64,000 nt of DNA from Lutraria lutraria (taxonomy: Eukaryota; Mollusca; Bivalvia; Venerida; Mactridae), in assembly GCA_964023205.1 (NCBI GenBank), contig OZ026845.1:11976001-12040000 (forward strand), written 5' to 3'. The position numbers and the translations under genes were made by a program. Positions within the stretch are counted from its first letter, which is position 1; the number at the start of each line of letters is the position of its first letter. This document shows, piece by piece, positions 1 to 64,000 of the stretch. The notes beneath the pieces were generated by a model. That model saw only the letters and a program-made list of their open reading frames with translations. It had not been told where the DNA came from and ran no database searches.

Positions 1-3000
1 GATTCAACTGTAGTGATTCTTTTATTATACTTGTTTTACATTTTCATTTTATATGAGCACACATTTTTCTTTATACGATAGTTAATCACATGGCATGATT
101 CAACTGTAGTGATTCTTTTATTATACTTGTTTTACATTTTCATTTTATACGAGCACACATTTTTCTTTATACGATAGTTAAGCACCTGGCATGATTCAAC
201 TGTAGTGATTCTTTTATTGTACTTGTTTTACATTTTCATTTTATACGAGCACACAGTTTTCTTTATACGATAGTTAATCACCTGGCATGATTCAACTGTA
301 GTGATTCTTTTATTATACTTGTTTTACATTTTCATTTATACGAGCACACAGTTTTCTTTATACGATAGTTAATCACCTGGCATGATTCAACTGTAGTGAT
401 TCCTTTATTATACTTGTTTTACATTTTCATTTCATACGAGTACACAGTTTTCTTTACACAATAGTTAATCACCTGGCATGATTCAACTGTAGTGATTCTT
501 TTATTATACTTGTTTTACATTTTCATTTTATACGAGCACACATTTTCTTTATACGATAGTTAATCACCTGGCATGATTCAACTGTAGTGATTCCTTTATT
601 ATACTTGTTTTACATTTTCATTTCATACGAGTACACAGTTTTCTTTACACAATAGTTAATCACCTGGCATGATTCAACTGTAGTGATTCTTTTATTATAC
701 TTGTTTTACATTTTCATTTTATACGAGCACACATTTTCTTTATACGATAGTTAAGCACCTGGCATGATTCAACTGTAGTGATTCTTTTATTATACTTGTT
801 TTACATTTTCATTTTATACGAGCACAGTTTTCTTTACACGATAGTTAATCACCTGGCATGATTCAACTGTAGTGATTCCTTTATTATACTTGTTTTACAT
901 TTTCATTTTATATGAGCACACATTTTTCTTTATACGATAGTTAAGCACATGGCATGATTCAACTGTAGTGATTCTTTTATTATACTTGTTTTACATTTTC
1001 ATTTTATATGAGCACACATTTTTCCTTATACGATAGTTAATCACCTGGCATAATTCAACTGTAGTGATTCTTTTATTATACATGTACTTGTTTTACATTT
1101 TCATTTTATATGAGCACAATTTTTTCCTTATACGATAGTTAATCACCTGGCATGATTCAACTGTAGTGATTCTTTTATTGTTCTTGTTTTACATTTTCAT
1201 TTTATATGAGCACAATTTTTTCCTTATACGATAGTTAATCAACTGGCATGATTCAACTGTACTGATCCTTTTATTGTTCTTGTTTTACATTTTCATTTTA
1301 TACGAGCACACATTTTTCTTTATACGATAGTTAAGCACCTGGCATGATTCAACTGTAGTGATTCTTTTATTGTTCTTGTTTTACATTTTCATTTTATATG
1401 AGCGCACAGTTTTCTTTATACGATAGTTAATCACCTGGCACGATTCAATTGTAGTGATTCTTTTAATATACTGGTTTTACATTTTTATTTTATATGAGCA
1501 CACAGTTTTCCTAAGACGATAGTTAAGCACCTGGCATGATTCAACTGTAGTGATTCTTTTATTATACTTGTTTTACATTTTCATTTTATATGAGCACACA
1601 TTTTTCTTTATACGATAGTTAATCACCTGGCATGATTCAACTGTAGTGATTCTTTTATTGCACTTGTTTTACATTTTCATTTTATATTAGCACACATTTT
1701 TCTTTATACGATAGTTAAGCACCTGGCATGATTCAACTGTAGTGATTCTTTTATTGTTCTTGTTTTGAATTTTCATTTTATATGAGCACACTTTTTTATA
1801 CGATAGTTAATCACCTGGCATGATTCAATTGTAGTGATTCTTTTAATATACTTGTTTTACATTTTTATTTTATATGAGCACACAGTTTTCCTTATACGAT
1901 AGTTAAGCACCTGGCATGATTCAACTGTAGTGATTCTTTTATTATACTTGTTTTACATTTTCATTTTATATGAGCACACATTTTTCTTTATACGATAGTT
2001 AAGCACCTGGCATGATTCAACTTTAGTGATTCTTTTATTATACTTGTTTTACATTTTCTTTTTATACGAGCACACATTTTTCTTTATACGACAGTTAATC
2101 ACCTGGCATGGTTCAACTGTAGTGATTCTTTTATTGTTCTGGTTTTACATTTTCATTTGATATGAGCACAATTTTTTCCTTATGCGATAGTTAATCACCT
2201 GGCATGATTCAACTGTAGTGATTCTTTTATTATACTTGTTTTACATTTTCATTTTATACCAGCACACATTTTCTTTATACGATAGTTAATCACCTGGCAT
2301 GATTCAACTGTAGTGATCCTTTTATTATACTTGTTTTACATTTTTATTTTATATGAGCACACTGTTTTCTTTATACGATAATTAAGCACCAGACATGATT
2401 CAACTGTAGTGATTCTTTTATTATACTTGTTTTACATTTTCATTTTATATGAGCACACATTTTTCTTTATACGATAGTTAATCACATGGCATGATTCAAC
2501 TGTAGTGATTCTTTTATTATACTTGTTTTACATTTTCATTTTATACGAGCACACATTTTTCTTTATACGATAGTTAAGCACCTGGCATGATTCAACTGTA
2601 GTGATTCTTTTATTGTACTTGTTTTACATTTTCATTTTATACGAGCACACAGTTTTCTTTATACGATAGTTAATCACCTGGCATGATTCAACTGTAGTGA
2701 TTCTTTTATTATACTTGTTTTACATTTTCATTTATACGAGCACACAGTTTTCTTTATACGATAGTTAATCACCTGGCATGATTCAACTGTAGTGATTCCT
2801 TTATTATACTTGTTTTACATTTTCATTTCATACGAGTACACAGTTTTCTTTACACAATAGTTAATCACCTGGCATGATTCAACTGTAGTGATTCTTTTAT
2901 TATACTTGTTTTACATTTTCATTTTATACGAGCACACATTTTCTTTATACGATAGTTAAGCACCTGGCATGATTCAACTGTAGTGATTCTTTTATTATAC

Positions 3001-6000
3001 TTGTTTTACATTTTCATTTTATACGAGCACAGTTTTCTTTACACGATAGTTAATCACCTGGCATGATTCAACTGTAGTGATTCTTTTATAATACTTATTT
3101 TACATTTTCATTTTATACGAGCACAGTTTTCTTTACACGATAGTTAATCACCTGGCATGATTCAACTGTAGTGATTCCTTTATTATACTTGTTTACATTT
3201 TTATTTTATATGAGCACACAGTTTTCCTTATACGATCGTTAATCACATGGCATGATTCAACTGTAGTGATTCTTTTAATATACTTGTTTTACATTTTTAT
3301 TTTATGTGAGCACACAGTTTTCCTTATACGATAGTTAATCACATGGCATGATTCAACTGTAGTGATTCTTTTATTATACTTGTTTTACATTTTCATTTTA
3401 TACGAGCACAGTTTTCTTTACACGATAGTTAATCACCTGGCATGATTCAACTGTAGTGATTCCTTTATTATACTTGTTTTACATTTTCATTTTATATGAG
3501 CACACATTTTTCTTTATACGATAGTTAAGCACATGGCATGATTCAACTGTAGTGATTCTTTTATTATACTTGTTTTACATTTTCATTTTATATGAGCACA
3601 CATTTTTCCTTATACGATAGTTAATCACCTGGCATAATTCAACTGTAGTGATTCTTTTATTATACATGTACTTGTTTTACATTTTCATTTTATATGAGCA
3701 CAATTTTTTCCTTATACGATAGTTAATCAACTGGCATGATTCAACTGTACTGATCCTTTTATTGTTCTTGTTTTACATTTTCATTTTATACGAGCACACA
3801 TTTTTCTTTATACGATAGTTAAGCACCTGGCATGATTCAACTGTAGTGATTCTTTTATTGTTCTTGTTTTACATTTTCATTTTATATGAGCGCACAGTTT
3901 TCTTTATACGATAGTTAATCACCTGGCACGATTCAATTGTAGTGATTCTTTTAATATACTGGGTTTACATTTTTATTTTATATGAGCACACAGTTTTCCT
4001 AAGACGATAGTTAAGCACCTGGCATGATTCAACTGTAGTGATTCTTTTATTATACTTGTTTTACATTTTCATTTTATATGAGCACACATTTTTCTTTATA
4101 CGATAGTTAATCACCTGGCATGATTCAACTGTAGTGATTCTTTTATTGCACTTGTTTTACATTTTCATTTTATATTAGCACACATTTTTCTTTATACGAT
4201 AGTTAAGCACCTGGCATGATTCAACTGTAGTGATTCTTTTATTGTTCTTGTTTTGAATTTTCATTTTATATGAGCACACTTTTTTATACGATAGTTAATC
4301 ACCTGGCATGATTCAATTGTAGTGATTCTTTTAATATACTTGTTTTACATTTTTATTTTATATGAGCACACAGTTTTCCTTATACGATAGTTAAGCACCT
4401 GGCATGATTCAACTGTAGTGATTCTTTTATTATACTTGTTTTACATTTTCATTTTATATGAGCACACATTTTTCTTTATACGATAGTTAAGCACCTGGCA
4501 TGATTCAACTTTAGTGATTCTTTTATTATACTTGTTTTACATTTTCTTTTTATACGAGCACACATTTTTCTTTATACGATAGTTAATCACCTGGCATGAT
4601 TCAACTGTAGTGATTCTTTTATTGTTCTTGTTTTACATTTTCATTTGATATGAGCACAATTTTTTCCTTATGCGATAGTTAATCACCTGGCATGATTCAA
4701 CTGTAGTGATTCTTTTATTATACTTGTTTTACATTTTCATTTTATACCAGCACACAGTTTTCTTTATACGATAGTTAATCACCTGGCATGATTCAACTGT
4801 AGTGATTCTTTTATTATACTTGTTTTACATTTTTATTTTATATGAGCACACTGTTTTCTTTATACGATAGTTAAGCACCAGACATGATTAAACTGTAGTG
4901 ATTCTTTTATTATACTTGTTTTACATTTTCATTTTATATGAGCACACATTTTTCTTTATACGATAGTTAATCACATGGCATGATTCAACTGTAGTGATTC
5001 TTTTATTATACTTGTTTTACATTTTCATTTTAGACGAGCACACATTTTTCTTTATACGATAGTTAAGCACCTGGCATGATTCAACTGTAGTGATTCTTTT
5101 ATTGTTCTTGTTATACATTTTCATTTTATACGAGCACACAGTTTTTTTATACGATAGTTAATCACCTGGCATGATTCAACTGTAGTGATTCTTTTATTAT
5201 ACTTGTTTTACATTTTCATTTATACGAGCACACAGTTTTCTTTATACGATAGTTAATCACCTGGCATGATTCAACTGTAGTGATTCCTTTATTATACTTG
5301 TTTTACATTTTCATTTCATACGAGTACACAGTTTTCTTTACACAATAGTTAATCACCTGGCATGATTCAACTGTAGTGATTCTTTTATTATTACTTGTTT
5401 TACATTTTTATTTTATACGAGCACACAGTTTTCTTTACACGATAGTTAATCAACTGGCATGATTCAACTGTAGTGATTCTTTTATTATTACTTGTTTTAC
5501 ATTTTTATTTTATACGAGCAAACAGTTTTCTTTACACGATAGTTAATCACCTGGCATGATTCAACTGTAGTGATTCTTTTATTATTACTTGTTTTACATT
5601 TTTATTTAATATGAGCACACAGTTTTCTTTATACGATAGTTAAGCACCTGGCATGATTCAATTGTAGTGATTCTTTTAATATACTTGTTTTACATTTTTA
5701 TTTTATATGAGCACACAGTTTTCCTTACACGATAGTTAAGCACCTGGCATGATTCAACTGTAGTGATTCTTTTATTATACTTGTTTTACATTTTTATTTT
5801 ATATGAGCACACAGTTTTCTTTATACGATAGTTAAGCGCCTGGCATGATTCAACTGTAGTGATTCTTTTATTGTTCTTGTTTTACATTTTCATTTTTATA
5901 TGAGCACACAGTTTTCTTTATACGCTAGTTAATCACCTGGCACGATTCAATTGTAGTGATTCTTTTAATATACTGGTTTTACATTTTTATTTTATATGAG

Positions 6001-9000
6001 CACACAGTTTTCCTTACACGATAGTTAAGCACCTGGCATGATTCAACTGTAGTGATTCTTTTATTATACTTGTTTTACATTTTCATTTGATATGAGCACA
6101 CATTTTTCTTTATACGATAGTTAATCACCTGGCATGACTCAACTGTAGTGATTCTTTTATTGTACTTGTTTTACATTTTCATTTTATATGAGCACACATT
6201 TTTCTTTATACGATAGTTAAGCACCTGGCATGATTCAACTGTAGTGATTCTTTTATTGTTTTTGTTTTAAATTTTCATTTTATATGAGCACACTTTTTTA
6301 TACGATAGTTAATCACCTGGCATGATTCAATTGTAGTGATTCTTTTAATATACTTGTTTTACATTTTTATTTTATACGAGCACACAGTTTTCTTTACACG
6401 ATAGTTAATCACCTGGCATGGTTCAACTGTAGTGATTCTTTTATTATACTTGTTTTACATTTTCATTTTATACGAGCACACATTTTTCTTTATACGATAG
6501 TTAATCACCTGGCATGATTCAACTATAGTGATTCTTTTATTATACTTATTTTACATTTTCATTTCATATGAGCACAATTTTTTCCTTACACGATAGTTAA
6601 GCACCTGGCATGATTCAACTGTAGTGATTCTTTTATTATACTTGTTTTACATTTTCATTTTATATGAGCACACATTTTTCTTTATACGATAGTTAAGCAC
6701 CTGGCATGATTCAACTATAGTGATTCTTTTATTATACTTGTTTTACATTATCATTTAAATGAGCACAAATTTTTCCTTATACGATAGTTAATCACCTGGC
6801 ATGATTCAACTGTAGTGATTCTTTTATTATACTTGTTTTACATTTTCATTTTATACGAGCACACAGTTTTCTTTATACGATAGTTAAGCACCTGGCATGA
6901 TTCAACTGTAGTGATTCTTTTATTATACTTGTTTTACATTTTCATTTATATGAGCACAATTTTTTCCTAATACGATAGTTAATCACCTGGCATGATTCAA
7001 CTGTAGTGATTCTTTTATTGTACTTGTTTTACATTTTCATTTTATACGAGCACACATTTTTCTTTATACGATAGTTAAGCACCTGGCATGATTCAACTGT
7101 AGTGATTCTTTTATTGTACTTGTTTTACATTTTCATTTTATATGAGCTCAAATCTTTCCTTATACGATAGTTAATCACCTGGCATGATTCAACTGTAGTG
7201 ATTCTTTTATTATACTTGTTTTACATTTTCATTTTATATGAGCCCACATTTTTCTTTATACGATAGTTAAGCACCTGGCATGATTCAACTGTAGTGATTC
7301 TTTTATTATACTTGTTTTACATTTTCATTTTATATGAGCACAATTTTTTCCTTATACGATAGTTAATCACCTGGCATGATTCAACTGTAGTGATTCTTTT
7401 ATTATACTTGTTTTACATTTTCATTTCATACGAGCACACAGTTTTCTTTATACGATAGTTAATCACCTGGCATGATTCAACTGTAGTGATTCTTTTATGA
7501 TTACTTGTTTTACATTTTTATTTTATACGAGCACACAGTTTTCTTTACACGATAGTTAATCAACTGGCATGATTCAACTGTAGTGATTCTTTTATTATTA
7601 CTTGTTTTACATTTTTATTTTATACGAGCAAACAGTTTTCTTTACACGATAGTTAATCACCTGGCATGATTCAACTGTAGTGATTCTTTTATTATTACTT
7701 GTTTTACATTTTTATTTTATATGAGCACACAGTTTTCTTTATACGATAGTTAAGCACCTGGCATGATTCAATTGTAGTGATTCTTTTAATATACTTGTTT
7801 TACATTTTTATTTTATATGAGCACACAGTTTTCCTTACACGATAGTTAAGCACCTGGCATGATTCAACTGTAGTGATTCTTTTATTATACTTGTTTTACA
7901 TTTTTATTTTATATGAGCACACAGTTTTCTTTATACGATAGTTAATCACCTGGCATGATTCAACTGTAGTGATTCTTTTATTATACTTGTTTTACATTTT
8001 CATTTTATACGAGCACACATTTTCTTTATACGATAGTTAAGCACCTGGCATGATTCAACTGTAGTGATTCTTTTATTATACTTGTTTTACATTTTCATTT
8101 TATACGAGCACAGTTTTCTTTACACGATAGTTAATCACCTGGCATGATTCAACTGTAGTGATTCTTTTATAATACTTATTTTACATTTTCATTTTATACG
8201 AGCACAGTTTTCTTTACACGATAGTTAATCACCTGGCATGATTCAACTGTAGTGATTCCTTTATTACACTTGTTTACATTTTTATTTTATATGAGCACAC
8301 AGTTTTCCTTATACGATAGTTAATCACATGGCATGATTCAACTGTAGTGATTCTTTTAATATACTTGTTTTACATTTTTATTTTATATGAGCACACAGTT
8401 TTCCTTATACGATAGTTAATCACATGGCATGATTCAACTGTAGTGATTCTTTTATTATACTTGTTTTACATTTTCATTTTATACGAGCACAGTTTTCTTT
8501 ACACGATAGTTAATCACCTGGCATGATTCAACTGTAGTGATTCCTTTATTATACTTGTTTTACATTTTCATTTTATATGAGCACACATTTTTCTTTATAC
8601 GATAGTTAAGCACATGGCATGATTCAACTGTAGTGATTCTTTTATTATACTTGTTTTACATTTTCATTTTATATGAGCACACATTTTTCCTTATACGATA
8701 GTTAATCACCTGGCATAATTCAACTGTAGTGATTCTTTTATTATACATGTACTTGTTTTACATTTTCATTTTATATGAGCACAATTTTTTCCTTATACGA
8801 TAGTTAATCACCTGGCATGATTCAACTGTAGTGATTCTTTTATTGTTCTTGTTTTACATTTTCATTTTATATGAGCACAATTTTTTCCTTATACGATAGT
8901 TAATCAACTGGCATGATTCAACTGTACTGATCCTTTTATTGTTCTTGTTTTACAATTTCATTTTATACGAGCACACATTTTTCTTTATACGATAGTTAAG

Positions 9001-12000
9001 CACCTGGCATGATTCAACTGTAGTGATTCTTTTATTGTTCTTGTTTTACATTTTCATTTTATATGAGCGCACAGTTTTCTTTATACGATAGTTAATCACC
9101 TGGCACGATTCAATTGTAGTGATTCTTTTAATATACTGGTTTTACATTTTTATTTTATATGAGCACACAGTTTTCCTAAGACGATAGTTAAGCACCTGGC
9201 ATGATTCAACTGTAGTGATTCTTTTATTATACTTGTTTTACATTTTCATTTTATATGAGCACACATTTTTCTTTATACGATAGTTAATCACCTGGCATGA
9301 TTCAACTGTAGTGATTCTTTTATTGCACTTGTTTTACATTTTCATTTTATATTAGCACACATTTTTCTTTATACGATAGTTAAGCACCTGGCATGATTCA
9401 ACTGTAGTGATTCTTTTATTGTTCTTGTTTTGAATTTTCATTTTATATGAGCACACTTTTTTATACGATAGTTAATCACCTGGCATGATTCAATTGTAGT
9501 GATTCTTTTAATATACTTGTTTTACATTTTTATTTTATATGAGCACACAGTTTTCCTTATACGATAGTTAAGCACCTGGCATGATTCAACTGTAGTGATT
9601 CTTTTATTATACTTGTTTTACATTTTCATTTTATATGAGCACACATTTTTCTTTATACGATAGTTAAGCACCTGGCATGATTCAACTTTAGTGATTCTTT
9701 TATTATACTTGTTTTACATTTTCTTTTTATACGAGCACACATTTTTCTTTATACGATAGTTAATCACCTGGCATGATTCAACTGTAGTGATTCTTTTATT
9801 GTTCTTGTTTTACATTTTCATTTGATATGAGCACAATTTTTTCCTTATGCGATAGTTAATCACCTGGCATGATTCAACTGTAGTGATTCTTTTATTATAC
9901 TTGTTTTACATTTTCATTTTATACCAGCACACAGTTTTCTTTATACGATAGTTAATCACCTGGCATGATTCAACTGTAGTGATTCTTTTATTATACTTGT
10001 TTTACATTTTTATTTTATATGAGCACACTGTTTTCTTTATACGATAGTTAAGCACCAGACATGATTCAACTGTAGTGATTCTTTTATTATACTTGTTTTA
10101 CATTTTCATTTTATATGAGCACACATTTTTCTTTATACGATAGTTAATCACATGGCATGATTCAACTGTAGTGATTCTTTTATTATACTTGTTTTACATT
10201 TTCATTTTAGACGAGCACACATTTTTCTTTATACGATAGTTAAGCACCTGGCATGATTCAACTGTAGTGATTCTTTTATTGTTCTTGTTTTACATTTTCA
10301 TTTTATACGAGCACACAGTTTTTTTATACGATAGTTAATCACCTGGCATGATTCAACTGTAGTGATTCTTTTATTATACTTGTTTTACATTTTCATTTAT
10401 ACGAGCACACAGTTTTCTTTATACGATAGTTAATCACCTGGCATGATTCAACTGTAGTGATTCCTTTATTATACTTGTTTTACATTTTCATTTCATACGA
10501 GTACACAGTTTTCTTTACACAATAGTTAATCACCTGGCATGATTCAACTGTAGTGATTCTTTTATTATTACTTGTTTTACATTTTTATTTTATACGAGCA
10601 CACAGTTTTCTTTACACGATAGTTAATCAACTGGCATGATTCAACTGTAGTGATTCTTTTATTATTACTTGTTTTACATTTTTATTTTATACGAGCAAAC
10701 AGTTTTCTTTACACGATAGTTAATCACCTGGCATGATTCAACTGTAGTGATTCTTTTATTATTACTTGTTTTACATTTTTATTTAATATGAGCACACAGT
10801 TTTCTTTATACGATAGTTAAGCACCTGGCATGATTCAATTGTAGTGATTCTTTTAATATACTTGTTTTACATTTTTATTTTATATGAGCACACAGTTTTC
10901 CTTACACGATAGTTAAGCACCTGGCATGATTCAACTGTAGTGATTCTTTTATTATACTTGTTTTACATTTTTATTTTATATGAGCACACATCTTTCCTTA
11001 TACGATAGTTAATCACCTGGCATGATTCAACTGTAGTGATTCTTTTATTATACTTGTTTTACATTTTCATTTTATATGAGCACACATTTTTCTTATACGA
11101 TAGTTAAGCACCTGGCATGATTCAACTGTAGTGATTCTTTTATTATACTTGTTTTACATTTTCATTTTATATGAGCACACATTTTTCTTTATACGATAGT
11201 TAAGCACTTGGCATGATTCAACTGTCGTGATTCTTTTATTATTCTTGTTTTACATTTTCATTTTATATGATCACACAGTTTTCTTTATACGATAGTTAAT
11301 CACCTGGCATGGTTCAACTGTAATTATTCTTTTATTATACTTGTTTTACATTTTTATTTTATATGAGCATAACTTTTTCCTTATACGATAGTTAAGCACC
11401 TGGCATGATTCAACTGTAGTGATTCTTTTATTATACTTGTTTTACATTTTCATTTTATATGAGCACACATTTTTCTTTATACCATAATTAAGCACCTGGC
11501 ATCATTCAACTGTAGTGATTCTTTTATTATACTTGTTTTACATTTTGATTTTATATGAGCACACATTTTTCCTTATACGATAGTTAAGCACCTGGCATGA
11601 TTCAACTGTAGTGATTCTTTAATTATACTAGTTTTACATTTTCATTTTATACGAGCACACATTTTTCTTTATACGATAGTTAAGCACCTGGCATGATTCA
11701 ACTGTAGTGATTCTTTTATTATACTTGTTTTACATTTTCATTTTATATGAGCACACATTTTTCTTTATACGATAGTTAAGCACCTGGCATGATTCAACTG
11801 TAGTGATTCCTTTATTATACTTGTTTTACATTTTCATTTTATATGAGATCACATTTTTCTTTATACGATAGTTAAGCACCTGGCATGATTCAACTGTAGT
11901 GATTCTTTTATTGTTCTTGTTTTACATTTTCATTTCATATGAGCATACATTTTTCTTTATACGATAGTTAATCACCTGACATGATTCAACTGTAGTCATT

Positions 12001-13533
12001 CTTTTATTATACTTGTTTTACATTTTCATTTTATATGAGCACACATGTTTCCTTATACGATAGTTAAGCACCTGGCATGATTCAACTGTAGTGATTCTTT
12101 TATTATACTTGTTTTACATTTTCATTTCATACGAGCACACAGTTTTCCTTATACGATAGTTAAGCACCTGGCATGATTCAACTGTGGTGATTCTTTTATT
12201 GTTCTTGTTTTACATTTTCATTTTATATGAGCACACATTTTTCTTTATACGATAGTTAAGCACTTGGCATGATTCAACTGTCGTGATTCTTTTATTGTTC
12301 TTGTTTTATATTTTCATATCATTTGAGCACACATTTTTCTTTATACGATAGTTAAGCACCTGCCATGATACAACTGTAGTGATTCTTTTATTATTCTTGT
12401 TTTACATTTTCATTTTATATGATCACACAGTTTTCTTTATACGATAGTTAATCACCTGGCATGGTTCAACTGTAATTATTCTTTTATTATACTTGTTTTA
12501 CATTTTTATTTTATATGAGCATAAATTTTTCCTTATACGATAGTTAAGCACCTGGCATGATTCAACTGTAGTGATTCTTTTATTATACCTGTTTTACATT
12601 TTCATTTTATATGAGCACACATTTTTCTTTATACCATAATTAAGCACCTGGCATCATTCAACTGTAGTGATTCTTTTATTATACTTGTTTTACATTTTCA
12701 TTTGATATGAGCACACATTTTTCCTTATACGATAGTTAAGCACCTGGCATGATTCAACTGTAGTGATTCTTTAATTATACTAGTTTTACATTTTCATTTT
12801 ATACGAGCACACATTTTTCTTTATACGATAGTTAAGCACCTGGCATGATTCAACTGTAGTGATTCTTTTATTATACTTGTTTTACATTTTCATTTTATAT
12901 GAGCACACATTTTTCTTTATACGATAGTTAAGCACCTGGCATGATTCAACTGTAGTGATTCTTTTATTATACTTGTTTTACATTTTCATTTTATATGAGC
13001 ACACATTTTTCTTTATACGATAGTTAATCACCTGACATGATTCAACTGTAGTCATTCTTTTATTATACTTGTTTTACATTTTCATTTTATATGAGCACAC
13101 ATGTTTCCTTATACGATAGTTAAGCACCTGGCATGATTCAACTGTAGTGATTCTTTTATTATACTTGTTTTACATTTTCATTTCATACGAGCACACAGTT
13201 TTCCTTATACGATAGTTAAGCACCTGGCATGATTCAACTGTGGTGATTCTTTTATTGTTCTTGTTTTACATTTTCATTTTATATGAGAGCACATTTTTCT
13301 TTATACAATAGTTAAGCACCTGTCATGATTCAACTGTAGTGATTCTTTTATTATTCTTGTTTTACATTTTCATTTTATATGATCACACAGTTTTCTTTAT
13401 ACGATAGTTAATCACCTGGCATGATTCAACTGTAGTGATTCTTTTATTATACTTGTTTTACATTTTCATTTTATATGATCACACAGTTTTCTTTATACGA
13501 TAGTTAAGCACCTGGCATGATTCTACTTTAGTA
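1..13533. repeat. 96-bp AT-rich satellite array with higher-order repeats
   Basis: Head-to-tail copies of a 96-bp monomer that starts GATTCAACTGTAGTGATTC and ends TTAATCACCTGGCAT; the first two copies begin at 1 and 97. About 140 copies fill the stretch and the left edge lies outside the window. Monomers differ by small recurrent variants (TAATCAC/TAAGCAC, TATACGAG/TATATGAG, ACATTTTTC/ACAGTTTTC). Rare variants recur at long spacing, which shows higher-order units: the AGACATGATT variant at 2391, 4880 and 10057, and an insertion giving ATACATGTACTTG near 1081, 3665 and 8746. No ORF of note is present. The array decays at about 13520-13533. The function is unknown; a centromeric, pericentromeric or subtelomeric role is only a possibility. 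Confidence 0.97.
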
Positions 13534-16280
13534 TTCTAATATTGTTTTTTTTTTATCAGAGCAATGTTTTCTTATTACTGCAGCTGAGTACTTTTCTTAT
13601 TCTAGCATATTGTTGCAATTATCCTCGTATAATGTTCATTTATATTGAAATATTCTTTCCAGATACTACCGTGGTTATGTTCTTTTACATGTTTTATGTT
13701 TTCTCTGTATGAGTATTTTGTATTATTCATGTTGATGTGCACCTTCGCTAATTTATTTTTCTAAGCATATTGAATGATATTTTCAAGATGAAAACTTTTG
13801 CTAATATAATGTCTTGGTTCCATCAGGAAAACACAACTTAGTAAATCTATGATTAAACTTTTCTCTGCTGGTTCTTCTGCTGGTTAATCATGAGACACTA
13901 ATTTGTGTCCAGTGTAGGTTCAAATAATCAAACATTTCATCGTTTAAACAATGTGAATGCAAGTTTCTCGGTATCAAATTTATTATCCTTTTAATGTACT
14001 ATTTTGAAACCTAAATTTGTACTACCTTCCTGGAAGTCTGGTATCATAATGTAACATTCTGTTCTCTTTTGTATTCCAGGAAAGGGCTGTCGTAATTAAA
14101 CAACGGGAAATATTATAGGAAAGTGTATTTATCACACGTTAAATACTTATTATATTGTATAAAACATTGTGATATATAGAAATCGACAGACGTGATCAAT
14201 TAATTGAAGAATATTGCGTAGGAAATGGACTTGTAGCAGCTTGATCTTACATTTGAAAATATGATACGAATTCAAGAAATCTGCCCGATAAGACGTTTCG
14301 TTAATCAAGTGGACATATCATATTGTGATTCATATATAATGACGTTCAAACTGTTGTTTCTGTTGTCTTGAATTCTGCAAAACAAAGAAGTTATCTGCAT
14401 ATCGTGAGTTTGTTACCGAGTGATAGAATGATCATAATAAATCCTCGATGTTGGACATGTAAAACCATATCAGTAATGGAACTGTGTCTTTACTTAAATA
14501 TTGCCATTGTACTATTGAGTATATGTAATAATCAAATACCATAACAATTAAGTACTGGAAACATCACTTAATTGCTCACAACTTTAAAATCAATGACAAA
14601 TTTTCGTTAAGTAAGAAAGATATTGAATCATGTTAACCTCGGACTAATTTGTTCTTCAGTCACTCAATATGTGTCACTGGATTATTCATATAGTATAGTT
14701 AGATGCAATATTGCACTAATACGTTTGCGTTGAATGAACGTTCTGATTGTTTTCATTTTGTCAAACTTATTTGAAATTGTCTATTTTGCTTTTTATCTGT
14801 GTATTAAAAGTTATCTTGTCTGTTCATACTGCACAAATTGACTAACGAATACGCTAATTAACGATATATCACTCTTTGTCGGTATTATCTAAGTAGATTA
14901 TCTGAACATGGTTCTTAAATTTTTCAGTATTTCGTCATAGTTTCATGTGAAATGTCATTACTGTAGCCGTCGGATATCATAAATGGTATCAGTGTTTTTT
15001 TTATATCTGATATCTAGTTTTGAAATTAATACCCGCTTACGCAAAATATGGATATTAAAATACATATATTCTAATATTTTTAAGTCCGGATTTCAGTCAT
15101 AATCATAAGGTCAGGCCTGAGCACATCAGGTACTCTTAAATTTAAATTGGTTGGATATTTTTGAAATAATGCAGCATTTATTTTCATTGGATAAAAACGT
15201 ATAACGTATTCTAATAAAAAGCCAGTTTTTCTTCCGAAAAGTCACTCTTAATTGTTGACTTCATATGAACGTAAAGGAAAATCATACTTTAGGTTCATTC
15301 TATGTCTTTTTAGGTAAGATCCATGTTTTTGTATTATCTTATCATTTTTGAGATTTCTGGTCGTTTTTAATTTGATGTAAAATAAACTGTTGTATTCTAG
15401 GCGTTGTGATATCTTGCTTATATGTCTAAGTCAAAACATGTATCGTAGGCCTATTACTGTGTGAACGTTTTTACTGAACGAACTGTCGGATTTTAACATT
15501 TGAATTTATCATGGTTATGAGTGTGTCAGTTTCATGTAAATCGCCTTGTATCTATTTATATGCTTAGACACCCTTTTTCGATGTTTTTGTGTATCGGACC
15601 CTATATGATCGCAGATTGTTGTAGGGCTGATATAAGAGTGGACATTTTAACCGTCTATTTGCTTTACACGTGACCGTTTTAATTTAAAGGCATCCTAAAA
15701 TTAATACTTCGAGGTTTTAATTCTTCTCCTCTGTAATTTGTTTTTTTCTTACCTCGTTTTATCCAATGATAATTTTATTACTCCTGTCAACCTTCTATTT
15801 TTCAAGTGTAAACTTTGGATTATTTAAACTTGTTATGTCTCAAAGTCTTCATTGTAATAATATTAATCTGATCAATAATTCTTGTACCAGAACAGAAATT
15901 TAATTGACCAAAAAGTTACCATAATTTTGCTTGTATATATCGTATATTTCACTGTTTACATTTTGTGTAATGTGATCAAATAGTATTTTGTTCTTTATGT
16001 ATTTTATGCTAGATGATGTACTTAAACTCTGCAAATAAATTTGCCATGCCAAAACAAAACTTCATTTTCAACTAAAGTTTAACTTGCTTCTATTCATCCA
16101 CTGTATTTTTCATGAGCAGTCGATGCAAATAGACAAGACACCCCCGCCTGAGAACATCATCTAAATGTTTGCATGTATATAGTAATGATTGATAGATTGA
16201 AGTCAAACGACTACATAAGTCCTTAGGTATATGAAATGCGGTGAGTTATTGAATGATCTACTTAACACAAATAAAACAAC
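13534..16280. other. AT-rich DNA, no gene recognised
   Basis: About 2.7 kb of AT-rich single-copy-looking sequence between the satellite and the host gene. I see no convincing exon, RNA gene or element. A minus-strand AATAAA near 16299-16310 could belong to the 3' end of the host gene to the right, but no terminal exon was identified. Confidence 0.5.
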
Positions 16281-16856
16281 GACAGTGCAACAATAAATAA
16301 TATATTTATTTTCCAATCAACAATTTACTAGTATAATCAAACATCGTCAACCAACAACAGGGTTTTTTACAATGTACTAAGGATTCCAGTCCTCTAACAG
16401 GTTGAGGATGATGATGAATTGTTACCTTTTAGTTTGAGCATCATAATTATAACATTAACATAAATTACCAAATGGATAAGACACATGTATTTATCCAGAT
16501 GCATCCTATAATGATGATCGCTAACGTGTGACAAACAAAAGAATCCATTCTTTCTTTACTTGCATGTTATAAAATCTCGTTAGTTCAGTCATCCACCAAT
16601 AGACAGTCATCCACCAATAGAACTCAACCTGCGTCTAGTTAGACGCATTTAGTCAGGTAATATAAGGAGGGAGCACGTTAATTACTGTTTGAAGCCATAT
16701 CGGAATTAGATGAAATTCTGCCAGACATAATATTATTATAATTGCTAAAAAAGCCTCTTGAAAAGTTTCTTGTATTTTTATACATATGTAGCTTGTTCGT
16801 AACGACATTTAGGAATGCAAGATTTTGGTTGGACATTATATATACAGACAACTCAC

Positions 16857-16959
16857 CTTGATAATAGTTCTGTAAATATCCCAGAAATGTAAAGCTTGTA
16901 TTCTGTATAATGCGATAGAACATGGAATATATGCCTCTGTCTTAGCTGAATCCTTACAT
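16857..16959 (-). CDS. SEL1L3-like host gene, exon k (C-terminal region)
   Basis: Minus-strand exon bounded by an acceptor (TTATTTCAG) at its right edge and a GTGAGT donor at its left edge. It joins the preceding exon at codon phase 2, completing an Arg codon followed by CKDSAKTEAYIPCSIAL, then an aromatic-rich stretch (ALHFWDIYRTIIK). This resembles the segment just before the membrane anchor in SEL1L3 proteins, as I recall that family. It ends at phase 0, so the anchor and tail must lie in exons further left that I could not identify. Confidence 0.7.
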
Positions 16960-17517
16960 CTGAAATAAGAAACAACCAACAGCTCAGACATAAATCAAAA
17001 TTTATCTATTTGTATTTGTAAAAACAGACATATCCAATGTACTGTATGGAAGTACATTTTTTGTGATAAATAACTTGTTCGTTTGTCGTTCTTTCAGAAA
17101 TGTATTTCAAAGGAACAAAGTAAATTTCAAAAGTTAAATTGAACAAGAGTGAGTGGCAAACTGTCACAAAATACGTTAGTCAAATTATCTAGTGAAGATG
17201 GGGTATATTTCTTCTTTACTTAATATTTCTTGTTTGCTGAATCAGGTGTCATAAGTAAAGAAAACCAGAGACGATTTTTTAGATCAGGCCTGTAGGAAGC
17301 CATTTCAGTCCGACAGCGTGGAGGGGATAGATGTTACAGAATCAGTTATAGTCCCTTTTTAAAACCATTGCAACCGAACTTAATCGGGGGTTAAGTCCGT
17401 TGGTCGCCTCGATGATTCCTGTAGGTAATTATTGGACTTGACCGAGATATTATGCCTATAGACATTTCGGCCAAGTTTGATGAGGACTAAACGATTGGAA
17501 CAGCATATTCCACAAAC

Positions 17518-17645
17518 CTTTTATAAAGATACTCCAACACAGATATATTATTATGTCGATGTTTCATCGGTACAGGAACAGTATCTAACCCAGACGACGG
17601 AATAACAACTTCTTCTTCAACCATAAACCCTAAGTTAAATAACGC
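17518..17645 (-). CDS. SEL1L3-like host gene, exon j (Sel1 repeat)
   Basis: Minus-strand exon of 128 nt with a TTTTCAG acceptor and a GTTTGT donor. It begins at phase 0 with ALFNLGFMVEEEVVIP, a Sel1-repeat helix pattern (ALFNLG...EEG-like), and ends ...NNISVLEYLYKR at phase 2. Order and phase fit the exons on either side. Identification rests on similarity to the C-terminal Sel1 repeats of SEL1L3-type proteins. Confidence 0.78.
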
Positions 17646-17939
17646 CTGAAAATATAACACACACATAACTCAATAAAAAGCCATTTAGGTAATGTCCAAA
17701 CAATTTAAAAAAGGAACCTTGAAAGTTGTGACTCAGCAAAAATGCTCTTGTATTAATGATAAGACAACAGCTATAACGTCTGTGACAAATAAAACTAAGA
17801 AGATAAATATTTTAAGACTTTATAAATTCTAATCCATTTTTATATAGTTATTAATGTAATACTGTATGCCTATTCTTTATTGTAAGCATGGACCTAAATA
17901 TATAAGTAAGCATTTTAACTATGGACCGTTCTCACTTAC

Positions 17940-18046
17940 ATGAGGATTATTCTTCCTTGCAGCATCAGCATATAAATTAGCTGCTCTCTTCACATCTGTA
18001 TGGCCTTCACAACCGTACCAATGATAATTTCCCATTTTTATCAGAG
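17940..18046 (-). CDS. SEL1L3-like host gene, exon i, next to the Polinton insertion
   Basis: Minus-strand exon of 107 nt with acceptor TTCTTTGTAG and donor GTAAGTG. It enters at phase 1 and reads ALIKMGNYHWYGCEG followed by HTDVKRAANLYADAARK, a textbook Sel1 repeat (A..KMG..+YG...D...A...Y..AA). The left end of the Polinton target duplication lies only 23 bp upstream of this exon's acceptor, so the insertion replaces the usual branch-point region. Confidence 0.85.
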
Positions 18047-18069
18047 CTACAAAGAAAAGGGCGACTTAA

Positions 18070-18075
18070 GCTATT
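18070..18075. repeat. Left target-site duplication GCTATT
   Basis: GCTATT directly abuts the left TIR and recurs exactly after the right TIR at 35375-35380. A 6-bp duplication is the hallmark of Polinton/Maverick integration by the retroviral-type integrase. The exact match fixes the element ends and argues for a fairly recent insertion. Confidence 0.95.
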
Positions 18076-18094
18076 AGTAGTAATGGGCGAAACC

Positions 18095-18126
18095 CTGGGT
18101 ACCAAATCAACGTAATTGGTACCCAG
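18095..18126. repeat. Hairpin inside the left TIR
   Basis: CTGGGTACCAA (18095-18105) and TTGGTACCCAG (18116-18126) form a perfect 11-bp inverted repeat around a 10-base spacer, 19 bp from the element end. The same structure is present in the right arm at 35324-35355. It could be a recognition site for integrase or for replication initiation; no function can be shown from sequence. Confidence 0.8.
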
Positions 18127-18266
18127 AAGTTTTCAAAATTGTGACAAATTGGGACAAATTGGAAATCAATGTTGTACCCCAAAATAGTATGAATTGAATT
18201 TTAGGAATGTTCTGGGTACTGTGTGTGTTTTGTTATTTGTACTGTATAGACTTAGACAATGAGAGA

Positions 18267-18327
18267 ATTTTCTTTCGAAAAGACATGGTGGCCCTGAAAA
18301 GGGCCGTTGGTGGTCCTGAAAAGGACC
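18267..18327 (-). terminator. Tandem histone-type 3' stem-loops plus U7-like element (left TIR)
   Basis: Read on the minus strand, downstream of the 218-aa gene: GGTCCTTTTCAGGACC (18327-18312), then GGCCCTTTTCAGGGCC (18305-18290), each preceded by CCAAC and followed by ACCA. Both have the 6-bp GG..CC stem and TTTC tetraloop of metazoan replication-dependent histone mRNAs. A purine tract GAAAGAAAAT (18276-18267) lies 13 nt past the second stem, where the U7-binding downstream element sits in histone genes. The first stem starts 31 nt after the stop codon. Confidence 0.8.
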
Positions 18328-18358
18328 GTTGGTTTCTTCATAGCTGTTAGTCGGATCT

Positions 18359-19015
18359 TCATTTCTTTATTTCTTTACCATACTTGCCCCGAGGTTGTTT
18401 CTCAAGGTCATGTTTTCGTTTCTTCGTTTCTGTCATCTCCGGTTTCTTTTTGTCATGCTCCGGTTTCTTTTTCTCATGCTCATGTTTTCGTTTCTTTGAA
18501 TCATACATAAACTGTACAGGTACAATCATTTCTTGTGGCTTAAACCGTACTTCTTGATTCTTCATGAGTCTGACCATCTCTTGCATGACTTGATTCATCT
18601 GTACCATTTCTTCCCTGATACCTTGTAGAACAGACAATCCCGTTGTAGGCTTTGCATCACCCGTTGTATTAGACTGTGTTTTCGCCATAGGGGGCTGTGT
18701 ATTCGTCATAGTGGGTTGTACATCTACCATAGGATGTGTATTCGTCATAGTGGGTTGTACATCTACCATGGGTTGTATCGGCTGTACATCTACCATGGGG
18801 GGTTGTACATCTACCATGGACTGTTGACTGTACTTAGGCAGGCTGTACAGTGGTTGACTGTATTGGCTGTACTGTGGCTGACTATACTGTAGTTGACCGT
18901 ACTTTGGCTGGTTGTACTTCGGCTGGTTGTAATGCATACCCGCATTCGGGTCTATCAACTCAGATGATTCTAGTGCTTCTCTCAATACATCGTATGGCAT
19001 GTTGAAGGACTCCAT
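18359..19015 (-). CDS. Accessory protein: Tyr/Gln-Pro repeats, coiled coil, Lys-rich tail (218 aa)
   Basis: Family unknown. From the N-terminus: a short helix-like start (MESFNMPYDVLREALESSEL); a Tyr-Gln-Pro-rich region of YNQPKY/YSQPQY units (about residues 28-63); four MVDVQP units alternating with TMTNT (about 66-110); a predicted coiled coil (about 130-157, REEMVQMNQVMQEMVRLMKN); and a strongly basic tail with KKRKHEHEKKKPEHDKKKPE-type repeats that could serve nuclear import or nucleic-acid binding. The ORF stays open to an ATG at 19072, but a minus-strand TATAAATA box at 19058-19051 lies between the two ATGs, so I place the start at 19015. Transcription runs outward into the TIR and ends at histone-type stem-loops. 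The low-complexity repeats suggest fast evolution. Confidence 0.75.
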   Translation of the reverse strand: MESFNMPYDVLREALESSELIDPNAGMHYNQPKYNQPKYGQLQYSQPQYSQYSQPLYSLPKYSQQSMVDVQPPMVDVQPIQPMVDVQPTMTNTHPMVDVQPTMTNTQPPMAKTQSNTTGDAKPTTGLSVLQGIREEMVQMNQVMQEMVRLMKNQEVRFKPQEMIVPVQFMYDSKKRKHEHEKKKPEHDKKKPEMTETKKRKHDLEKQPRGKYGKEIKK

Positions 19016-19050
19016 GCTAGATAATGAAAAAATAGTGTCTGCGCCGGGGG

Positions 19051-19058
19051 TATTTATA
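19051..19058 (-). promoter_or_regulatory. TATA box of the 218-aa accessory gene
   Basis: TATAAATA on the minus strand, followed by a GC-rich CCCCCGGCGC segment, 35 bp upstream of the ATG at 19015. This implies a very short leader and decides the start codon against the upstream ATG at 19072. Confidence 0.7.
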
Positions 19059-19091
19059 CTTTTTGCCTGCACGCGCCAGTGTTCTATTAGG

Positions 19092-19212
19092 TCAAGGTTA
19101 TTTTTGACACTTCAATTTTTTTTGTTTTTAATAAGTGTGACACTTTTTTTTGAACAAGTGTTTGACACGTCAAGGTCAATTGTGACACGTCAAGGCCGAC
19201 ACGTCAAGGTTA
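19092..19212. promoter_or_regulatory. Cluster of TCAAGG(TCA) half-sites
   Basis: TCAAGGTTA (19092), TCAAGGTCA (19170), TCAAGGCCG (19190) and TCAAGGTTA (19204); the last three are in repeated GACACGTCAAGG units spaced 20 and 14 bp apart. TCAAGGTCA is the extended monomer half-site bound by NR5A/FTZ-F1 and ERR nuclear receptors. The cluster lies upstream of the TATA box at 19051-19058. Binding is inference. Confidence 0.45.
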
Positions 19213-19220
19213 TATTGTAC

Positions 19221-19620
19221 ACATCAAACTATCACTTATATTTGTAGGAAATACTTTGTACACATTATACAATCACATCACTTTGTAGAAAAATACATCA
19301 TAAAATCACAGCAATTTGCATACATTTGTGGGAATACTTTGTACACATTATACTATCACAGCAATTTGAATACTGTACACTTAATATATACTATCACAGC
19401 TATTTGAATACTGTACACTTAATATATACTATCACAGCAATTTGAATACTGTACACTTAATATATACTATCACAGCACTTTGAATACTGTACACTTAATA
19501 TATACTATCACAGCACTTTGAATACTGTATACATTTGTTGAAAATGATTGTACATCACACATCATACTATCACAGCACTTTGTAGGAAAAAATGTTATAA
19601 TGTTTATAGAAAACTCTATA
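19221..19620. repeat. 38-bp tandem repeats (about 5 copies) with degenerate flanks
   Basis: Units starting TACTATCACAGCAATTTG and ending ACTGTACACTTAATATA begin at 19351, 19389, 19427, 19465 and 19503, exactly 38 bp apart. Related but decayed units (ATCACAGCA, TTTGTAGGAAA, TACACATTATAC) extend from about 19221 to 19620. There is no ORF. The stretch lies between two minus-strand genes and could be an enhancer or replication element; nothing in it decides which. Confidence 0.85.
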
Positions 19621-19672
19621 AAACGTACACTTACCCCACACCGTCTACGCACCAGCATATTAAGTTTATAAA

Positions 19673-19693
19673 TGACGTCATGATTTGACGTCA
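19673..19693. promoter_or_regulatory. Two CRE palindromes (TGACGTCA)
   Basis: TGACGTCA at 19673-19680 and 19686-19693, 13 bp apart. This is the full CREB/ATF site. A similar cluster lies at 34453-34500 near the other end of the element. Occupancy is inference. Confidence 0.5.
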
Positions 19694-19756
19694 TCAGATA
19701 GGAATGTAAATATAGTAGTAAATAGTAAAGTATGATAATATTGACAATATGAGAGT

Positions 19757-19817
19757 GATTCTTTCTGAATTGTATGGGGGGCCCTGAAAAGGGCCGTTGG
19801 TGGTCCTGAAAAGGACC
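19757..19817 (-). terminator. Tandem histone-type 3' stem-loops plus U7-like element (internal)
   Basis: On the minus strand, 19 nt after the stop of the 107-aa gene: GGTCCTTTTCAGGACC (19817-19802) and GGCCCTTTTCAGGGCC (19795-19780), with CCAAC before each and ACCA after the first. CAGAAAGAATC (19767-19757) follows 12 nt later and fits a U7-binding downstream element. The stem-loop module is the same as in the TIRs, but the flanks have diverged while keeping the AGAAAGAA-type tract, which suggests selection on the processing signal rather than simple carry-over. Confidence 0.8.
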
Positions 19818-19836
19818 GTTGGTGCTTGTATGGGGA

Positions 19837-20160
19837 TTAATGGCGTTGACCGCATCTCCCCATACAAGCGGGACACCACTTGTCCCATTTCTGGACATCC
19901 TTGGGGTCCGGCGTGGGTTGGTAGAGGTTCGACGGAACCTCCGTGAGCTCATCTTCCCAGTTCTCTGGGGTTGATTCTTGAGGGGTATCCCCCCAGTCCT
20001 CTTCCCCAGAGCTGACCACAACCTCCTCTGCGAACTTCTTCCCTTCTCTTAGGGTCTTCACCTCCAACCTCAACTCTTCTAGTTGCATTTCTAGTTGTTC
20101 AATATACAACCCTAAGGTTGTATACTTTCTCTTAATAATGTTAAGCGTACGTTGAGACAT
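19837..20160 (-). CDS. Accessory protein: coiled coil, acidic middle, Cys-rich C-terminus (107 aa)
   Basis: Family unknown. The N-terminal half is a predicted coiled coil (about residues 8-42, YIEQLEMQLEELRLEVKTLRE). It is followed by an acidic Ser/Glu segment (SSGEEDWGD) of the kind often phosphorylated by CK2, a Pro-rich linker, and a C-terminal CPACMGRC motif that could hold a metal ion together with another chain. The frame is open upstream to an ATG at 20268, but that extension crosses the CCAAT-box repeats of the intergenic promoter, so I use the ATG at 20160. The gene is divergent from the gene at 20345 and its transcript ends at a histone-type stem-loop pair. The coiled coil plus Cys-rich tail recalls the gene at the right end of the element. 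Confidence 0.7.
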   Translation of the reverse strand: MSQRTLNIIKRKYTTLGLYIEQLEMQLEELRLEVKTLREGKKFAEEVVVSSGEEDWGDTPQESTPENWEDELTEVPSNLYQPTPDPKDVQKWDKWCPACMGRCGQRH

Positions 20161-20223
20161 CTCGATACAGAATGAAACTAGATCAAGGTAAGGCCACTCA
20201 CTGACTATGATACAAGGACTCTG

Positions 20224-20276
20224 ATTGGTCCATTTTAACAGTATTTCATTGGTCCATTTTAACGGCACTTCATTGG
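20224..20276. promoter_or_regulatory. Three CCAAT boxes in 24-bp repeats, divergent promoter
   Basis: ATTGG (CCAAT on the minus strand) at 20224, 20248 and 20272, each within repeats of CATTGGTCCATTTTAAC spaced exactly 24 bp. They lie between the divergent genes at 20160 (minus) and 20345 (plus). CCAAT boxes bind NF-Y and are typical of cell-cycle and histone promoters. No clear TATA box was seen for either gene. Confidence 0.6.
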
Positions 20277-20344
20277 TCTGTTGTTGTCTAGGTCAGTTAG
20301 TGTTTTTTCATGTTCCATAGCTCATTTATGTTTCATGATTCAAC

Positions 20345-20572
20345 ATGGGCAACTGCTTGAAAAGTACTTCTGATGAACCTGATGAGTTACAAGAAGATGT
20401 TTGGGTGGTCAAGATGGGTAATTTGTACCCAGACTTGTCTGAATTTCAAGATACTTGTGTTGTCAAGATGGATATCAAGATGGGTAATTTATACCCTGAC
20501 CTTGGCATGTATTATGATGAGGATTTGAGAGCCAACTATTGGCGGTACTTATTTCTTGCAGAAATGCAATGA
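20345..20572 (+). CDS. Small predicted N-myristoylated protein with two YPDL late-domain motifs (75 aa)
   Basis: The N-terminus MGNCLKST fits an N-myristoylation signal (Gly2, Ser7) with an adjacent palmitoylatable Cys4, so the protein should sit on the inner face of membranes. The body is an imperfect duplication: VKMGNLYPDLSEF (about residues 22-34) and IKMGNLYPDLGMY (about 44-56). Each holds YPDL, the YPXnL late-domain class that recruits ALIX and the ESCRT machinery in enveloped retroviruses. The rest is acidic, ending in an aromatic helix-like stretch. The start has a good context (CAACATGGG). The stop is 10 nt from a histone-type stem-loop. I know no named Polinton family for it. A role in membrane association, egress or trafficking is inference from the two motifs. 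Confidence 0.72.
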   Translation: MGNCLKSTSDEPDELQEDVWVVKMGNLYPDLSEFQDTCVVKMDIKMGNLYPDLGMYYDEDLRANYWRYLFLAEMQ

Positions 20573-20582
20573 ATTACCCAAC

Positions 20583-20598
20583 GGCCCTTATTAGGGCC
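20583..20598 (+). terminator. Histone-type 3' stem-loop after the myristoylated-protein gene
   Basis: GGCCCTTATTAGGGCC starts 11 nt past the last base of the stop codon, with CCCAAC before and ACCA after. The stem is identical to the TIR copies while the loop is TATT instead of TTTC, so this is not a recent copy of the same module. A purine-rich CAAGCAAAGACAAAAG follows about 30 nt later, further than usual for a U7 site, so the downstream element is uncertain. Confidence 0.65.
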
Positions 20599-20780
20599 AC
20601 CATATGTGTTAGATTCGTTTTGTTTCTCAAGCAAAGACAAAAGCATATTACATTGTCTATCATTTTATTTTTGAAAACATTCTGAGTAACAAAGTACAAC
20701 AAAGTACAAAGTACAACACAATACAACTCACTTAGTCTCCAATTTAAGTCTATACACAATTGTCCAACACATTGTCCGGA

Positions 20781-21130
20781 TTACACAAAGTCACTCACAG
20801 TTTTTGTTGGATTCTTTTTGTATTTACGTTTTTTCTTACTCTGTTCTGCGTCCTGTAGATCGACCTGTTCACCTTGTTTCTTAGGACAGTCTGCGATGAA
20901 ATGTCCTTGTTCATGACAATAAAAGCATTCATTGTTGAAGGGTTCCGTACAGCTTGTAGAATAATGTCCTTTCTTTCCACAACGATAACACTTGATATGA
21001 TCCCATGTTACATTTTTCTGTCCACAGAGCTGATCCGCTAAGTTGTTAAGCTCTTTAATTTCTTCTTTAATGAATACATCAAAGTTTGATCTCGGTTCTC
21101 TTCAACTTGGTTCATTTTAGGATCGCTCAT
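20781..21130 (-). pseudogene. CCHC zinc-knuckle protein gene, frameshifted
   Basis: A minus-strand frame ending at 20781 encodes two perfect CCHC knuckles (C-x2-C-x4-H-x4-C) at 20990-20949 and 20927-20886, followed by a Lys-rich tail. This is a nucleic-acid-binding domain of the retroviral nucleocapsid/CNBP type. That frame has no ATG and opens only from about 21101. The ATG that fits the promoter, at 21130, lies in another frame that stops at 21038. The two frames overlap at 21041-21101 and differ by one base, with no classical slippery heptamer. So the gene is broken by an indel, has an assembly error, or uses an unusual shift. A TATAAAAG box 34 bp upstream and divergence from the polymerase gene support a once-real gene. 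Confidence 0.75.
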
Positions 21131-21163
21131 GTTGAAATGATAAAAAACGGACGGAGCGTACGT

Positions 21164-21171
21164 CTTTTATA
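21164..21171 (-). promoter_or_regulatory. TATA box of the zinc-knuckle gene
   Basis: TATAAAAG on the minus strand, 33 bp upstream of the ATG at 21130. The stretch downstream reads as GTCCGTTTTTTATC, and the complementary pattern AAAAAACGG(A)CGGAG also follows the polymerase TATA box, so the two divergent core promoters share a repeated element. Confidence 0.7.
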
Positions 21172-21207
21172 GAGTGTCACGCGTTGTGACCTTGAACTTT
21201 ATACAAG

Positions 21208-21216
21208 TATAAAAAA
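21208..21216 (+). promoter_or_regulatory. TATA box of the DNA polymerase gene
   Basis: TATAAAAAA, 27 bp before the ATG at 21244 and followed by CGGCGGAG. It is divergent from the minus-strand TATA box at 21171-21164. The 36 bp between the two boxes contains GTGTCACGCGTTGTGACC, a partly palindromic sequence. Confidence 0.7.
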
Positions 21217-21243
21217 CGGCGGAGAAGTTTTAAGATCATAATC

Positions 21244-24200
21244 ATGTCAGATACCGACAGTACTAGTGGTGAGGATGAACCTCCAACTAAACGAAGCAAG
21301 TTTGAGCCTGTGCGCGACTATTATGACATACAGTCACGCATGGAAAGAAAGTCAAGGAAATTCAAGACTCAATCTAGAGTATATGATGTGACATTTCAGC
21401 CGTATAATCAATCGTTTGAATTTACAAACAGGTTGTTTAATGATATGATGGATCAGCTCTACAAGAGATGTGAAGTGAAGTCGAATGATCGAGTTCGAGT
21501 ATCTATTCTACATCCTGATTTGGACTTTGGGATACATGTTCCGTTTAATAGGGCATCTCGTATTAGTGGAGATACATTGTTGGATGAAATTGAACGTGTG
21601 GCACAAAGTAACCGTCAATTTAAAATTCATGATGGGGCGGCACAGATGGAAATTACGCATATTGCTATGTCACAGGGATCCGGAAAGAAAACATTCAAGG
21701 CCTCAAACTTATTCAGTATGCGGAAGTCAAAGACAAGTGTTGTGTGTATTGACAATAGTAAAGACTCTATGTGTTTAGCTAGATCGATTGTGGTAGGACG
21801 GTGCAAAGTACATGAAAATCAAACCCCGGAATGGAAAAAACGATGGAATCTAATACGTCGCTCTAAGAAAAATCTTCAAAAATACGAAGCTGAAGCATTA
21901 TTAAAGCAAGTGGGTATTTCATCGGATCAGTCGTGTGGTATAGAAGAATACCAAAAACTACAGGACTATCTCTATCCAGGCTATGTGATTAAAATCCATC
22001 CACAACATTATGGAAGTGAATTGTTATTCAAACCACCTGCTATGACTGAAAAAAGTCGTGTGATTCATATCTTTCACCATGATAATCATTATGACTGTAT
22101 CGTATCCATTACCGGATTTCTCGGACGGGGTTATTATTGTGAATGGTGTGATATCAGTTATGATCACCGTGAAGGACACCAGTGTAACCATATTTGTCAG
22201 TGTTATGCTCACACCCTGTGCCCAGCAGGACAATCTATAAGATGTCCGGATTGCCGTCGCCTATTTCAGAGTCAGGCATGTTTTGACAATCATAAAACAA
22301 AAACGGGAAAACAACGTAAAACCATTTGTGAATCCGTATGGAATTGTAAGAAATGTGGGCAAAAGGTGATTAGAACGAAACGGAATCACGTTTGCCCAGG
22401 GACAAAGAAATGCAGGTGTTGTAAAGCCATAGTAGGACCAGATCATGACTGTTACATTCCAACGTATGAACCACCCGATAGAAAACAACCAGAAGTACCA
22501 TTCATCTTTTTTGATTTTGAATGTCGTTTTGATTCTGGAGAACATATCCCTAATTTTTGTGTGGCTCAACGTGCTTGTGGTGACTGTATGTGTAAGTCAG
22601 TGAAAACTCCATGTGAGTATTGTGAAGAGGTGAATGAAGCCAGACAAATGACATTCCGTGGTGAAAATACGTTACAACAATTCTGTACTTGGCTATTCCT
22701 CCCTACCCATCGAGGATCGACAGTGATAGCCCATAATGCTCAAGGCTATGACGCTCAGTTTATTCTTAGATATTTGGTCACTCAGGGGACGGCGAAACCC
22801 CAGTTGATTATGAATGGTAGTAAAATCATTCAATTGAGAGTGCATGGAATACGCATGATTGACTCCCTCAGTTTCCTGAGTATGCCTCTCTCCTATTTTC
22901 CCAATACATTTGGACTGACCGAGTTAGCCAAAGGATGGTTTCCATTCTATGCAAACACCTTGGCGTATCAAGATTATGTGGGACCTTATTTGCCGCTACA
23001 CTTTTACAAACCGGATAGTATGAAACCAGAGCGACGTGAAGAGTTTTTAACCTGGTACAATGAAAGAAAAGGTGACGTATTTGATTTTCAAAAGGAAATG
23101 GAGAAATACTGTCAATCGGATGTAGACATTTTAAGGCGCGGATGTGGAGAATTTCGTCAACAATTATTGGACAGTGATCAAATAGATCCATTTACTGAAG
23201 CTACCACGTTAGCTCAAGTGTGTAACAAAGCCTGGCGCAAAAATTCCATGCCACCTCATAGTTTAGCCGTGATTTCTGATGCCGGGTATCCCAATAAAAC
23301 CCGGTATTCCATAAAAGGCATACGTTGGCTACAAATGATGGCTGTCACAGAGGAGATACATATTCGGCATGCCTTGAATAACAAAGGCGAAGTCAAAATT
23401 GGACCTTATTACGTGGATGGCTATTGTCAAGAGACCAACACCGTGTATGAATTCATGGGATGTTGGTACCATGGGTGCCCCACCTGTTTTCCTAACCGAA
23501 GTACCATCAATCCGTATACTTTGAGAAGCATGCAACAGGCCTATCACGATACGTATAAACGACTGAAGACTTTGAAAGAACAGGGGTACCCTGTTGTGGT
23601 CATGTGGGAATGTGAATTTGATCAGCGTTGTCAAAAGGATCCTGCCTATAAGACAAGAGTGGAACGATTCTATCATGGTCAAGACCCGATTCAACCCAGG
23701 GAAGCTTTGTTCGGAGGTCGTACGAATGCCGTCCGACTGTATCATGAAGTAGACAACGGTCAAGAAATCAAATATGTGGATATTTGTTCTCTCTATCCGT
23801 ATGTGAACAAGTACAGGGCTTATCCGATAGGTCATCCAGTGATCATGAGTCAAGAACAAATTGATCAACAGCATATTGAGAAATACAAAGGACTGATTAA
23901 ATGCCGTGTTCTACCCCCGCAAGATTTATGGATGCCTGTCTTACCCATACACTGTAATAGTAAAATGGTGTTTACGCTATGCCGTACCTGTGCTGAGAAG
24001 GAGATGGATTATTGTACACATTCCCCGTATGAACGATTCTTGTATGGCACATGGACTCATGTTGAATTGGCTAAAGCTATTGCTTTAGGCTATCAAGTAT
24101 CAAAAGTGTATCATGTATGGCACTGGGATGAATGGAGTACGGACGTCTATCGGCAATACATTGACAAATACTTGAAAATGAAACAAGAGGCTAGTGGATA

Positions 24201-25035
24201 TCCTCCAGGGGTGGATACGGAAGAGGCTCAAGATAAATTTAAACAGGATTATTTTGAAGCAGAAGGAATTCGTTTGCAACAGGTGGAGAAAAATCCAGGA
24301 AAACGAGCTTTTGCCAAAACCATGCTGAATTGTCTCTGGGGTAAAAATGCTCAAACCAACCTCTTGCCTAAAACAGAGTATGTTCATCGATTGGACCAGT
24401 TCTACGGAATACTGAACGATCCTAAAAAGTCTGTGAAATATGCAGAGTGTTTTGATCATGATGAATTCATGTTAATGAATTATACTGATGAATCGGACAA
24501 AGCAGACCCTCATTCATCAGCCAATCCTGTGGTGGCTTCATTTGTGACGGCTTATGCTCGATTAGAACTGTACAAAGTGCTTGAACCTCTAGGAAAGAGA
24601 GTACTGTATTTTGACACAGACAGTTGTATGTACATTCATGACCCTGATGGCTATAATGTTCCTATTATCTCCAGTCGATTGGGAAAATGGACAGATGAGG
24701 TACCAAAGGGTCGTATTGTGAGATATGTCGCTTTAGGTCCAAAGAACTATGGCTATGAATACATTGAAAACGGTGAACTCCATCAAAAATGCAAAGTGAA
24801 AGGCATTACTTTAGACTACAATGCCACTCAACAAGTGAATTTCAATACGATGGTGGATTGTGTGAAAGACAGACATCATTATTCGACCGTAGTTGAATAT
24901 GCTTCTCGGATTAAACGTCATAAGGACAGAACCGTGACCAGTGAGAAACAAGTCAAAACATTTCGTTCGGTGTATACCAAACGTATTGTGGTCGAGAATC
25001 ATATGACTGTGCCTTATGGTTATCTACATGACTGA
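21244..25035 (+). CDS. PolB: Protein-primed family B DNA polymerase
   Basis: Replicates the linear element from a protein primer, using proofreading 3'-5' exonuclease and polymerase domains. Exonuclease motifs: Exo I FFDFEC (D424, E426), Exo II AHNAQGYD (N498, D503), Exo III YCQSD (Y622, D626). Polymerase motifs: A YVDICSLYPY (D846, SLYP 849-852), B KTMLNCLWG (K1025-G1033), C YFDTDS (D1124, D1126), then a KNY motif downstream. The insert between motifs A and B fits the TPR regions of protein-primed enzymes. The N-terminal 420 residues hold DSMCLARSIVV (D174, C177) and HHDNHYD (H282), which look like an OTU-type cysteine-protease-like fold, and a long Cys/His-rich stretch (about 300-410). At 1263 aa it is full length with no break. 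The start follows a TATA box at 21208. Confidence 0.97.
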   Translation: MSDTDSTSGEDEPPTKRSKFEPVRDYYDIQSRMERKSRKFKTQSRVYDVTFQPYNQSFEFTNRLFNDMMDQLYKRCEVKSNDRVRVSILHPDLDFGIHVPFNRASRISGDTLLDEIERVAQSNRQFKIHDGAAQMEITHIAMSQGSGKKTFKASNLFSMRKSKTSVVCIDNSKDSMCLARSIVVGRCKVHENQTPEWKKRWNLIRRSKKNLQKYEAEALLKQVGISSDQSCGIEEYQKLQDYLYPGYVIKIHPQHYGSELLFKPPAMTEKSRVIHIFHHDNHYDCIVSITGFLGRGYYCEWCDISYDHREGHQCNHICQCYAHTLCPAGQSIRCPDCRRLFQSQACFDNHKTKTGKQRKTICESVWNCKKCGQKVIRTKRNHVCPGTKKCRCCKAIVGPDHDCYIPTYEPPDRKQPEVPFIFFDFECRFDSGEHIPNFCVAQRACGDCMCKSVKTPCEYCEEVNEARQMTFRGENTLQQFCTWLFLPTHRGSTVIAHNAQGYDAQFILRYLVTQGTAKPQLIMNGSKIIQLRVHGIRMIDSLSFLSMPLSYFPNTFGLTELAKGWFPFYANTLAYQDYVGPYLPLHFYKPDSMKPERREEFLTWYNERKGDVFDFQKEMEKYCQSDVDILRRGCGEFRQQLLDSDQIDPFTEATTLAQVCNKAWRKNSMPPHSLAVISDAGYPNKTRYSIKGIRWLQMMAVTEEIHIRHALNNKGEVKIGPYYVDGYCQETNTVYEFMGCWYHGCPTCFPNRSTINPYTLRSMQQAYHDTYKRLKTLKEQGYPVVVMWECEFDQRCQKDPAYKTRVERFYHGQDPIQPREALFGGRTNAVRLYHEVDNGQEIKYVDICSLYPYVNKYRAYPIGHPVIMSQEQIDQQHIEKYKGLIKCRVLPPQDLWMPVLPIHCNSKMVFTLCRTCAEKEMDYCTHSPYERFLYGTWTHVELAKAIALGYQVSKVYHVWHWDEWSTDVYRQYIDKYLKMKQEASGYPPGVDTEEAQDKFKQDYFEAEGIRLQQVEKNPGKRAFAKTMLNCLWGKNAQTNLLPKTEYVHRLDQFYGILNDPKKSVKYAECFDHDEFMLMNYTDESDKADPHSSANPVVASFVTAYARLELYKVLEPLGKRVLYFDTDSCMYIHDPDGYNVPIISSRLGKWTDEVPKGRIVRYVALGPKNYGYEYIENGELHQKCKVKGITLDYNATQQVNFNTMVDCVKDRHHYSTVVEYASRIKRHKDRTVTSEKQVKTFRSVYTKRIVVENHMTVPYGYLHD

Positions 25036-25100
25036 CCTTGACCTTTTAGGATACCTTTTGGCCTAGAACAAGTCATCTAAAAGTCATTATTCATAAAGAC

Positions 25101-25727
25101 ATGGATTGGATACCCTTACTACCGATAGAGCTGAGACTTAAAATGTATCGTTATGTCATATGGGCTAACGCTAAAACATGGAAGATGGAGTTAGTGCACA
25201 CATGGGCTACTCATAATGCTATACATAGCTTACAACATACAAATCATCGACGGATAGAGAGACTGTTGAAGGATGTAGGTGATCGCCAGGACTTGTCATT
25301 CAACCAAAAATTACCTATTCTACGAAAACTGAATATGGTACAACAAAGCTTAGATCGTACGTTATCTACGACATGGGATTTTTTAATCCACGATGCTAAT
25401 TTGAGCGACGTATCTGCCTTAGCTAACAACTTTCGTTCTACCCCCAATGTGATATGGTTCAGTATGGCTGAAGAGGACAATGGGAGATCTCACCCCGGAT
25501 GGCGTCAGTATTCACAGTTTAAAATACGTGGTATCATGGTATTTAAGAGACAGGTACCGTTCACTCATGTTATTCATATTCTACAGTATCGTGCCGTGTT
25601 CTATAAATTAAGGCATCGCTTAAGAGAAGTCAAAGACGAGATTGAAGCCGTTCATGCGAATCGACCTAGAATAGTGATTTGTTCAGGAAATATTCAATTA
25701 TGGTTAAACCATCTAGACGATTTATAA
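25101..25727 (+). CDS. Unknown protein with F-box-like N-terminus (208 aa)
   Basis: Family not recognised. It starts MDWIPLLPIELRLKMYRYVIW, which follows the F-box pattern LP.EL...I..Y+ (residues about 5-22). If real, it would link the protein to SKP1-cullin ubiquitin ligases, as F-box-like proteins of large DNA viruses do. The rest is helical with many basic residues and a Trp-rich middle (VIWFSMAEE, HPGWRQY). It lies 65 bp after the polymerase gene and overlaps the next gene by 28 bp in another frame. The F-box call is weak and rests on one short motif. Confidence 0.7.
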   Translation: MDWIPLLPIELRLKMYRYVIWANAKTWKMELVHTWATHNAIHSLQHTNHRRIERLLKDVGDRQDLSFNQKLPILRKLNMVQQSLDRTLSTTWDFLIHDANLSDVSALANNFRSTPNVIWFSMAEEDNGRSHPGWRQYSQFKIRGIMVFKRQVPFTHVIHILQYRAVFYKLRHRLREVKDEIEAVHANRPRIVICSGNIQLWLNHLDDL

Positions 25728-25987
25728 GTTTATATTACATTTTGGACTTTGAGCTGTATACGGATACGTTATACAGTATTGTACAAGATGACCTTGTCAA
25801 GGTCAAGGACATTCGCGCGTGGATTCTGAACCCTCACACGTTTGAACTATTTAGACAGATGATTCGTGATGCTATGATCAGTGCACACTTAGACTTGAAA
25901 GCTATCCATCGAGACGATTGGAATACTTATGTATGTAACGATAGAGTGATTCACACGATTCAAGAATGGAACAGTTTGATATTATGA
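25700..25987 (+). CDS. Unknown small protein (95 aa)
   Basis: Open frame starting MVKPSRRFISLYYILDFELY and ending TIQEWNSLIL. Mostly helical, with an aromatic-rich N-terminus and a DDLVKVKDIRAWIL segment. No family recognised. The frame is open further upstream, but only with a non-ATG codon, so the ATG at 25700 is used. It overlaps the preceding gene by 28 bp and the next by 22 bp, a compact arrangement that supports all three as real genes. The upstream part contains a TCAAGGTCA site within the coding sequence (about 25798). Confidence 0.6.
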   Translation: MVKPSRRFISLYYILDFELYTDTLYSIVQDDLVKVKDIRAWILNPHTFELFRQMIRDAMISAHLDLKAIHRDDWNTYVCNDRVIHTIQEWNSLIL

Positions 25988-26340
25988 ACCATACCCTGTT
26001 AAGAAAAGCATTGGTATTTGCTTATCGTATGAAGATACCTGAAGGTCATCATTCTCTGGAATGGATTCGACAACAGTTGAGTACACCAGACATGTTTGAA
26101 GAAATGAAACATGGACTTCATGTGATGAATTCATTTTATAAACAATCAGTACCCATGGACTTGAGTGAAACGGATTGGTTCAAACAGGTGGTGAACAATG
26201 ACTCTGTGTTAACATTTCTGAGTCAATTTGGACATTCAGAATGTGTGTTTGAATTTTCTGACAAACTGTTGTTACCCTTACATGACATGTGTTGTTCTTG
26301 TTGTGATTATTCATCTTGTAAAGACCTAAATCATACATAA
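25966..26340 (+). CDS. Unknown protein with Cys-rich C-terminus (124 aa)
   Basis: Begins MEQFDIMNHTLLRKALVFAY and ends with CCSCCDYSSC, a cluster that could bind metal or form disulfides. The middle is helical with Trp residues (LEWIRQQLS, TDWFKQVV). No family recognised. An AATAAA signal follows 40 bp after the stop, so this gene closes a polyadenylated transcript that may start at the polymerase promoter. Overlap with the preceding gene is 22 bp. Confidence 0.62.
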   Translation: MEQFDIMNHTLLRKALVFAYRMKIPEGHHSLEWIRQQLSTPDMFEEMKHGLHVMNSFYKQSVPMDLSETDWFKQVVNNDSVLTFLSQFGHSECVFEFSDKLLLPLHDMCCSCCDYSSCKDLNHT

Positions 26341-26379
26341 ACTTGCAAAGAACTCAATCATGTTTTATCTGGTTATACA

Positions 26380-26389
26380 AATAAATAAA
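26380..26389 (+). terminator. Polyadenylation signal (overlapping AATAAA pair)
   Basis: AATAAATAAA followed by TGTTTTTCTT, a U/GU-rich downstream region. It lies between the 124-aa gene and the ATPase gene. This is an ordinary cleavage and polyadenylation signal, in contrast to the histone-type ends of the accessory genes. Confidence 0.75.
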
Positions 26390-26429
26390 ATGTTTTTCTT
26401 CCAATAGAGTTAGTTGTGATTTTCTCGTC

Positions 26430-27077
26430 ATGGAGTCCAGTTTACTTTTTAAGCATCCTTGCAATATGTTTATCTCAGGCCCTAGTGGCTCTGGTAAAAC
26501 ACAATTTGTAAAAAAGGTGTTGGAATACAAATCAGATTTGTTTCAAGTAGTACCAGAGCGTATTGTATGGTGTTACAAAGAATGGCAAGTAGCCTATGCA
26601 CAGTTACAAGAACAAGAACCTAGTATTCGGTTCATACAGGGGATACCTGACGAGGATGAAGAGATAGTAGAGGATACATCCATTCCTCATTTAATTATAT
26701 TTGATGACATGCTTGGTGATAAAGATGAAGAGAAAATCAAATTATGGTTTACACGAAAAGGTCACCATCGTAATGCTAGTGTGATCTACATTACACAAAA
26801 CATGTTTCAACAATCGAAAGCCAGTCGTACCCTGAGTTTAAATGCACATTACATGATCTTATTTCAAAACACAAGAGATAAAGGACAAATCAAAGTGTTG
26901 GCGAATCAAATTCAATTGCCACACTTGTTACCCGCTTATCAAGATGCTATCTCTACACCTCATGGGTATTTAGTGATTGACTTTCACCCTCAAACACCAG
27001 ACAGTTATCGGTTAAGAACAGATATTTTTCATCACTGGATCACTGGAGAAAAACGTGGGCCAGTTGTGTATATATAA
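26430..27077 (+). CDS. FtsK/HerA-type genome-packaging ATPase
   Basis: Pumps element DNA into the capsid. Walker A GPSGSGKT is at residues 17-24 and Walker B LIIFDDML at about 88-95 (D92, D93). The sensor-like stretch VIYITQN follows about 30 residues later, as in A32-like packaging ATPases of Polintons, adintoviruses and nucleocytoplasmic DNA viruses. At 215 aa it is normal length for the family. The gene opens the capsid-related block and its stop codon overlaps the TATA box of the next gene. It is intact, with no odd features. Confidence 0.95.
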   Translation: MESSLLFKHPCNMFISGPSGSGKTQFVKKVLEYKSDLFQVVPERIVWCYKEWQVAYAQLQEQEPSIRFIQGIPDEDEEIVEDTSIPHLIIFDDMLGDKDEEKIKLWFTRKGHHRNASVIYITQNMFQQSKASRTLSLNAHYMILFQNTRDKGQIKVLANQIQLPHLLPAYQDAISTPHGYLVIDFHPQTPDSYRLRTDIFHHWITGEKRGPVVYI

Positions 27078-27078
27078 A
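27069..27078 (+). promoter_or_regulatory. TATA box overlapping the ATPase stop codon
   Basis: TATATATAAA contains the TAA stop of the ATPase and lies 33 bp before the ATG of the core-protein gene. The same overlap recurs for the next gene at 28229, which suggests separate compact promoters rather than one long message. Confidence 0.55.
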
Positions 27079-27111
27079 CATCGTTTACTCATATAAGATC
27101 ATTCAGTCATC

Positions 27112-28233
27112 ATGTCAGCCACAGCCATAGCTCAATCGTTAGAACATTTGGGTCAGGAACGAGACCCTACTGTACGGGAGCAAATGCTACGGTCTGGATT
27201 AAAAGAAATGCTCAAGTGGTTCACCTTAGCAGCAAAGGTGATTTTAAAAAAGAAAATTGTGCTACCTAAAGAAACACAAAACTTTATGCAAAAACATCAG
27301 CATGAATTAGAGCAGCTGGGAGATGATCAAGTGGACATGGATACTAAACGTCAACTCATATTGAAACCAGGAGGAGGTGGATTTCTTGGTGGAGTCATGA
27401 TACGAAGTTTACTCCGATGGAATGGTCAAAAGACGATTCGTAAATTTGTAAAATCTCCAGCTAAAAAAGCCAGAAAAGCGCCTGCTAGAAAACCTAGAAA
27501 ATCTCCAGCTAAAAGAGCAAGAAAAGCACCAGCCAGAAAAGCTCCAGCTAAAAAAGTAGTCAGAAAATCGCCTGCCAAGATCAATGAACGTTTTATTACT
27601 CTCCGTCGTCGAAAGCAAACCACTTCAACACCCTCTATGGCTGTAACTCCAATCAGTAAGTTACAATGGTCTCCTATCAGTCCTGTGAGTAGTTTGAGCT
27701 TTAGCTCATCTAGAAATTCATCTAAAAGCTCATCTCAAAATTCTTCTAGAAGTGGATCAAACAGTTTTAGCACACCTAGAAGTTTATCTAGAAGTTCAAG
27801 AAGTTTATCTAGAAGTTCAAGCAGTTCATCTAGAAGTGGACCAAGCAGTTCTTCAAGCAGTTATTCAAGCAGTTTATCTAGAAGTGGACCAAGCAGTTTG
27901 AGTTATTCAAGCAGTTTATCTAGAAGTTCGCCAAGTAGTTCTTCAAGAAATTCATCTAGAAGTGGGCCAAGTAGCTTCAGCTCATCTAGGAGCACACCTA
28001 GAAATTCATCTAGGAGCTCATCCAGCAGATCATCTCACAGTTCTAGAAGTTTGAGATCATCTCCCAGTTCAAGAAGTTCACCAGACACTCCATTGTGCCG
28101 TTTTTCACCCCTATCCTTATCTACCTTATCAAGACAGGCTGTCTTGAAACCCCTTTTGAGACATCGTATTCACCTGATGAGACAGGGCCCTATGAATCCA
28201 GCTTCAAGACAAGCCTTTGATGCTTTAGTATAA
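27112..28233 (+). CDS. Histone H1-like / SR-rich basic core protein (373 aa)
   Basis: Probably condenses DNA in the virion. Residues 1-115 form a helical domain ending KPGGGGFLGGVM. Residues about 116-158 are repeats of KKARKAP/ARKPRKSPAK, like histone H1 tails and adenovirus core proteins. Residues about 185-325 are almost pure Ser with Arg every few residues (SRSSRSLSRSS). The last 45 residues form a non-repetitive cap. The N-terminal domain aligns by eye with most of the neighbouring 123-aa protein (shared KEM, LK-Q-K-R-H and KGG/GGG landmarks), so the two look like tandem duplicates with the tail added here. The Ser/Arg part could be an SR-kinase target. Length is likely variable between copies because of the repeats. 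Confidence 0.82.
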   Translation: MSATAIAQSLEHLGQERDPTVREQMLRSGLKEMLKWFTLAAKVILKKKIVLPKETQNFMQKHQHELEQLGDDQVDMDTKRQLILKPGGGGFLGGVMIRSLLRWNGQKTIRKFVKSPAKKARKAPARKPRKSPAKRARKAPARKAPAKKVVRKSPAKINERFITLRRRKQTTSTPSMAVTPISKLQWSPISPVSSLSFSSSRNSSKSSSQNSSRSGSNSFSTPRSLSRSSRSLSRSSSSSSRSGPSSSSSSYSSSLSRSGPSSLSYSSSLSRSSPSSSSRNSSRSGPSSFSSSRSTPRNSSRSSSSRSSHSSRSLRSSPSSRSSPDTPLCRFSPLSLSTLSRQAVLKPLLRHRIHLMRQGPMNPASRQAFDALV

Positions 28234-28236
28234 AAG
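28229..28236 (+). promoter_or_regulatory. TATA box overlapping the core-protein stop codon
   Basis: TATAAAAG containing the TAA stop of the 373-aa gene, 35 bp upstream of the ATG at 28272. Confidence 0.6.
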
Positions 28237-28271
28237 CTGTGAAGAAGTAAAAACAGGTATTATTTGACATA

Positions 28272-28643
28272 ATGGCACCAAAGAGACCACTCCTGCATAA
28301 ATACGGACATCTGGTTTTGGGTTTAACTCAAGCCCCAGATGGGTTAAGAAGAAAGATGATACATGGAGCATCTAAAGAAATGATTCAATGTGTGGCAGAA
28401 TGCTGTCAGAATGTTTTAAAAGGCAATGTTGCCTTATCCCCCTCTCAAAAGCAAAGGTTGAAGTCCAAGCGTCAACATCTCCGCACTTTAGCAGATAAAA
28501 GAGTATCCATTCAAAAAAAGAAACGTGTGTTGAATCAAAAAGGAGGATTATTTCCATTACTAGCTCTTGCTCCAATCATTGCTAAAGCTGTTGCTGCAGG
28601 AGCACTCAGTGGAGGTGTTGCCACACTGGTGAAAAAAATATGA
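28272..28643 (+). CDS. Small basic virion-type protein with hydrophobic C-terminus (123 aa)
   Basis: Basic helical N-terminal two-thirds (KEMIQCVAECCQNVLKG, then KQRLKSKRQHLRTL) followed by NQKGGLFPLLALAPIIAKAVAAGALSG, a Gly/Ala-rich hydrophobic segment at about residues 93-117. Small proteins with this K..GG-hydrophobic end are common in metazoan Polintons. They may be minor virion or membrane-active proteins, analogous to adenovirus pVI/pX, but that assignment is an inference. It is paralogous by eye to the N-terminal domain of the upstream core protein. Its TGA overlaps the ATG of the next gene (ATGA), suggesting coupled translation or tight packing. Confidence 0.78.
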   Translation: MAPKRPLLHKYGHLVLGLTQAPDGLRRKMIHGASKEMIQCVAECCQNVLKGNVALSPSQKQRLKSKRQHLRTLADKRVSIQKKKRVLNQKGGLFPLLALAPIIAKAVAAGALSGGVATLVKKI

Positions 28644-29386
28644 AGAAAATGGCTATCGTCCCATTCAAAATGCTAGAAGAGATGAATCGATGGAAAACAG
28701 AACAACGACCACGTTTACCTCCTCCCCCGCAAGTCAGTCAAACATCCGATTTACAGAAACAAATGGGAGACGTATTACAAAATGAATCGTTGTCTGAATC
28801 AGAAAAAGCACAACACTATGGGCAAGTCTTGCAAAAGTTTCAACTGTCTCATCAAAAAGCACGTGAACCGGCTACTCTGGCTGGAACGGCTGCACCGGTT
28901 GCACCGGTTGTTCCAGCTGCTCAAGGTGCACAAGGTGCACAAGCGGCTCCTGCTACATTGACGGATCGGATTCTTGAAAGTGTTCCTACTACCATGCGTC
29001 GAAAAACTCAGCTTTTATTACACTTTCTACAAAATCATCCCCACATGTCATGGAATGATCAAGGGATGTTGGAATATCATGGAAAACCAATACAAGGATC
29101 CAACATTATTGATTTGGTCAATGATGTCATACGTCATAGAAAAGGGTCGGAGCCTAGAGGATGGGAACAGTTTTCTAGTGGACTAAGAGATGTCAATGTA
29201 CCACAAGAAGTGATAGGAAATAAACGGAGATGGTCATGGATGCAAAAAGCAGACGATTCGGAGGAAGATGAGTTATTTGATAGTTTTGTTGAGCCTCCTT
29301 CACCTATAAGTAAACGGATGAAAGCAGAACCTATAAGTAAACCTGTCAAACAGATGAAAGCAGAACCTAAGTGGGAAGCCTACTAG
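28640..29386 (+). CDS. Conserved Polinton protein with Pro-rich N-terminus (248 aa)
   Basis: A protein type I recognise from metazoan Polintons and adintoviruses, without a settled function; it is probably a virion or assembly factor. N-terminal PFKMLEEMNRWKTEQ helix, PPPP tract, DLQKQMGDVL..EKAQHYGQVLQKF coiled region, then an Ala/Pro/Gln linker (about residues 75-115). The conserved domain follows (about 116-200): RILESVPTTMRRKTQLLLHF, a SWNDQGMLEYHGKPI turn, and GSNIIDLVNDVIRHRKG. The C-terminus is acidic (DDSEEDELFD) and carries repeated MKAEP units that fit a loose SUMO-acceptor pattern. It overlaps its upstream neighbour by 4 bp. Confidence 0.82.
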   Translation: MKKMAIVPFKMLEEMNRWKTEQRPRLPPPPQVSQTSDLQKQMGDVLQNESLSESEKAQHYGQVLQKFQLSHQKAREPATLAGTAAPVAPVVPAAQGAQGAQAAPATLTDRILESVPTTMRRKTQLLLHFLQNHPHMSWNDQGMLEYHGKPIQGSNIIDLVNDVIRHRKGSEPRGWEQFSSGLRDVNVPQEVIGNKRRWSWMQKADDSEEDELFDSFVEPPSPISKRMKAEPISKPVKQMKAEPKWEAY

Positions 29387-29391
29387 ACAAC

Positions 29392-30465
29392 ATGAACAAA
29401 AAGGTAGACAGTCTGTTACATCAGATTTATTATGATCCCCATCATCCGGCTGGTTTTGGTGGGGTAGAACGTCTTACTACAGCAGCTCGAACTCAACTGA
29501 AATCCATTACGCCAAGTCAAGTGCGATCCTGGTTGAAGGGACAAAAGACCTATACCCTGCACAAACCTATCCGTAGGGCATTCTCGAGACGGAAAACGAT
29601 TGTGGGTGGTATTGATCATCAATGGCAAGCTGATTTGGCAGACATGCAATCCTTGGCTCAGTACAACACCCCTTATCGATATTTGTTGTGTGTCATTGAC
29701 GTGTTTTCAAAATATGCTTGGGTCGTTCCCCTCAAGGATAAAACAGGGCTCACATTGGTGGAAGCGTTTCGCTCTATTCTTAAAACGAGACAACCTAAAG
29801 CGTTGCAAACCGATAAAGGAACAGAATTCAAGAATCAAAGGTTTCAACAGTTTTTAGACAAAGTAGGGATTCATTATTTTACGACTGAAAACCCAGAAAC
29901 GAAGGCTAGTATAGTGGAACGTTTTCAACGGACCTTAAAATCACGCATGTGGAAATACTTTACGCATCATAAAACACGAAGGTATATTCAGGTATTGCCT
30001 GATCTCGTGCATGCCTATAATCATCGTGTTCATCGTAGTATACAAATGACACCCGTATCCGTGAATGAGAATAACGAATCTCAAGTGGCCTTGACCTTGT
30101 ATGGAAAATCAAGAAAAAAAGCGTCGACGACCCTTCATGTGGGAGATATTGTTCGTATCAATAAAACAAAACGTACATTTGATAAAGGTTATCTACCCAA
30201 CTGGACCACTGAACTGTTTAAAGTGATTCAAGTCAAAAAGACCTCTCCTGCTACTGTGAAATTGACTGATTTAGACGGAGAACCCATATTGGGTTCGTTT
30301 TATTTCTCTGAAGTACAGGTTATAAAAGATGATGCTATCTATGAAATTGAATCAGTGCTCGCCCATCGCCAGAGTAAGGTAGACGGAAGACGAGAAATTA
30401 AAGTGCATTGGAAAGGTTATCCTTCGAAATTTGACAGTTGGATTCCCGAATCCCATCTCGTTTGA
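29392..30465 (+). CDS. Retroviral-type (rve) integrase with C-terminal chromodomain
   Basis: Inserts the element and makes the 6-bp duplication. The rve catalytic core shows the DDE triad: D81 (WQADLADM), D141 (LQTDKGTEF) and E176 (SIVERFQRTLK), with 34 residues between the last two, plus DVFSKYAWVVPLK between the first two. The N-terminal YYDPHHPAGFGGVERL motif is typical of Polinton integrases. Residues about 315-355 are a chromodomain (YEIESVLAHR, KVHWKGYPSKFDSWIPESHL) that can bind methylated histone tails and steer insertion. The frame is open slightly upstream from a GTG, but the first ATG is at 29392, 5 bp after the preceding stop. All catalytic residues are present. Confidence 0.96.
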   Translation: MNKKVDSLLHQIYYDPHHPAGFGGVERLTTAARTQLKSITPSQVRSWLKGQKTYTLHKPIRRAFSRRKTIVGGIDHQWQADLADMQSLAQYNTPYRYLLCVIDVFSKYAWVVPLKDKTGLTLVEAFRSILKTRQPKALQTDKGTEFKNQRFQQFLDKVGIHYFTTENPETKASIVERFQRTLKSRMWKYFTHHKTRRYIQVLPDLVHAYNHRVHRSIQMTPVSVNENNESQVALTLYGKSRKKASTTLHVGDIVRINKTKRTFDKGYLPNWTTELFKVIQVKKTSPATVKLTDLDGEPILGSFYFSEVQVIKDDAIYEIESVLAHRQSKVDGRREIKVHWKGYPSKFDSWIPESHLV

Positions 30466-30497
30466 AGTTAGTTTATTATACAACTAATAAATACATC

Positions 30498-30743
30498 ATG
30501 TCTCAAACTGATACGGCCAGTGTGGTAGTGACTGCCTCAGAGCAAGTCAAATTGTGTGAACCCAAAAATAAGGTCACTTTTTTGTCACAAATTGTAGTGG
30601 TATTTATTATTATTACCGTATCGCTATTTAATTTGTGTTTTCAACGACCCGATCGAGAATTGTGGCTTCTGCTTTTAAGTAGTTCTCTAGGTTATATTCT
30701 ACCGAATCCCTCCTTGAAATTCAATAAACCTAAATCAACATGA
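30498..30743 (+). CDS. Small membrane protein with two predicted TM segments (81 aa)
   Basis: Two hydrophobic helices: SQIVVVFIIITVSLFNLCF (about residues 30-48) and LWLLLLSSSLGYILP (about 55-69), ending in a polar PNPSLK tail. Small proteins with this LW..LLSS.LGY.LPNP signature occur in many metazoan Polintons; the function is unknown and a virion membrane role is only possible. The start is the ATG at 30498 (the frame is open upstream only from a TTG inside the integrase gene). The stop overlaps the next ATG (ATGA). Confidence 0.82.
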   Translation: MSQTDTASVVVTASEQVKLCEPKNKVTFLSQIVVVFIIITVSLFNLCFQRPDRELWLLLLSSSLGYILPNPSLKFNKPKST

Positions 30744-31582
30744 GTTCGTTTTACATCACACTTATGAGTGATAGCTCTATGGATTTATTCCAAGACAATA
30801 CGCAATGTTGTTTTCGTACCAAACTGGCAAAACCCATCCATCTCAATAAACAAGATTGGGAAATTGCCTTAGTGGAAATGATTGTTCCTAGTCAGGTCAT
30901 TAATGTCACTGAAGAAGAGCGACATTTCTACATTGTCACACACGATCCTGTCCTGGGTAAGGCCTTAGAAAACTTTGAGACATATTGTACTCTCCCCAAT
31001 AAAGAAGAAAAAGGTGTACGACTTTGTATTCCTGTAGGAACTTATGTCACACCCCAACATTTGATCGAGACGATTGACTTTACCGTGAAAGATCAATTAG
31101 GTAAAATATTTAGACAGAAAGGCCTTCGATTCACCATGGGTTTTTCAGGACAAAGTAAACGCGCAAAACTGGACAGTTCGGATCAACTAGGCATTCAGTT
31201 TCATCCCCACATGTTTATTAAACTGGGGGGAGCCCCTGATAGTTCTCCTACCATCTTTTTTAAAGACACTCCGGAACCGTTTCCTCATGGCGTAGATATT
31301 AACATGGGTCATAATCATTTGTTTGTTTATTCCGACCTTGCGTCTTATACCTATTTGGGAAACATAGAAGCCCCCATCTTACGTGTAGCTCCATTTGATC
31401 CGAGAACGAAAGCAGGAACTAACCCCCATATTCATTTCGAGTTCTTGAATTTACACTATGTACCACTGGCTAAAGCCGACTTTGACACCATCACTATCCA
31501 TATAAGGGGTGACACTGGCCAGTCTATTCAGTTTATTCATGGGAAGTCTATGGTGAAACTACACCTACGTCAAAGACAATGA
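30740..31582 (+). CDS. Penton / minor capsid protein (single jelly roll)
   Basis: Forms the capsid vertices. 280 aa, a normal length for Polinton minor capsid proteins. Recognisable landmarks: N-terminal MSSFYITLMSDSSMDLF, WEIALVEMIVPSQ (about residues 40-52), VGTYVTPQHLIETI, and the conserved C-terminal block VYSDLASYTYLGNIEAPILR followed by FEFLNLHYVPLAKADFDTI and a beta-strand-rich tail. It lies just upstream of the small basic protein and the MCP, the standard order. Intact; 4-bp overlaps on both sides. Confidence 0.92.
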   Translation: MSSFYITLMSDSSMDLFQDNTQCCFRTKLAKPIHLNKQDWEIALVEMIVPSQVINVTEEERHFYIVTHDPVLGKALENFETYCTLPNKEEKGVRLCIPVGTYVTPQHLIETIDFTVKDQLGKIFRQKGLRFTMGFSGQSKRAKLDSSDQLGIQFHPHMFIKLGGAPDSSPTIFFKDTPEPFPHGVDINMGHNHLFVYSDLASYTYLGNIEAPILRVAPFDPRTKAGTNPHIHFEFLNLHYVPLAKADFDTITIHIRGDTGQSIQFIHGKSMVKLHLRQRQ

Positions 31583-31944
31583 TACCTACTTACCAAGGTC
31601 AACCTCGACAATATGGACACGGACTTGGATCCATGTTTAAGAAAGCCATGAAAAGAATCATGCCTTTACTGAATCCATTGGTGAAATCTGGAGTTCACAC
31701 CTTGAAAAAAGAAGGACTCCAGCAAGGAAGAGCCGCTATCAATGATATCTTGACAGGATCAAATGCTAAAAAAGTAATACGAAAACGTGGAGCCTCTGTG
31801 TTAAAAGATGTGGGTGAATCCTTGCTACGTGCTGTGGCCAGCCCTAAAAGACGTATAAAGAGCAAACCTGTCAGGAAAAGACCTCATTCGAAACTTCATC
31901 ATCGCCGAGTTAAGCAGGCCAGACCTCTTGATATTTTCGATTAA
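31579..31944 (+). CDS. Small basic virion-type protein (121 aa)
   Basis: N-terminal YGHGLGSMFKKAMKRIMPLL amphipathic helix, a KEGLQQGRAAINDILTGSNAKKVIRKRG middle, and a very basic C-terminal third (PKRRIKSKPVRKRPH). This GHGLGS..K...P.L pattern with a basic tail is recurrent between the penton and MCP genes of Polintons and adintoviruses. By position and character it resembles adenovirus pVI/pX-like proteins that bind capsid interior or DNA. No motif proves the role. Confidence 0.82.
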   Translation: MIPTYQGQPRQYGHGLGSMFKKAMKRIMPLLNPLVKSGVHTLKKEGLQQGRAAINDILTGSNAKKVIRKRGASVLKDVGESLLRAVASPKRRIKSKPVRKRPHSKLHHRRVKQARPLDIFD

Positions 31945-31946
31945 TC

Positions 31947-33245
31947 ATGATGCAACACGGTTCCTGTGAATGTAGTAAGACAGAGTTGGATGTGTCTGTT
32001 GTGCCACCTACCATGACAGCCATGCAAGAAGGTCAATGGACTGAGCATTATCCCATTTCTGCCCTGGACAATAATGCTCCGATTGAATTTGTGATTCCTG
32101 CACAGACAGAAAAATGGACAGATCTGAATCAATCTTACCTGTACCTAAAACTAAAAATTATACAGGCAGATGGTACAGACCTAGCGGCCGACAGTGAAAT
32201 TGCTACCGTCAACAATTTCTTTCACAGCATGTTCTCAAGCATTGATGTGTACCTGAATAATAAACTGATCACCAGCAATGCGGACACGTATGGCTATCGG
32301 GCATACATAGAAAATTTACTCTCCTTCACCTCAAGCTGTAAAGACACTCAGCTTCAGGCGTTAGAGTTATGGGCTGAAGACACCGCTGGTCATATGCTCG
32401 AAAAAGTACATGACGGGGATAACAAGGGCTATGGTAAGAGACGTGCTCGTGTCCATCAAAGTCGTGTGGTGGAACTATGTGGACGGCTTCATTTGGATCT
32501 GATGATGCAAGATAAATATTTACCCAATGGTATGGAAATACGCTTAAGACTAAACAAAGCGTCACCTCAATTCTGTCTCATGAGTACTTCACCGGCTAAA
32601 ATCAAGTTTCTAGAAGCAGGATTCAATGTAAGAACAGTAGATTTACTGCCAGTGGTAGCCAATCAACTCAATCAACAGATTGCTCAACATAACATGAAAA
32701 TCCCCATCCGACGAACTGAAGTAAAAACATTTACGATTCCTAACGGTCAACGATCCAAGATTGAAGATCATTTATTTCAAGGTCAATTGCCAAAACGGCT
32801 TATCATCGGTATGGTAAGAAATGGAGACATGAATGGAGACATGGCTACCAACCCCTTTGAGTTCCGTCATTTTACACTGAATCATCTAGAAGTCAGCATT
32901 GACGGAAAAAGTATTCATAACAAAGCGTTTCAACCCAATTTTGAAACGGGAGAAGTTCTAAGATCCTACATGTCACTCTATCAAGCGACAGGAGCTCTTG
33001 GTCTCAATCGTTCATTTGGATTGAGCATGAATGATTATCGGAACGGATACACACTGTGGGGGTTGGACTTGACAGCAGATCAAGGTTGCGAGGAAGGTCA
33101 ACTCCATCCTATAAAAACGGGCAATCTGAGATTGGAATTTCACTTTGGAACAGCACTTGCACAAGCCATCAACGTGATTGTATTTGCGGAATACGACAAT
33201 CAAATTGAAATCAATCAATTCAGAGAAGTGCTTCTAGATTATTAA
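31947..33245 (+). CDS. Major capsid protein (double jelly roll)
   Basis: Main shell protein, expected to form pseudo-hexameric trimers. 432 aa. Typical landmarks: WTEHYPISALDNNAPIEFVI near residues 28-50, a strand-rich KWTDLNQSYLYLKLKI, NNFFHSMFSSIDVYLNNKL (about 88-106), YGYRAYIENLLSF, and LMMQDKYLPNGMEIRLRLN (about 186-205), then LEVSIDGKS and a C-terminal HFGTALAQAINVIVFAEYD block before a short tail (EINQFREVLLDY). It starts 3 bp after the preceding stop; the ATGATG allows either of two adjacent Met codons. Its presence makes the element a predicted virus, not only a transposon. Confidence 0.95.
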   Translation: MMQHGSCECSKTELDVSVVPPTMTAMQEGQWTEHYPISALDNNAPIEFVIPAQTEKWTDLNQSYLYLKLKIIQADGTDLAADSEIATVNNFFHSMFSSIDVYLNNKLITSNADTYGYRAYIENLLSFTSSCKDTQLQALELWAEDTAGHMLEKVHDGDNKGYGKRRARVHQSRVVELCGRLHLDLMMQDKYLPNGMEIRLRLNKASPQFCLMSTSPAKIKFLEAGFNVRTVDLLPVVANQLNQQIAQHNMKIPIRRTEVKTFTIPNGQRSKIEDHLFQGQLPKRLIIGMVRNGDMNGDMATNPFEFRHFTLNHLEVSIDGKSIHNKAFQPNFETGEVLRSYMSLYQATGALGLNRSFGLSMNDYRNGYTLWGLDLTADQGCEEGQLHPIKTGNLRLEFHFGTALAQAINVIVFAEYDNQIEINQFREVLLDY

Positions 33246-33246
33246 G

Positions 33247-33711
33247 ATGGAAGACATGGATATTGAACACCTGGAAAAAGGACAAGATTACGAAATGAAG
33301 TTATTGGCGTATCCTTGTTGTACAAGTTCAAGGACGGACTTTTTACAAGAGTGCTTGAATCATCACGTCACAGAAGCACTCCAATCTTTAATTTATAATC
33401 AAGTGCATAAAGACTGTTATGGTTGTCGAGTGAATCATCCTAGTCAAGTACAACATGTACTCTGCTTATACACGAATACGGAAGAGTGGACAGAACTTTA
33501 CATTCAAAAAGCGATTCAACGTTTGGACGTGTTCAAGGTCATGGAAAAGTGGTATCCTGAATTAGTGACCTTGACCGATAGTGAAAAAGGAGACGCGTGT
33601 CGATTATGGATTCAATTTAAAGAAGAACTCACTCAGAATCAGTTCATAGATCAATGGATCAGTGTTTGTGCTGAACGTGTCAACAGAAATTGGCATTATG
33701 GAGACGAATGA
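33247..33711 (+). CDS. Conserved Polinton protein of unknown function (154 aa)
   Basis: Begins one base after the MCP stop codon. Helical, with several Cys/His residues (YPCCTSS, CYGCRVNHPSQ) and Trp-rich C-terminus (RLWIQFKEELTQ, FIDQWISVCAE). Proteins of this size and pattern (HPSQ.QH.LC then helical Trp-rich end) recur next to the protease gene in metazoan Polintons. The four Cys/His could bind a metal ion. It overlaps the protease gene by 14 bp in another frame. Confidence 0.75.
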   Translation: MEDMDIEHLEKGQDYEMKLLAYPCCTSSRTDFLQECLNHHVTEALQSLIYNQVHKDCYGCRVNHPSQVQHVLCLYTNTEEWTELYIQKAIQRLDVFKVMEKWYPELVTLTDSEKGDACRLWIQFKEELTQNQFIDQWISVCAERVNRNWHYGDE

Positions 33712-34288
33712 ACTACAATACCTATTAGATCATTCACCGTTATTAAAGCCACTACGTGCACGTGTTTGTGCTAAAGATCAATTACCTTCAGAGAAACCGC
33801 ATGACGTGAAAGCCTATATTGTGAATACCCACAACGGAAATCAACCTGGAGAACACTGGGTGGCTCTTTATTTAAAAGACAATAAAGCAGTGTACTTTGA
33901 TTCCTACGGATTACCACCTTTCGAAGAGATTCTATCCTTTGTGAAAAATCATGCCAACAAAACTTATCTGTGGAATGCCATGAGAATACAAGGCGATATG
34001 TTACCGGTGTGTGGTGTGTATTGTCTATTCGCTTTGGATTTTATCTCACGTGAATGTGACTTGAACCAGATACTGTTAACCCGATTCAAACCGGACATGT
34101 ATGGAAAAAATGACACTTATGTGACGCATTGGTTTCATCAATATTATGGTACTTATTACATGCATGCTCAATATGTGAACAAGTGTGGACAAAAGTGTTG
34201 TGCTCAACGTAACTCTAGACCAGAAGGTCACAGACGTTTGTATCATAGTATCATACATAGAAATACAACTCTTTATGGTGATCATTAA
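33698..34288 (+). CDS. Adenain-type (C5/ULP1-like) maturation cysteine protease
   Basis: Cleaves capsid proteins during virion maturation. Catalytic set: H53 (GEHWVALY), D68 (YFDSYG), oxyanion Q98 (RIQGD) and nucleophile C105 (VCGVYC). The order H-D-Q-C and spacing match the adenovirus protease and ULP1 family. 196 aa, normal for the family. The open frame reaches further upstream only from a GTG inside the previous gene, so the ATG at 33698 is chosen. The C-terminal 30 residues (CGQKCCAQRNSRPEGHRR) are Cys/Arg-rich. An AATAAA signal follows at 34360. Confidence 0.95.
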   Translation: METNELQYLLDHSPLLKPLRARVCAKDQLPSEKPHDVKAYIVNTHNGNQPGEHWVALYLKDNKAVYFDSYGLPPFEEILSFVKNHANKTYLWNAMRIQGDMLPVCGVYCLFALDFISRECDLNQILLTRFKPDMYGKNDTYVTHWFHQYYGTYYMHAQYVNKCGQKCCAQRNSRPEGHRRLYHSIIHRNTTLYGDH

Positions 34289-34359
34289 ATGTAAACAATG
34301 TTTCATAAAATGTTTCATGTAGTTTCATGTAGTTTCTTGTTACTGTTTCTTGTTACAAA

Positions 34360-34365
34360 AATAAA
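34360..34365 (+). terminator. Polyadenylation signal of the capsid-protease block
   Basis: AATAAA about 70 bp after the protease stop, preceded by T-rich repeats of GTTTCTTGTTAC and followed by GTTT/GTGTCTG-rich sequence. Confidence 0.7.
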
Positions 34366-34452
34366 AGTTTAGAAAAACTGAAACTAGGTGTCTGTTGTCT
34401 TTTTTCTAAGTTCATAAAATTACCAATCAAGCTCCGCACATGCATCGGCGCG

Positions 34453-34516
34453 TGACGCCATCCAACCATAGGGTGACGTCATCCAAGCAATATGACGTCA
34501 TCCAACCACGAGAGTG
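34453..34516. promoter_or_regulatory. CRE-type repeats upstream of the right-end gene
   Basis: TGACGCCA (34453), TGACGTCA (34474) and TGACGTCA (34493), each followed by TCCAA, spaced 21 and 19 bp, then a GGGCGG GC box at about 34516. The sites fit CREB/ATF and Sp1 binding and probably form the promoter of the last gene. They overlap the most upstream in-frame ATG of that gene, which argues for a later start. Confidence 0.55.
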
Positions 34517-34581
34517 GGCGGCGTAATACAATACTCCGTCTTACAATGCCTCATTTCCTTCTGAGAACTCAAACGCTCAAG

Positions 34582-35025
34582 ATGGAGGCTTTATTCAATG
34601 AACTCAAAACAGCAAAACAACTGACTGAAAAACAGAGCAGGGTATGGCGTTCAATCAGTCGCTTAGCGGCTAGCATTGTTAGAAAAAGGGAACGTGATCT
34701 TCAAACCATTGGTGAGACTTTGAATACCATTGAAACCAATCGATTTCATCATAGAGAAGAATTATCTCAAATGCGAGAGCAATTTCGAGATCAAGTCAGA
34801 GAAAGGCAGCGAGATGCTCGGGAACGAACGGCGAATAGACAACGAGAACAACAACAACAAGAAGAAGAGCATTGGCGTATCATCACTACCGCTCAAGTTG
34901 AGTACACGGAACAACCACCAGTACCAGAACAGGAATGGTCCTGTGGGGATCTAACATGCAGGCTCTGCTATCCCCCACCAGACTGCCAATGCGAACTATG
35001 TACCCAACCAGATCAGTCAGCATAG
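34582..35025 (+). CDS. Accessory protein: coiled coil with Cys-rich tail (147 aa)
   Basis: Family unknown. A long, highly charged helix (about residues 1-110: MEALFNELKTAKQL, RERQRDARERTANRQREQQQQ) predicted to be a coiled coil, followed by a Pro-rich link and a Cys-rich end, CGDLTCRLC then DCQCELC, with six Cys that could hold zinc. The frame is open to ATGs at 34492 and 34546, but the first lies inside the CRE repeats. The ATG at 34582 has the best context (AAGATGG). The gene ends at the right TIR and is followed 12 nt later by tandem histone-type stem-loops. Architecture resembles the 107-aa gene near the left end. Confidence 0.7.
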   Translation: MEALFNELKTAKQLTEKQSRVWRSISRLAASIVRKRERDLQTIGETLNTIETNRFHHREELSQMREQFRDQVRERQRDARERTANRQREQQQQEEEHWRIITTAQVEYTEQPPVPEQEWSCGDLTCRLCYPPPDCQCELCTQPDQSA

Positions 35026-35037
35026 ACAACTATCAAC

Positions 35038-35098
35038 GGTCCTTTTCAGGACCACCAACGGCCCTTTTCAGGGCCACCATGTCTTTTCGAAAGAAAAT
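35038..35098 (+). terminator. Tandem histone-type 3' stem-loops plus U7-like element (right TIR)
   Basis: GGTCCTTTTCAGGACC (35038-35053) and GGCCCTTTTCAGGGCC (35060-35075), 22 bp apart, with CAAC before and ACCA after each. GAAAGAAAAT (35089-35098) follows 13 nt past the second stem. They lie directly downstream of the 147-aa gene on its coding strand, so the TIR supplies a 3'-end signal to the outward-facing gene at each end of the element. Confidence 0.8.
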
Positions 35099-35114
35099 TC
35101 TCTCATTGTCTAAG

Positions 35115-35227
<113 letters not shown>

Positions 35228-35323
35228 ACAGTACCCAGAACATTCCTAAAATTCAATTCATACTATTTTGGGGTACAACATTGATTTCCAATTTGTCCCA
35301 ATTTGTCACAATTTTGAAAACTT

Positions 35324-35355
35324 CTGGGTACCAATTACGTTGATTTGGTACCCAG
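35324..35355. repeat. Hairpin inside the right TIR
   Basis: CTGGGTACCAA and TTGGTACCCAG around a 10-base spacer, the mirror copy of the structure at 18095-18126, 19 bp from the element end. Confidence 0.8.
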
Positions 35356-35374
35356 GGTTTCGCCCATTACTACT

Positions 35375-35380
35375 GCTATT
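35375..35380. repeat. Right target-site duplication GCTATT
   Basis: Exact match to 18070-18075. Confidence 0.95.
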
Positions 35381-36419
35381 GTAATCGGTAAAAATACGAG
35401 AGTATGAGTACATGCTTCTTCGTCATTGACCAAAGCATTTATTGTTCTTGAAAGCGCACAGAAAGGTAAAATAGACGGTGAGAAAGTGAATGTATCCTTC
35501 ATCGGAGCTAATAAAAAGACTAGAATCGCAGGGGAAAATAGAATAGGACGGATGACCAGAAACAAACAGTTTATTTTTACTAATATACATATCTGAATTA
35601 ACATACATTATATGTTTTGAGACAATGGTAAATATTCGTTTATTAGTCATTTTGAGTTGCTTCTACTCTAAGGACCATGCACCTATCTTGCAATGTGACA
35701 TGCTTGTTTAGTGTCTGGACCACGCCTACTAGTGCGTGACTGATTGAGAGTCATTATAACTACTACACAATGGTTAAAGTCATTCCGGTTGCCATTTTGG
35801 CTTCAAACCTTTAGCGTTTGAAATATATGAAAACTTATTTTGTTTGACATTCATAATATGAAAAAGATACATTTTTCAGAAACAAATACAGGACTATGTG
35901 TGTATATAAGTCCCTGGTATTAGTTGAAATATTTACCATATGGATCCCGGAACTGTGGCTCTCTCTGTAAGGACATGTTAAATCTACTCCATGCGCACTT
36001 TCTCTATAAAACTAGTTATTCCCGCCTATAAAATCATTTGAAATACCTTTAATTTAAGATTATTGGAAAATACAAACATCTCGTCAATTGTGATATATCA
36101 AGTTGAGTTTATTATGTTAAACTATAACCATTCCTACCTTGGATAGCCTGATTAAATATGGACAATAATCTCACCATCCGGCCATTTTAATACTTAGACC
36201 CCAATATTATATAGACATTACTTTATTTCGGATTGAGTTTCTATACTTCAGCCATATTTCGACTTGATAGGTTGGCCCACTTTGTAAGCTCGCTCGATAA
36301 GCTTTTATCTTACATTGATATGACATGTATAAAAAGTGTAGTCACGTTTTCACCAAGAAGGTCATATGTATAGTTCCTCAGAAGCTGATAACGATTAGAA
36401 CAACATAAAGTACACCTAC
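35381..36419 (-). other. Host intron remainder, no exon seen
   Basis: Intronic DNA between the element and host exon h. I looked for further Sel1-repeat exons on the minus strand here and found none. Confidence 0.55.
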
Positions 36420-36558
36420 CCTTAAAAGTACAATACCATGCAGCGGAAAGAACACCTTGTTTAGCTTGATATGTCAACCATTGAAAGATGTCTCCATCCT
36501 CATCCGTTTGTTGGCTGACTGCCACCTCGTCTGTGAGACGTATTGATTCTGTGAATAC
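36420..36558 (-). CDS. SEL1L3-like host gene, exon h
   Basis: Minus-strand exon of 139 nt, acceptor GATTTAG, donor GTAGGT. Reads VFTESIRLTDEVAVSQQ then GDIFQWLTYQAKQGVLSAA, resembling the LT.E....DDDLF.WL.YQA..G segment of SEL1L3-type proteins. It enters at phase 0 and leaves at phase 1, which matches exon i across the Polinton insertion. Confidence 0.82.
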
Positions 36559-37086
36559 CTAAATCAGTTTGATATTTTAAAGCTTATTTACCCAAGAAAA
36601 TTAAAGCGATTACAAGCCGTTTGATAACATGTAGAATTATTAATTCTTCTTGGTTAAAGTTAAGGTTGGGATTGATCTATTTTTTCAACGTTCATGAGTC
36701 CATTTCAGATTCTATAATCGCTTGCTTTGTCAGTGATTCCAACGGACCTTACGTTAACTGACAACGTAACTTATACCCGTTCGGTTATAAAATCATCTTA
36801 AATTAGAATATATTGCTTTTATTTTTATGTTCACGCGAAGATCTAAGGGAGCAATGAATGAAGTGCTATTGTTTGAAAATTTATCCAATATTGCAATGAA
36901 ATGTTTCTGCGTATAGGTGAACCTTATAATAATTAAATTTTTGAAATGTGGGATGGAATATTCGGATTTTATCGAATAATTTGCTTGCGAGAATTGAATC
37001 GTTGCACTGAAAGCATACTGGGCTTTAGATCTATATTGCAACATAATGTTATAAGCCAAATGAAGTAGCAGATACTGTTAGCTTAC

Positions 37087-37148
37087 GTCAGTGTCTTTAT
37101 GCGCTTCTTTGTCAGCATTAGTTGTGTCTGCTACAAATTTATGATACC
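37087..37148 (-). CDS. SEL1L3-like host gene, exon g
   Basis: 62-nt exon, acceptor TGTTTCAG, donor GTAAGC. With the phase-1 base of exon f it reads RYHKFVADTTNADKEAHK, the end of a Sel1-type helix pair (SYRYHKFVADTT). Leaves at phase 0. Confidence 0.78.
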
Positions 37149-37327
37149 CTGAAACAAGATAACGTCAATATTGATGTCAAAATGACCATCAATTACCTTG
37201 ATAGTACGGTTGTATTTGTAAAGAAGTGAACAATTGATTTGAAACTGAAATACATGTCTGAAATAACGCATATTTTCTTGTATTCAAAATGACGTTCATT
37301 TAGTACGTATCATAACACCATACTTAC

Positions 37328-37439
37328 GATATGATACTTCCCAATCTAATGGCACGCCATCTATGCCGTACCTATGTTTGTGACCAAGTGCAAGGGCAGA
37401 TAATCTTTGATTGTATTGCGCTGCCATCATAAGGTAAGC
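37328..37439 (-). CDS. SEL1L3-like host gene, exon f (Sel1 repeat)
   Basis: 112-nt exon, acceptor GAGTCAG, donor GTAAGTA. Reads AYLMMAAQYNQRLSALALG then HKHRYGIDGVPLDWEVSY, a clear Sel1 repeat (YL.AA..N.RLA.L.LG..H..G). Phase 0 in, phase 1 out. Confidence 0.85.
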
Positions 37440-37725
37440 CTGACTCTAAAACCAATGTTTTAGAAAATGATGGATAATAAATAAAGCTTATGCGCAGTTT
37501 TATATTAAACAAATACAATTGGTAGGGAAGTACAATGAAATTAATATCAGATTCGTATTGAATTAAGAATAATAATTTGGCTATCAGGAATAATACATAA
37601 CTGTCATGTAGTCGAATTTGTATAAAGATCATACCAAAACGTGTAAAATTGAATGGAACACACAATCAGGACTTACTAAATGAAATGGTTGTGGAAAAAG
37701 TTTGAAAGTATTTCAAGCAACAAAC

Positions 37726-37860
37726 CTGCATTTCGTCAGCTTTCACATAAATGCCATTATTTAAGATAACAGAGATCACCTACATCACCTCTGGGTTACC
37801 ATAACAAGCAGTTTGTTTGAGGATTGGAAACAAGGTAGGAATTGAATCAATTCCGTTTTC
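37726..37860 (-). CDS. SEL1L3-like host gene, exon e, with an in-frame TAG
   Basis: 135-nt exon, acceptor CTTCTCAG, donor GTTTGT, phase 0 on both sides. Frame reads ENGIDSIPTLFPILKQTA then CYGNPEVM, a TAG codon at 37782-37780, then VISVILNNGIYVKADEMQ. The pattern around the stop fits a Sel1 helix in which an aromatic residue would be expected, so the TAG looks like a single substitution. Either this copy is a pseudogene or null allele, or the base is a sequencing error. Confidence 0.7.
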
Positions 37861-38385
37861 CTGAGAAGATACAATATTTCTACGTCATATTAATTTATGT
37901 AAAGTGTTTAGAAAGTCATAAATTCATGTTATTTTTGTGCGTTGTGGCAAAAGTTATTCACGGGAAACCATGTGATTTGATAAAAGTAATCGTTGATAAA
38001 TGAAAAAGAAAAAAAAATGAATTCACGTTTATAAATAAATGACACAGTAATCTCGCCGACCTCTCCAATGTCTCATTGTAATGGCCTCACAATTTTAGTT
38101 CGGTTTTGAACATCTATTTTATATTTCTATTTGATAGTGAGATCATCTCAATATTAAGACGGATTTAATCCAAACGATGGTCTGACTATCTAGGTATCAC
38201 GGTATAATCTAACGAGATATATTTGTATTAAAAATCAAGCAAATTATTAATATAATTAGTTCTGTCACAGTATCCATTATTATTAACATAAATAAATAAG
38301 CACTGTCAAAGCTCGGCCTAATGTTGCTTTCATCTTGACTCAAACAAAAAGCTTTTTGTGAAAAATATAAGATTGAAGAATTACA

Positions 38386-38570
38386 TGTACAGTACAACCT
38401 CTCCAAAGCGGCCATTTCTTGAGAAACAACCTCCCTTCAACAACAGCGTGATTGTTTCCAACTGAACGACTTAACTATTAAATTTAACCTCTCTAGAGAA
38501 ACAACCTCTCAACAACAACACAATTAAACTACTCCCAAAGTGTGTTGTTTTGGAGAGGTTGTACTGTACA
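38386..38570. mobile_element. Short inverted-repeat (MITE-like) element in a host intron
   Basis: TGTACAGTACAACCTCTCC at the left edge and its exact reverse complement GGAGAGGTTGTACTGTACA at the right edge, 185 bp apart, with internal repeats of GAGAAACAACCTC. No coding capacity. It fits a non-autonomous terminal-inverted-repeat element; no clear target duplication could be assigned. Confidence 0.7.
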
Positions 38571-38615
38571 TAGATTTAAAAAATGCAAAGTTTTTCAACG
38601 CAAAGTTCTGTTTAC

Positions 38616-38833
38616 CAGAATTTCTGTAGCGTTTTTATACATCTGGTCCGCGATAAATTCCAAGTTGGTCGGTTGTCCGGACGCCACGAGATTTTCTATA
38701 ATGCTATCAAACATTTTTCTGTGCCGGCTGAACATTTCCTTGTGGGTAGAACACATTTTGTTACCTTTTCTTGACTTATTTATTTTTCGACGAATCGACA
38801 GAATAAGCTCCACGAACGGATGTTTACAGGTTG
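38616..38833 (-). CDS. SEL1L3-like host gene, exon d
   Basis: 218-nt exon, acceptor TTATTACAG, donor GTAAAC. With one base from exon c it reads ATCKHPFVELILSIRRK, a basic stretch, then ENLVASGQPTNLEFIADQM and YKNATEIL. No stop; phase 1 in, phase 0 out, in register with exons c and e. Homology of this part is not clear to me; assignment rests on splice sites and phase. Confidence 0.68.
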
Positions 38834-39355
38834 CTGTAATAAATAAAACATAAATGTATATCGCGCATGTTTCATACAATATATAAACACTGAACCAACT
38901 TCAGAGGTATAGTCAAACCAGGGTATAGCGGTCAAATGCAAACAATGGTCTTTTTTGCCAACAGTGATACAAAAAAATAAAATAAAACGTCAATATTAAA
39001 ATTATATAATCCATAACGGGAATATTTATTCTCTCCCTTAGTTACACTATGTCCATATGCTTGACTGTGCATTTTATTATTTTATTAATCAGTGCGTAGA
39101 ATCAGATGATAAAATAACCACAGAGCCGCCGACATCGGCGATAAGCGAATAATTTAGTTTATATGTTTAATGTGGGATACACTGAAGGCGGGATAAGACA
39201 AATTATGCTAATGAAATATTTTCAGTGATAATATTTTCATATTTAATAGGAGAAACATGGGCTGCGCCCTGATCTTGATCTCTCGCTTGGCCTTTAAACA
39301 AAACTAATGCAATTATTTTAAAGTGCACAAACGTTGTTTCAGATGTTTGTGGTAC

Positions 39356-39431
39356 CTTCTTCTGTGTATTTGAAGTCGTTCATCCACCCACTCCATAAAA
39401 CTACTACATTTTTCCTAACGCCGAAGTATTT
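39356..39431 (-). CDS. SEL1L3-like host gene, exon c
   Basis: 76-nt exon with acceptor TTTCAGTTAG and a GTACCA donor. Reads KYFGVRKNVVVLWSGW then MNDFKYTEE; phase 1 out fits exon d. An alternative acceptor further upstream would bring in a stop codon. Confidence 0.6.
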
Positions 39432-40385
39432 CTAACTGAAACCTGGGATGAAACTTGCTCGGCATGGCAATCTGTAAAATAATTATATAAACAATTGGGT
39501 GAAACAGTTCAGTAAAACGACCTTATGTCCATCTGTAGAACTAAAACACCTTAACATTAAGGTGGTTTTGTCAATCATGTTGAAATACAGAGGAAAGGTT
39601 GAAAACTTGTTTGAACAATGATATATATTGATTAGGAAAATTCATTTTGGCCGAGTTATTTTTCTGAGGTTCGCTGTATCTGCCAAAAATGTTGAATAAA
39701 AAACCGGAAGTCTTTAGTTTCTTTCCTCATGCCTTCACTCTTACTGTGTCTAGTTTCAACAACCAATGAAAAGCCCGCATTTTGTAAAGAGTGTCGTTTT
39801 TTTCTAGTTTTCCCTCCAATATATAATTGGTGGTATTAATGGCGCAGTCTTAATGTTGTGGTGAACGGTGAGTTTATAGTGTACATTATACATTGAGCTA
39901 AAGACAATGGAATTCGTCAACGTCGATCAACCCACCTGCTTCACATCTATAATTCTTTCCTATATATAGTAGCCTGACCCATGTAACCTATAAACCTGGG
40001 CATCCAAACACGAACAAGTCCTGGACATCATCGTAAAACACTCGTTTTCCTAGGTGACTGAAATACATAGATAAGCATGAAATATTTTCTTGTTTTACAT
40101 TCCTGTCTTGATTCTAATTAGATGGTTTGCTCAGAAACTTAGCTTCAAGTAGGCCTATTCTCTCCATGACTCACCAGTGTCACAATGAGAACAGGAATAA
40201 TAAATAAATGATGTTTTCTTAAAATGACCGAAACAAGCTGTTACAAGAATAAGAAATGTTGACACTTGTTTTAGATGATAGTTGTGTGCCACAAACATTG
40301 ATAGTTGACAGTGAGGTTTACTTTAAGGTGTATCATATGTTTGTTACATAAATAAGTACATTAAGTAAAATAAAAACAAACTTAC

Positions 40386-40444
40386 GTGTGGTCTGATTTC
40401 TCTTCCTCCTTGAAATTCTCTCCGTAATTAATGGTTACAGTCCA
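40386..40444 (-). CDS. Candidate upstream exon b of the SEL1L3-like gene
   Basis: 59-nt open stretch between a TTTTTACTTAG acceptor and a GTAAGT donor on the minus strand, reading WTVTINYGENFKEEE. This fits a beta strand of a concanavalin/LamG-like domain as found in the N-terminal half of SEL1L3-type proteins. Its phases do not join exons a and c directly, so one or more exons are missing from my model. Confidence 0.4.
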
Positions 40445-41158
40445 CTAAGTAAAAATAAAAATACAATAGAAACACAAATATATTTTGTTATATCATTCAC
40501 AATAGAAGCCTTTGCTGGACTGAGGACGATGGAGGTCTAAGTGATGGCTCTAAAATATTGCATACATGCATTTTTCGATAGCCTCGCCAAATGCAGTTCA
40601 GTCATATTAATGCGAAAGCATACTATCAAAATGGCAGACCCTCAAGTGAGAGTATCAAAAAAATTATCAGTCAATGTTGAACTTCATCTGAAAGCATTCG
40701 TACTTTTTTCTCGGTACTTTTGTATTTAAGACATACGAGTATAAAGTATGTGTTTTGCAAAATGACGTGTTTAATGCATATGAATAACACATTACCTAAC
40801 AGTTTCCCCTTATTTAATTAGTTAAAATTGTTCATGACAACATTAACACAGCCTACCATTAGAATCGAGAATTGTAACTGAATGCTTTGGAACATTTAAG
40901 ATGTTAATTTAATATCTGGGGTTCTATCAAAGATTCGGGACGTTAGATAAATTTGTTATATTTTACCGAATGAATGGAGACGATCTTATTGTTTTTCACA
41001 AGAAATCAATGTTCTTAAGTTTTCATGTGACAGTGCACATTTTCTTTAAAAAATGCTTGGATAGAATTGATTTAGTAACAAGAAGTGTATTACATTTCCG
41101 ACCATATTTCATTTTTGGTTCGAAATTTTGCGCCAACAATCACACAGCAGCTGTTTAC

Positions 41159-41260
41159 CTTTAAACACAAGTCTGACCCATTGATGTTTCGGGACGACAA
41201 AGGGTGTTAAAGCAGCAGTTTGGTCACCATTCTCATGTTGTACCTGAATATGTACACGTC
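41159..41260 (-). CDS. Candidate upstream exon a of the SEL1L3-like gene
   Basis: 102-nt open stretch between a TTATCTTACAG acceptor and a GTAAAC donor on the minus strand, reading RVHIQVQHENGDQTAAL then VVPKHQWVRLVFK. The alternating strands and the QW motif suit a LamG/concanavalin-like domain. Phase 1 on both sides. Plausible as an exon of the same gene but not proven. Confidence 0.45.
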
Positions 41261-43068
41261 CTGTAAGATAAATTCAATTAGTTAAACCCTCATTAAACAA
41301 ATCTATTCGGATTAACAGTCTAAGTTTATAAAATTATTTCCATTTGTTTGGCTTCAATTTTAGTTAAATTGTCTTTGAGCGACATAATTATAAACTGGTC
41401 GAACATGGGGTAAGTGTTCACAAATAACTACCTTAGATGATTTGTTGGCTATTTTAGCATGCATATCTTGTGACAGTCTTATTTCGTATGATATGCGATT
41501 GCAGGATCTCGTCCTAAACGCGTTTTTCGGGTACAACTTTAGTTTTTGAGAGCTGGTGCATCTAAGTCATTACAGACTACCATGGAAACCTATACATTTT
41601 TGGAAAGGGAATTAAATTTGCTATTGATCTAAACATAGTTTAGTTTCCTCGGACAAAGTATTACGATAAAATCGGGCTTTGTTTGAGAGGTGTCAAAATG
41701 AGAATGTGGTTTTGGCGAGCGGAGTTCCACCCCTTTTATTATGTATATATAAGTAAACATGAATTTCGTCATAAATTCACCAAATTATTATCACAGGTTC
41801 ACTACGTCCCCCTGTGATCGCTACATGTATATGATCATTTGAATCTTATATTTTAATAAATTGCGTAACATAAGCGCAGCGCCCTAAATTGTTATTTACA
41901 AATAATTCACATCTTATATGGAATACAGGTATGCTCGAGAGCCGTGGCACGAATTCATTCTTGGTTGTGTCGTTTGATAGTCTGATATTCGTACATGTTT
42001 CGACGTGCAAGATTCTCGTGGAAAATTAGATTTACTTGAAGACGACTTTTTTTCTTATGCCATCGCACATTGACTAGTTAATAAATTCCACCAGATAATG
42101 TTTATGTCATAATAGTTTCATTTATTTTGTCCTGTTATGTACATTGCAAACTGATGTGCAAACATGTTCAAGTTCTTTAGAAATGCATCTTCATATACTT
42201 TCAAATACATGATTGTGATATGTATAAAATTAAGATATACCGAGCTATACCTCATTCGTGTAGATTATTTAGGACCTGGCCCTGGTTCGTGTAGAATATT
42301 GAACATTTGCTGCTATGTCCTAAAGAAATTTGAACATTGGTCGATGGTCCCTGTAGAAACTTGAACACCCGACCCTTAGTACATGTAGCATGTCATGCAT
42401 TAGAACCTAGTTCTTGTAGAATCTTGAACATTTTGATCCTAGGTCCTAAAGAATATTGTACATTTGACCCTGGGTCCTATCAGAATATGTCATTCAAATT
42501 TGAATTAGTTTTGTTTAGTATGTCTGGTTTGAGCTTTACATAATTTTATGTATTGAACATAATTTATATTATGAATTGAATGTATTACTACTACTACTAA
42601 TAATAATAATAATGATACATAAATTATGTTTCTCCATAGAAAATACAATGAGCAGTTCATAATTATCATCTTTTCTATATTTCATATAAATTTGTTCGTA
42701 CTAATATACTGATATATATATATATGTTTGTCAGTAGTTTGATTTTGTTAATAGCTTCATACCATTGTTTGTACATTTTATTCCTCATAATTTTAATGTA
42801 CACGTGAAGTGAGAGAACGAAATGATGTTTTACCTTGATTTGGTAGAATCCTGAACATTAGACGTTGGTTCTTGTAGAAACATGAACACGTGACCCTTGT
42901 ACCTGTAGAATGCCATGTATTAGTTTCAAGTTGATGTACATGTAGTTTGAATGTTGATTAGCATTGCTCAAATTTGAAGTAATTACACGTGGTAACCTGT
43001 AAGTTCAATACAGATTTTGCGTCAAACTAAATTCCCAATTTTGAACATGTTTACAGTTACCCATGAAA
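41261..43068. other. Non-coding DNA with a degenerate tandem repeat
   Basis: No exon recognised. At about 42235-42500 and again at 42840-42920 there are degenerate units of about 35 bp around GTAGAATNTTGAACATTTGACCC. A short (TA)n run lies near 42715. Confidence 0.5.
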
Positions 43069-43147
43069 GTCAGATCGGGATTCGAACACGAATCTCTCCA
43101 TAGCCAAATACTGGCCTGGGTTGCTCTATCCAATTAAGCTATCTGAC
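43069..43147 (-). tRNA. tRNA-like sequence, probably a pseudogene or SINE head
   Basis: On the minus strand the ends pair perfectly over 7 bp (GTCAGAT / ATCTGAC). An A-box-like TAGCTTAATTGG and a B box GTTCGAATC lie at the right places. The T stem has four of five pairs and the anticodon arm is imperfect, so the isoacceptor cannot be read safely. A working tRNA is unlikely but not excluded. Confidence 0.45.
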
Positions 43148-43488
43148 CGTAAACTGCAATTCTATTGATAAGTTAAATTTGGTTACAAGCGAGGAAATTA
43201 ATAATTATAAAGTATTTGTTTTGAAGTCAACAATGATTACAACAAAATCTATCTAGATAAGCTGTGTTATATGCATAAATAGTTCAAATAAAAAGTTATT
43301 AATGGTACCACGTTTTACCGGAATACCCCTGCACAAAATATGAAACAATGATCCTTTTTGATGTTCAAATCCAGAAATAAGGAAAGTACGACATGCAACT
43401 AGTCTTCACATTGAAGGATATTAATATACTTTCAATATATATTGGATATGGAATTAGAAAAGAAGATGTCTACATTGCGATGATATAG

Positions 43489-43575
43489 CAGCTGCTAGAG
43501 CTAGCAGCTACTGGTGGTTTTCGTATGCAAATTAGTTTGCCTGCGACTTGTAGCAGCTAGCTGCTATCCTTTCCT
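43489..43575. repeat. Imperfect palindromic AGCAGCTA cluster
   Basis: ATAGCAGCTGCTAGAGCTAGCAGCTAC and, 35 bp later, GTAGCAGCTAGCTGCTAT. Each half is itself near-palindromic and the halves are inverted relative to each other. Could be a short inverted-repeat element; no function assigned. Confidence 0.55.
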
Positions 43576-43980
43576 GCTTCACTAACGTGATCTTTTTGTT
43601 TTACTTTGTGAGTACGCGGTCAATAATTGTGAAATAGAAGCGCTTTTGTGCATTTATATTACCAGTAGGCCTACTTAAGAATGTAAGTCACATACATTGA
43701 ATTTATATATTTACGTTTTAATTATACACGAGTTAATGACCATCATGAAAAAAAATACTATGTGTAACAATGACCGTAAGCTATGAATTCAATATAATGA
43801 CATGTAACATAATATATCCAAACGAAATCAAGTACATGTACTCGTACATGTCCATTAAATAATCACAAAAGAACCGCAGAAAAATAGGCCTCTCACCAAT
43901 AACTTTAGTAGAAATTAGTCAATGTGTTATAATTATATAATTATATTATTTACTTATACTATGTATTAGTTATTGCACCA

Positions 43981-44233
43981 CCCCGCCTCCGTGGTCAAGT
44001 GGTTAAGGTCGCTGACTTCAAATCACTGTAACCTCTCACTGATAGCGGGTCGTGGGCTCGAGCACCGTTACCGACCACGTCTCTTTAGCAGGTAGAGAAA
44101 GTAGGCAGTTGTTTACAGAGGATAGGTGGCTGATACTTGTTCTTCACAGGAACGATGGTTAAGTGAACTGTCCGCCTCATATGACTCTGACTGTTGAAAA
44201 GGGGTGTAAAATTCGATATGAACAAACAAACAA
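43981..44233 (+). mobile_element. tRNA-derived SINE
   Basis: A tRNA-like head with an A box (GTGGTCAAGTGGTTAAGG) and a B-box-like GGGCTCGAGC, a body of about 150 bp, and a 3' end CTGTTGAAAAGGGGTGTAAAATTC followed by a short AACAAACAAAC tail. Head, body and tail layout is that of molluscan tRNA-derived SINEs as I know them; family not named. Confidence 0.75.
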
Positions 44234-45770
44234 TTGTTATTGCCTTTAAAGTATTGTATCATCATAACATCCCAAATACAAACATCATGTATTCTTCTGT
44301 TAACTAAACCATGCCTTATGTCATCATAGTTTGTATGCATATATTTATTGTAAAACATGTATGGTTTAATGCAATAAGTATTTGAAGTTGAAATACCATA
44401 TCATACGAAATCAATGCACATGAGTCGCGAACTATTTTTTTATTTAAAGATGCCAATTTGTTGTTCGGGAGATGGAAATAACCTGAACACGATGAAATCT
44501 CATTTGTATATGTATACAAACGCAGATAAAAATACTTTCTTCATTTTCCCTCTTATAGCGACATATCGTCTTAAGCGAGTATCATCTGTAAATCTGTAAA
44601 GGGCGACAGTCCTGTCCAGCACTTTTGCCAATTATTCGATTTGCTTCCCTTCTTTCGGACATCGTTTTATATGTATCATGTTTGGCATGTATGGATGATT
44701 CGATTATGTATTAAATACATAACAAAAGAAAGAATGTGCGATAATCAGAGTAATAAAAGATGTTTGCTTTAACGAATAAAAGGAATAAGTGAAACACGTT
44801 TTTATCCTGAGTTCACGAAATGTGTTGATAGAAAATAAATTTATACATGTCTTCTCTTTTGATGTGTTACATTCAAACTGCTTTCTATGACGTCAAACAT
44901 ACCTTGTTTTCATTCATCTTAATTATCTGTGTAACTAAAAAAGGGGCGAAAGTGAACACGCTATATACATGTCGGTATGTGCGATATTTTGTCAAGGCAC
45001 AAAAATGTGTAAATTACATTTTGGTCCGTTACTGGGACTCGGTTTTTTATGTCATTTCAATATCTTACATTAATGAAAAGAAAAACAGAACACATTCCAA
45101 ATAGAACTTTGTGAAACAACTATATCTACAGATATCTGTATATATCTGTTATAATATATGAATACTCAAACCGAAATAAAATCAGTTGTTTCCAATATTT
45201 CCAAAATATTTTAAAGAGCCATACAAACTAAATGTGGCCATATTCACCTTAATCTTCATATCATGAGTTTGAGAAATATATGAGTTTTGTTGACTTGAAT
45301 AGCTTTTTAAAGGGGTAACCTATGTTGGTACTTATCCAAAAGCGATAGTTTAGATATGATGTCGGTGATGTATGTATATACAATGTATATATATATATAT
45401 AATGTCGGCGATACATATAATGTTGGTGATATATGTATATGAACTTATATACTGTCGGTGATAGCTATTAATTGCATTTTGACATTAATTGTTGACTGGT
45501 ATATTAAGTAATTAAACGATGACAAGCCTTTGACATCTTATTAATAAAATACATTTAGAATCGGAAATACTATCAAACATGTGAAGAAAGACCATTCTAG
45601 AGAAAGACATACTGTGGTCTTTATTGATAGATGGACTTTATACAGGGGTAATTTTGGTCTAAATGATCAATGATGTTCTTAAGAATGGCATATTTAAAGA
45701 TGACTTCTATTTGGAGATGGTTGCAAACACGGGTTAACTGACAGTCATTCTTTTCACGGAGAGTCAAACG
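44234..45770. other. No gene recognised
   Basis: AT-rich DNA. Short repeats of ATGTCGGTGATATATGTATAT at about 45355-45465. An open frame at 44847-45104 has no domain and no codon bias I can see. Confidence 0.45.
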
Positions 45771-47300
45771 TCAACCACCAGTCAGTATCATTGAAGGACT
45801 TTGTCTACATCATATAACATCACATTGACAGTCAATATCAGATAATATCAGATATACAGTCAACATCAGATAACATCACTTACAGACAACATCCAGTAAC
45901 ATCAACACTACAGTCAACACAAGATAACACCAACTTCAGTCTGCATTAGATAACATCGTATACAATCAACCCGAGATGATAACATCTGCAGTCTACACCA
46001 GATAAAATCAGCTACAGTTAACATCAGATAACCTCGTTTACAGTCTACACCAGATAACATCAACATCAGTCTGCATCAGATAACATTAAATATAGTCAAC
46101 ATCAAATAAAATCAACTACAGTCAACATCAGATAGCATCAAATACAGTCAACATCAGATAATATCACCTACAAACAACATCAGATAACATCAAATACAGT
46201 CAACACAAAATAACATCAACTTCAGTCTGCATCAGATAACATCGTATACAGTCGACCCCAGATAACAAAAACAGTCAGCATAAGATAACAACACATACAA
46301 TCCGTTAACATCAATTTCAGTCAATAACAGGTAATATCAACAACAGTCAACATCAGGTAACATCTCCTGTATAGTCAACATTAGATGATATCAACTATAC
46401 ACTCAGTGTAAGATAACATTAACATCATATACAGTCTACACCAGATAAAATCATCTTCAGTCTACCACAGACAACATTAACTACATTCAACAACGGATAA
46501 CATCAACAACAGACAACATTAAATAACATTAACTACAGTCAACGACTGATAACATCAACAACAGACAACATCAGATAACATTAACTACAGTCAAACTCAC
46601 ATCACATACAGAATAAAATCAGATAGCATCATCTGCAGTCAACATCATTATAACATCAAATGCAGTCAACATCAGATAACATTTACTACAGATGACATAA
46701 GATAAAATCATCTACAGTCAACATCAGATTACATTAACTGCAGACGACATAAGATAACATCATCTGCAGTCAACATAAGATAACATTATCTACAGACAAC
46801 GTCAGATAACATTAACTACAGACGACATAAGATAACATTATCTACAGACAACATCAGATAACATTAACTATAGTCAACATCAGATGACATCAACTATAGT
46901 CAACATCAGATAACATCATCTATAGTCAACATCATATAACACCAAGTACTGTCAACATCAGTTAACATCATCTACGGACAACAACAGATAACATCAAGTA
47001 CAGTCAACATCAGATTACATTAACTACAGATAACATCATATACAGTCAACATCAGATAACATCAACTGCAGTCAATATCAGATAACATCACTACAGTCAA
47101 CATCAATTAACATCATCTACGGACAACAACAGATAGCATCAAGTACAGTCAACATCAGATAAAAACATCTACAGACAACATCATCTACAAACAACAACAT
47201 ATTTCATCAACTGCAGTCAACATCAGATAACATCAACTACAGTCAACCTCAGATAACATCATATACAGTCAACATTTGATAAAACACCTGCAGTGTACAT
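45771..47300. repeat. Degenerate minisatellite (CAGTCAACATCAGATAACAT units)
   Basis: About 1.5 kb of irregular copies of a unit of about 22-25 bp built from ACAGTCAACATCAGATAACATCA, with variants TCTGC, GACAAC and CATCTAC. Copies are too diverged for recent expansion. Confidence 0.9.
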
Positions 47301-47689
47301 CGGTAACTAAGTATTATACATGTATATAACGTATATATTATCATATATGTTGTTTTACGCTCCATTAGACAGCTTTCGTAATTTCAGAACCACTACAGAG
47401 AAGGGGAGTTAAGATACTAGAGAACCGGGTTTATGTATCCCTGCCCTTAATTCGAATCGTTTTCTTAGTTCTTTATCGTGCCCAGTCAAAACCAATACAC
47501 GTGTCATCCGTTTCCTATGATTTCTTAACAAAATACTTGGCTTGGCTCGGTAGTTGGTATGGGGACCCTGAAAAAGCGTACCTGAGTTATTCATTGGAAG
47601 ACAGAGTAGAGATGCCAAAAAGTCAAAAATTTGTTATGTGTCCATATTGTGCACAAGTTACGTAAGCTGGACCATCCGAGTTGAACACA

Positions 47690-48115
47690 TCCTTAAGAAA
47701 TGTAATGATCTGCTGTATCTACTTTTGAGAATAAAGCAGTATCTTAGCTTTATTCTTCAATGCTTCTGTCTTGACACATCTTAATTATTGCTGCACCATC
47801 TGGGACAATTGCGGTGATGAATTATTAAATAGGTTACATACATTTCATAAGAGAAGCAGCTAGAATCATTCTAGACAAGCCCTATGATGCACTAACTCAA
47901 ACATTATTCAATGATTTGAAACGAATGAAAATACAAGACTGTATCTTTTATAAAAAAGCAATTTTTGTCTATAAATTGACATATTTCCTGAGTTACATGT
48001 CTAACATGTTTATTGAAACAAATAATGCACACTTAAGATCTCATTTAAACAATACTCTCTACATTCTAAAGCTAGACTTGAATTCTGCAGAAAATAAAAA
48101 ACTTTTCAATTGAAT
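47690..48115 (+). mobile_element. Degraded non-LTR retrotransposon, 3' end of the RT ORF
   Basis: Plus-strand frames with stops and shifts that read RAARIILDKPYDALTQTLF, then KRMKIQDCIFYKKAIFVYK and later HLRSHLNNTLY. This is the conserved C-terminal tail after the reverse transcriptase in CR1/L2/Jockey-type ORF2 proteins. Truncated and dead. Confidence 0.75.
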
Positions 48116-48599
48116 TTGAAACTTTTCAACAATATACTCGTATACATACAAAATGTATATATATATATATTAGAAATCTTCAAATGGGAACAAACCAGGG
48201 GTTGTTATTGCAACTTTCAATTCATCTGAAGATAAACGCAAAGTGATGATAAATAAGAAGTATCTAGGGTCATCTCTCCAGTAGATAATCTATAGAGGTG
48301 CCTATTAATCACGATCAAACTCATGCTGACATACTGATATCCAATAACTTCCGTGCCATTCTTGGCTCACTGAAATACCATGGATTTGCTTTGATAGGCT
48401 CCCGGGTTGTTCGCACGAATGAAGAGACACCACGAAACAATGGGAATAAACGTGTAATAGAACCATCGTAACAATCGTCACGACAGTGGGAACAGTGGTG
48501 ATCATAGACAAGGTGTTGGACATGACGAGAACGTCAGGCGCGGAAACGTCGGAGGTAGTACTGGTCGTTACAGCGGCGGCTCCGACGTAATTAGTATAA

Positions 48600-49120
48600 A
48601 GTCGGGTTTTGGAACGTGCGTGGTTTTAATATGAACTGTGACTCTAATAATTTTATTTTACGTGAGTTGTGCATTATAAATAAAGAATTTGACATTTTAG
48701 CCTTAGCTGGAACACATTTGACTAAGAACAATGTTATAAACATTGCGAGTTACCGATGGTTTGGTCATAACCGAAAACTTATTCATCGTAACGCCAGAAC
48801 TGGTTCGGGAGAAGAAGGAATTTTGATACGCAATTTCTTTGTGCAACAATTTTGATATTTCTATTTCAAGTAAAACAAAAGTCTAGTGAAGGTATTCTGT
48901 GGCTTAAAATGGTCCATAAGTATGATGATGACACTTTATTACCATGTGTGTGTCATTTGCTTCCTGAAAACACGTCGAGGCAGTTTGATGTTTATTGTTT
49001 TTATGAAAGTCTTTTAGCTGATATATATGATTTTCAAAATGAAGGTTTGATCTATGTATGTAGAGATTTCAATGTGTTTTTTGAGTCGCTGAAACTTGCA
49101 CATAAAATTACTTCATTCGC
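48600..49120 (+). mobile_element. Degraded non-LTR retrotransposon, endonuclease part
   Basis: Frames reading FNMNCDSNNFILRELC, EFDILALAGTHLTKN, YRWFGHNRK and GSGEEGILIR match the N-terminal AP-endonuclease of non-LTR ORF2 (the ETHL-like, GSGG-like and CGDFN-like motifs, the last seen as CRDFN at about 49060). A frameshift lies near 48850 and key residues have decayed. It could be the 5' part of a neighbouring copy of the element whose 3' end lies at 47690-48115. Confidence 0.72.
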
Positions 49121-49129
49121 ACGCGTATG

Positions 49130-50735
49130 CATGTTGAACAACACAACTGTACTTTTTATAATTAATGCTGGCCAGATCAAATTATTATCGTTTGAGCGAT
49201 AAGATTTCACAGTAAGAATCGGAGAAAAGCAGTTGAATAAATACGAAAACTCCAATTGCATTTTGATACCTATTAGCTTTTTATGTTTTATGGCTAATAA
49301 ACGCACATACGATCTGTTAAAAATGACAAAAAGGTTTCTTTTCAAGAGAAAAATATGTTCACGGTCTAAGTTTTAAAATAACCACATTGTAAACAAGTTA
49401 TAACATCAGCGATACGCACATATGCATGAGCGTAACTCTTATTTGGAAAGTGAACAACATTAAAATGCAATCTAAGTAGAAATAAATTAATAGTATATCT
49501 AATAATCGTTAATCACGGTGTTTAAAATAAAATGCATGATTCAAATAAAGAATATTTGACAGTGCTTCTGATCCCTGCAAATACAAAATGTACAACTGAA
49601 ACTCCACCATTTTAGTTCTAATTCAAACTAGAAATGTGTCCGGAGGACACGAATGCCTCCCCGAGTAGGGGCCGTATATACTGTGAAAATGTTTGGATTT
49701 AAATGAAATCGAAATTTAACAGTATTCTATCATTATATTCCTTGATGAAAAATATGACACCAATCCTTGAAATATTTCTTGAATTATCGCTCGGAAACCA
49801 AAATTTGAACGTACGGACACACAGACGCACGGACGGAGAGGGGAAACACTTTATGCTCTGCTGCCATTTCGATTAGCGGGACATAACATTCCAGAACCAA
49901 GCAACAGGGGGTAACATTCTTCCTTGTATGCATATAATCCATTTATAGCGAGCTACGCTCCTGATCATAAAACGGACTTTCCTTTCCATTATTTTCGAAT
50001 ATCTAGTACATCGTCTTAAAATAAAAGGTTAGACCCGTTCGATTGGTCAAACTGTTCGATTACTAATAGTCGTCTTATCATTTTAGAAGATCTTCTTTCT
50101 ATTCCGCCCGATGGTTAGAAGAGGTGGAAGTGATATTAGTCACATGACCAAACAGCATTGTTTACAATAGTTTAAAGCATATTGGTTTGATGGTTAGTTC
50201 TAGTTATACCTAATATTTAGAATGCGAACATTTCGGCTGTGATTGCGTTCGATTGTGTTTCCCTTCTAAGCTCTTCTAGCCGGCGTATTCTGTTCTTACG
50301 ATAGTCCAATCGAACCGGCCTATTGTCTCGTAGGGATAAAGGCAGAAACCACATTTTCTTGTCTTTAAGACAGCACATGTGATATCGTAAAGTTAAGACG
50401 GATTCGTTCCTACACTTAAGAATTCGTAGCTAAAATATTTTGATGAAACGTAATTTAACGCTTAGAAGGAAAATAAGATACTTCTTACTTGGCGTAAGAT
50501 ATTTAATGAAACTGGCCCTTATATATAGTCATTTTGCCAATATACGAGGTGGATATTTTCATGTCAACATGATAATGTAGAGTGAATTTTCATAACATTA
50601 CGCCATCAGATCGATGTATAGACTCGTCTTACCATTATATGATGTCAAAATATCAATGTATTCAGCAGATATGTAACGAAGTATGGGGAAGCTATCATAT
50701 GAAGTAGTTAGAACGTTATATAAAGTAATTTAAGT
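49130..50735. other. No gene recognised
   Basis: Includes a short palindromic stretch GTGTCCGGAGGACAC at about 49638-49652 followed by ATGCCTCCCC, which looks like the edge of a dispersed repeat. Otherwise nothing supported. Confidence 0.45.
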
Positions 50736-50746
50736 CTTATTTGAGT

Positions 50747-51090
50747 CAATTTGTTATTATATGTAGTCCCAATTTGTTATCATATGTAGTCCCAATTTGT
50801 TATTATATGTAGTCCCAATTTGTTATTATATGTAGTCCCAATTTGTTATTATATGTAGTCCCAATTTGTTATTATATGTAGTCCCAATTTGTTATTATAT
50901 GTAGTCCCAATTTGTTATTATATGTAGTCCCAATTTGTTATTATATGTAGTCCCAATTTGTTATTAAATGTAGTCCCAATTTGTTATCATATGTAGTCCC
51001 AATTTGTTATCATATGTAGTCCCAATTTGTTATTATATGTAGTCCCAATTTGTTATTAAATGTAGTCCCAATTTGTTATTATATGTAGTC
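50747..51090. repeat. 23-bp minisatellite, about 15 copies
   Basis: Head-to-tail CCAATTTGTTATTATATGTAGTC units, nearly identical, with single-base variants (ATCAT, TTAAA). Low divergence suggests recent expansion. Confidence 0.95.
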
Positions 51091-52000
51091 ACAAAGTCTT
51101 GATATGAACAAGTTTCCGACTTCATTAAAGATTGGTTGGTTTGGTATCAGTACATTATCACTCAATATATTGAGAGATCGACATAGTATAAGGTCACATC
51201 GGCATGATATAATGTCTTGTAGATTCCATGTAAGTATAGTTTAAAATAATACATTGTAATCGACTTAACAGATGGTCAAATCGACATGTTTGTTTTATAT
51301 CGAGTTATCATACCTTTTCAATAGTCAATAGTCATATGTGACGGACAGAACATCTAAACATCGTTTCTGGGATAACATTGGCATGATATATATTGTTCTG
51401 TTTTAATCAATATAATGACTTTGTGACTTAATATGTTGATAAATGCACATCGTATAATGATAGATTGACTTAATATTTTAGCAAAGTGGCCAAATATATT
51501 GCGATTTGGACACAACAACGTTCATTTTGTACGTACAAGACAGCCAAGGCTTTCCGTACAATGTGGCTGTTAACTCTTGTGATGCACAAATTCATAATAC
51601 TGACTTTGCACAGAGGACACACGTTAGAAATGACTTAAGGTATTCACATTGTGGGGATGATCTTTACAAAATAACTTTATGTCCATAACACTCGAAAGAT
51701 GGGTATGACAGTATTGATAGATAGAAATACCGTCTGCTGATGATAGGCCAATTAACCGTAATTATGATCCGTACTCAAATATTTATTCTTATGACTATAG
51801 AGCTTCTGATTATCCTCATTTAATTACAGCTAGGACTGCATACCATAGACCATACCATAATGTGTCTTACTATAGTTGTGGTACATTTCCACTGGCGTCT
51901 GAATTAAACCACAGCACCCTGGCAGTATGTTTATCAGAGGTTAACATAAAACCTGATCAGTTTGACTGAATGGAATGATTATACATGTATAATACATTTT
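51091..52000. other. No gene recognised
   Basis: A 60-codon open frame at 51506-51688 and neighbouring Tyr-rich triplets (about 51770-51960) hint at a decayed coding region, but no family is recognisable. Confidence 0.35.
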
Positions 52001-52009
52001 GAGCACGTA

Positions 52010-52420
52010 TTCTAGAGCTAGGATGAAGAAAAGGCTTAGTTAGAAAAAGAGCCTGTTTTTATTGCGATATCAAATTTACTTTGAGGAAAAGACAAGAGGT
52101 ATTTGTGTTTATGAATAAGCTGTAATATTAATAGCCCAATTAGCTCAGTTGGTACAGCATCTGACTTGCAAGCACGAGGTCGCGGGTTAGAATCTCGCTT
52201 CCGGTATATTATTTTCCTCCTCCTATTACATTTAGTGCCATGAGTGAGTGACAAGCCTAGGGTGAAGCAAAGGCTGGGATAGTCTAAAGAGCCTACATGT
52301 GGTTATCGCAATTAATTACTTTGAAAAAAAAGAAAGGAGAAATACGGCAGTATGGTATAGAGTATACTCGCATCGGTCACATTATTTCCCCCCCCCCCCT
52401 CCCATTACATTAGGTTTGCA
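52010..52420 (+). mobile_element. tRNA-Ala-like SINE with a partial second copy
   Basis: Positions 52134-52204 resemble a tRNA (A box TAGCTCAGTTGG, a CTTGCAA loop that would read Ala-TGC, a B box decayed to GGTTAGAATC) with poor anticodon-stem pairing. The flanks before (AAGGCTTAGTTAG...GAGCCTG...TTACTTTGAGG) and after (ATTATTTTCCTCCTCCTATTACATT) recur at about 52260-52420 without the tRNA part, with a C12 run. This is a tandem, partly deleted repeat rather than a working tRNA gene. Confidence 0.55.
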
Positions 52421-52479
52421 TTCTTTGAGAGCTTGCGTGCCACGCCGTCAGGAAATACTAGTGCAGGTGCTGGAAGAGG

Positions 52480-54835
52480 CATGTGCGTTGTAAAGGAGAA
52501 CATAGAAACGAATTTGCTGTCGTTGCGTTGGAAAGGACACTAGAAGTTTCAAAATCAAAATCAGTACTTATAGCTCAGTGATCAGATGTTTCCGCACTTT
52601 CCAGTTCGCTCATTCCGTATTTTCTAAACCACTTGTCGAATGATGCATTTTGATATTTGGTGTTATTTGTAAGTGAAGAAATGATTGCTTATTTCACGCG
52701 TTACAATAGTATAACGTGAAATATTTGCCTTCCGCGTAACATATACAATACTGTGATAAAGATTTTGGTTGGTTTCGCGCGCGTTTTTTCTCGTGCATGA
52801 AAAATAGTATTTGTAATCAGACAAGCAACTTTCACACAGGTAACCTTTATCACAATGTAACTCGGGACAGGATTGTCAGTTTGAAATGAGATACATGTAT
52901 AACATGTTTGCATGCAAGTTTTTTTAACATTGACAGGTTGCACTCCACGAAGCAAACTCGCATTTTGATATTTGTTGTTATATAATTATGTAAGTGTCGA
53001 AAAGATTCGCTCGAGCACCTGCGGGCGTCCTTGTCCATTGAAGGTTAAACCCATCACGAATCGTTAATCCTGGACACCGGTGAATTAACATCCGTTATGC
53101 TGGGCGTGGCAAGAAACAAACAAAGACATTCCGAAATTAAGTCAAGTATGAGATGTTTTATACTTTAAGGTACTTTGTTTGATAATTTGTCATGTCCTTT
53201 CAATATTGTAATCTTTTTCGGTTAAAAATTGAGTGGTTGTTCTGTGATGAAAACCACCATATCATTACAAGCATTCAGTACCTGGTGTGTCTGGGGAGTG
53301 GGGGAAAAGTGTGTCGATAAGTATTTCCTTATAAAGGCGGTTCCTTATAAAGGCGGAGATTTTGAGCAATTTGTGTCCGTTTTATTACTAGTTTAGATAT
53401 ATGTGATTTTATCGGTATTGTTAGCTCAAGCATGATACTTTGGAGATTAATTTTCTTTAACTGGCCTAATAATACATATACTATACCAAGTAAGCGTATA
53501 TTGAAAAATGTATACATGTATATTACGATATGTAGTATCATTATTTCTAGTTGAAGATTGGTTCATATATTTGCTGTTATTTTGCATGAACTTACAAGGT
53601 AATGGCAAGGAAAGCTACTGAATTGTGGAATGTTTTTCATATCTGTGAAGTGTTTATAGTTAATATGCCATGTGACAGGTAAGGCAGTATTGTGTCACAA
53701 TTTACTTTTATTTTTCTACAGCTATGATTTAATCATTATTACAGAATGTCGATTTTGATTCTACACAAATATATTTAAACTAAAGGGTAATTTTCACTTT
53801 ACACATGTTTATTCAAGCAATTAGTTAGTAACATTGTTTAAATTATCTAGTCATTTGAGTGTCCAAGGTATTTTTACTCACTTGTGGTACTTAAAAGTCA
53901 CATTGTTCAAAACCATCAAATTATGTGTTTTACTGAACATGTTTTATTAAGTGTATACCCATGAGTCATTCAAAAAGAGTGTATCATGAAGCTACCACAT
54001 GCAGTACTGGGTGTCATTTCATTGTCATTTACAAGGTAAGTTTTACCCTTGTCAGAACTTTGCAACCTCTTTTAAAATTTAAGGGATAGTTTTATTTTGG
54101 CCGGGGTTCAAATTTATGGAATAAATTATTATATGTATTCTTCTAAATTCATGGCATTTATGTAGAATTAAACTAGATTTTAGGTTAGGTTAGAATTGTT
54201 GATTATTCATTTTAATTATTATTTACCTTGATTATTAATATTCATACAACTTGTATCAGTTCTAAATATTGTGACAACTTTTACATAATTTGTTTTTCAG
54301 GAAGTTTTGGGAGCCTTGGAGTCTACAGTCATGTACATGGATATTGATAATATCTTTATAAATATTGGGTATTTGTTGAATTTATTAGATGAAGTAATTA
54401 ATTACCAATACAAATACATTACAACACTACACTGTTTGTATTAAATAAATGTATATGCAATATACATGACCAAACTGGTAGCATCAATTATTTGATTAGC
54501 CAACTATGTAAGGCTATTAAGTAAATAGTGAATATAAATATTAAACATTATATTAGATTTGTTCAGCTTCAAATATTGTAATGTATTTCACAAGTTAATA
54601 TCTGTGTTTAACATTTATGTTTGATGTATCTTACAGTCTGGATAAAAGCACACTCAATAGAAATATCAGGAGATTTGTCATTTCCATTGTGATCATTATT
54701 TGTTCACCTTGATGAAAGACAGGTAACCTTTTTAAAATATATATATATGGTTTTGTTTTATTTGGGTCTCTAAAATTGATGAACTCATAACTATTTGGAT
54801 ATTTGAAATTGTACTTGGTTTGATGTTATGACAGT
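52480..54835. other. No gene recognised
   Basis: AT-rich DNA with a short direct repeat TTCCTTATAAAGGCGG at about 53325-53356. No exon or RNA gene supported. Confidence 0.45.
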
Positions 54836-55770
54836 GAACTATTGCTGGATTAATGATAGGAGTAATTTTACTGGACTAACAGCACATTTCTGGATCATTG
54901 TTAAAAGTACTGGACTGATTATAAAGATTCATTATTGATAAGAGCACTGGACTATTGTTATGTAGTAAATAACAATAGTCCACTACTCTATCAAAAATAC
55001 ATAATATGTACTGGACAAATGATATGTGCTGGACAACGGATTGCGTACTGGACTATTGATATAGAGCTGGGCTATTGATAAAATAATGGACTATTGGTAG
55101 ATATCTAGACTATTGATTAAGAGATGGGCTATTGACAGAGTAATGGACTATTGGTAGATAGCTGGACTATTGATACAGTAGTGGACTATTGATACAGTAG
55201 TGGACTATTGATAGAGAGCAAACTATTGAGAGAACTGGACTATTTATAAAGTATTGGAATATTAATAGTAAGACTTTTGATGGAGTATTGGACTATTGAT
55301 TGTGTAGCAGACTATTGATAGAGTAGTGGACTATTGATTGATTAATGGGCTATTGAAAGTGTGCTGGACCATTAATTGATAGAGTATTGGACTATTGATA
55401 GAGTAGTGAACTACTAATAGAATTTTAGATTATTGACAGAGTAGTGGACTATTGATAGGATAGGGGACAAGTGATAGAGTTTGGACTATTGAAAGAGTAC
55501 TGTAATACTGATAGACTACTGATTATTGATATAGAAGTGGATTACTGATAGAGTACTGATTATTGACAGAGTAGTGGATTTAGGATAGAGTACTGGACCA
55601 TTGATAAAGTTATGTACCATTAGTAGTGTACTATTGATAGAGTGTTGGACTATTGATAAAGTATTGGACTATTGATTAATGGACTGCTGATAAAGAGTTT
55701 GTGTATTGATAGAGAGCTGGACCACTGATAGAGTGATGGACTATTGATAGAGAAGCGCACTCTTGTTGGA
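54836..55770. repeat. Degenerate minisatellite (GGACTATTGATAGAGTA units)
   Basis: Irregular copies, about 19-20 bp each, of TGGACTATTGATAGAGTAG over about 0.9 kb, with frequent indels and substitutions. Confidence 0.9.
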
Positions 55771-57410
55771 GGGATAGACTGCTTGACATTTTATTGTGTT
55801 GGACTGTAAATAGAATGCTAGACTAGTGGCCAAAATGTCGTTGGTTTATTCTTTGAGCATTGAGCTATTGGTCCATAGGGCCACAGGTTAAATGCAATCA
55901 CTGAAATGGTTATTGATTGAATTCTTGTATCAATGTAATTAATTTATATTGCACTGTGATTTGTATAATTCATTGCGCTCATTATTAAATCAGTAATTAC
56001 AAATGATATAAATGTACAGCAGACACCTGATTCCAACGAATTGTTTGCATCATAGAATTATTTGGGATTTTGCTTACCACTGTATTTCAGGGCGGGTCTA
56101 TGGATGATGTTGAAGTTGATGGTCTTGCAGTATCAAAATGTACACGAAATGTCCAATCAAGGCATAGCTGTATGCATATGTAATGTATACCTCTACATAT
56201 TTTTATATAAAATAACCTGTAGAAATATCTACAGAAGGGAGCAACCACAAGCAGTACATACCTGTATGTTGTTTTGTGCAAGTATGAACATATAAAGTGT
56301 TCAGTGTGTTGTGTTAGTGTTCTGTGTTGTGTTAAGTGTTTGTGTTAAGTGTTGGAAATAGTGTTTAATTATTTAAGTAAATGGAATATAGGATTATATA
56401 TAGGATTATATTTCACAAGTAAGTGGATATTCTCGATCACTTTGCATTTAATTGTCACTATGGTAGGGCCCCCTCACATAATTTAACTTCACATACACTT
56501 AGGGCATTTTCTATGGCTAGGAAGAAAACATTTTTGTTTTTAAATTTTTGAAACTTATTTCACGATTCTTAAGTTATGTAAAATATTTTTGTACGTACAA
56601 GGGAAATTAGGTTTTCATTTATTTTCTAAACAAATGTGATACTTAAAATGATATTAGAGGATAAAGAAGCAAAAATATAAAAAATAACTAATGCATTAAG
56701 AAAATACCTAAAACAAGTATGTAATAATCGCTTTAACTCTTAAAAAATATTCAGAACTAAATTCAAAACAAAACTTCAGATGTTTGAAGTGTTAGTAAGA
56801 ATGTAATATCTAAAATTAATTAAAGTTTAATATCAATATGGTATGATACAAAGCACGCGTAAAATATTGAATTTCATTTATGATATATTAAGCTATACGA
56901 ATCAATTTTACATTTGAGTGACATTATAAAAATTATCAAAAATAAATGCTCATAATAAGTTTATAATCAAGATAAAAGTTGATTTAAAATAAACGGTATT
57001 TCCCTTAGTATGCGCTTCTGTCAATGCGTTTGTTTGGTGTTCTGATGAGAATTTATGAAAATCAGGCCCCAGTTTAAGGTAAGGAATAATTCCTTTCATG
57101 GTATGCTTATGATTTATCCACATAATATCGGCACATTAATTAGGCCATGTGATCCAATTTTTGCACTGAAATTGTTGAACAGTAACTTGAAAATAATTCT
57201 TTGTATTTTAATTTTTCTTAAAAAAATATTGCGGTAAAATTGCCTTCTATTTATGCACATTGTATGAACTAATTTACAATTAATGCACTTCCTACAAGGT
57301 CATTAATTAGGGTATTTATTCAAAATATGACTGTGAAGAATATTGAAAGATATTGCGGAAACACTTCCGTTTCATGATGAAAGCTACACATTGCATAATG
57401 TCTTGAATTA
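55771..57410. other. No gene recognised
   Basis: AT-rich DNA; a GTGTT-rich patch at about 56300-56350. The small open frames here show no domain. Confidence 0.4.
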
Positions 57411-57414
57411 GGTC

Positions 57415-60400
57415 ATTTTATCAATGTTCCGCAGTGAGAAATGGAAAAGGGAATTTAATCATAGCTTTGCATTTCATAATCATTGTACAATATACAACAT
57501 CCATAAATAGGGCCACAATCAAAATCTGGCAAGTAAATGTACATATAAATAATGCATTTAATAATGCTGTTTATAGTTTATTTACATGTCATGCACCTTA
57601 TATAAATTCATTAAATAGGGAATTTAATCATAGATTTGCATTTCATAATCATAATACAATATATATGGTCATTAATAAGGGCTACAATAAAAATCTGGCT
57701 TTTAAATGTGTCTATAAATATAGCATTTAATAATTCTGTCTAAAATTCATTACATGTCATGCACCTTATATAAATTCATTAAATAGGTAATTTATCCATA
57801 TATTTGCATTTCATAAACATTGTATGATATACAACATCCATAAATAGGAGTACAATCAAAATTTGGCTTTGAAATGTACACATAAATATTGCATTTAATA
57901 ATTTTGTCTGAACTTGTTTACATGTCATGCACCATATGTAAATTCATTAAATAGGGAATTTAATCATAGATTTGCATTTCATAATCATTGTACAATATAC
58001 AACATCAATAAATAGGACTACAATCAAAATCTGGCTTGGAAATGTACACATAAATGTTTCATTTTAATAATTCTGTCTAAATTTGTTTGTTTACATGTCA
58101 TGCACCTTATATAAATTCATTAAATAGGGAATTTAATCATAGATTTGCATTTCATAATCATTGTACAATATACAACATCCATGAATGAGACTGCAATCAT
58201 AATCTGGCTTGGAAATGAGTACATAAATATTACATTTAATAATTCTGTCTGAAGTTGTTTACATGTCATGCACTTTATATAAATTCATTAAATAGGTAAT
58301 TTAATCATAGATTTGCATTTCATAATCATTGTACAATATACAACATCAATAAGTAGGGCTACAATCAAAATCTGGCTTTGAAATGTGTTCATAAATATAG
58401 CATTTAATAATTCTGTTTAAAGTTTGTTTACATGTCATGCACTTTATATAAATTCATTAAATAGGTAATTTAATCATAGATTTGCATTTCATAACCATAA
58501 TACAATATATATGGCCTTTAATTAGGGATGCGAGGAAAATCTGGCTTTGAAATGTGTGCATAAATATAACATTTAATAATTCAGTCTTACGTTGTTTGTT
58601 TACATGTCATGCACCTTATATAAATACATTAAATAGGGAATTTAATCACAGATTTGCATTTCATAATCATTGTACAATATACAACATCCATGAATAGGAC
58701 TACAATCAAAATCTGGCGTTGAAATGTGTACATAAATATTGCATTTAAAAATTCCGTTAAAAGATTGTTTACATGTCATGCACCTTATATAAATTCATCA
58801 AATAGGGAATTTATCCATAGATTGGCATTTCATAATCATTGTACAACATATAAGGTCATTAATTAGGCCTACAATAAAGATCTGGCTTTTTAATGTGTAT
58901 ATTAATATAGCATTTAATAATTCTGTCTAAAATTGTATTGTTTGTTTAAATGTCATGCACCTTATATGAATTCATTAAATAGGGAATTTAATCATAGATT
59001 TACATTTCATAATCATTGTACAATATACAACAACCATGAATAGGACTGCAATCAAAATCTGGAGTTGAAATGTGTACATAAATATTACATTTAATAATTC
59101 TGTCTAAACTTGTTTACATGACATGCACCTTATATAAATTCATTAAATAGGGAATTTAATCATAGATTTGCATTTCATAATCATTGTACAATATACAACA
59201 TCCATTAATAGGACTGCAATCAAAATCTGGCATTGAAATGTGTACATAAATATTGCATTTAAAAATTCCGTTTAAAGATTGTTTACATGTCATGCACCTT
59301 ATATAAATTCATAAAATAGGGAATTTAATCATAGATTGGCATTTCATAACCCTAATACAATATACCACATCCATAAATAGGCATACAATCAAAATCTGGC
59401 TTGGAAATGTACACATAAATATTACATTTAATAATTCTGTCTGAAGTTGTTTACATGTCATGCACTTTATATAAATTCATTAAATAGGTAATTTAATCAT
59501 AGATTTGCATTTCATAATCATTTTACAATATACAACAACCATGAATAGGACTGCCATTAAAATCTGGCGTTGAAATGTGTGCATAAATATTACATTTAAT
59601 AATTCTGTCTAAACTTGCTTACATGACATGCACCTTATATAAATTCATTAAATAGGGAATTTAATCATAGATTTGCATTTCATAATCATTGTACAATACA
59701 CAACATCCATGAATGAGACTGCAATCATAATCTGGCCTGGAAATGTGTACATAAATATTACATTTAATAATTATTTTTAAAGTTTGTTGACATGTCATGC
59801 ACCTGATATAAATTCATTAAATAGGGAACTTAATCATAGATTTGCATTTCATAATCATTGTACAATATACAACATCCATGAATGAGACTGCAATCATAAT
59901 CTGGCCTGGAAATGTGTACATAAATATTACATTTAATAATTCTGTCTGAAGTTGTTACATGTCATGCACCTTATATAAATTCATTAAATAGGGAACTTAA
60001 TCATAGATTTGCATTTCATAATCATTGTACAATATACAACATCCATAAATAGGAGTACAGTCAAAATTTGGCTTTGAAATGTACACATAAATATTGCATT
60101 TAATAATTCTGTTTGAAGTTGTTTACATGTCATGCACCTTATATAAATTCATTAAATAGGGAATTTGATCATAGATTTGCATTTCATAATCATTGTACAA
60201 TCTACAACATCAATAAATAAGACTGCAATCAAAATTTGGCTTTGAAATATACATATAAATATTGCATTTAATAATTCTGTTTGAAGTTTGTTTACATGTC
60301 ATGCACTTTATATCAATTCATTAAATAGGTAATTTATTCATAGATTTGCATTTCATAACCATAATACAATATATATGGTCATTAATTAGGGATGCGAGGA

Positions 60401-63400
60401 TAATCTGGCTTTGAAATGTGTACATAAATATAACATTTAATAATTCAGTCTTAAGTTGTTTGTTTACATGTCATGCACCTTATATAAATTCATTAAATAG
60501 GGAATTTAATCATAGATTTGCATTTCATAATCATTGTACAATACACAACATCTATGAATAAGACTGCAATCATAATCTGGCTTGGAAATGTATACATAAA
60601 TATAACATTTATTATTCAGTCTTACGTTGTTTGTTTACATGTCATGCACCTGATATGAATTCATTAAATAGGGTTATTATCCATAGATTTGCATTTGTTA
60701 ATCATTGTACAATCTACAACATCAATAAATAAGACTGCAATCAAAATTTGGCTTTGAAATATACATATAAATATTGCATTTAATAATTCTGTTTGAAGTT
60801 TGTTTACATGTCATGCACTTTATATAAATTCATTAAATAGGTAATTTAATCATAGATTTGCATTTCATAACCATAATACAATATATATGGTCATTAATTA
60901 GGGATGCGAGGAAAATCTGGCTTTGAAATGTGTACATAAATATAACATTTAATAATTCAGTCTTAAGTTGTTTGTTTACATGTCATGCACCTTATATAAA
61001 TTCATCAAATAGGGAATTTATGCATAGATTCGCATTTCATATCATTGTACAACATATAAGGTCATTAATTAGGGCTATAAAAAAATCTGGCTTTTAAATG
61101 TGTATATAAATATAGCATTTAATAATTCTGTCTAAAATTGTTTATTTAAATGTCATGCACCTTATATAAATTCATTAAATAGGGAATTTAATCATAGATT
61201 TGCATTTCATAATCATTGTACAATACACAACATCCATGCATAAGACTGCAATCATAATCTGTCCTGGAAATGTATACATAAATATTACAGTTAATAATTC
61301 TGTCTAAAATTCATTACAAGTCATGCACCTTATATAAATTCATTAAATAGGGAATTTATCCATATATTTGCATTTCATAATCATTGTATGATATACAACA
61401 TCCATAAATAGGAGTACAATCAAAATTTGGCTTTGAAATGTACACATAAATATTGCATTTAATAATTCTGTTTGAAGTTGTTTACATGTCATGCACCTTA
61501 TATAAATACATTAAATGGGGAATTTATTCATAGATTTGCATTTCTTAATCAATGTATAATAAACAACATCCATAAATAGGACAACAATCAAAATCTGTCT
61601 TTGAAATGTACACATAAATATTGCATTTAATAATTCTGTCTGAACTTGTTTACATGTCATGCACCATATGTAAATTCATTAAATAGGGAATTTAATCATA
61701 AATTTGCATTTCATAATCATTGTACAATATACAACATCAATAAATAGGACTACAATCAAAATCTGGCTTGGAAATGTACACATAAATATTGCATTTTAAT
61801 AATTCTGTCTAAATTTGTTTGTTTACATGTCATGCACCTTATATAAATTCATTAGATAGGGAATTTAATCATAGATTTGGATTTCATAATCATTGTACAA
61901 TACACAACATCCATGAATAGGACTGCAATCAAAATCTGGCGTTGAAATGTGTACATAAATATTGCATTTAAAAATTCTGTCTGAAGTTATTTACATGTCA
62001 TGCACCTTATATAAATTCATTAAATAGGGAATTTAATCATAGAATTGCATTTCATAATCATTGTACAATAAACAACATCAATAAGTAGGGCTACAATCAA
62101 AATCTAGCTTTGAAATGTGTACATAAATATAGCATTTAATAATTCTGTTTAAAGTTTGTTTACATGTCATGCACTTTATATAAATTCATTAAATAGGTAA
62201 TTTAATCATAGATTTGCATTTCATAACCATAATATAATATATATGGTCTTTAATTAGGGATGCGAGGAAAATCTGGTTCTGAAATGTGTACATAAATATA
62301 ACATTTATTATTCAGTCTTACGTTGTTTGTTTGCATGTCATGCACCTTATATAAATTCATTAAATAGGGAATTTAATCATAGATTTGCATTTCATAATCA
62401 TTGTACAATATACAACATCCATTAATAGGACTGCAATCAAAATCTGGCATTGAAATGTGTACATAAATATTGCATTTAAAAATTCCGTTTAAAGATTGTT
62501 TACATGTCATGCACCTTATATAAATTAATAAAATAGGGAATTTAATCATAGATTTGCATTTCATAATCATTTTACAATATACAACATCCATGAATAGGCC
62601 TACAATCAAAATTTGGCTTTGAAATGTACACATAAATATTGCATTTAATAATTCTGTTTGAAGTTGTTTACATGTCATGCACCTGATATAAATTCATTAA
62701 ACAGGGCATTTAATCATAGATTTGCATTTCATAATCATTGTACAATATACAACATCCATAAATAGGAGTACAGTCAAAATTTGGCTTTGAAATGTACACA
62801 TAAATATTGCATTTAATAATTCTGTTTGAAGTTGTTTACATGTCATGCACCTTATATAAATTCATTAAATAGGGAATTTAATCATATATTTGCATTTCAT
62901 TATCATTGTACAATATACAACATCCATAAATAGGAGTACAGTCAATATCTGGCTTGCAAATGTACACATAAATATTACATTTAATAATTCTGTTTGAAGT
63001 TGTTTACATGTCATGCACCTTATATAAATTCATTAAATAGGTAATTTAATCATAGATTTGCATTTCATAACCATAATACAATATATATGGTCATTAATTA
63101 GGGATGCGAGGAAAATCTGGCTTTGAAATGTGTACATAAATATAACATTTAATAATTCAGTCTTAAGTTGTTTGTTTACATGTCATGCACCTTATATAAA
63201 TTCATCAAATAGGGAATTTATGCATAGATTCGCATTTCATATCATTGTACAACATATAAGGTCATTAATTAGGGCTATAAAAAAATCTGGCTTTTAAATG
63301 TGTATATAAATATAGCATTTAATAATTCTGTCTAAAATTGTTTATTTAAATGTCATGCACCTTATATAAATTCATTAAATAGGGAATTTAATCATAGATT

Positions 63401-64000
63401 TGCATTTCATAATCATTGTACAATACACAACATCCATGCATAAGACTGCAATCATAATCTGTCCTGGAAATGTATACATAAATATTACAGTTAATAATTC
63501 TGTCTAAAATTCATTACAAGTCATGCACCTTATATAAATTCATTAAATAGGGAATTTATCCATATATTTGCATTTCATAATCATTGTATGATATACAACA
63601 TCCATAAATAGGAGTACAATCAAAATTTGGCTTTGAAATGTACACATAAATATTGCATTTAATAATTCTGTTTGAAGTTGTTTACATGTCATGCACCTTA
63701 TATAAATACATTAAATGGGGAATTTATTCATAGATTTGCATTTCTTAATCAATGTATAATAAACAACATCCATAAATAGGACAACAATCAAAATCTGTCT
63801 TTGAAATGTACACATAAATATTGCATTTAATAATTCTGTCTGAACTTGTTTACATGTCATGCACCATATGTAAATTCATTAAATAGGGAATTTAATCATA
63901 AATTTGCATTTCATAATCATTGTACAATATACAACATCAATAAATAGGACTACAATCAAAATCTGGCTTGGAAATGTACACATAAATATTGCATTTTAAT
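57415..64000. repeat. Satellite array, monomer about 168 bp, with a 2.2-kb higher-order unit
   Basis: Head-to-tail monomers with the core TTTACATGTCATGCACC, then TTATATAAATTCATTAAATA, CATAGATTTGCATTTCATAA, TACAATATACAACATCCA and AATCTGGCTTTGAAATG. Core starts near 57584, 57752 and 57920 give 168 bp; later monomers reach about 170. About 39 copies are present and the array runs off the window. The stretch from about 60805 to 61800 recurs, apparently unchanged, at about 63005-64000, a period of 2,200 bp (about 13 monomers). Confidence 0.96.

Follow-up and report, generated by a model that had tools for sequence, protein, structure and literature searches.

The element and its core genes

The window analysed here, i.e. 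the whole stretch of 64,000 nucleotides of Lutraria lutraria DNA, harbours at positions 18076-35374 a Polinton bordered by a 6-bp target duplication, GCTATT, the same six bases being read at its left (18070..18075) and right (35375..35380) ends. The left terminal inverted repeat (18076..18331) carries one hairpin doublet, which is mirrored in the right one (35034..35374), where a CA repeat adds length; the arms align as pairs I1 (100%) and I2 (99%). With arms and target duplication included, the interval 18267..35098 of the original prediction proved too narrow.

The core genes lie on the plus strand and comprise PolB (21244..25035; DNA_pol_B_2, 2.6e-38), an A32-type packaging ATPase (26430..27077; 3.9e-08), an integrase with a chromodomain recognized by domain match (29392..30465), a 432-aa open reading frame (ORF; 31947..33245) and a protease-like ORF (33698..34288). 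For the 432-aa ORF, sequence searches of Pfam, PHROGs and PDB were negative; its position, the usual one for the double jelly-roll major capsid protein of Polintons, makes it a putative major capsid protein. The similarity of the protease-like ORF to the adenovirus-type Peptidase_C5 is weak (14.0 bits, E 0.04; cut-off 21.3 bits). Domain search thus finds the PolB, the retrovirus-like integrase and the A32 ATPase of Polintons/Mavericks, and the terminal inverted repeats and 6-bp target duplication are those of the same class. With adintoviruses, too, the element has in common PolB, an A32-type ATPase, a chromodomain integrase, inverted repeats and the 6-bp duplication. The definition of adintoviruses includes a PolB with an N-terminal OTU-like domain, a hexon recognizable by BLASTp and a chromodomain integrase (PMC11071296); of these features, the chromodomain integrase is present in the element by domain search.

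Accessory genes and the hairpins behind them

Four accessory genes, here named after their length in amino acids, are each followed by one or two hairpins. On the minus strand, g218 (218 aa; 18359..19015), with homologues in other copies that are 83-99.5% identical, precedes hairpin SL1 (18312..18327), found by pattern match, hairpin SL2 (18290..18305) and, at +14 from the stem, a candidate U7-binding purine core, GAAAGA (18271..18276). Also on the minus strand, g107 (107 aa; 19837..20160; two database relatives, 86%) is followed by SL1 (19802..19817; pattern match), SL2 (19780..19795) and a candidate purine core GAAAGA at +15 (19760..19765). On the plus strand, g75 (75 aa; 20345..20572), with homologues in copies, has a single hairpin (20583..20598), downstream of which a purine core at histone spacing was looked for and none could be placed. 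Finally, g177 (177 aa; 34492..35025, plus strand), with homologues in copies as well, is followed on the same strand by SL1 (35038..35053; pattern match), SL2 (35060..35075) and a candidate purine core GAAAGA at +14 (35089..35094), the mirror of the g218 module. The distance from stop codon to first hairpin is 31, 19, 10 and 12 bases for g218, g107, g75 and g177, respectively, and all seven hairpins are sense to the gene directly upstream. Pattern search confirms the seven hairpins that had been proposed, with their places and strands and with none antisense; for the right-hand gene, the hairpin after the stop stands, while the length of 147 aa gives way to a frame open for 177 aa, 147 aa corresponding to a later ATG.

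With the Rfam 15 model of the histone 3′ UTR stem-loop (RF00032; curated cut-off 34 bits), the cut-off is reached at three sites of the element: SL2 of g218 (35.8 bits at 18310-18264, minus strand) and SL2 of g177 (35.8 bits at 35055-35101, plus strand), which are one sequence in the two terminal repeats, and SL2 of g107 (34.0 bits at 19800-19756, minus strand). The g75 hairpin, at 31.0 bits (20578-20623, plus strand), falls below it. Fully paired GG..CC 16-mers flanked by AAC number seven in the element and none in the remaining 46,550 bases of the window, whereas dinucleotide shuffling of the element (200 rounds) gives 0.025 on average; a looser hairpin pattern is seen 10 times (three of these being known from the pattern alone) for 0.19 expected. 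Since the terminal doublets are mirrored, being one sequence present in both arms (pair I2, 89 nt, 99%), and the g107 doublet resembles them as a diverged relative (pair I3, 81 nt, 79%), the seven hairpins are not independent and go back to fewer than seven origins. Counted as distinct hairpin modules, two of the three (terminal-repeat and g107, not g75) have a purine core at histone spacing.

Poly(A) signals

Within 120 nt past their stop codons, none of the window's four hairpin genes has an AATAAA. AATAAA signals are read on the plus strand after a 124-aa ORF (26380..26385), after the integrase (30486..30491) and 71 nt past the stop of the protease-like ORF (34360..34365), the last being intact in 20 of 20 copies, and, judging from these signals, the core genes appear to end in the ordinary polyadenylated way. 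Two observations speak against a clean split between two types of 3′ end: the end of the g218 ORF overlaps an AATAAA 7 nt ahead of the stop (18371, minus strand), and in other copies AATAAA or ATTAAA occurs within 80 nt past the downstream element at 9 of 39 terminal-repeat ends. Within 80-100 nt past the hairpin module, no poly(A) signal was found for g107 (0/19 copies) or g75 (0/19).

Histone genes and processing factors of the host

The hairpin core of the host H1 gene is identical, letter by letter, to SL1, and other host histone hairpins are one loop base off SL2 and one off the g75 hairpin. In host H3, H4, H2B and H2A the hairpin stands 28-30 nt past the stop, and the purine core lies at +12 in H3 and H2A compared with +14/+15 in the element, whose hairpin flanks and downstream sequence also differ from those of the host histone genes. 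A word, CTCTCAT, common to host H1, host H4, the terminal repeat and g107 was discarded as non-significant, since one or more shared words of this kind turn up in 864 of 5,000 shuffles, and further hairpin cores searched for in the host (T at stem position 4) remain at background, with four matches versus two in the reversed control.

An SLBP domain is encoded by the host (E 7.9e-14). A search for U7 with Rfam RF00066 returned nothing at E 1e-3 among the 65 of 192,230 candidates scored, with no control genome giving a signal either, and a U7-like pattern occurred at six places versus three in the control, none with a 3′ hairpin convincing by eye.

Copies across the genome and variation of the hairpins

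Approximately 340 copies with hairpins are present genome-wide, the pattern search giving 1,711 ACCA-flanked and 337 g75-type matches, with none in the reversed controls. In 20 further copies, which are those on one contig listed with both ends rather than a random sample, 137 of 138 flank-selected 16-mers are fully paired. The hairpins in copies stand after homologues of the same four accessory genes, the first one up to 66 nt past the stop, and are frequently in tandem (two, sometimes three or four). For copy 14 the stretch read excludes g107 and g75, its g75 hairpin being in the genome-wide list. Of 16 integrase matches on the same contig, two fall past the stretch that was listed; the other 14 all sit within copies that carry hairpins, the right end of one such copy being an estimate. 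SL2 has been lost from one left terminal repeat, whereas a perfect hairpin survives in an old remnant with 72% similarity over 453 bp. Terminal-repeat copies are open to homogenization by exchange.

The family looks young: an internal stop occurs in only two of the 114 scored integrase matches. Two foreign integrase queries gave only matches at 53-54% and 39-40%, which are read as the window's own Polinton family; no other Polinton family was found in the host among the candidates scored (114/758 and 116/787, respectively).

Among stem variants, G.U intermediates outnumber C.A ones by 50 to 14. The variants counted did not all arise independently, because slippage from one hairpin of a doublet to the other and copy amplification both contribute; restricted counts were therefore used, giving 27 to 3 and, by background, 12 to 2 (p 0.013). 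An excess of G.U over C.A speaks for pairing in RNA, as a DNA palindrome would not prefer G.U; together with the almost complete pairing in the copies, which are themselves non-independent, it points to maintenance of the stems through pairing in RNA. A contrast with coding sequence is seen at g107, where hairpins and flank are invariant (0/37 columns variable) and third codon positions are not (22/70 variable; p 2.8e-5). At g177, 3 of 16 columns vary in each hairpin, no less than third codon positions (5/70), g218 gives no clear contrast among copies, and 4 of 20 columns vary in the region downstream of g75.

Comparison with known systems

The replication-dependent histone 3′ end (RF00032) and the hairpins of the element share a 6-bp GG..CC stem, a U-rich loop of four bases, CAAC/ACC flanks, a position close behind the stop on the sense strand and, in two of the three modules, a purine core downstream. 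In contrast to the histone case, the hairpins follow non-histone genes of a mobile element and are often in tandem, and that of g75, under the Rfam cut-off, has no placed purine core. Mimivirus and the virophages, which are relatives of Polintons, also mark the mRNA end by a hairpin past the stop, in their case by palindromes with no fixed sequence, whereas the letters, flanks and downstream element found here are of the host histone type.

It is in these 3′ ends that the element departs from Polintons/Mavericks and adintoviruses, and no earlier description of such ends in either group was found in the literature searched. Of 50 contig stretches matching the integrase pattern, eight encode a relative; the hairpin pattern is absent from all eight of these distant loci and RF00032 from the six searched with it (L002 and L006 being left out), so that the expected stem-loops in other Polintons did not appear in this weak check. 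In IMG/VR the strict hairpin pattern gave no match, and no relative was found there by single-sequence PolB or integrase alignment. A single match to a looser pattern, in a phage contig with phage-like ORFs, is taken as chance.

Two probable kinds of mRNA 3′ end in one element

The Polinton probably has two kinds of mRNA 3′ end, AATAAA for the core genes and, for the four accessory genes, the host histone signal with SLBP/U7 processing. Core units would be processed at AATAAA. Host SLBP would bind the single or tandem hairpins right behind the accessory stop codons, and the U7 snRNP may pair with the downstream purine element, so that the transcript would be cleaved past the hairpin and left without a poly(A) tail. 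If histone messages are a guide, SLBP may then aid export and translation of the accessory mRNA and would confine it to S phase, the time at which host replication factors are at hand. The histone-type 3′ ends of the accessory genes are well supported at the level of sequence, where the original prediction of such ends finds support in host-like cores, a host SLBP, the purine core in two of three modules, retention of the hairpins, the G.U bias and the AATAAA signals of core units. Weighing the other way are the searches that did not find U7 among the candidates scored, the low score and unplaced purine core of g75, the AATAAA at the g218 ORF end, the signals past 9 of 39 terminal-repeat ends, the lack of a clear contrast with codon positions at g177 and g218, possible homogenization of the terminal repeats, the one lost SL2 and the hairpin-free distant loci.

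That the hairpins act in DNA, during replication, integration or packaging at the element ends, would account for the four of seven lying within the terminal inverted repeats, but is very improbable: the other three are internal, behind genes, all are sense to the upstream gene, flanks and purine core fit the histone RNA signal, and a preference for G.U is not what a DNA palindrome would lead one to expect. Equally improbable is that a host histone 3′ end was acquired once and spread with no function. The identity of the SL1 core with host H1 and the apparent youth of the family would agree with such passive capture; against it, flanks and downstream sequence are unlike those of host histone genes, four different genes carry hairpins, the old remnant keeps a perfect one, and the g107 hairpins are invariant where third codon positions vary.

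Other alternatives accept the signal. SLBP sites may work while some of the mRNA is polyadenylated nearby, giving dividing-cell and resting-cell forms, as suggested by the AATAAA at the g218 ORF end and the signals after 9 of 39 terminal-repeat ends, and by the dual 3′ processing reported for H2A.X (PMC7807067); the lack of poly(A) signals past the g107 and g75 modules makes dual ends unlikely. The histone-type ends might instead be there chiefly for maternal storage, or for translation driven by SLBP in germ cells and embryos, and not for S-phase timing. The molecular signal would be the same, and histone messages are plentiful in eggs and embryos, yet this is judged a most improbable main role. 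Returning to accessory messages with histone-type ends, the sequence evidence tips slightly towards a broader reading, in which the histone pathway may be a regulatory system of the element: through exchangeable cassettes of tandem hairpins, the four non-histone accessory genes would produce mRNAs that lack poly(A), are bound by SLBP and are tied to S phase, the core genes would give polyadenylated ones, and the type of 3′ end would set the expression schedule.

Among the protein-coding mRNAs of animals, replication-dependent histone mRNA has been termed the sole one known to carry a hairpin instead of poly(A) at its 3′ end (PMC6303110). If true, a high-copy element with four unrelated hairpin-ended genes would break this histone-only rule, such genes would escape poly(A)-selected RNA-seq, and hundreds of natural variants would be at hand to probe SLBP and U7 requirements. 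A mobile element would, in that event, have borrowed cell-cycle control at the mRNA end.

The element and its accessory genes

The Polinton occupies positions 18076-35374; it has inverted arms and is bounded by a target duplication, GCTATT. By Pfam, its core genes encode a viral-type PolB, an A32-type ATPase and an integrase with a chromodomain, together with a weak, below cut-off match to a C5 protease; the putative capsid ORF is named from its position only and finds no convincing match in Pfam, PHROGs or PDB sequences. The core block is flanked by four accessory genes, named here by the length of their products in amino acids: g218 (-), g107 (-) and g75 (+) on the left, and g177 (+) on the right. 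None has a Pfam match above cut-off, and g107 has two relatives in a large protein database, both at about 86%. The g75 product (20345-20572, +) starts with MGNC, probably a site of myristoylation and palmitoylation. It also contains two LYPDL words, presumably akin to retroviral late (ALIX-binding) motifs; among the distinct copies listed, these features are kept in all except one, in which the second word is LYPYL. The C-termini of g177 (34935-35025) and g107 (19837-19880) carry CxxC-type cysteine pairs, conserved among copies and preceded by a charged, coiled-coil-like stretch.

In the host genome (728.5 Mb, 71 contigs, with the window at C14:11976001-12040000), the pattern of the ACCA-flanked hairpin occurs 856 + 855 times and that of the g75 form 160 + 177 times, with no occurrence of the reversed controls. 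A full copy holds five matches to the former and one to the latter, and, since both counts divided by the matches per copy agree, about 340 copies are estimated. The family may represent a young burst, possibly still active. Among scored integrase matches, 112 of 114 lack an internal stop. Contigs of eight distant loci with a Polinton-like integrase (L001-L008) are assigned to bacterial MAGs, a filing that probably reflects eukaryotic contamination.

Hairpins at the gene ends

The original prediction placed a histone-type stem-loop closely downstream of each accessory gene, and this was borne out: all seven 16-base hairpins are found at the predicted positions, 10-31 nt past the stops and all in the sense orientation, against 0.025 such sites in shuffles of the element. 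With the Rfam histone 3' UTR model (RF00032, cut-off 34 bits), the two terminal-repeat sites and the g107 site reach the cut-off, and the single g75 hairpin falls 3 bits short. On folding, the tandem pair forms two separate hairpins (SL1 and SL2), the doublets having z-scores of -3.8 to -4.2; the g75 hairpin (z-score -2.1) is equalled by 5 of 200 shuffles. Because the two terminal doublets share one sequence, which the g107 doublet resembles at 79%, the seven hairpins may have just two origins.

Other copies were read at the ends of 20 on C1, those with both ends among the matches listed. Full pairing is found in 137 of 138 16-mers chosen there by their CAAC-type flank, and directly upstream of the hairpins stand ORFs homologous to the four genes (83-99.5% identity), together with short, overlapping ones that have no match. 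The hairpins are kept where no open frame was found (g107 in two copies, g75 in one), and a perfect hairpin survives in an old remnant with 72% likeness across 453 bp; SL2 is missing from one left terminal repeat. Hairpin number also differs among copies, with arrays of three or four, spaced by 22 or 29 bases, in host stretches L093, L061, L139, L160 and L161.

Only for g107 is the hairpin clearly more conserved than the gene, with 0/37 variable columns in hairpins and 5' flank versus 22/70 third codon positions (p 2.8e-5). For g75 the figures are 0/16 versus 9/70, with 40 columns farther downstream also invariant and 4/20 varying at the expected place of a downstream element. No contrast is seen for g218 (2/16 in SL1 and 0/16 in SL2 versus 4/70) or g177 (3/16 per hairpin versus 5/70), and their hairpin changes nearly always preserve pairing. 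The downstream-element stretch has 0/20 variable columns in both, versus 30/40 immediately after it in g218 and 5/40 in a gap-rich repeat in g177.

Host histone genes and upstream regions

The host is an animal with a tandem histone cluster and, judged by one protein, most likely a bivalve: among named full-length relatives, its H2B is nearest to entries assigned to a symbiont bin of the clam Ctena orbiculata (97%, taken to be contamination from the clam) and to Dreissena polymorpha (96%). In the repeats sampled, H3, H4, H2B and H2A end in GGCCCTTTTTAGGGCC, 28-30 nt past the stop, and H1 in GGTCCTTTTCAGGACC. The H1 hairpin is identical, letter for letter, to SL1, and a single loop base separates SL2, and likewise the g75 hairpin, from the hairpin of the core histones. 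The element has CAAC flanks where host histone genes have AAAC or CAAA, so its gene ends were not freshly copied from the host. Candidate purine cores lie at +12 in host H3 and H2A, at +14 in the terminal-repeat module and at +15 in the g107 module; by the words searched, none was found at histone spacing in H1, H4, H2B or g75. On contig C10 the host encodes an SLBP RNA-binding domain, split into two pieces (E 7.9e-14 and 1.4e-5). The search for U7 (RF00066, 65 of 192,230 candidates scored; U7-like pattern) gave no convincing find in the host genome and carries no weight.

Upstream, the divergent g107 and g75 share one promoter (20161-20344) containing three CCAAT boxes at a spacing of about 24 bp, and 3-4 such words occur there in 19 copies; CCAAT boxes also precede host H3, H2B and H2A, but not H4. 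TGACGT words, like CRE/ATF sites, occur three times upstream of g218 (19167-19206, -) and within two TGACGTCA close to the g177 start (34474-34500, +), whereas several core ORFs have a TATA box instead.

Two probable kinds of 3' end, and pairing in RNA or DNA

AATAAA follows the stops of a 124-aa ORF (26380, +), the integrase (30486, +) and the protease (34360, +), the last being intact in 20/20 copies in DNA that is 80-95% identical. Within 120 nt past the stops of the four hairpin genes, the window contains neither AATAAA nor ATTAAA; in the copies a signal follows g107 in 0/19, g75 in 0/19 and terminal-repeat ends in 9/39. Since the final codons of g218 in the window include an AATAAA, the message of this gene could in principle be polyadenylated upstream of its hairpins.

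The stem variants bear on whether pairing matters in RNA or in DNA. As both stem arms share sequence context, T.G and C.A intermediates are expected equally often, unless the pairing of one strand matters. Genome-wide, 50 stem variants are of the G.U type versus 14 of the C.A type (all 64 inspected, in 60 stretches); the first hairpins of otherwise normal doublets give 27 versus 3, and distinct flanking backgrounds 12 versus 2 (p 0.013). The excess is suggestive of pairing in RNA, though not final because of copy amplification and exchange between hairpins.

Significance

Both the signal and this kind of element are known; their combination was not found in the literature searched. Among the titles and abstract beginnings listed, mostly outside the subscription literature, none describes such mRNA ends for Polintons, adintoviruses or any other DNA virus, and 'stem-loop' does not occur in the accessible part of PMC11071296. 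Judged from sequence, the accessory genes of this Polinton quite probably carry histone-type 3' ends; with somewhat less assurance, at slightly better than even chances, their messages would be S-phase-linked and devoid of poly(A).
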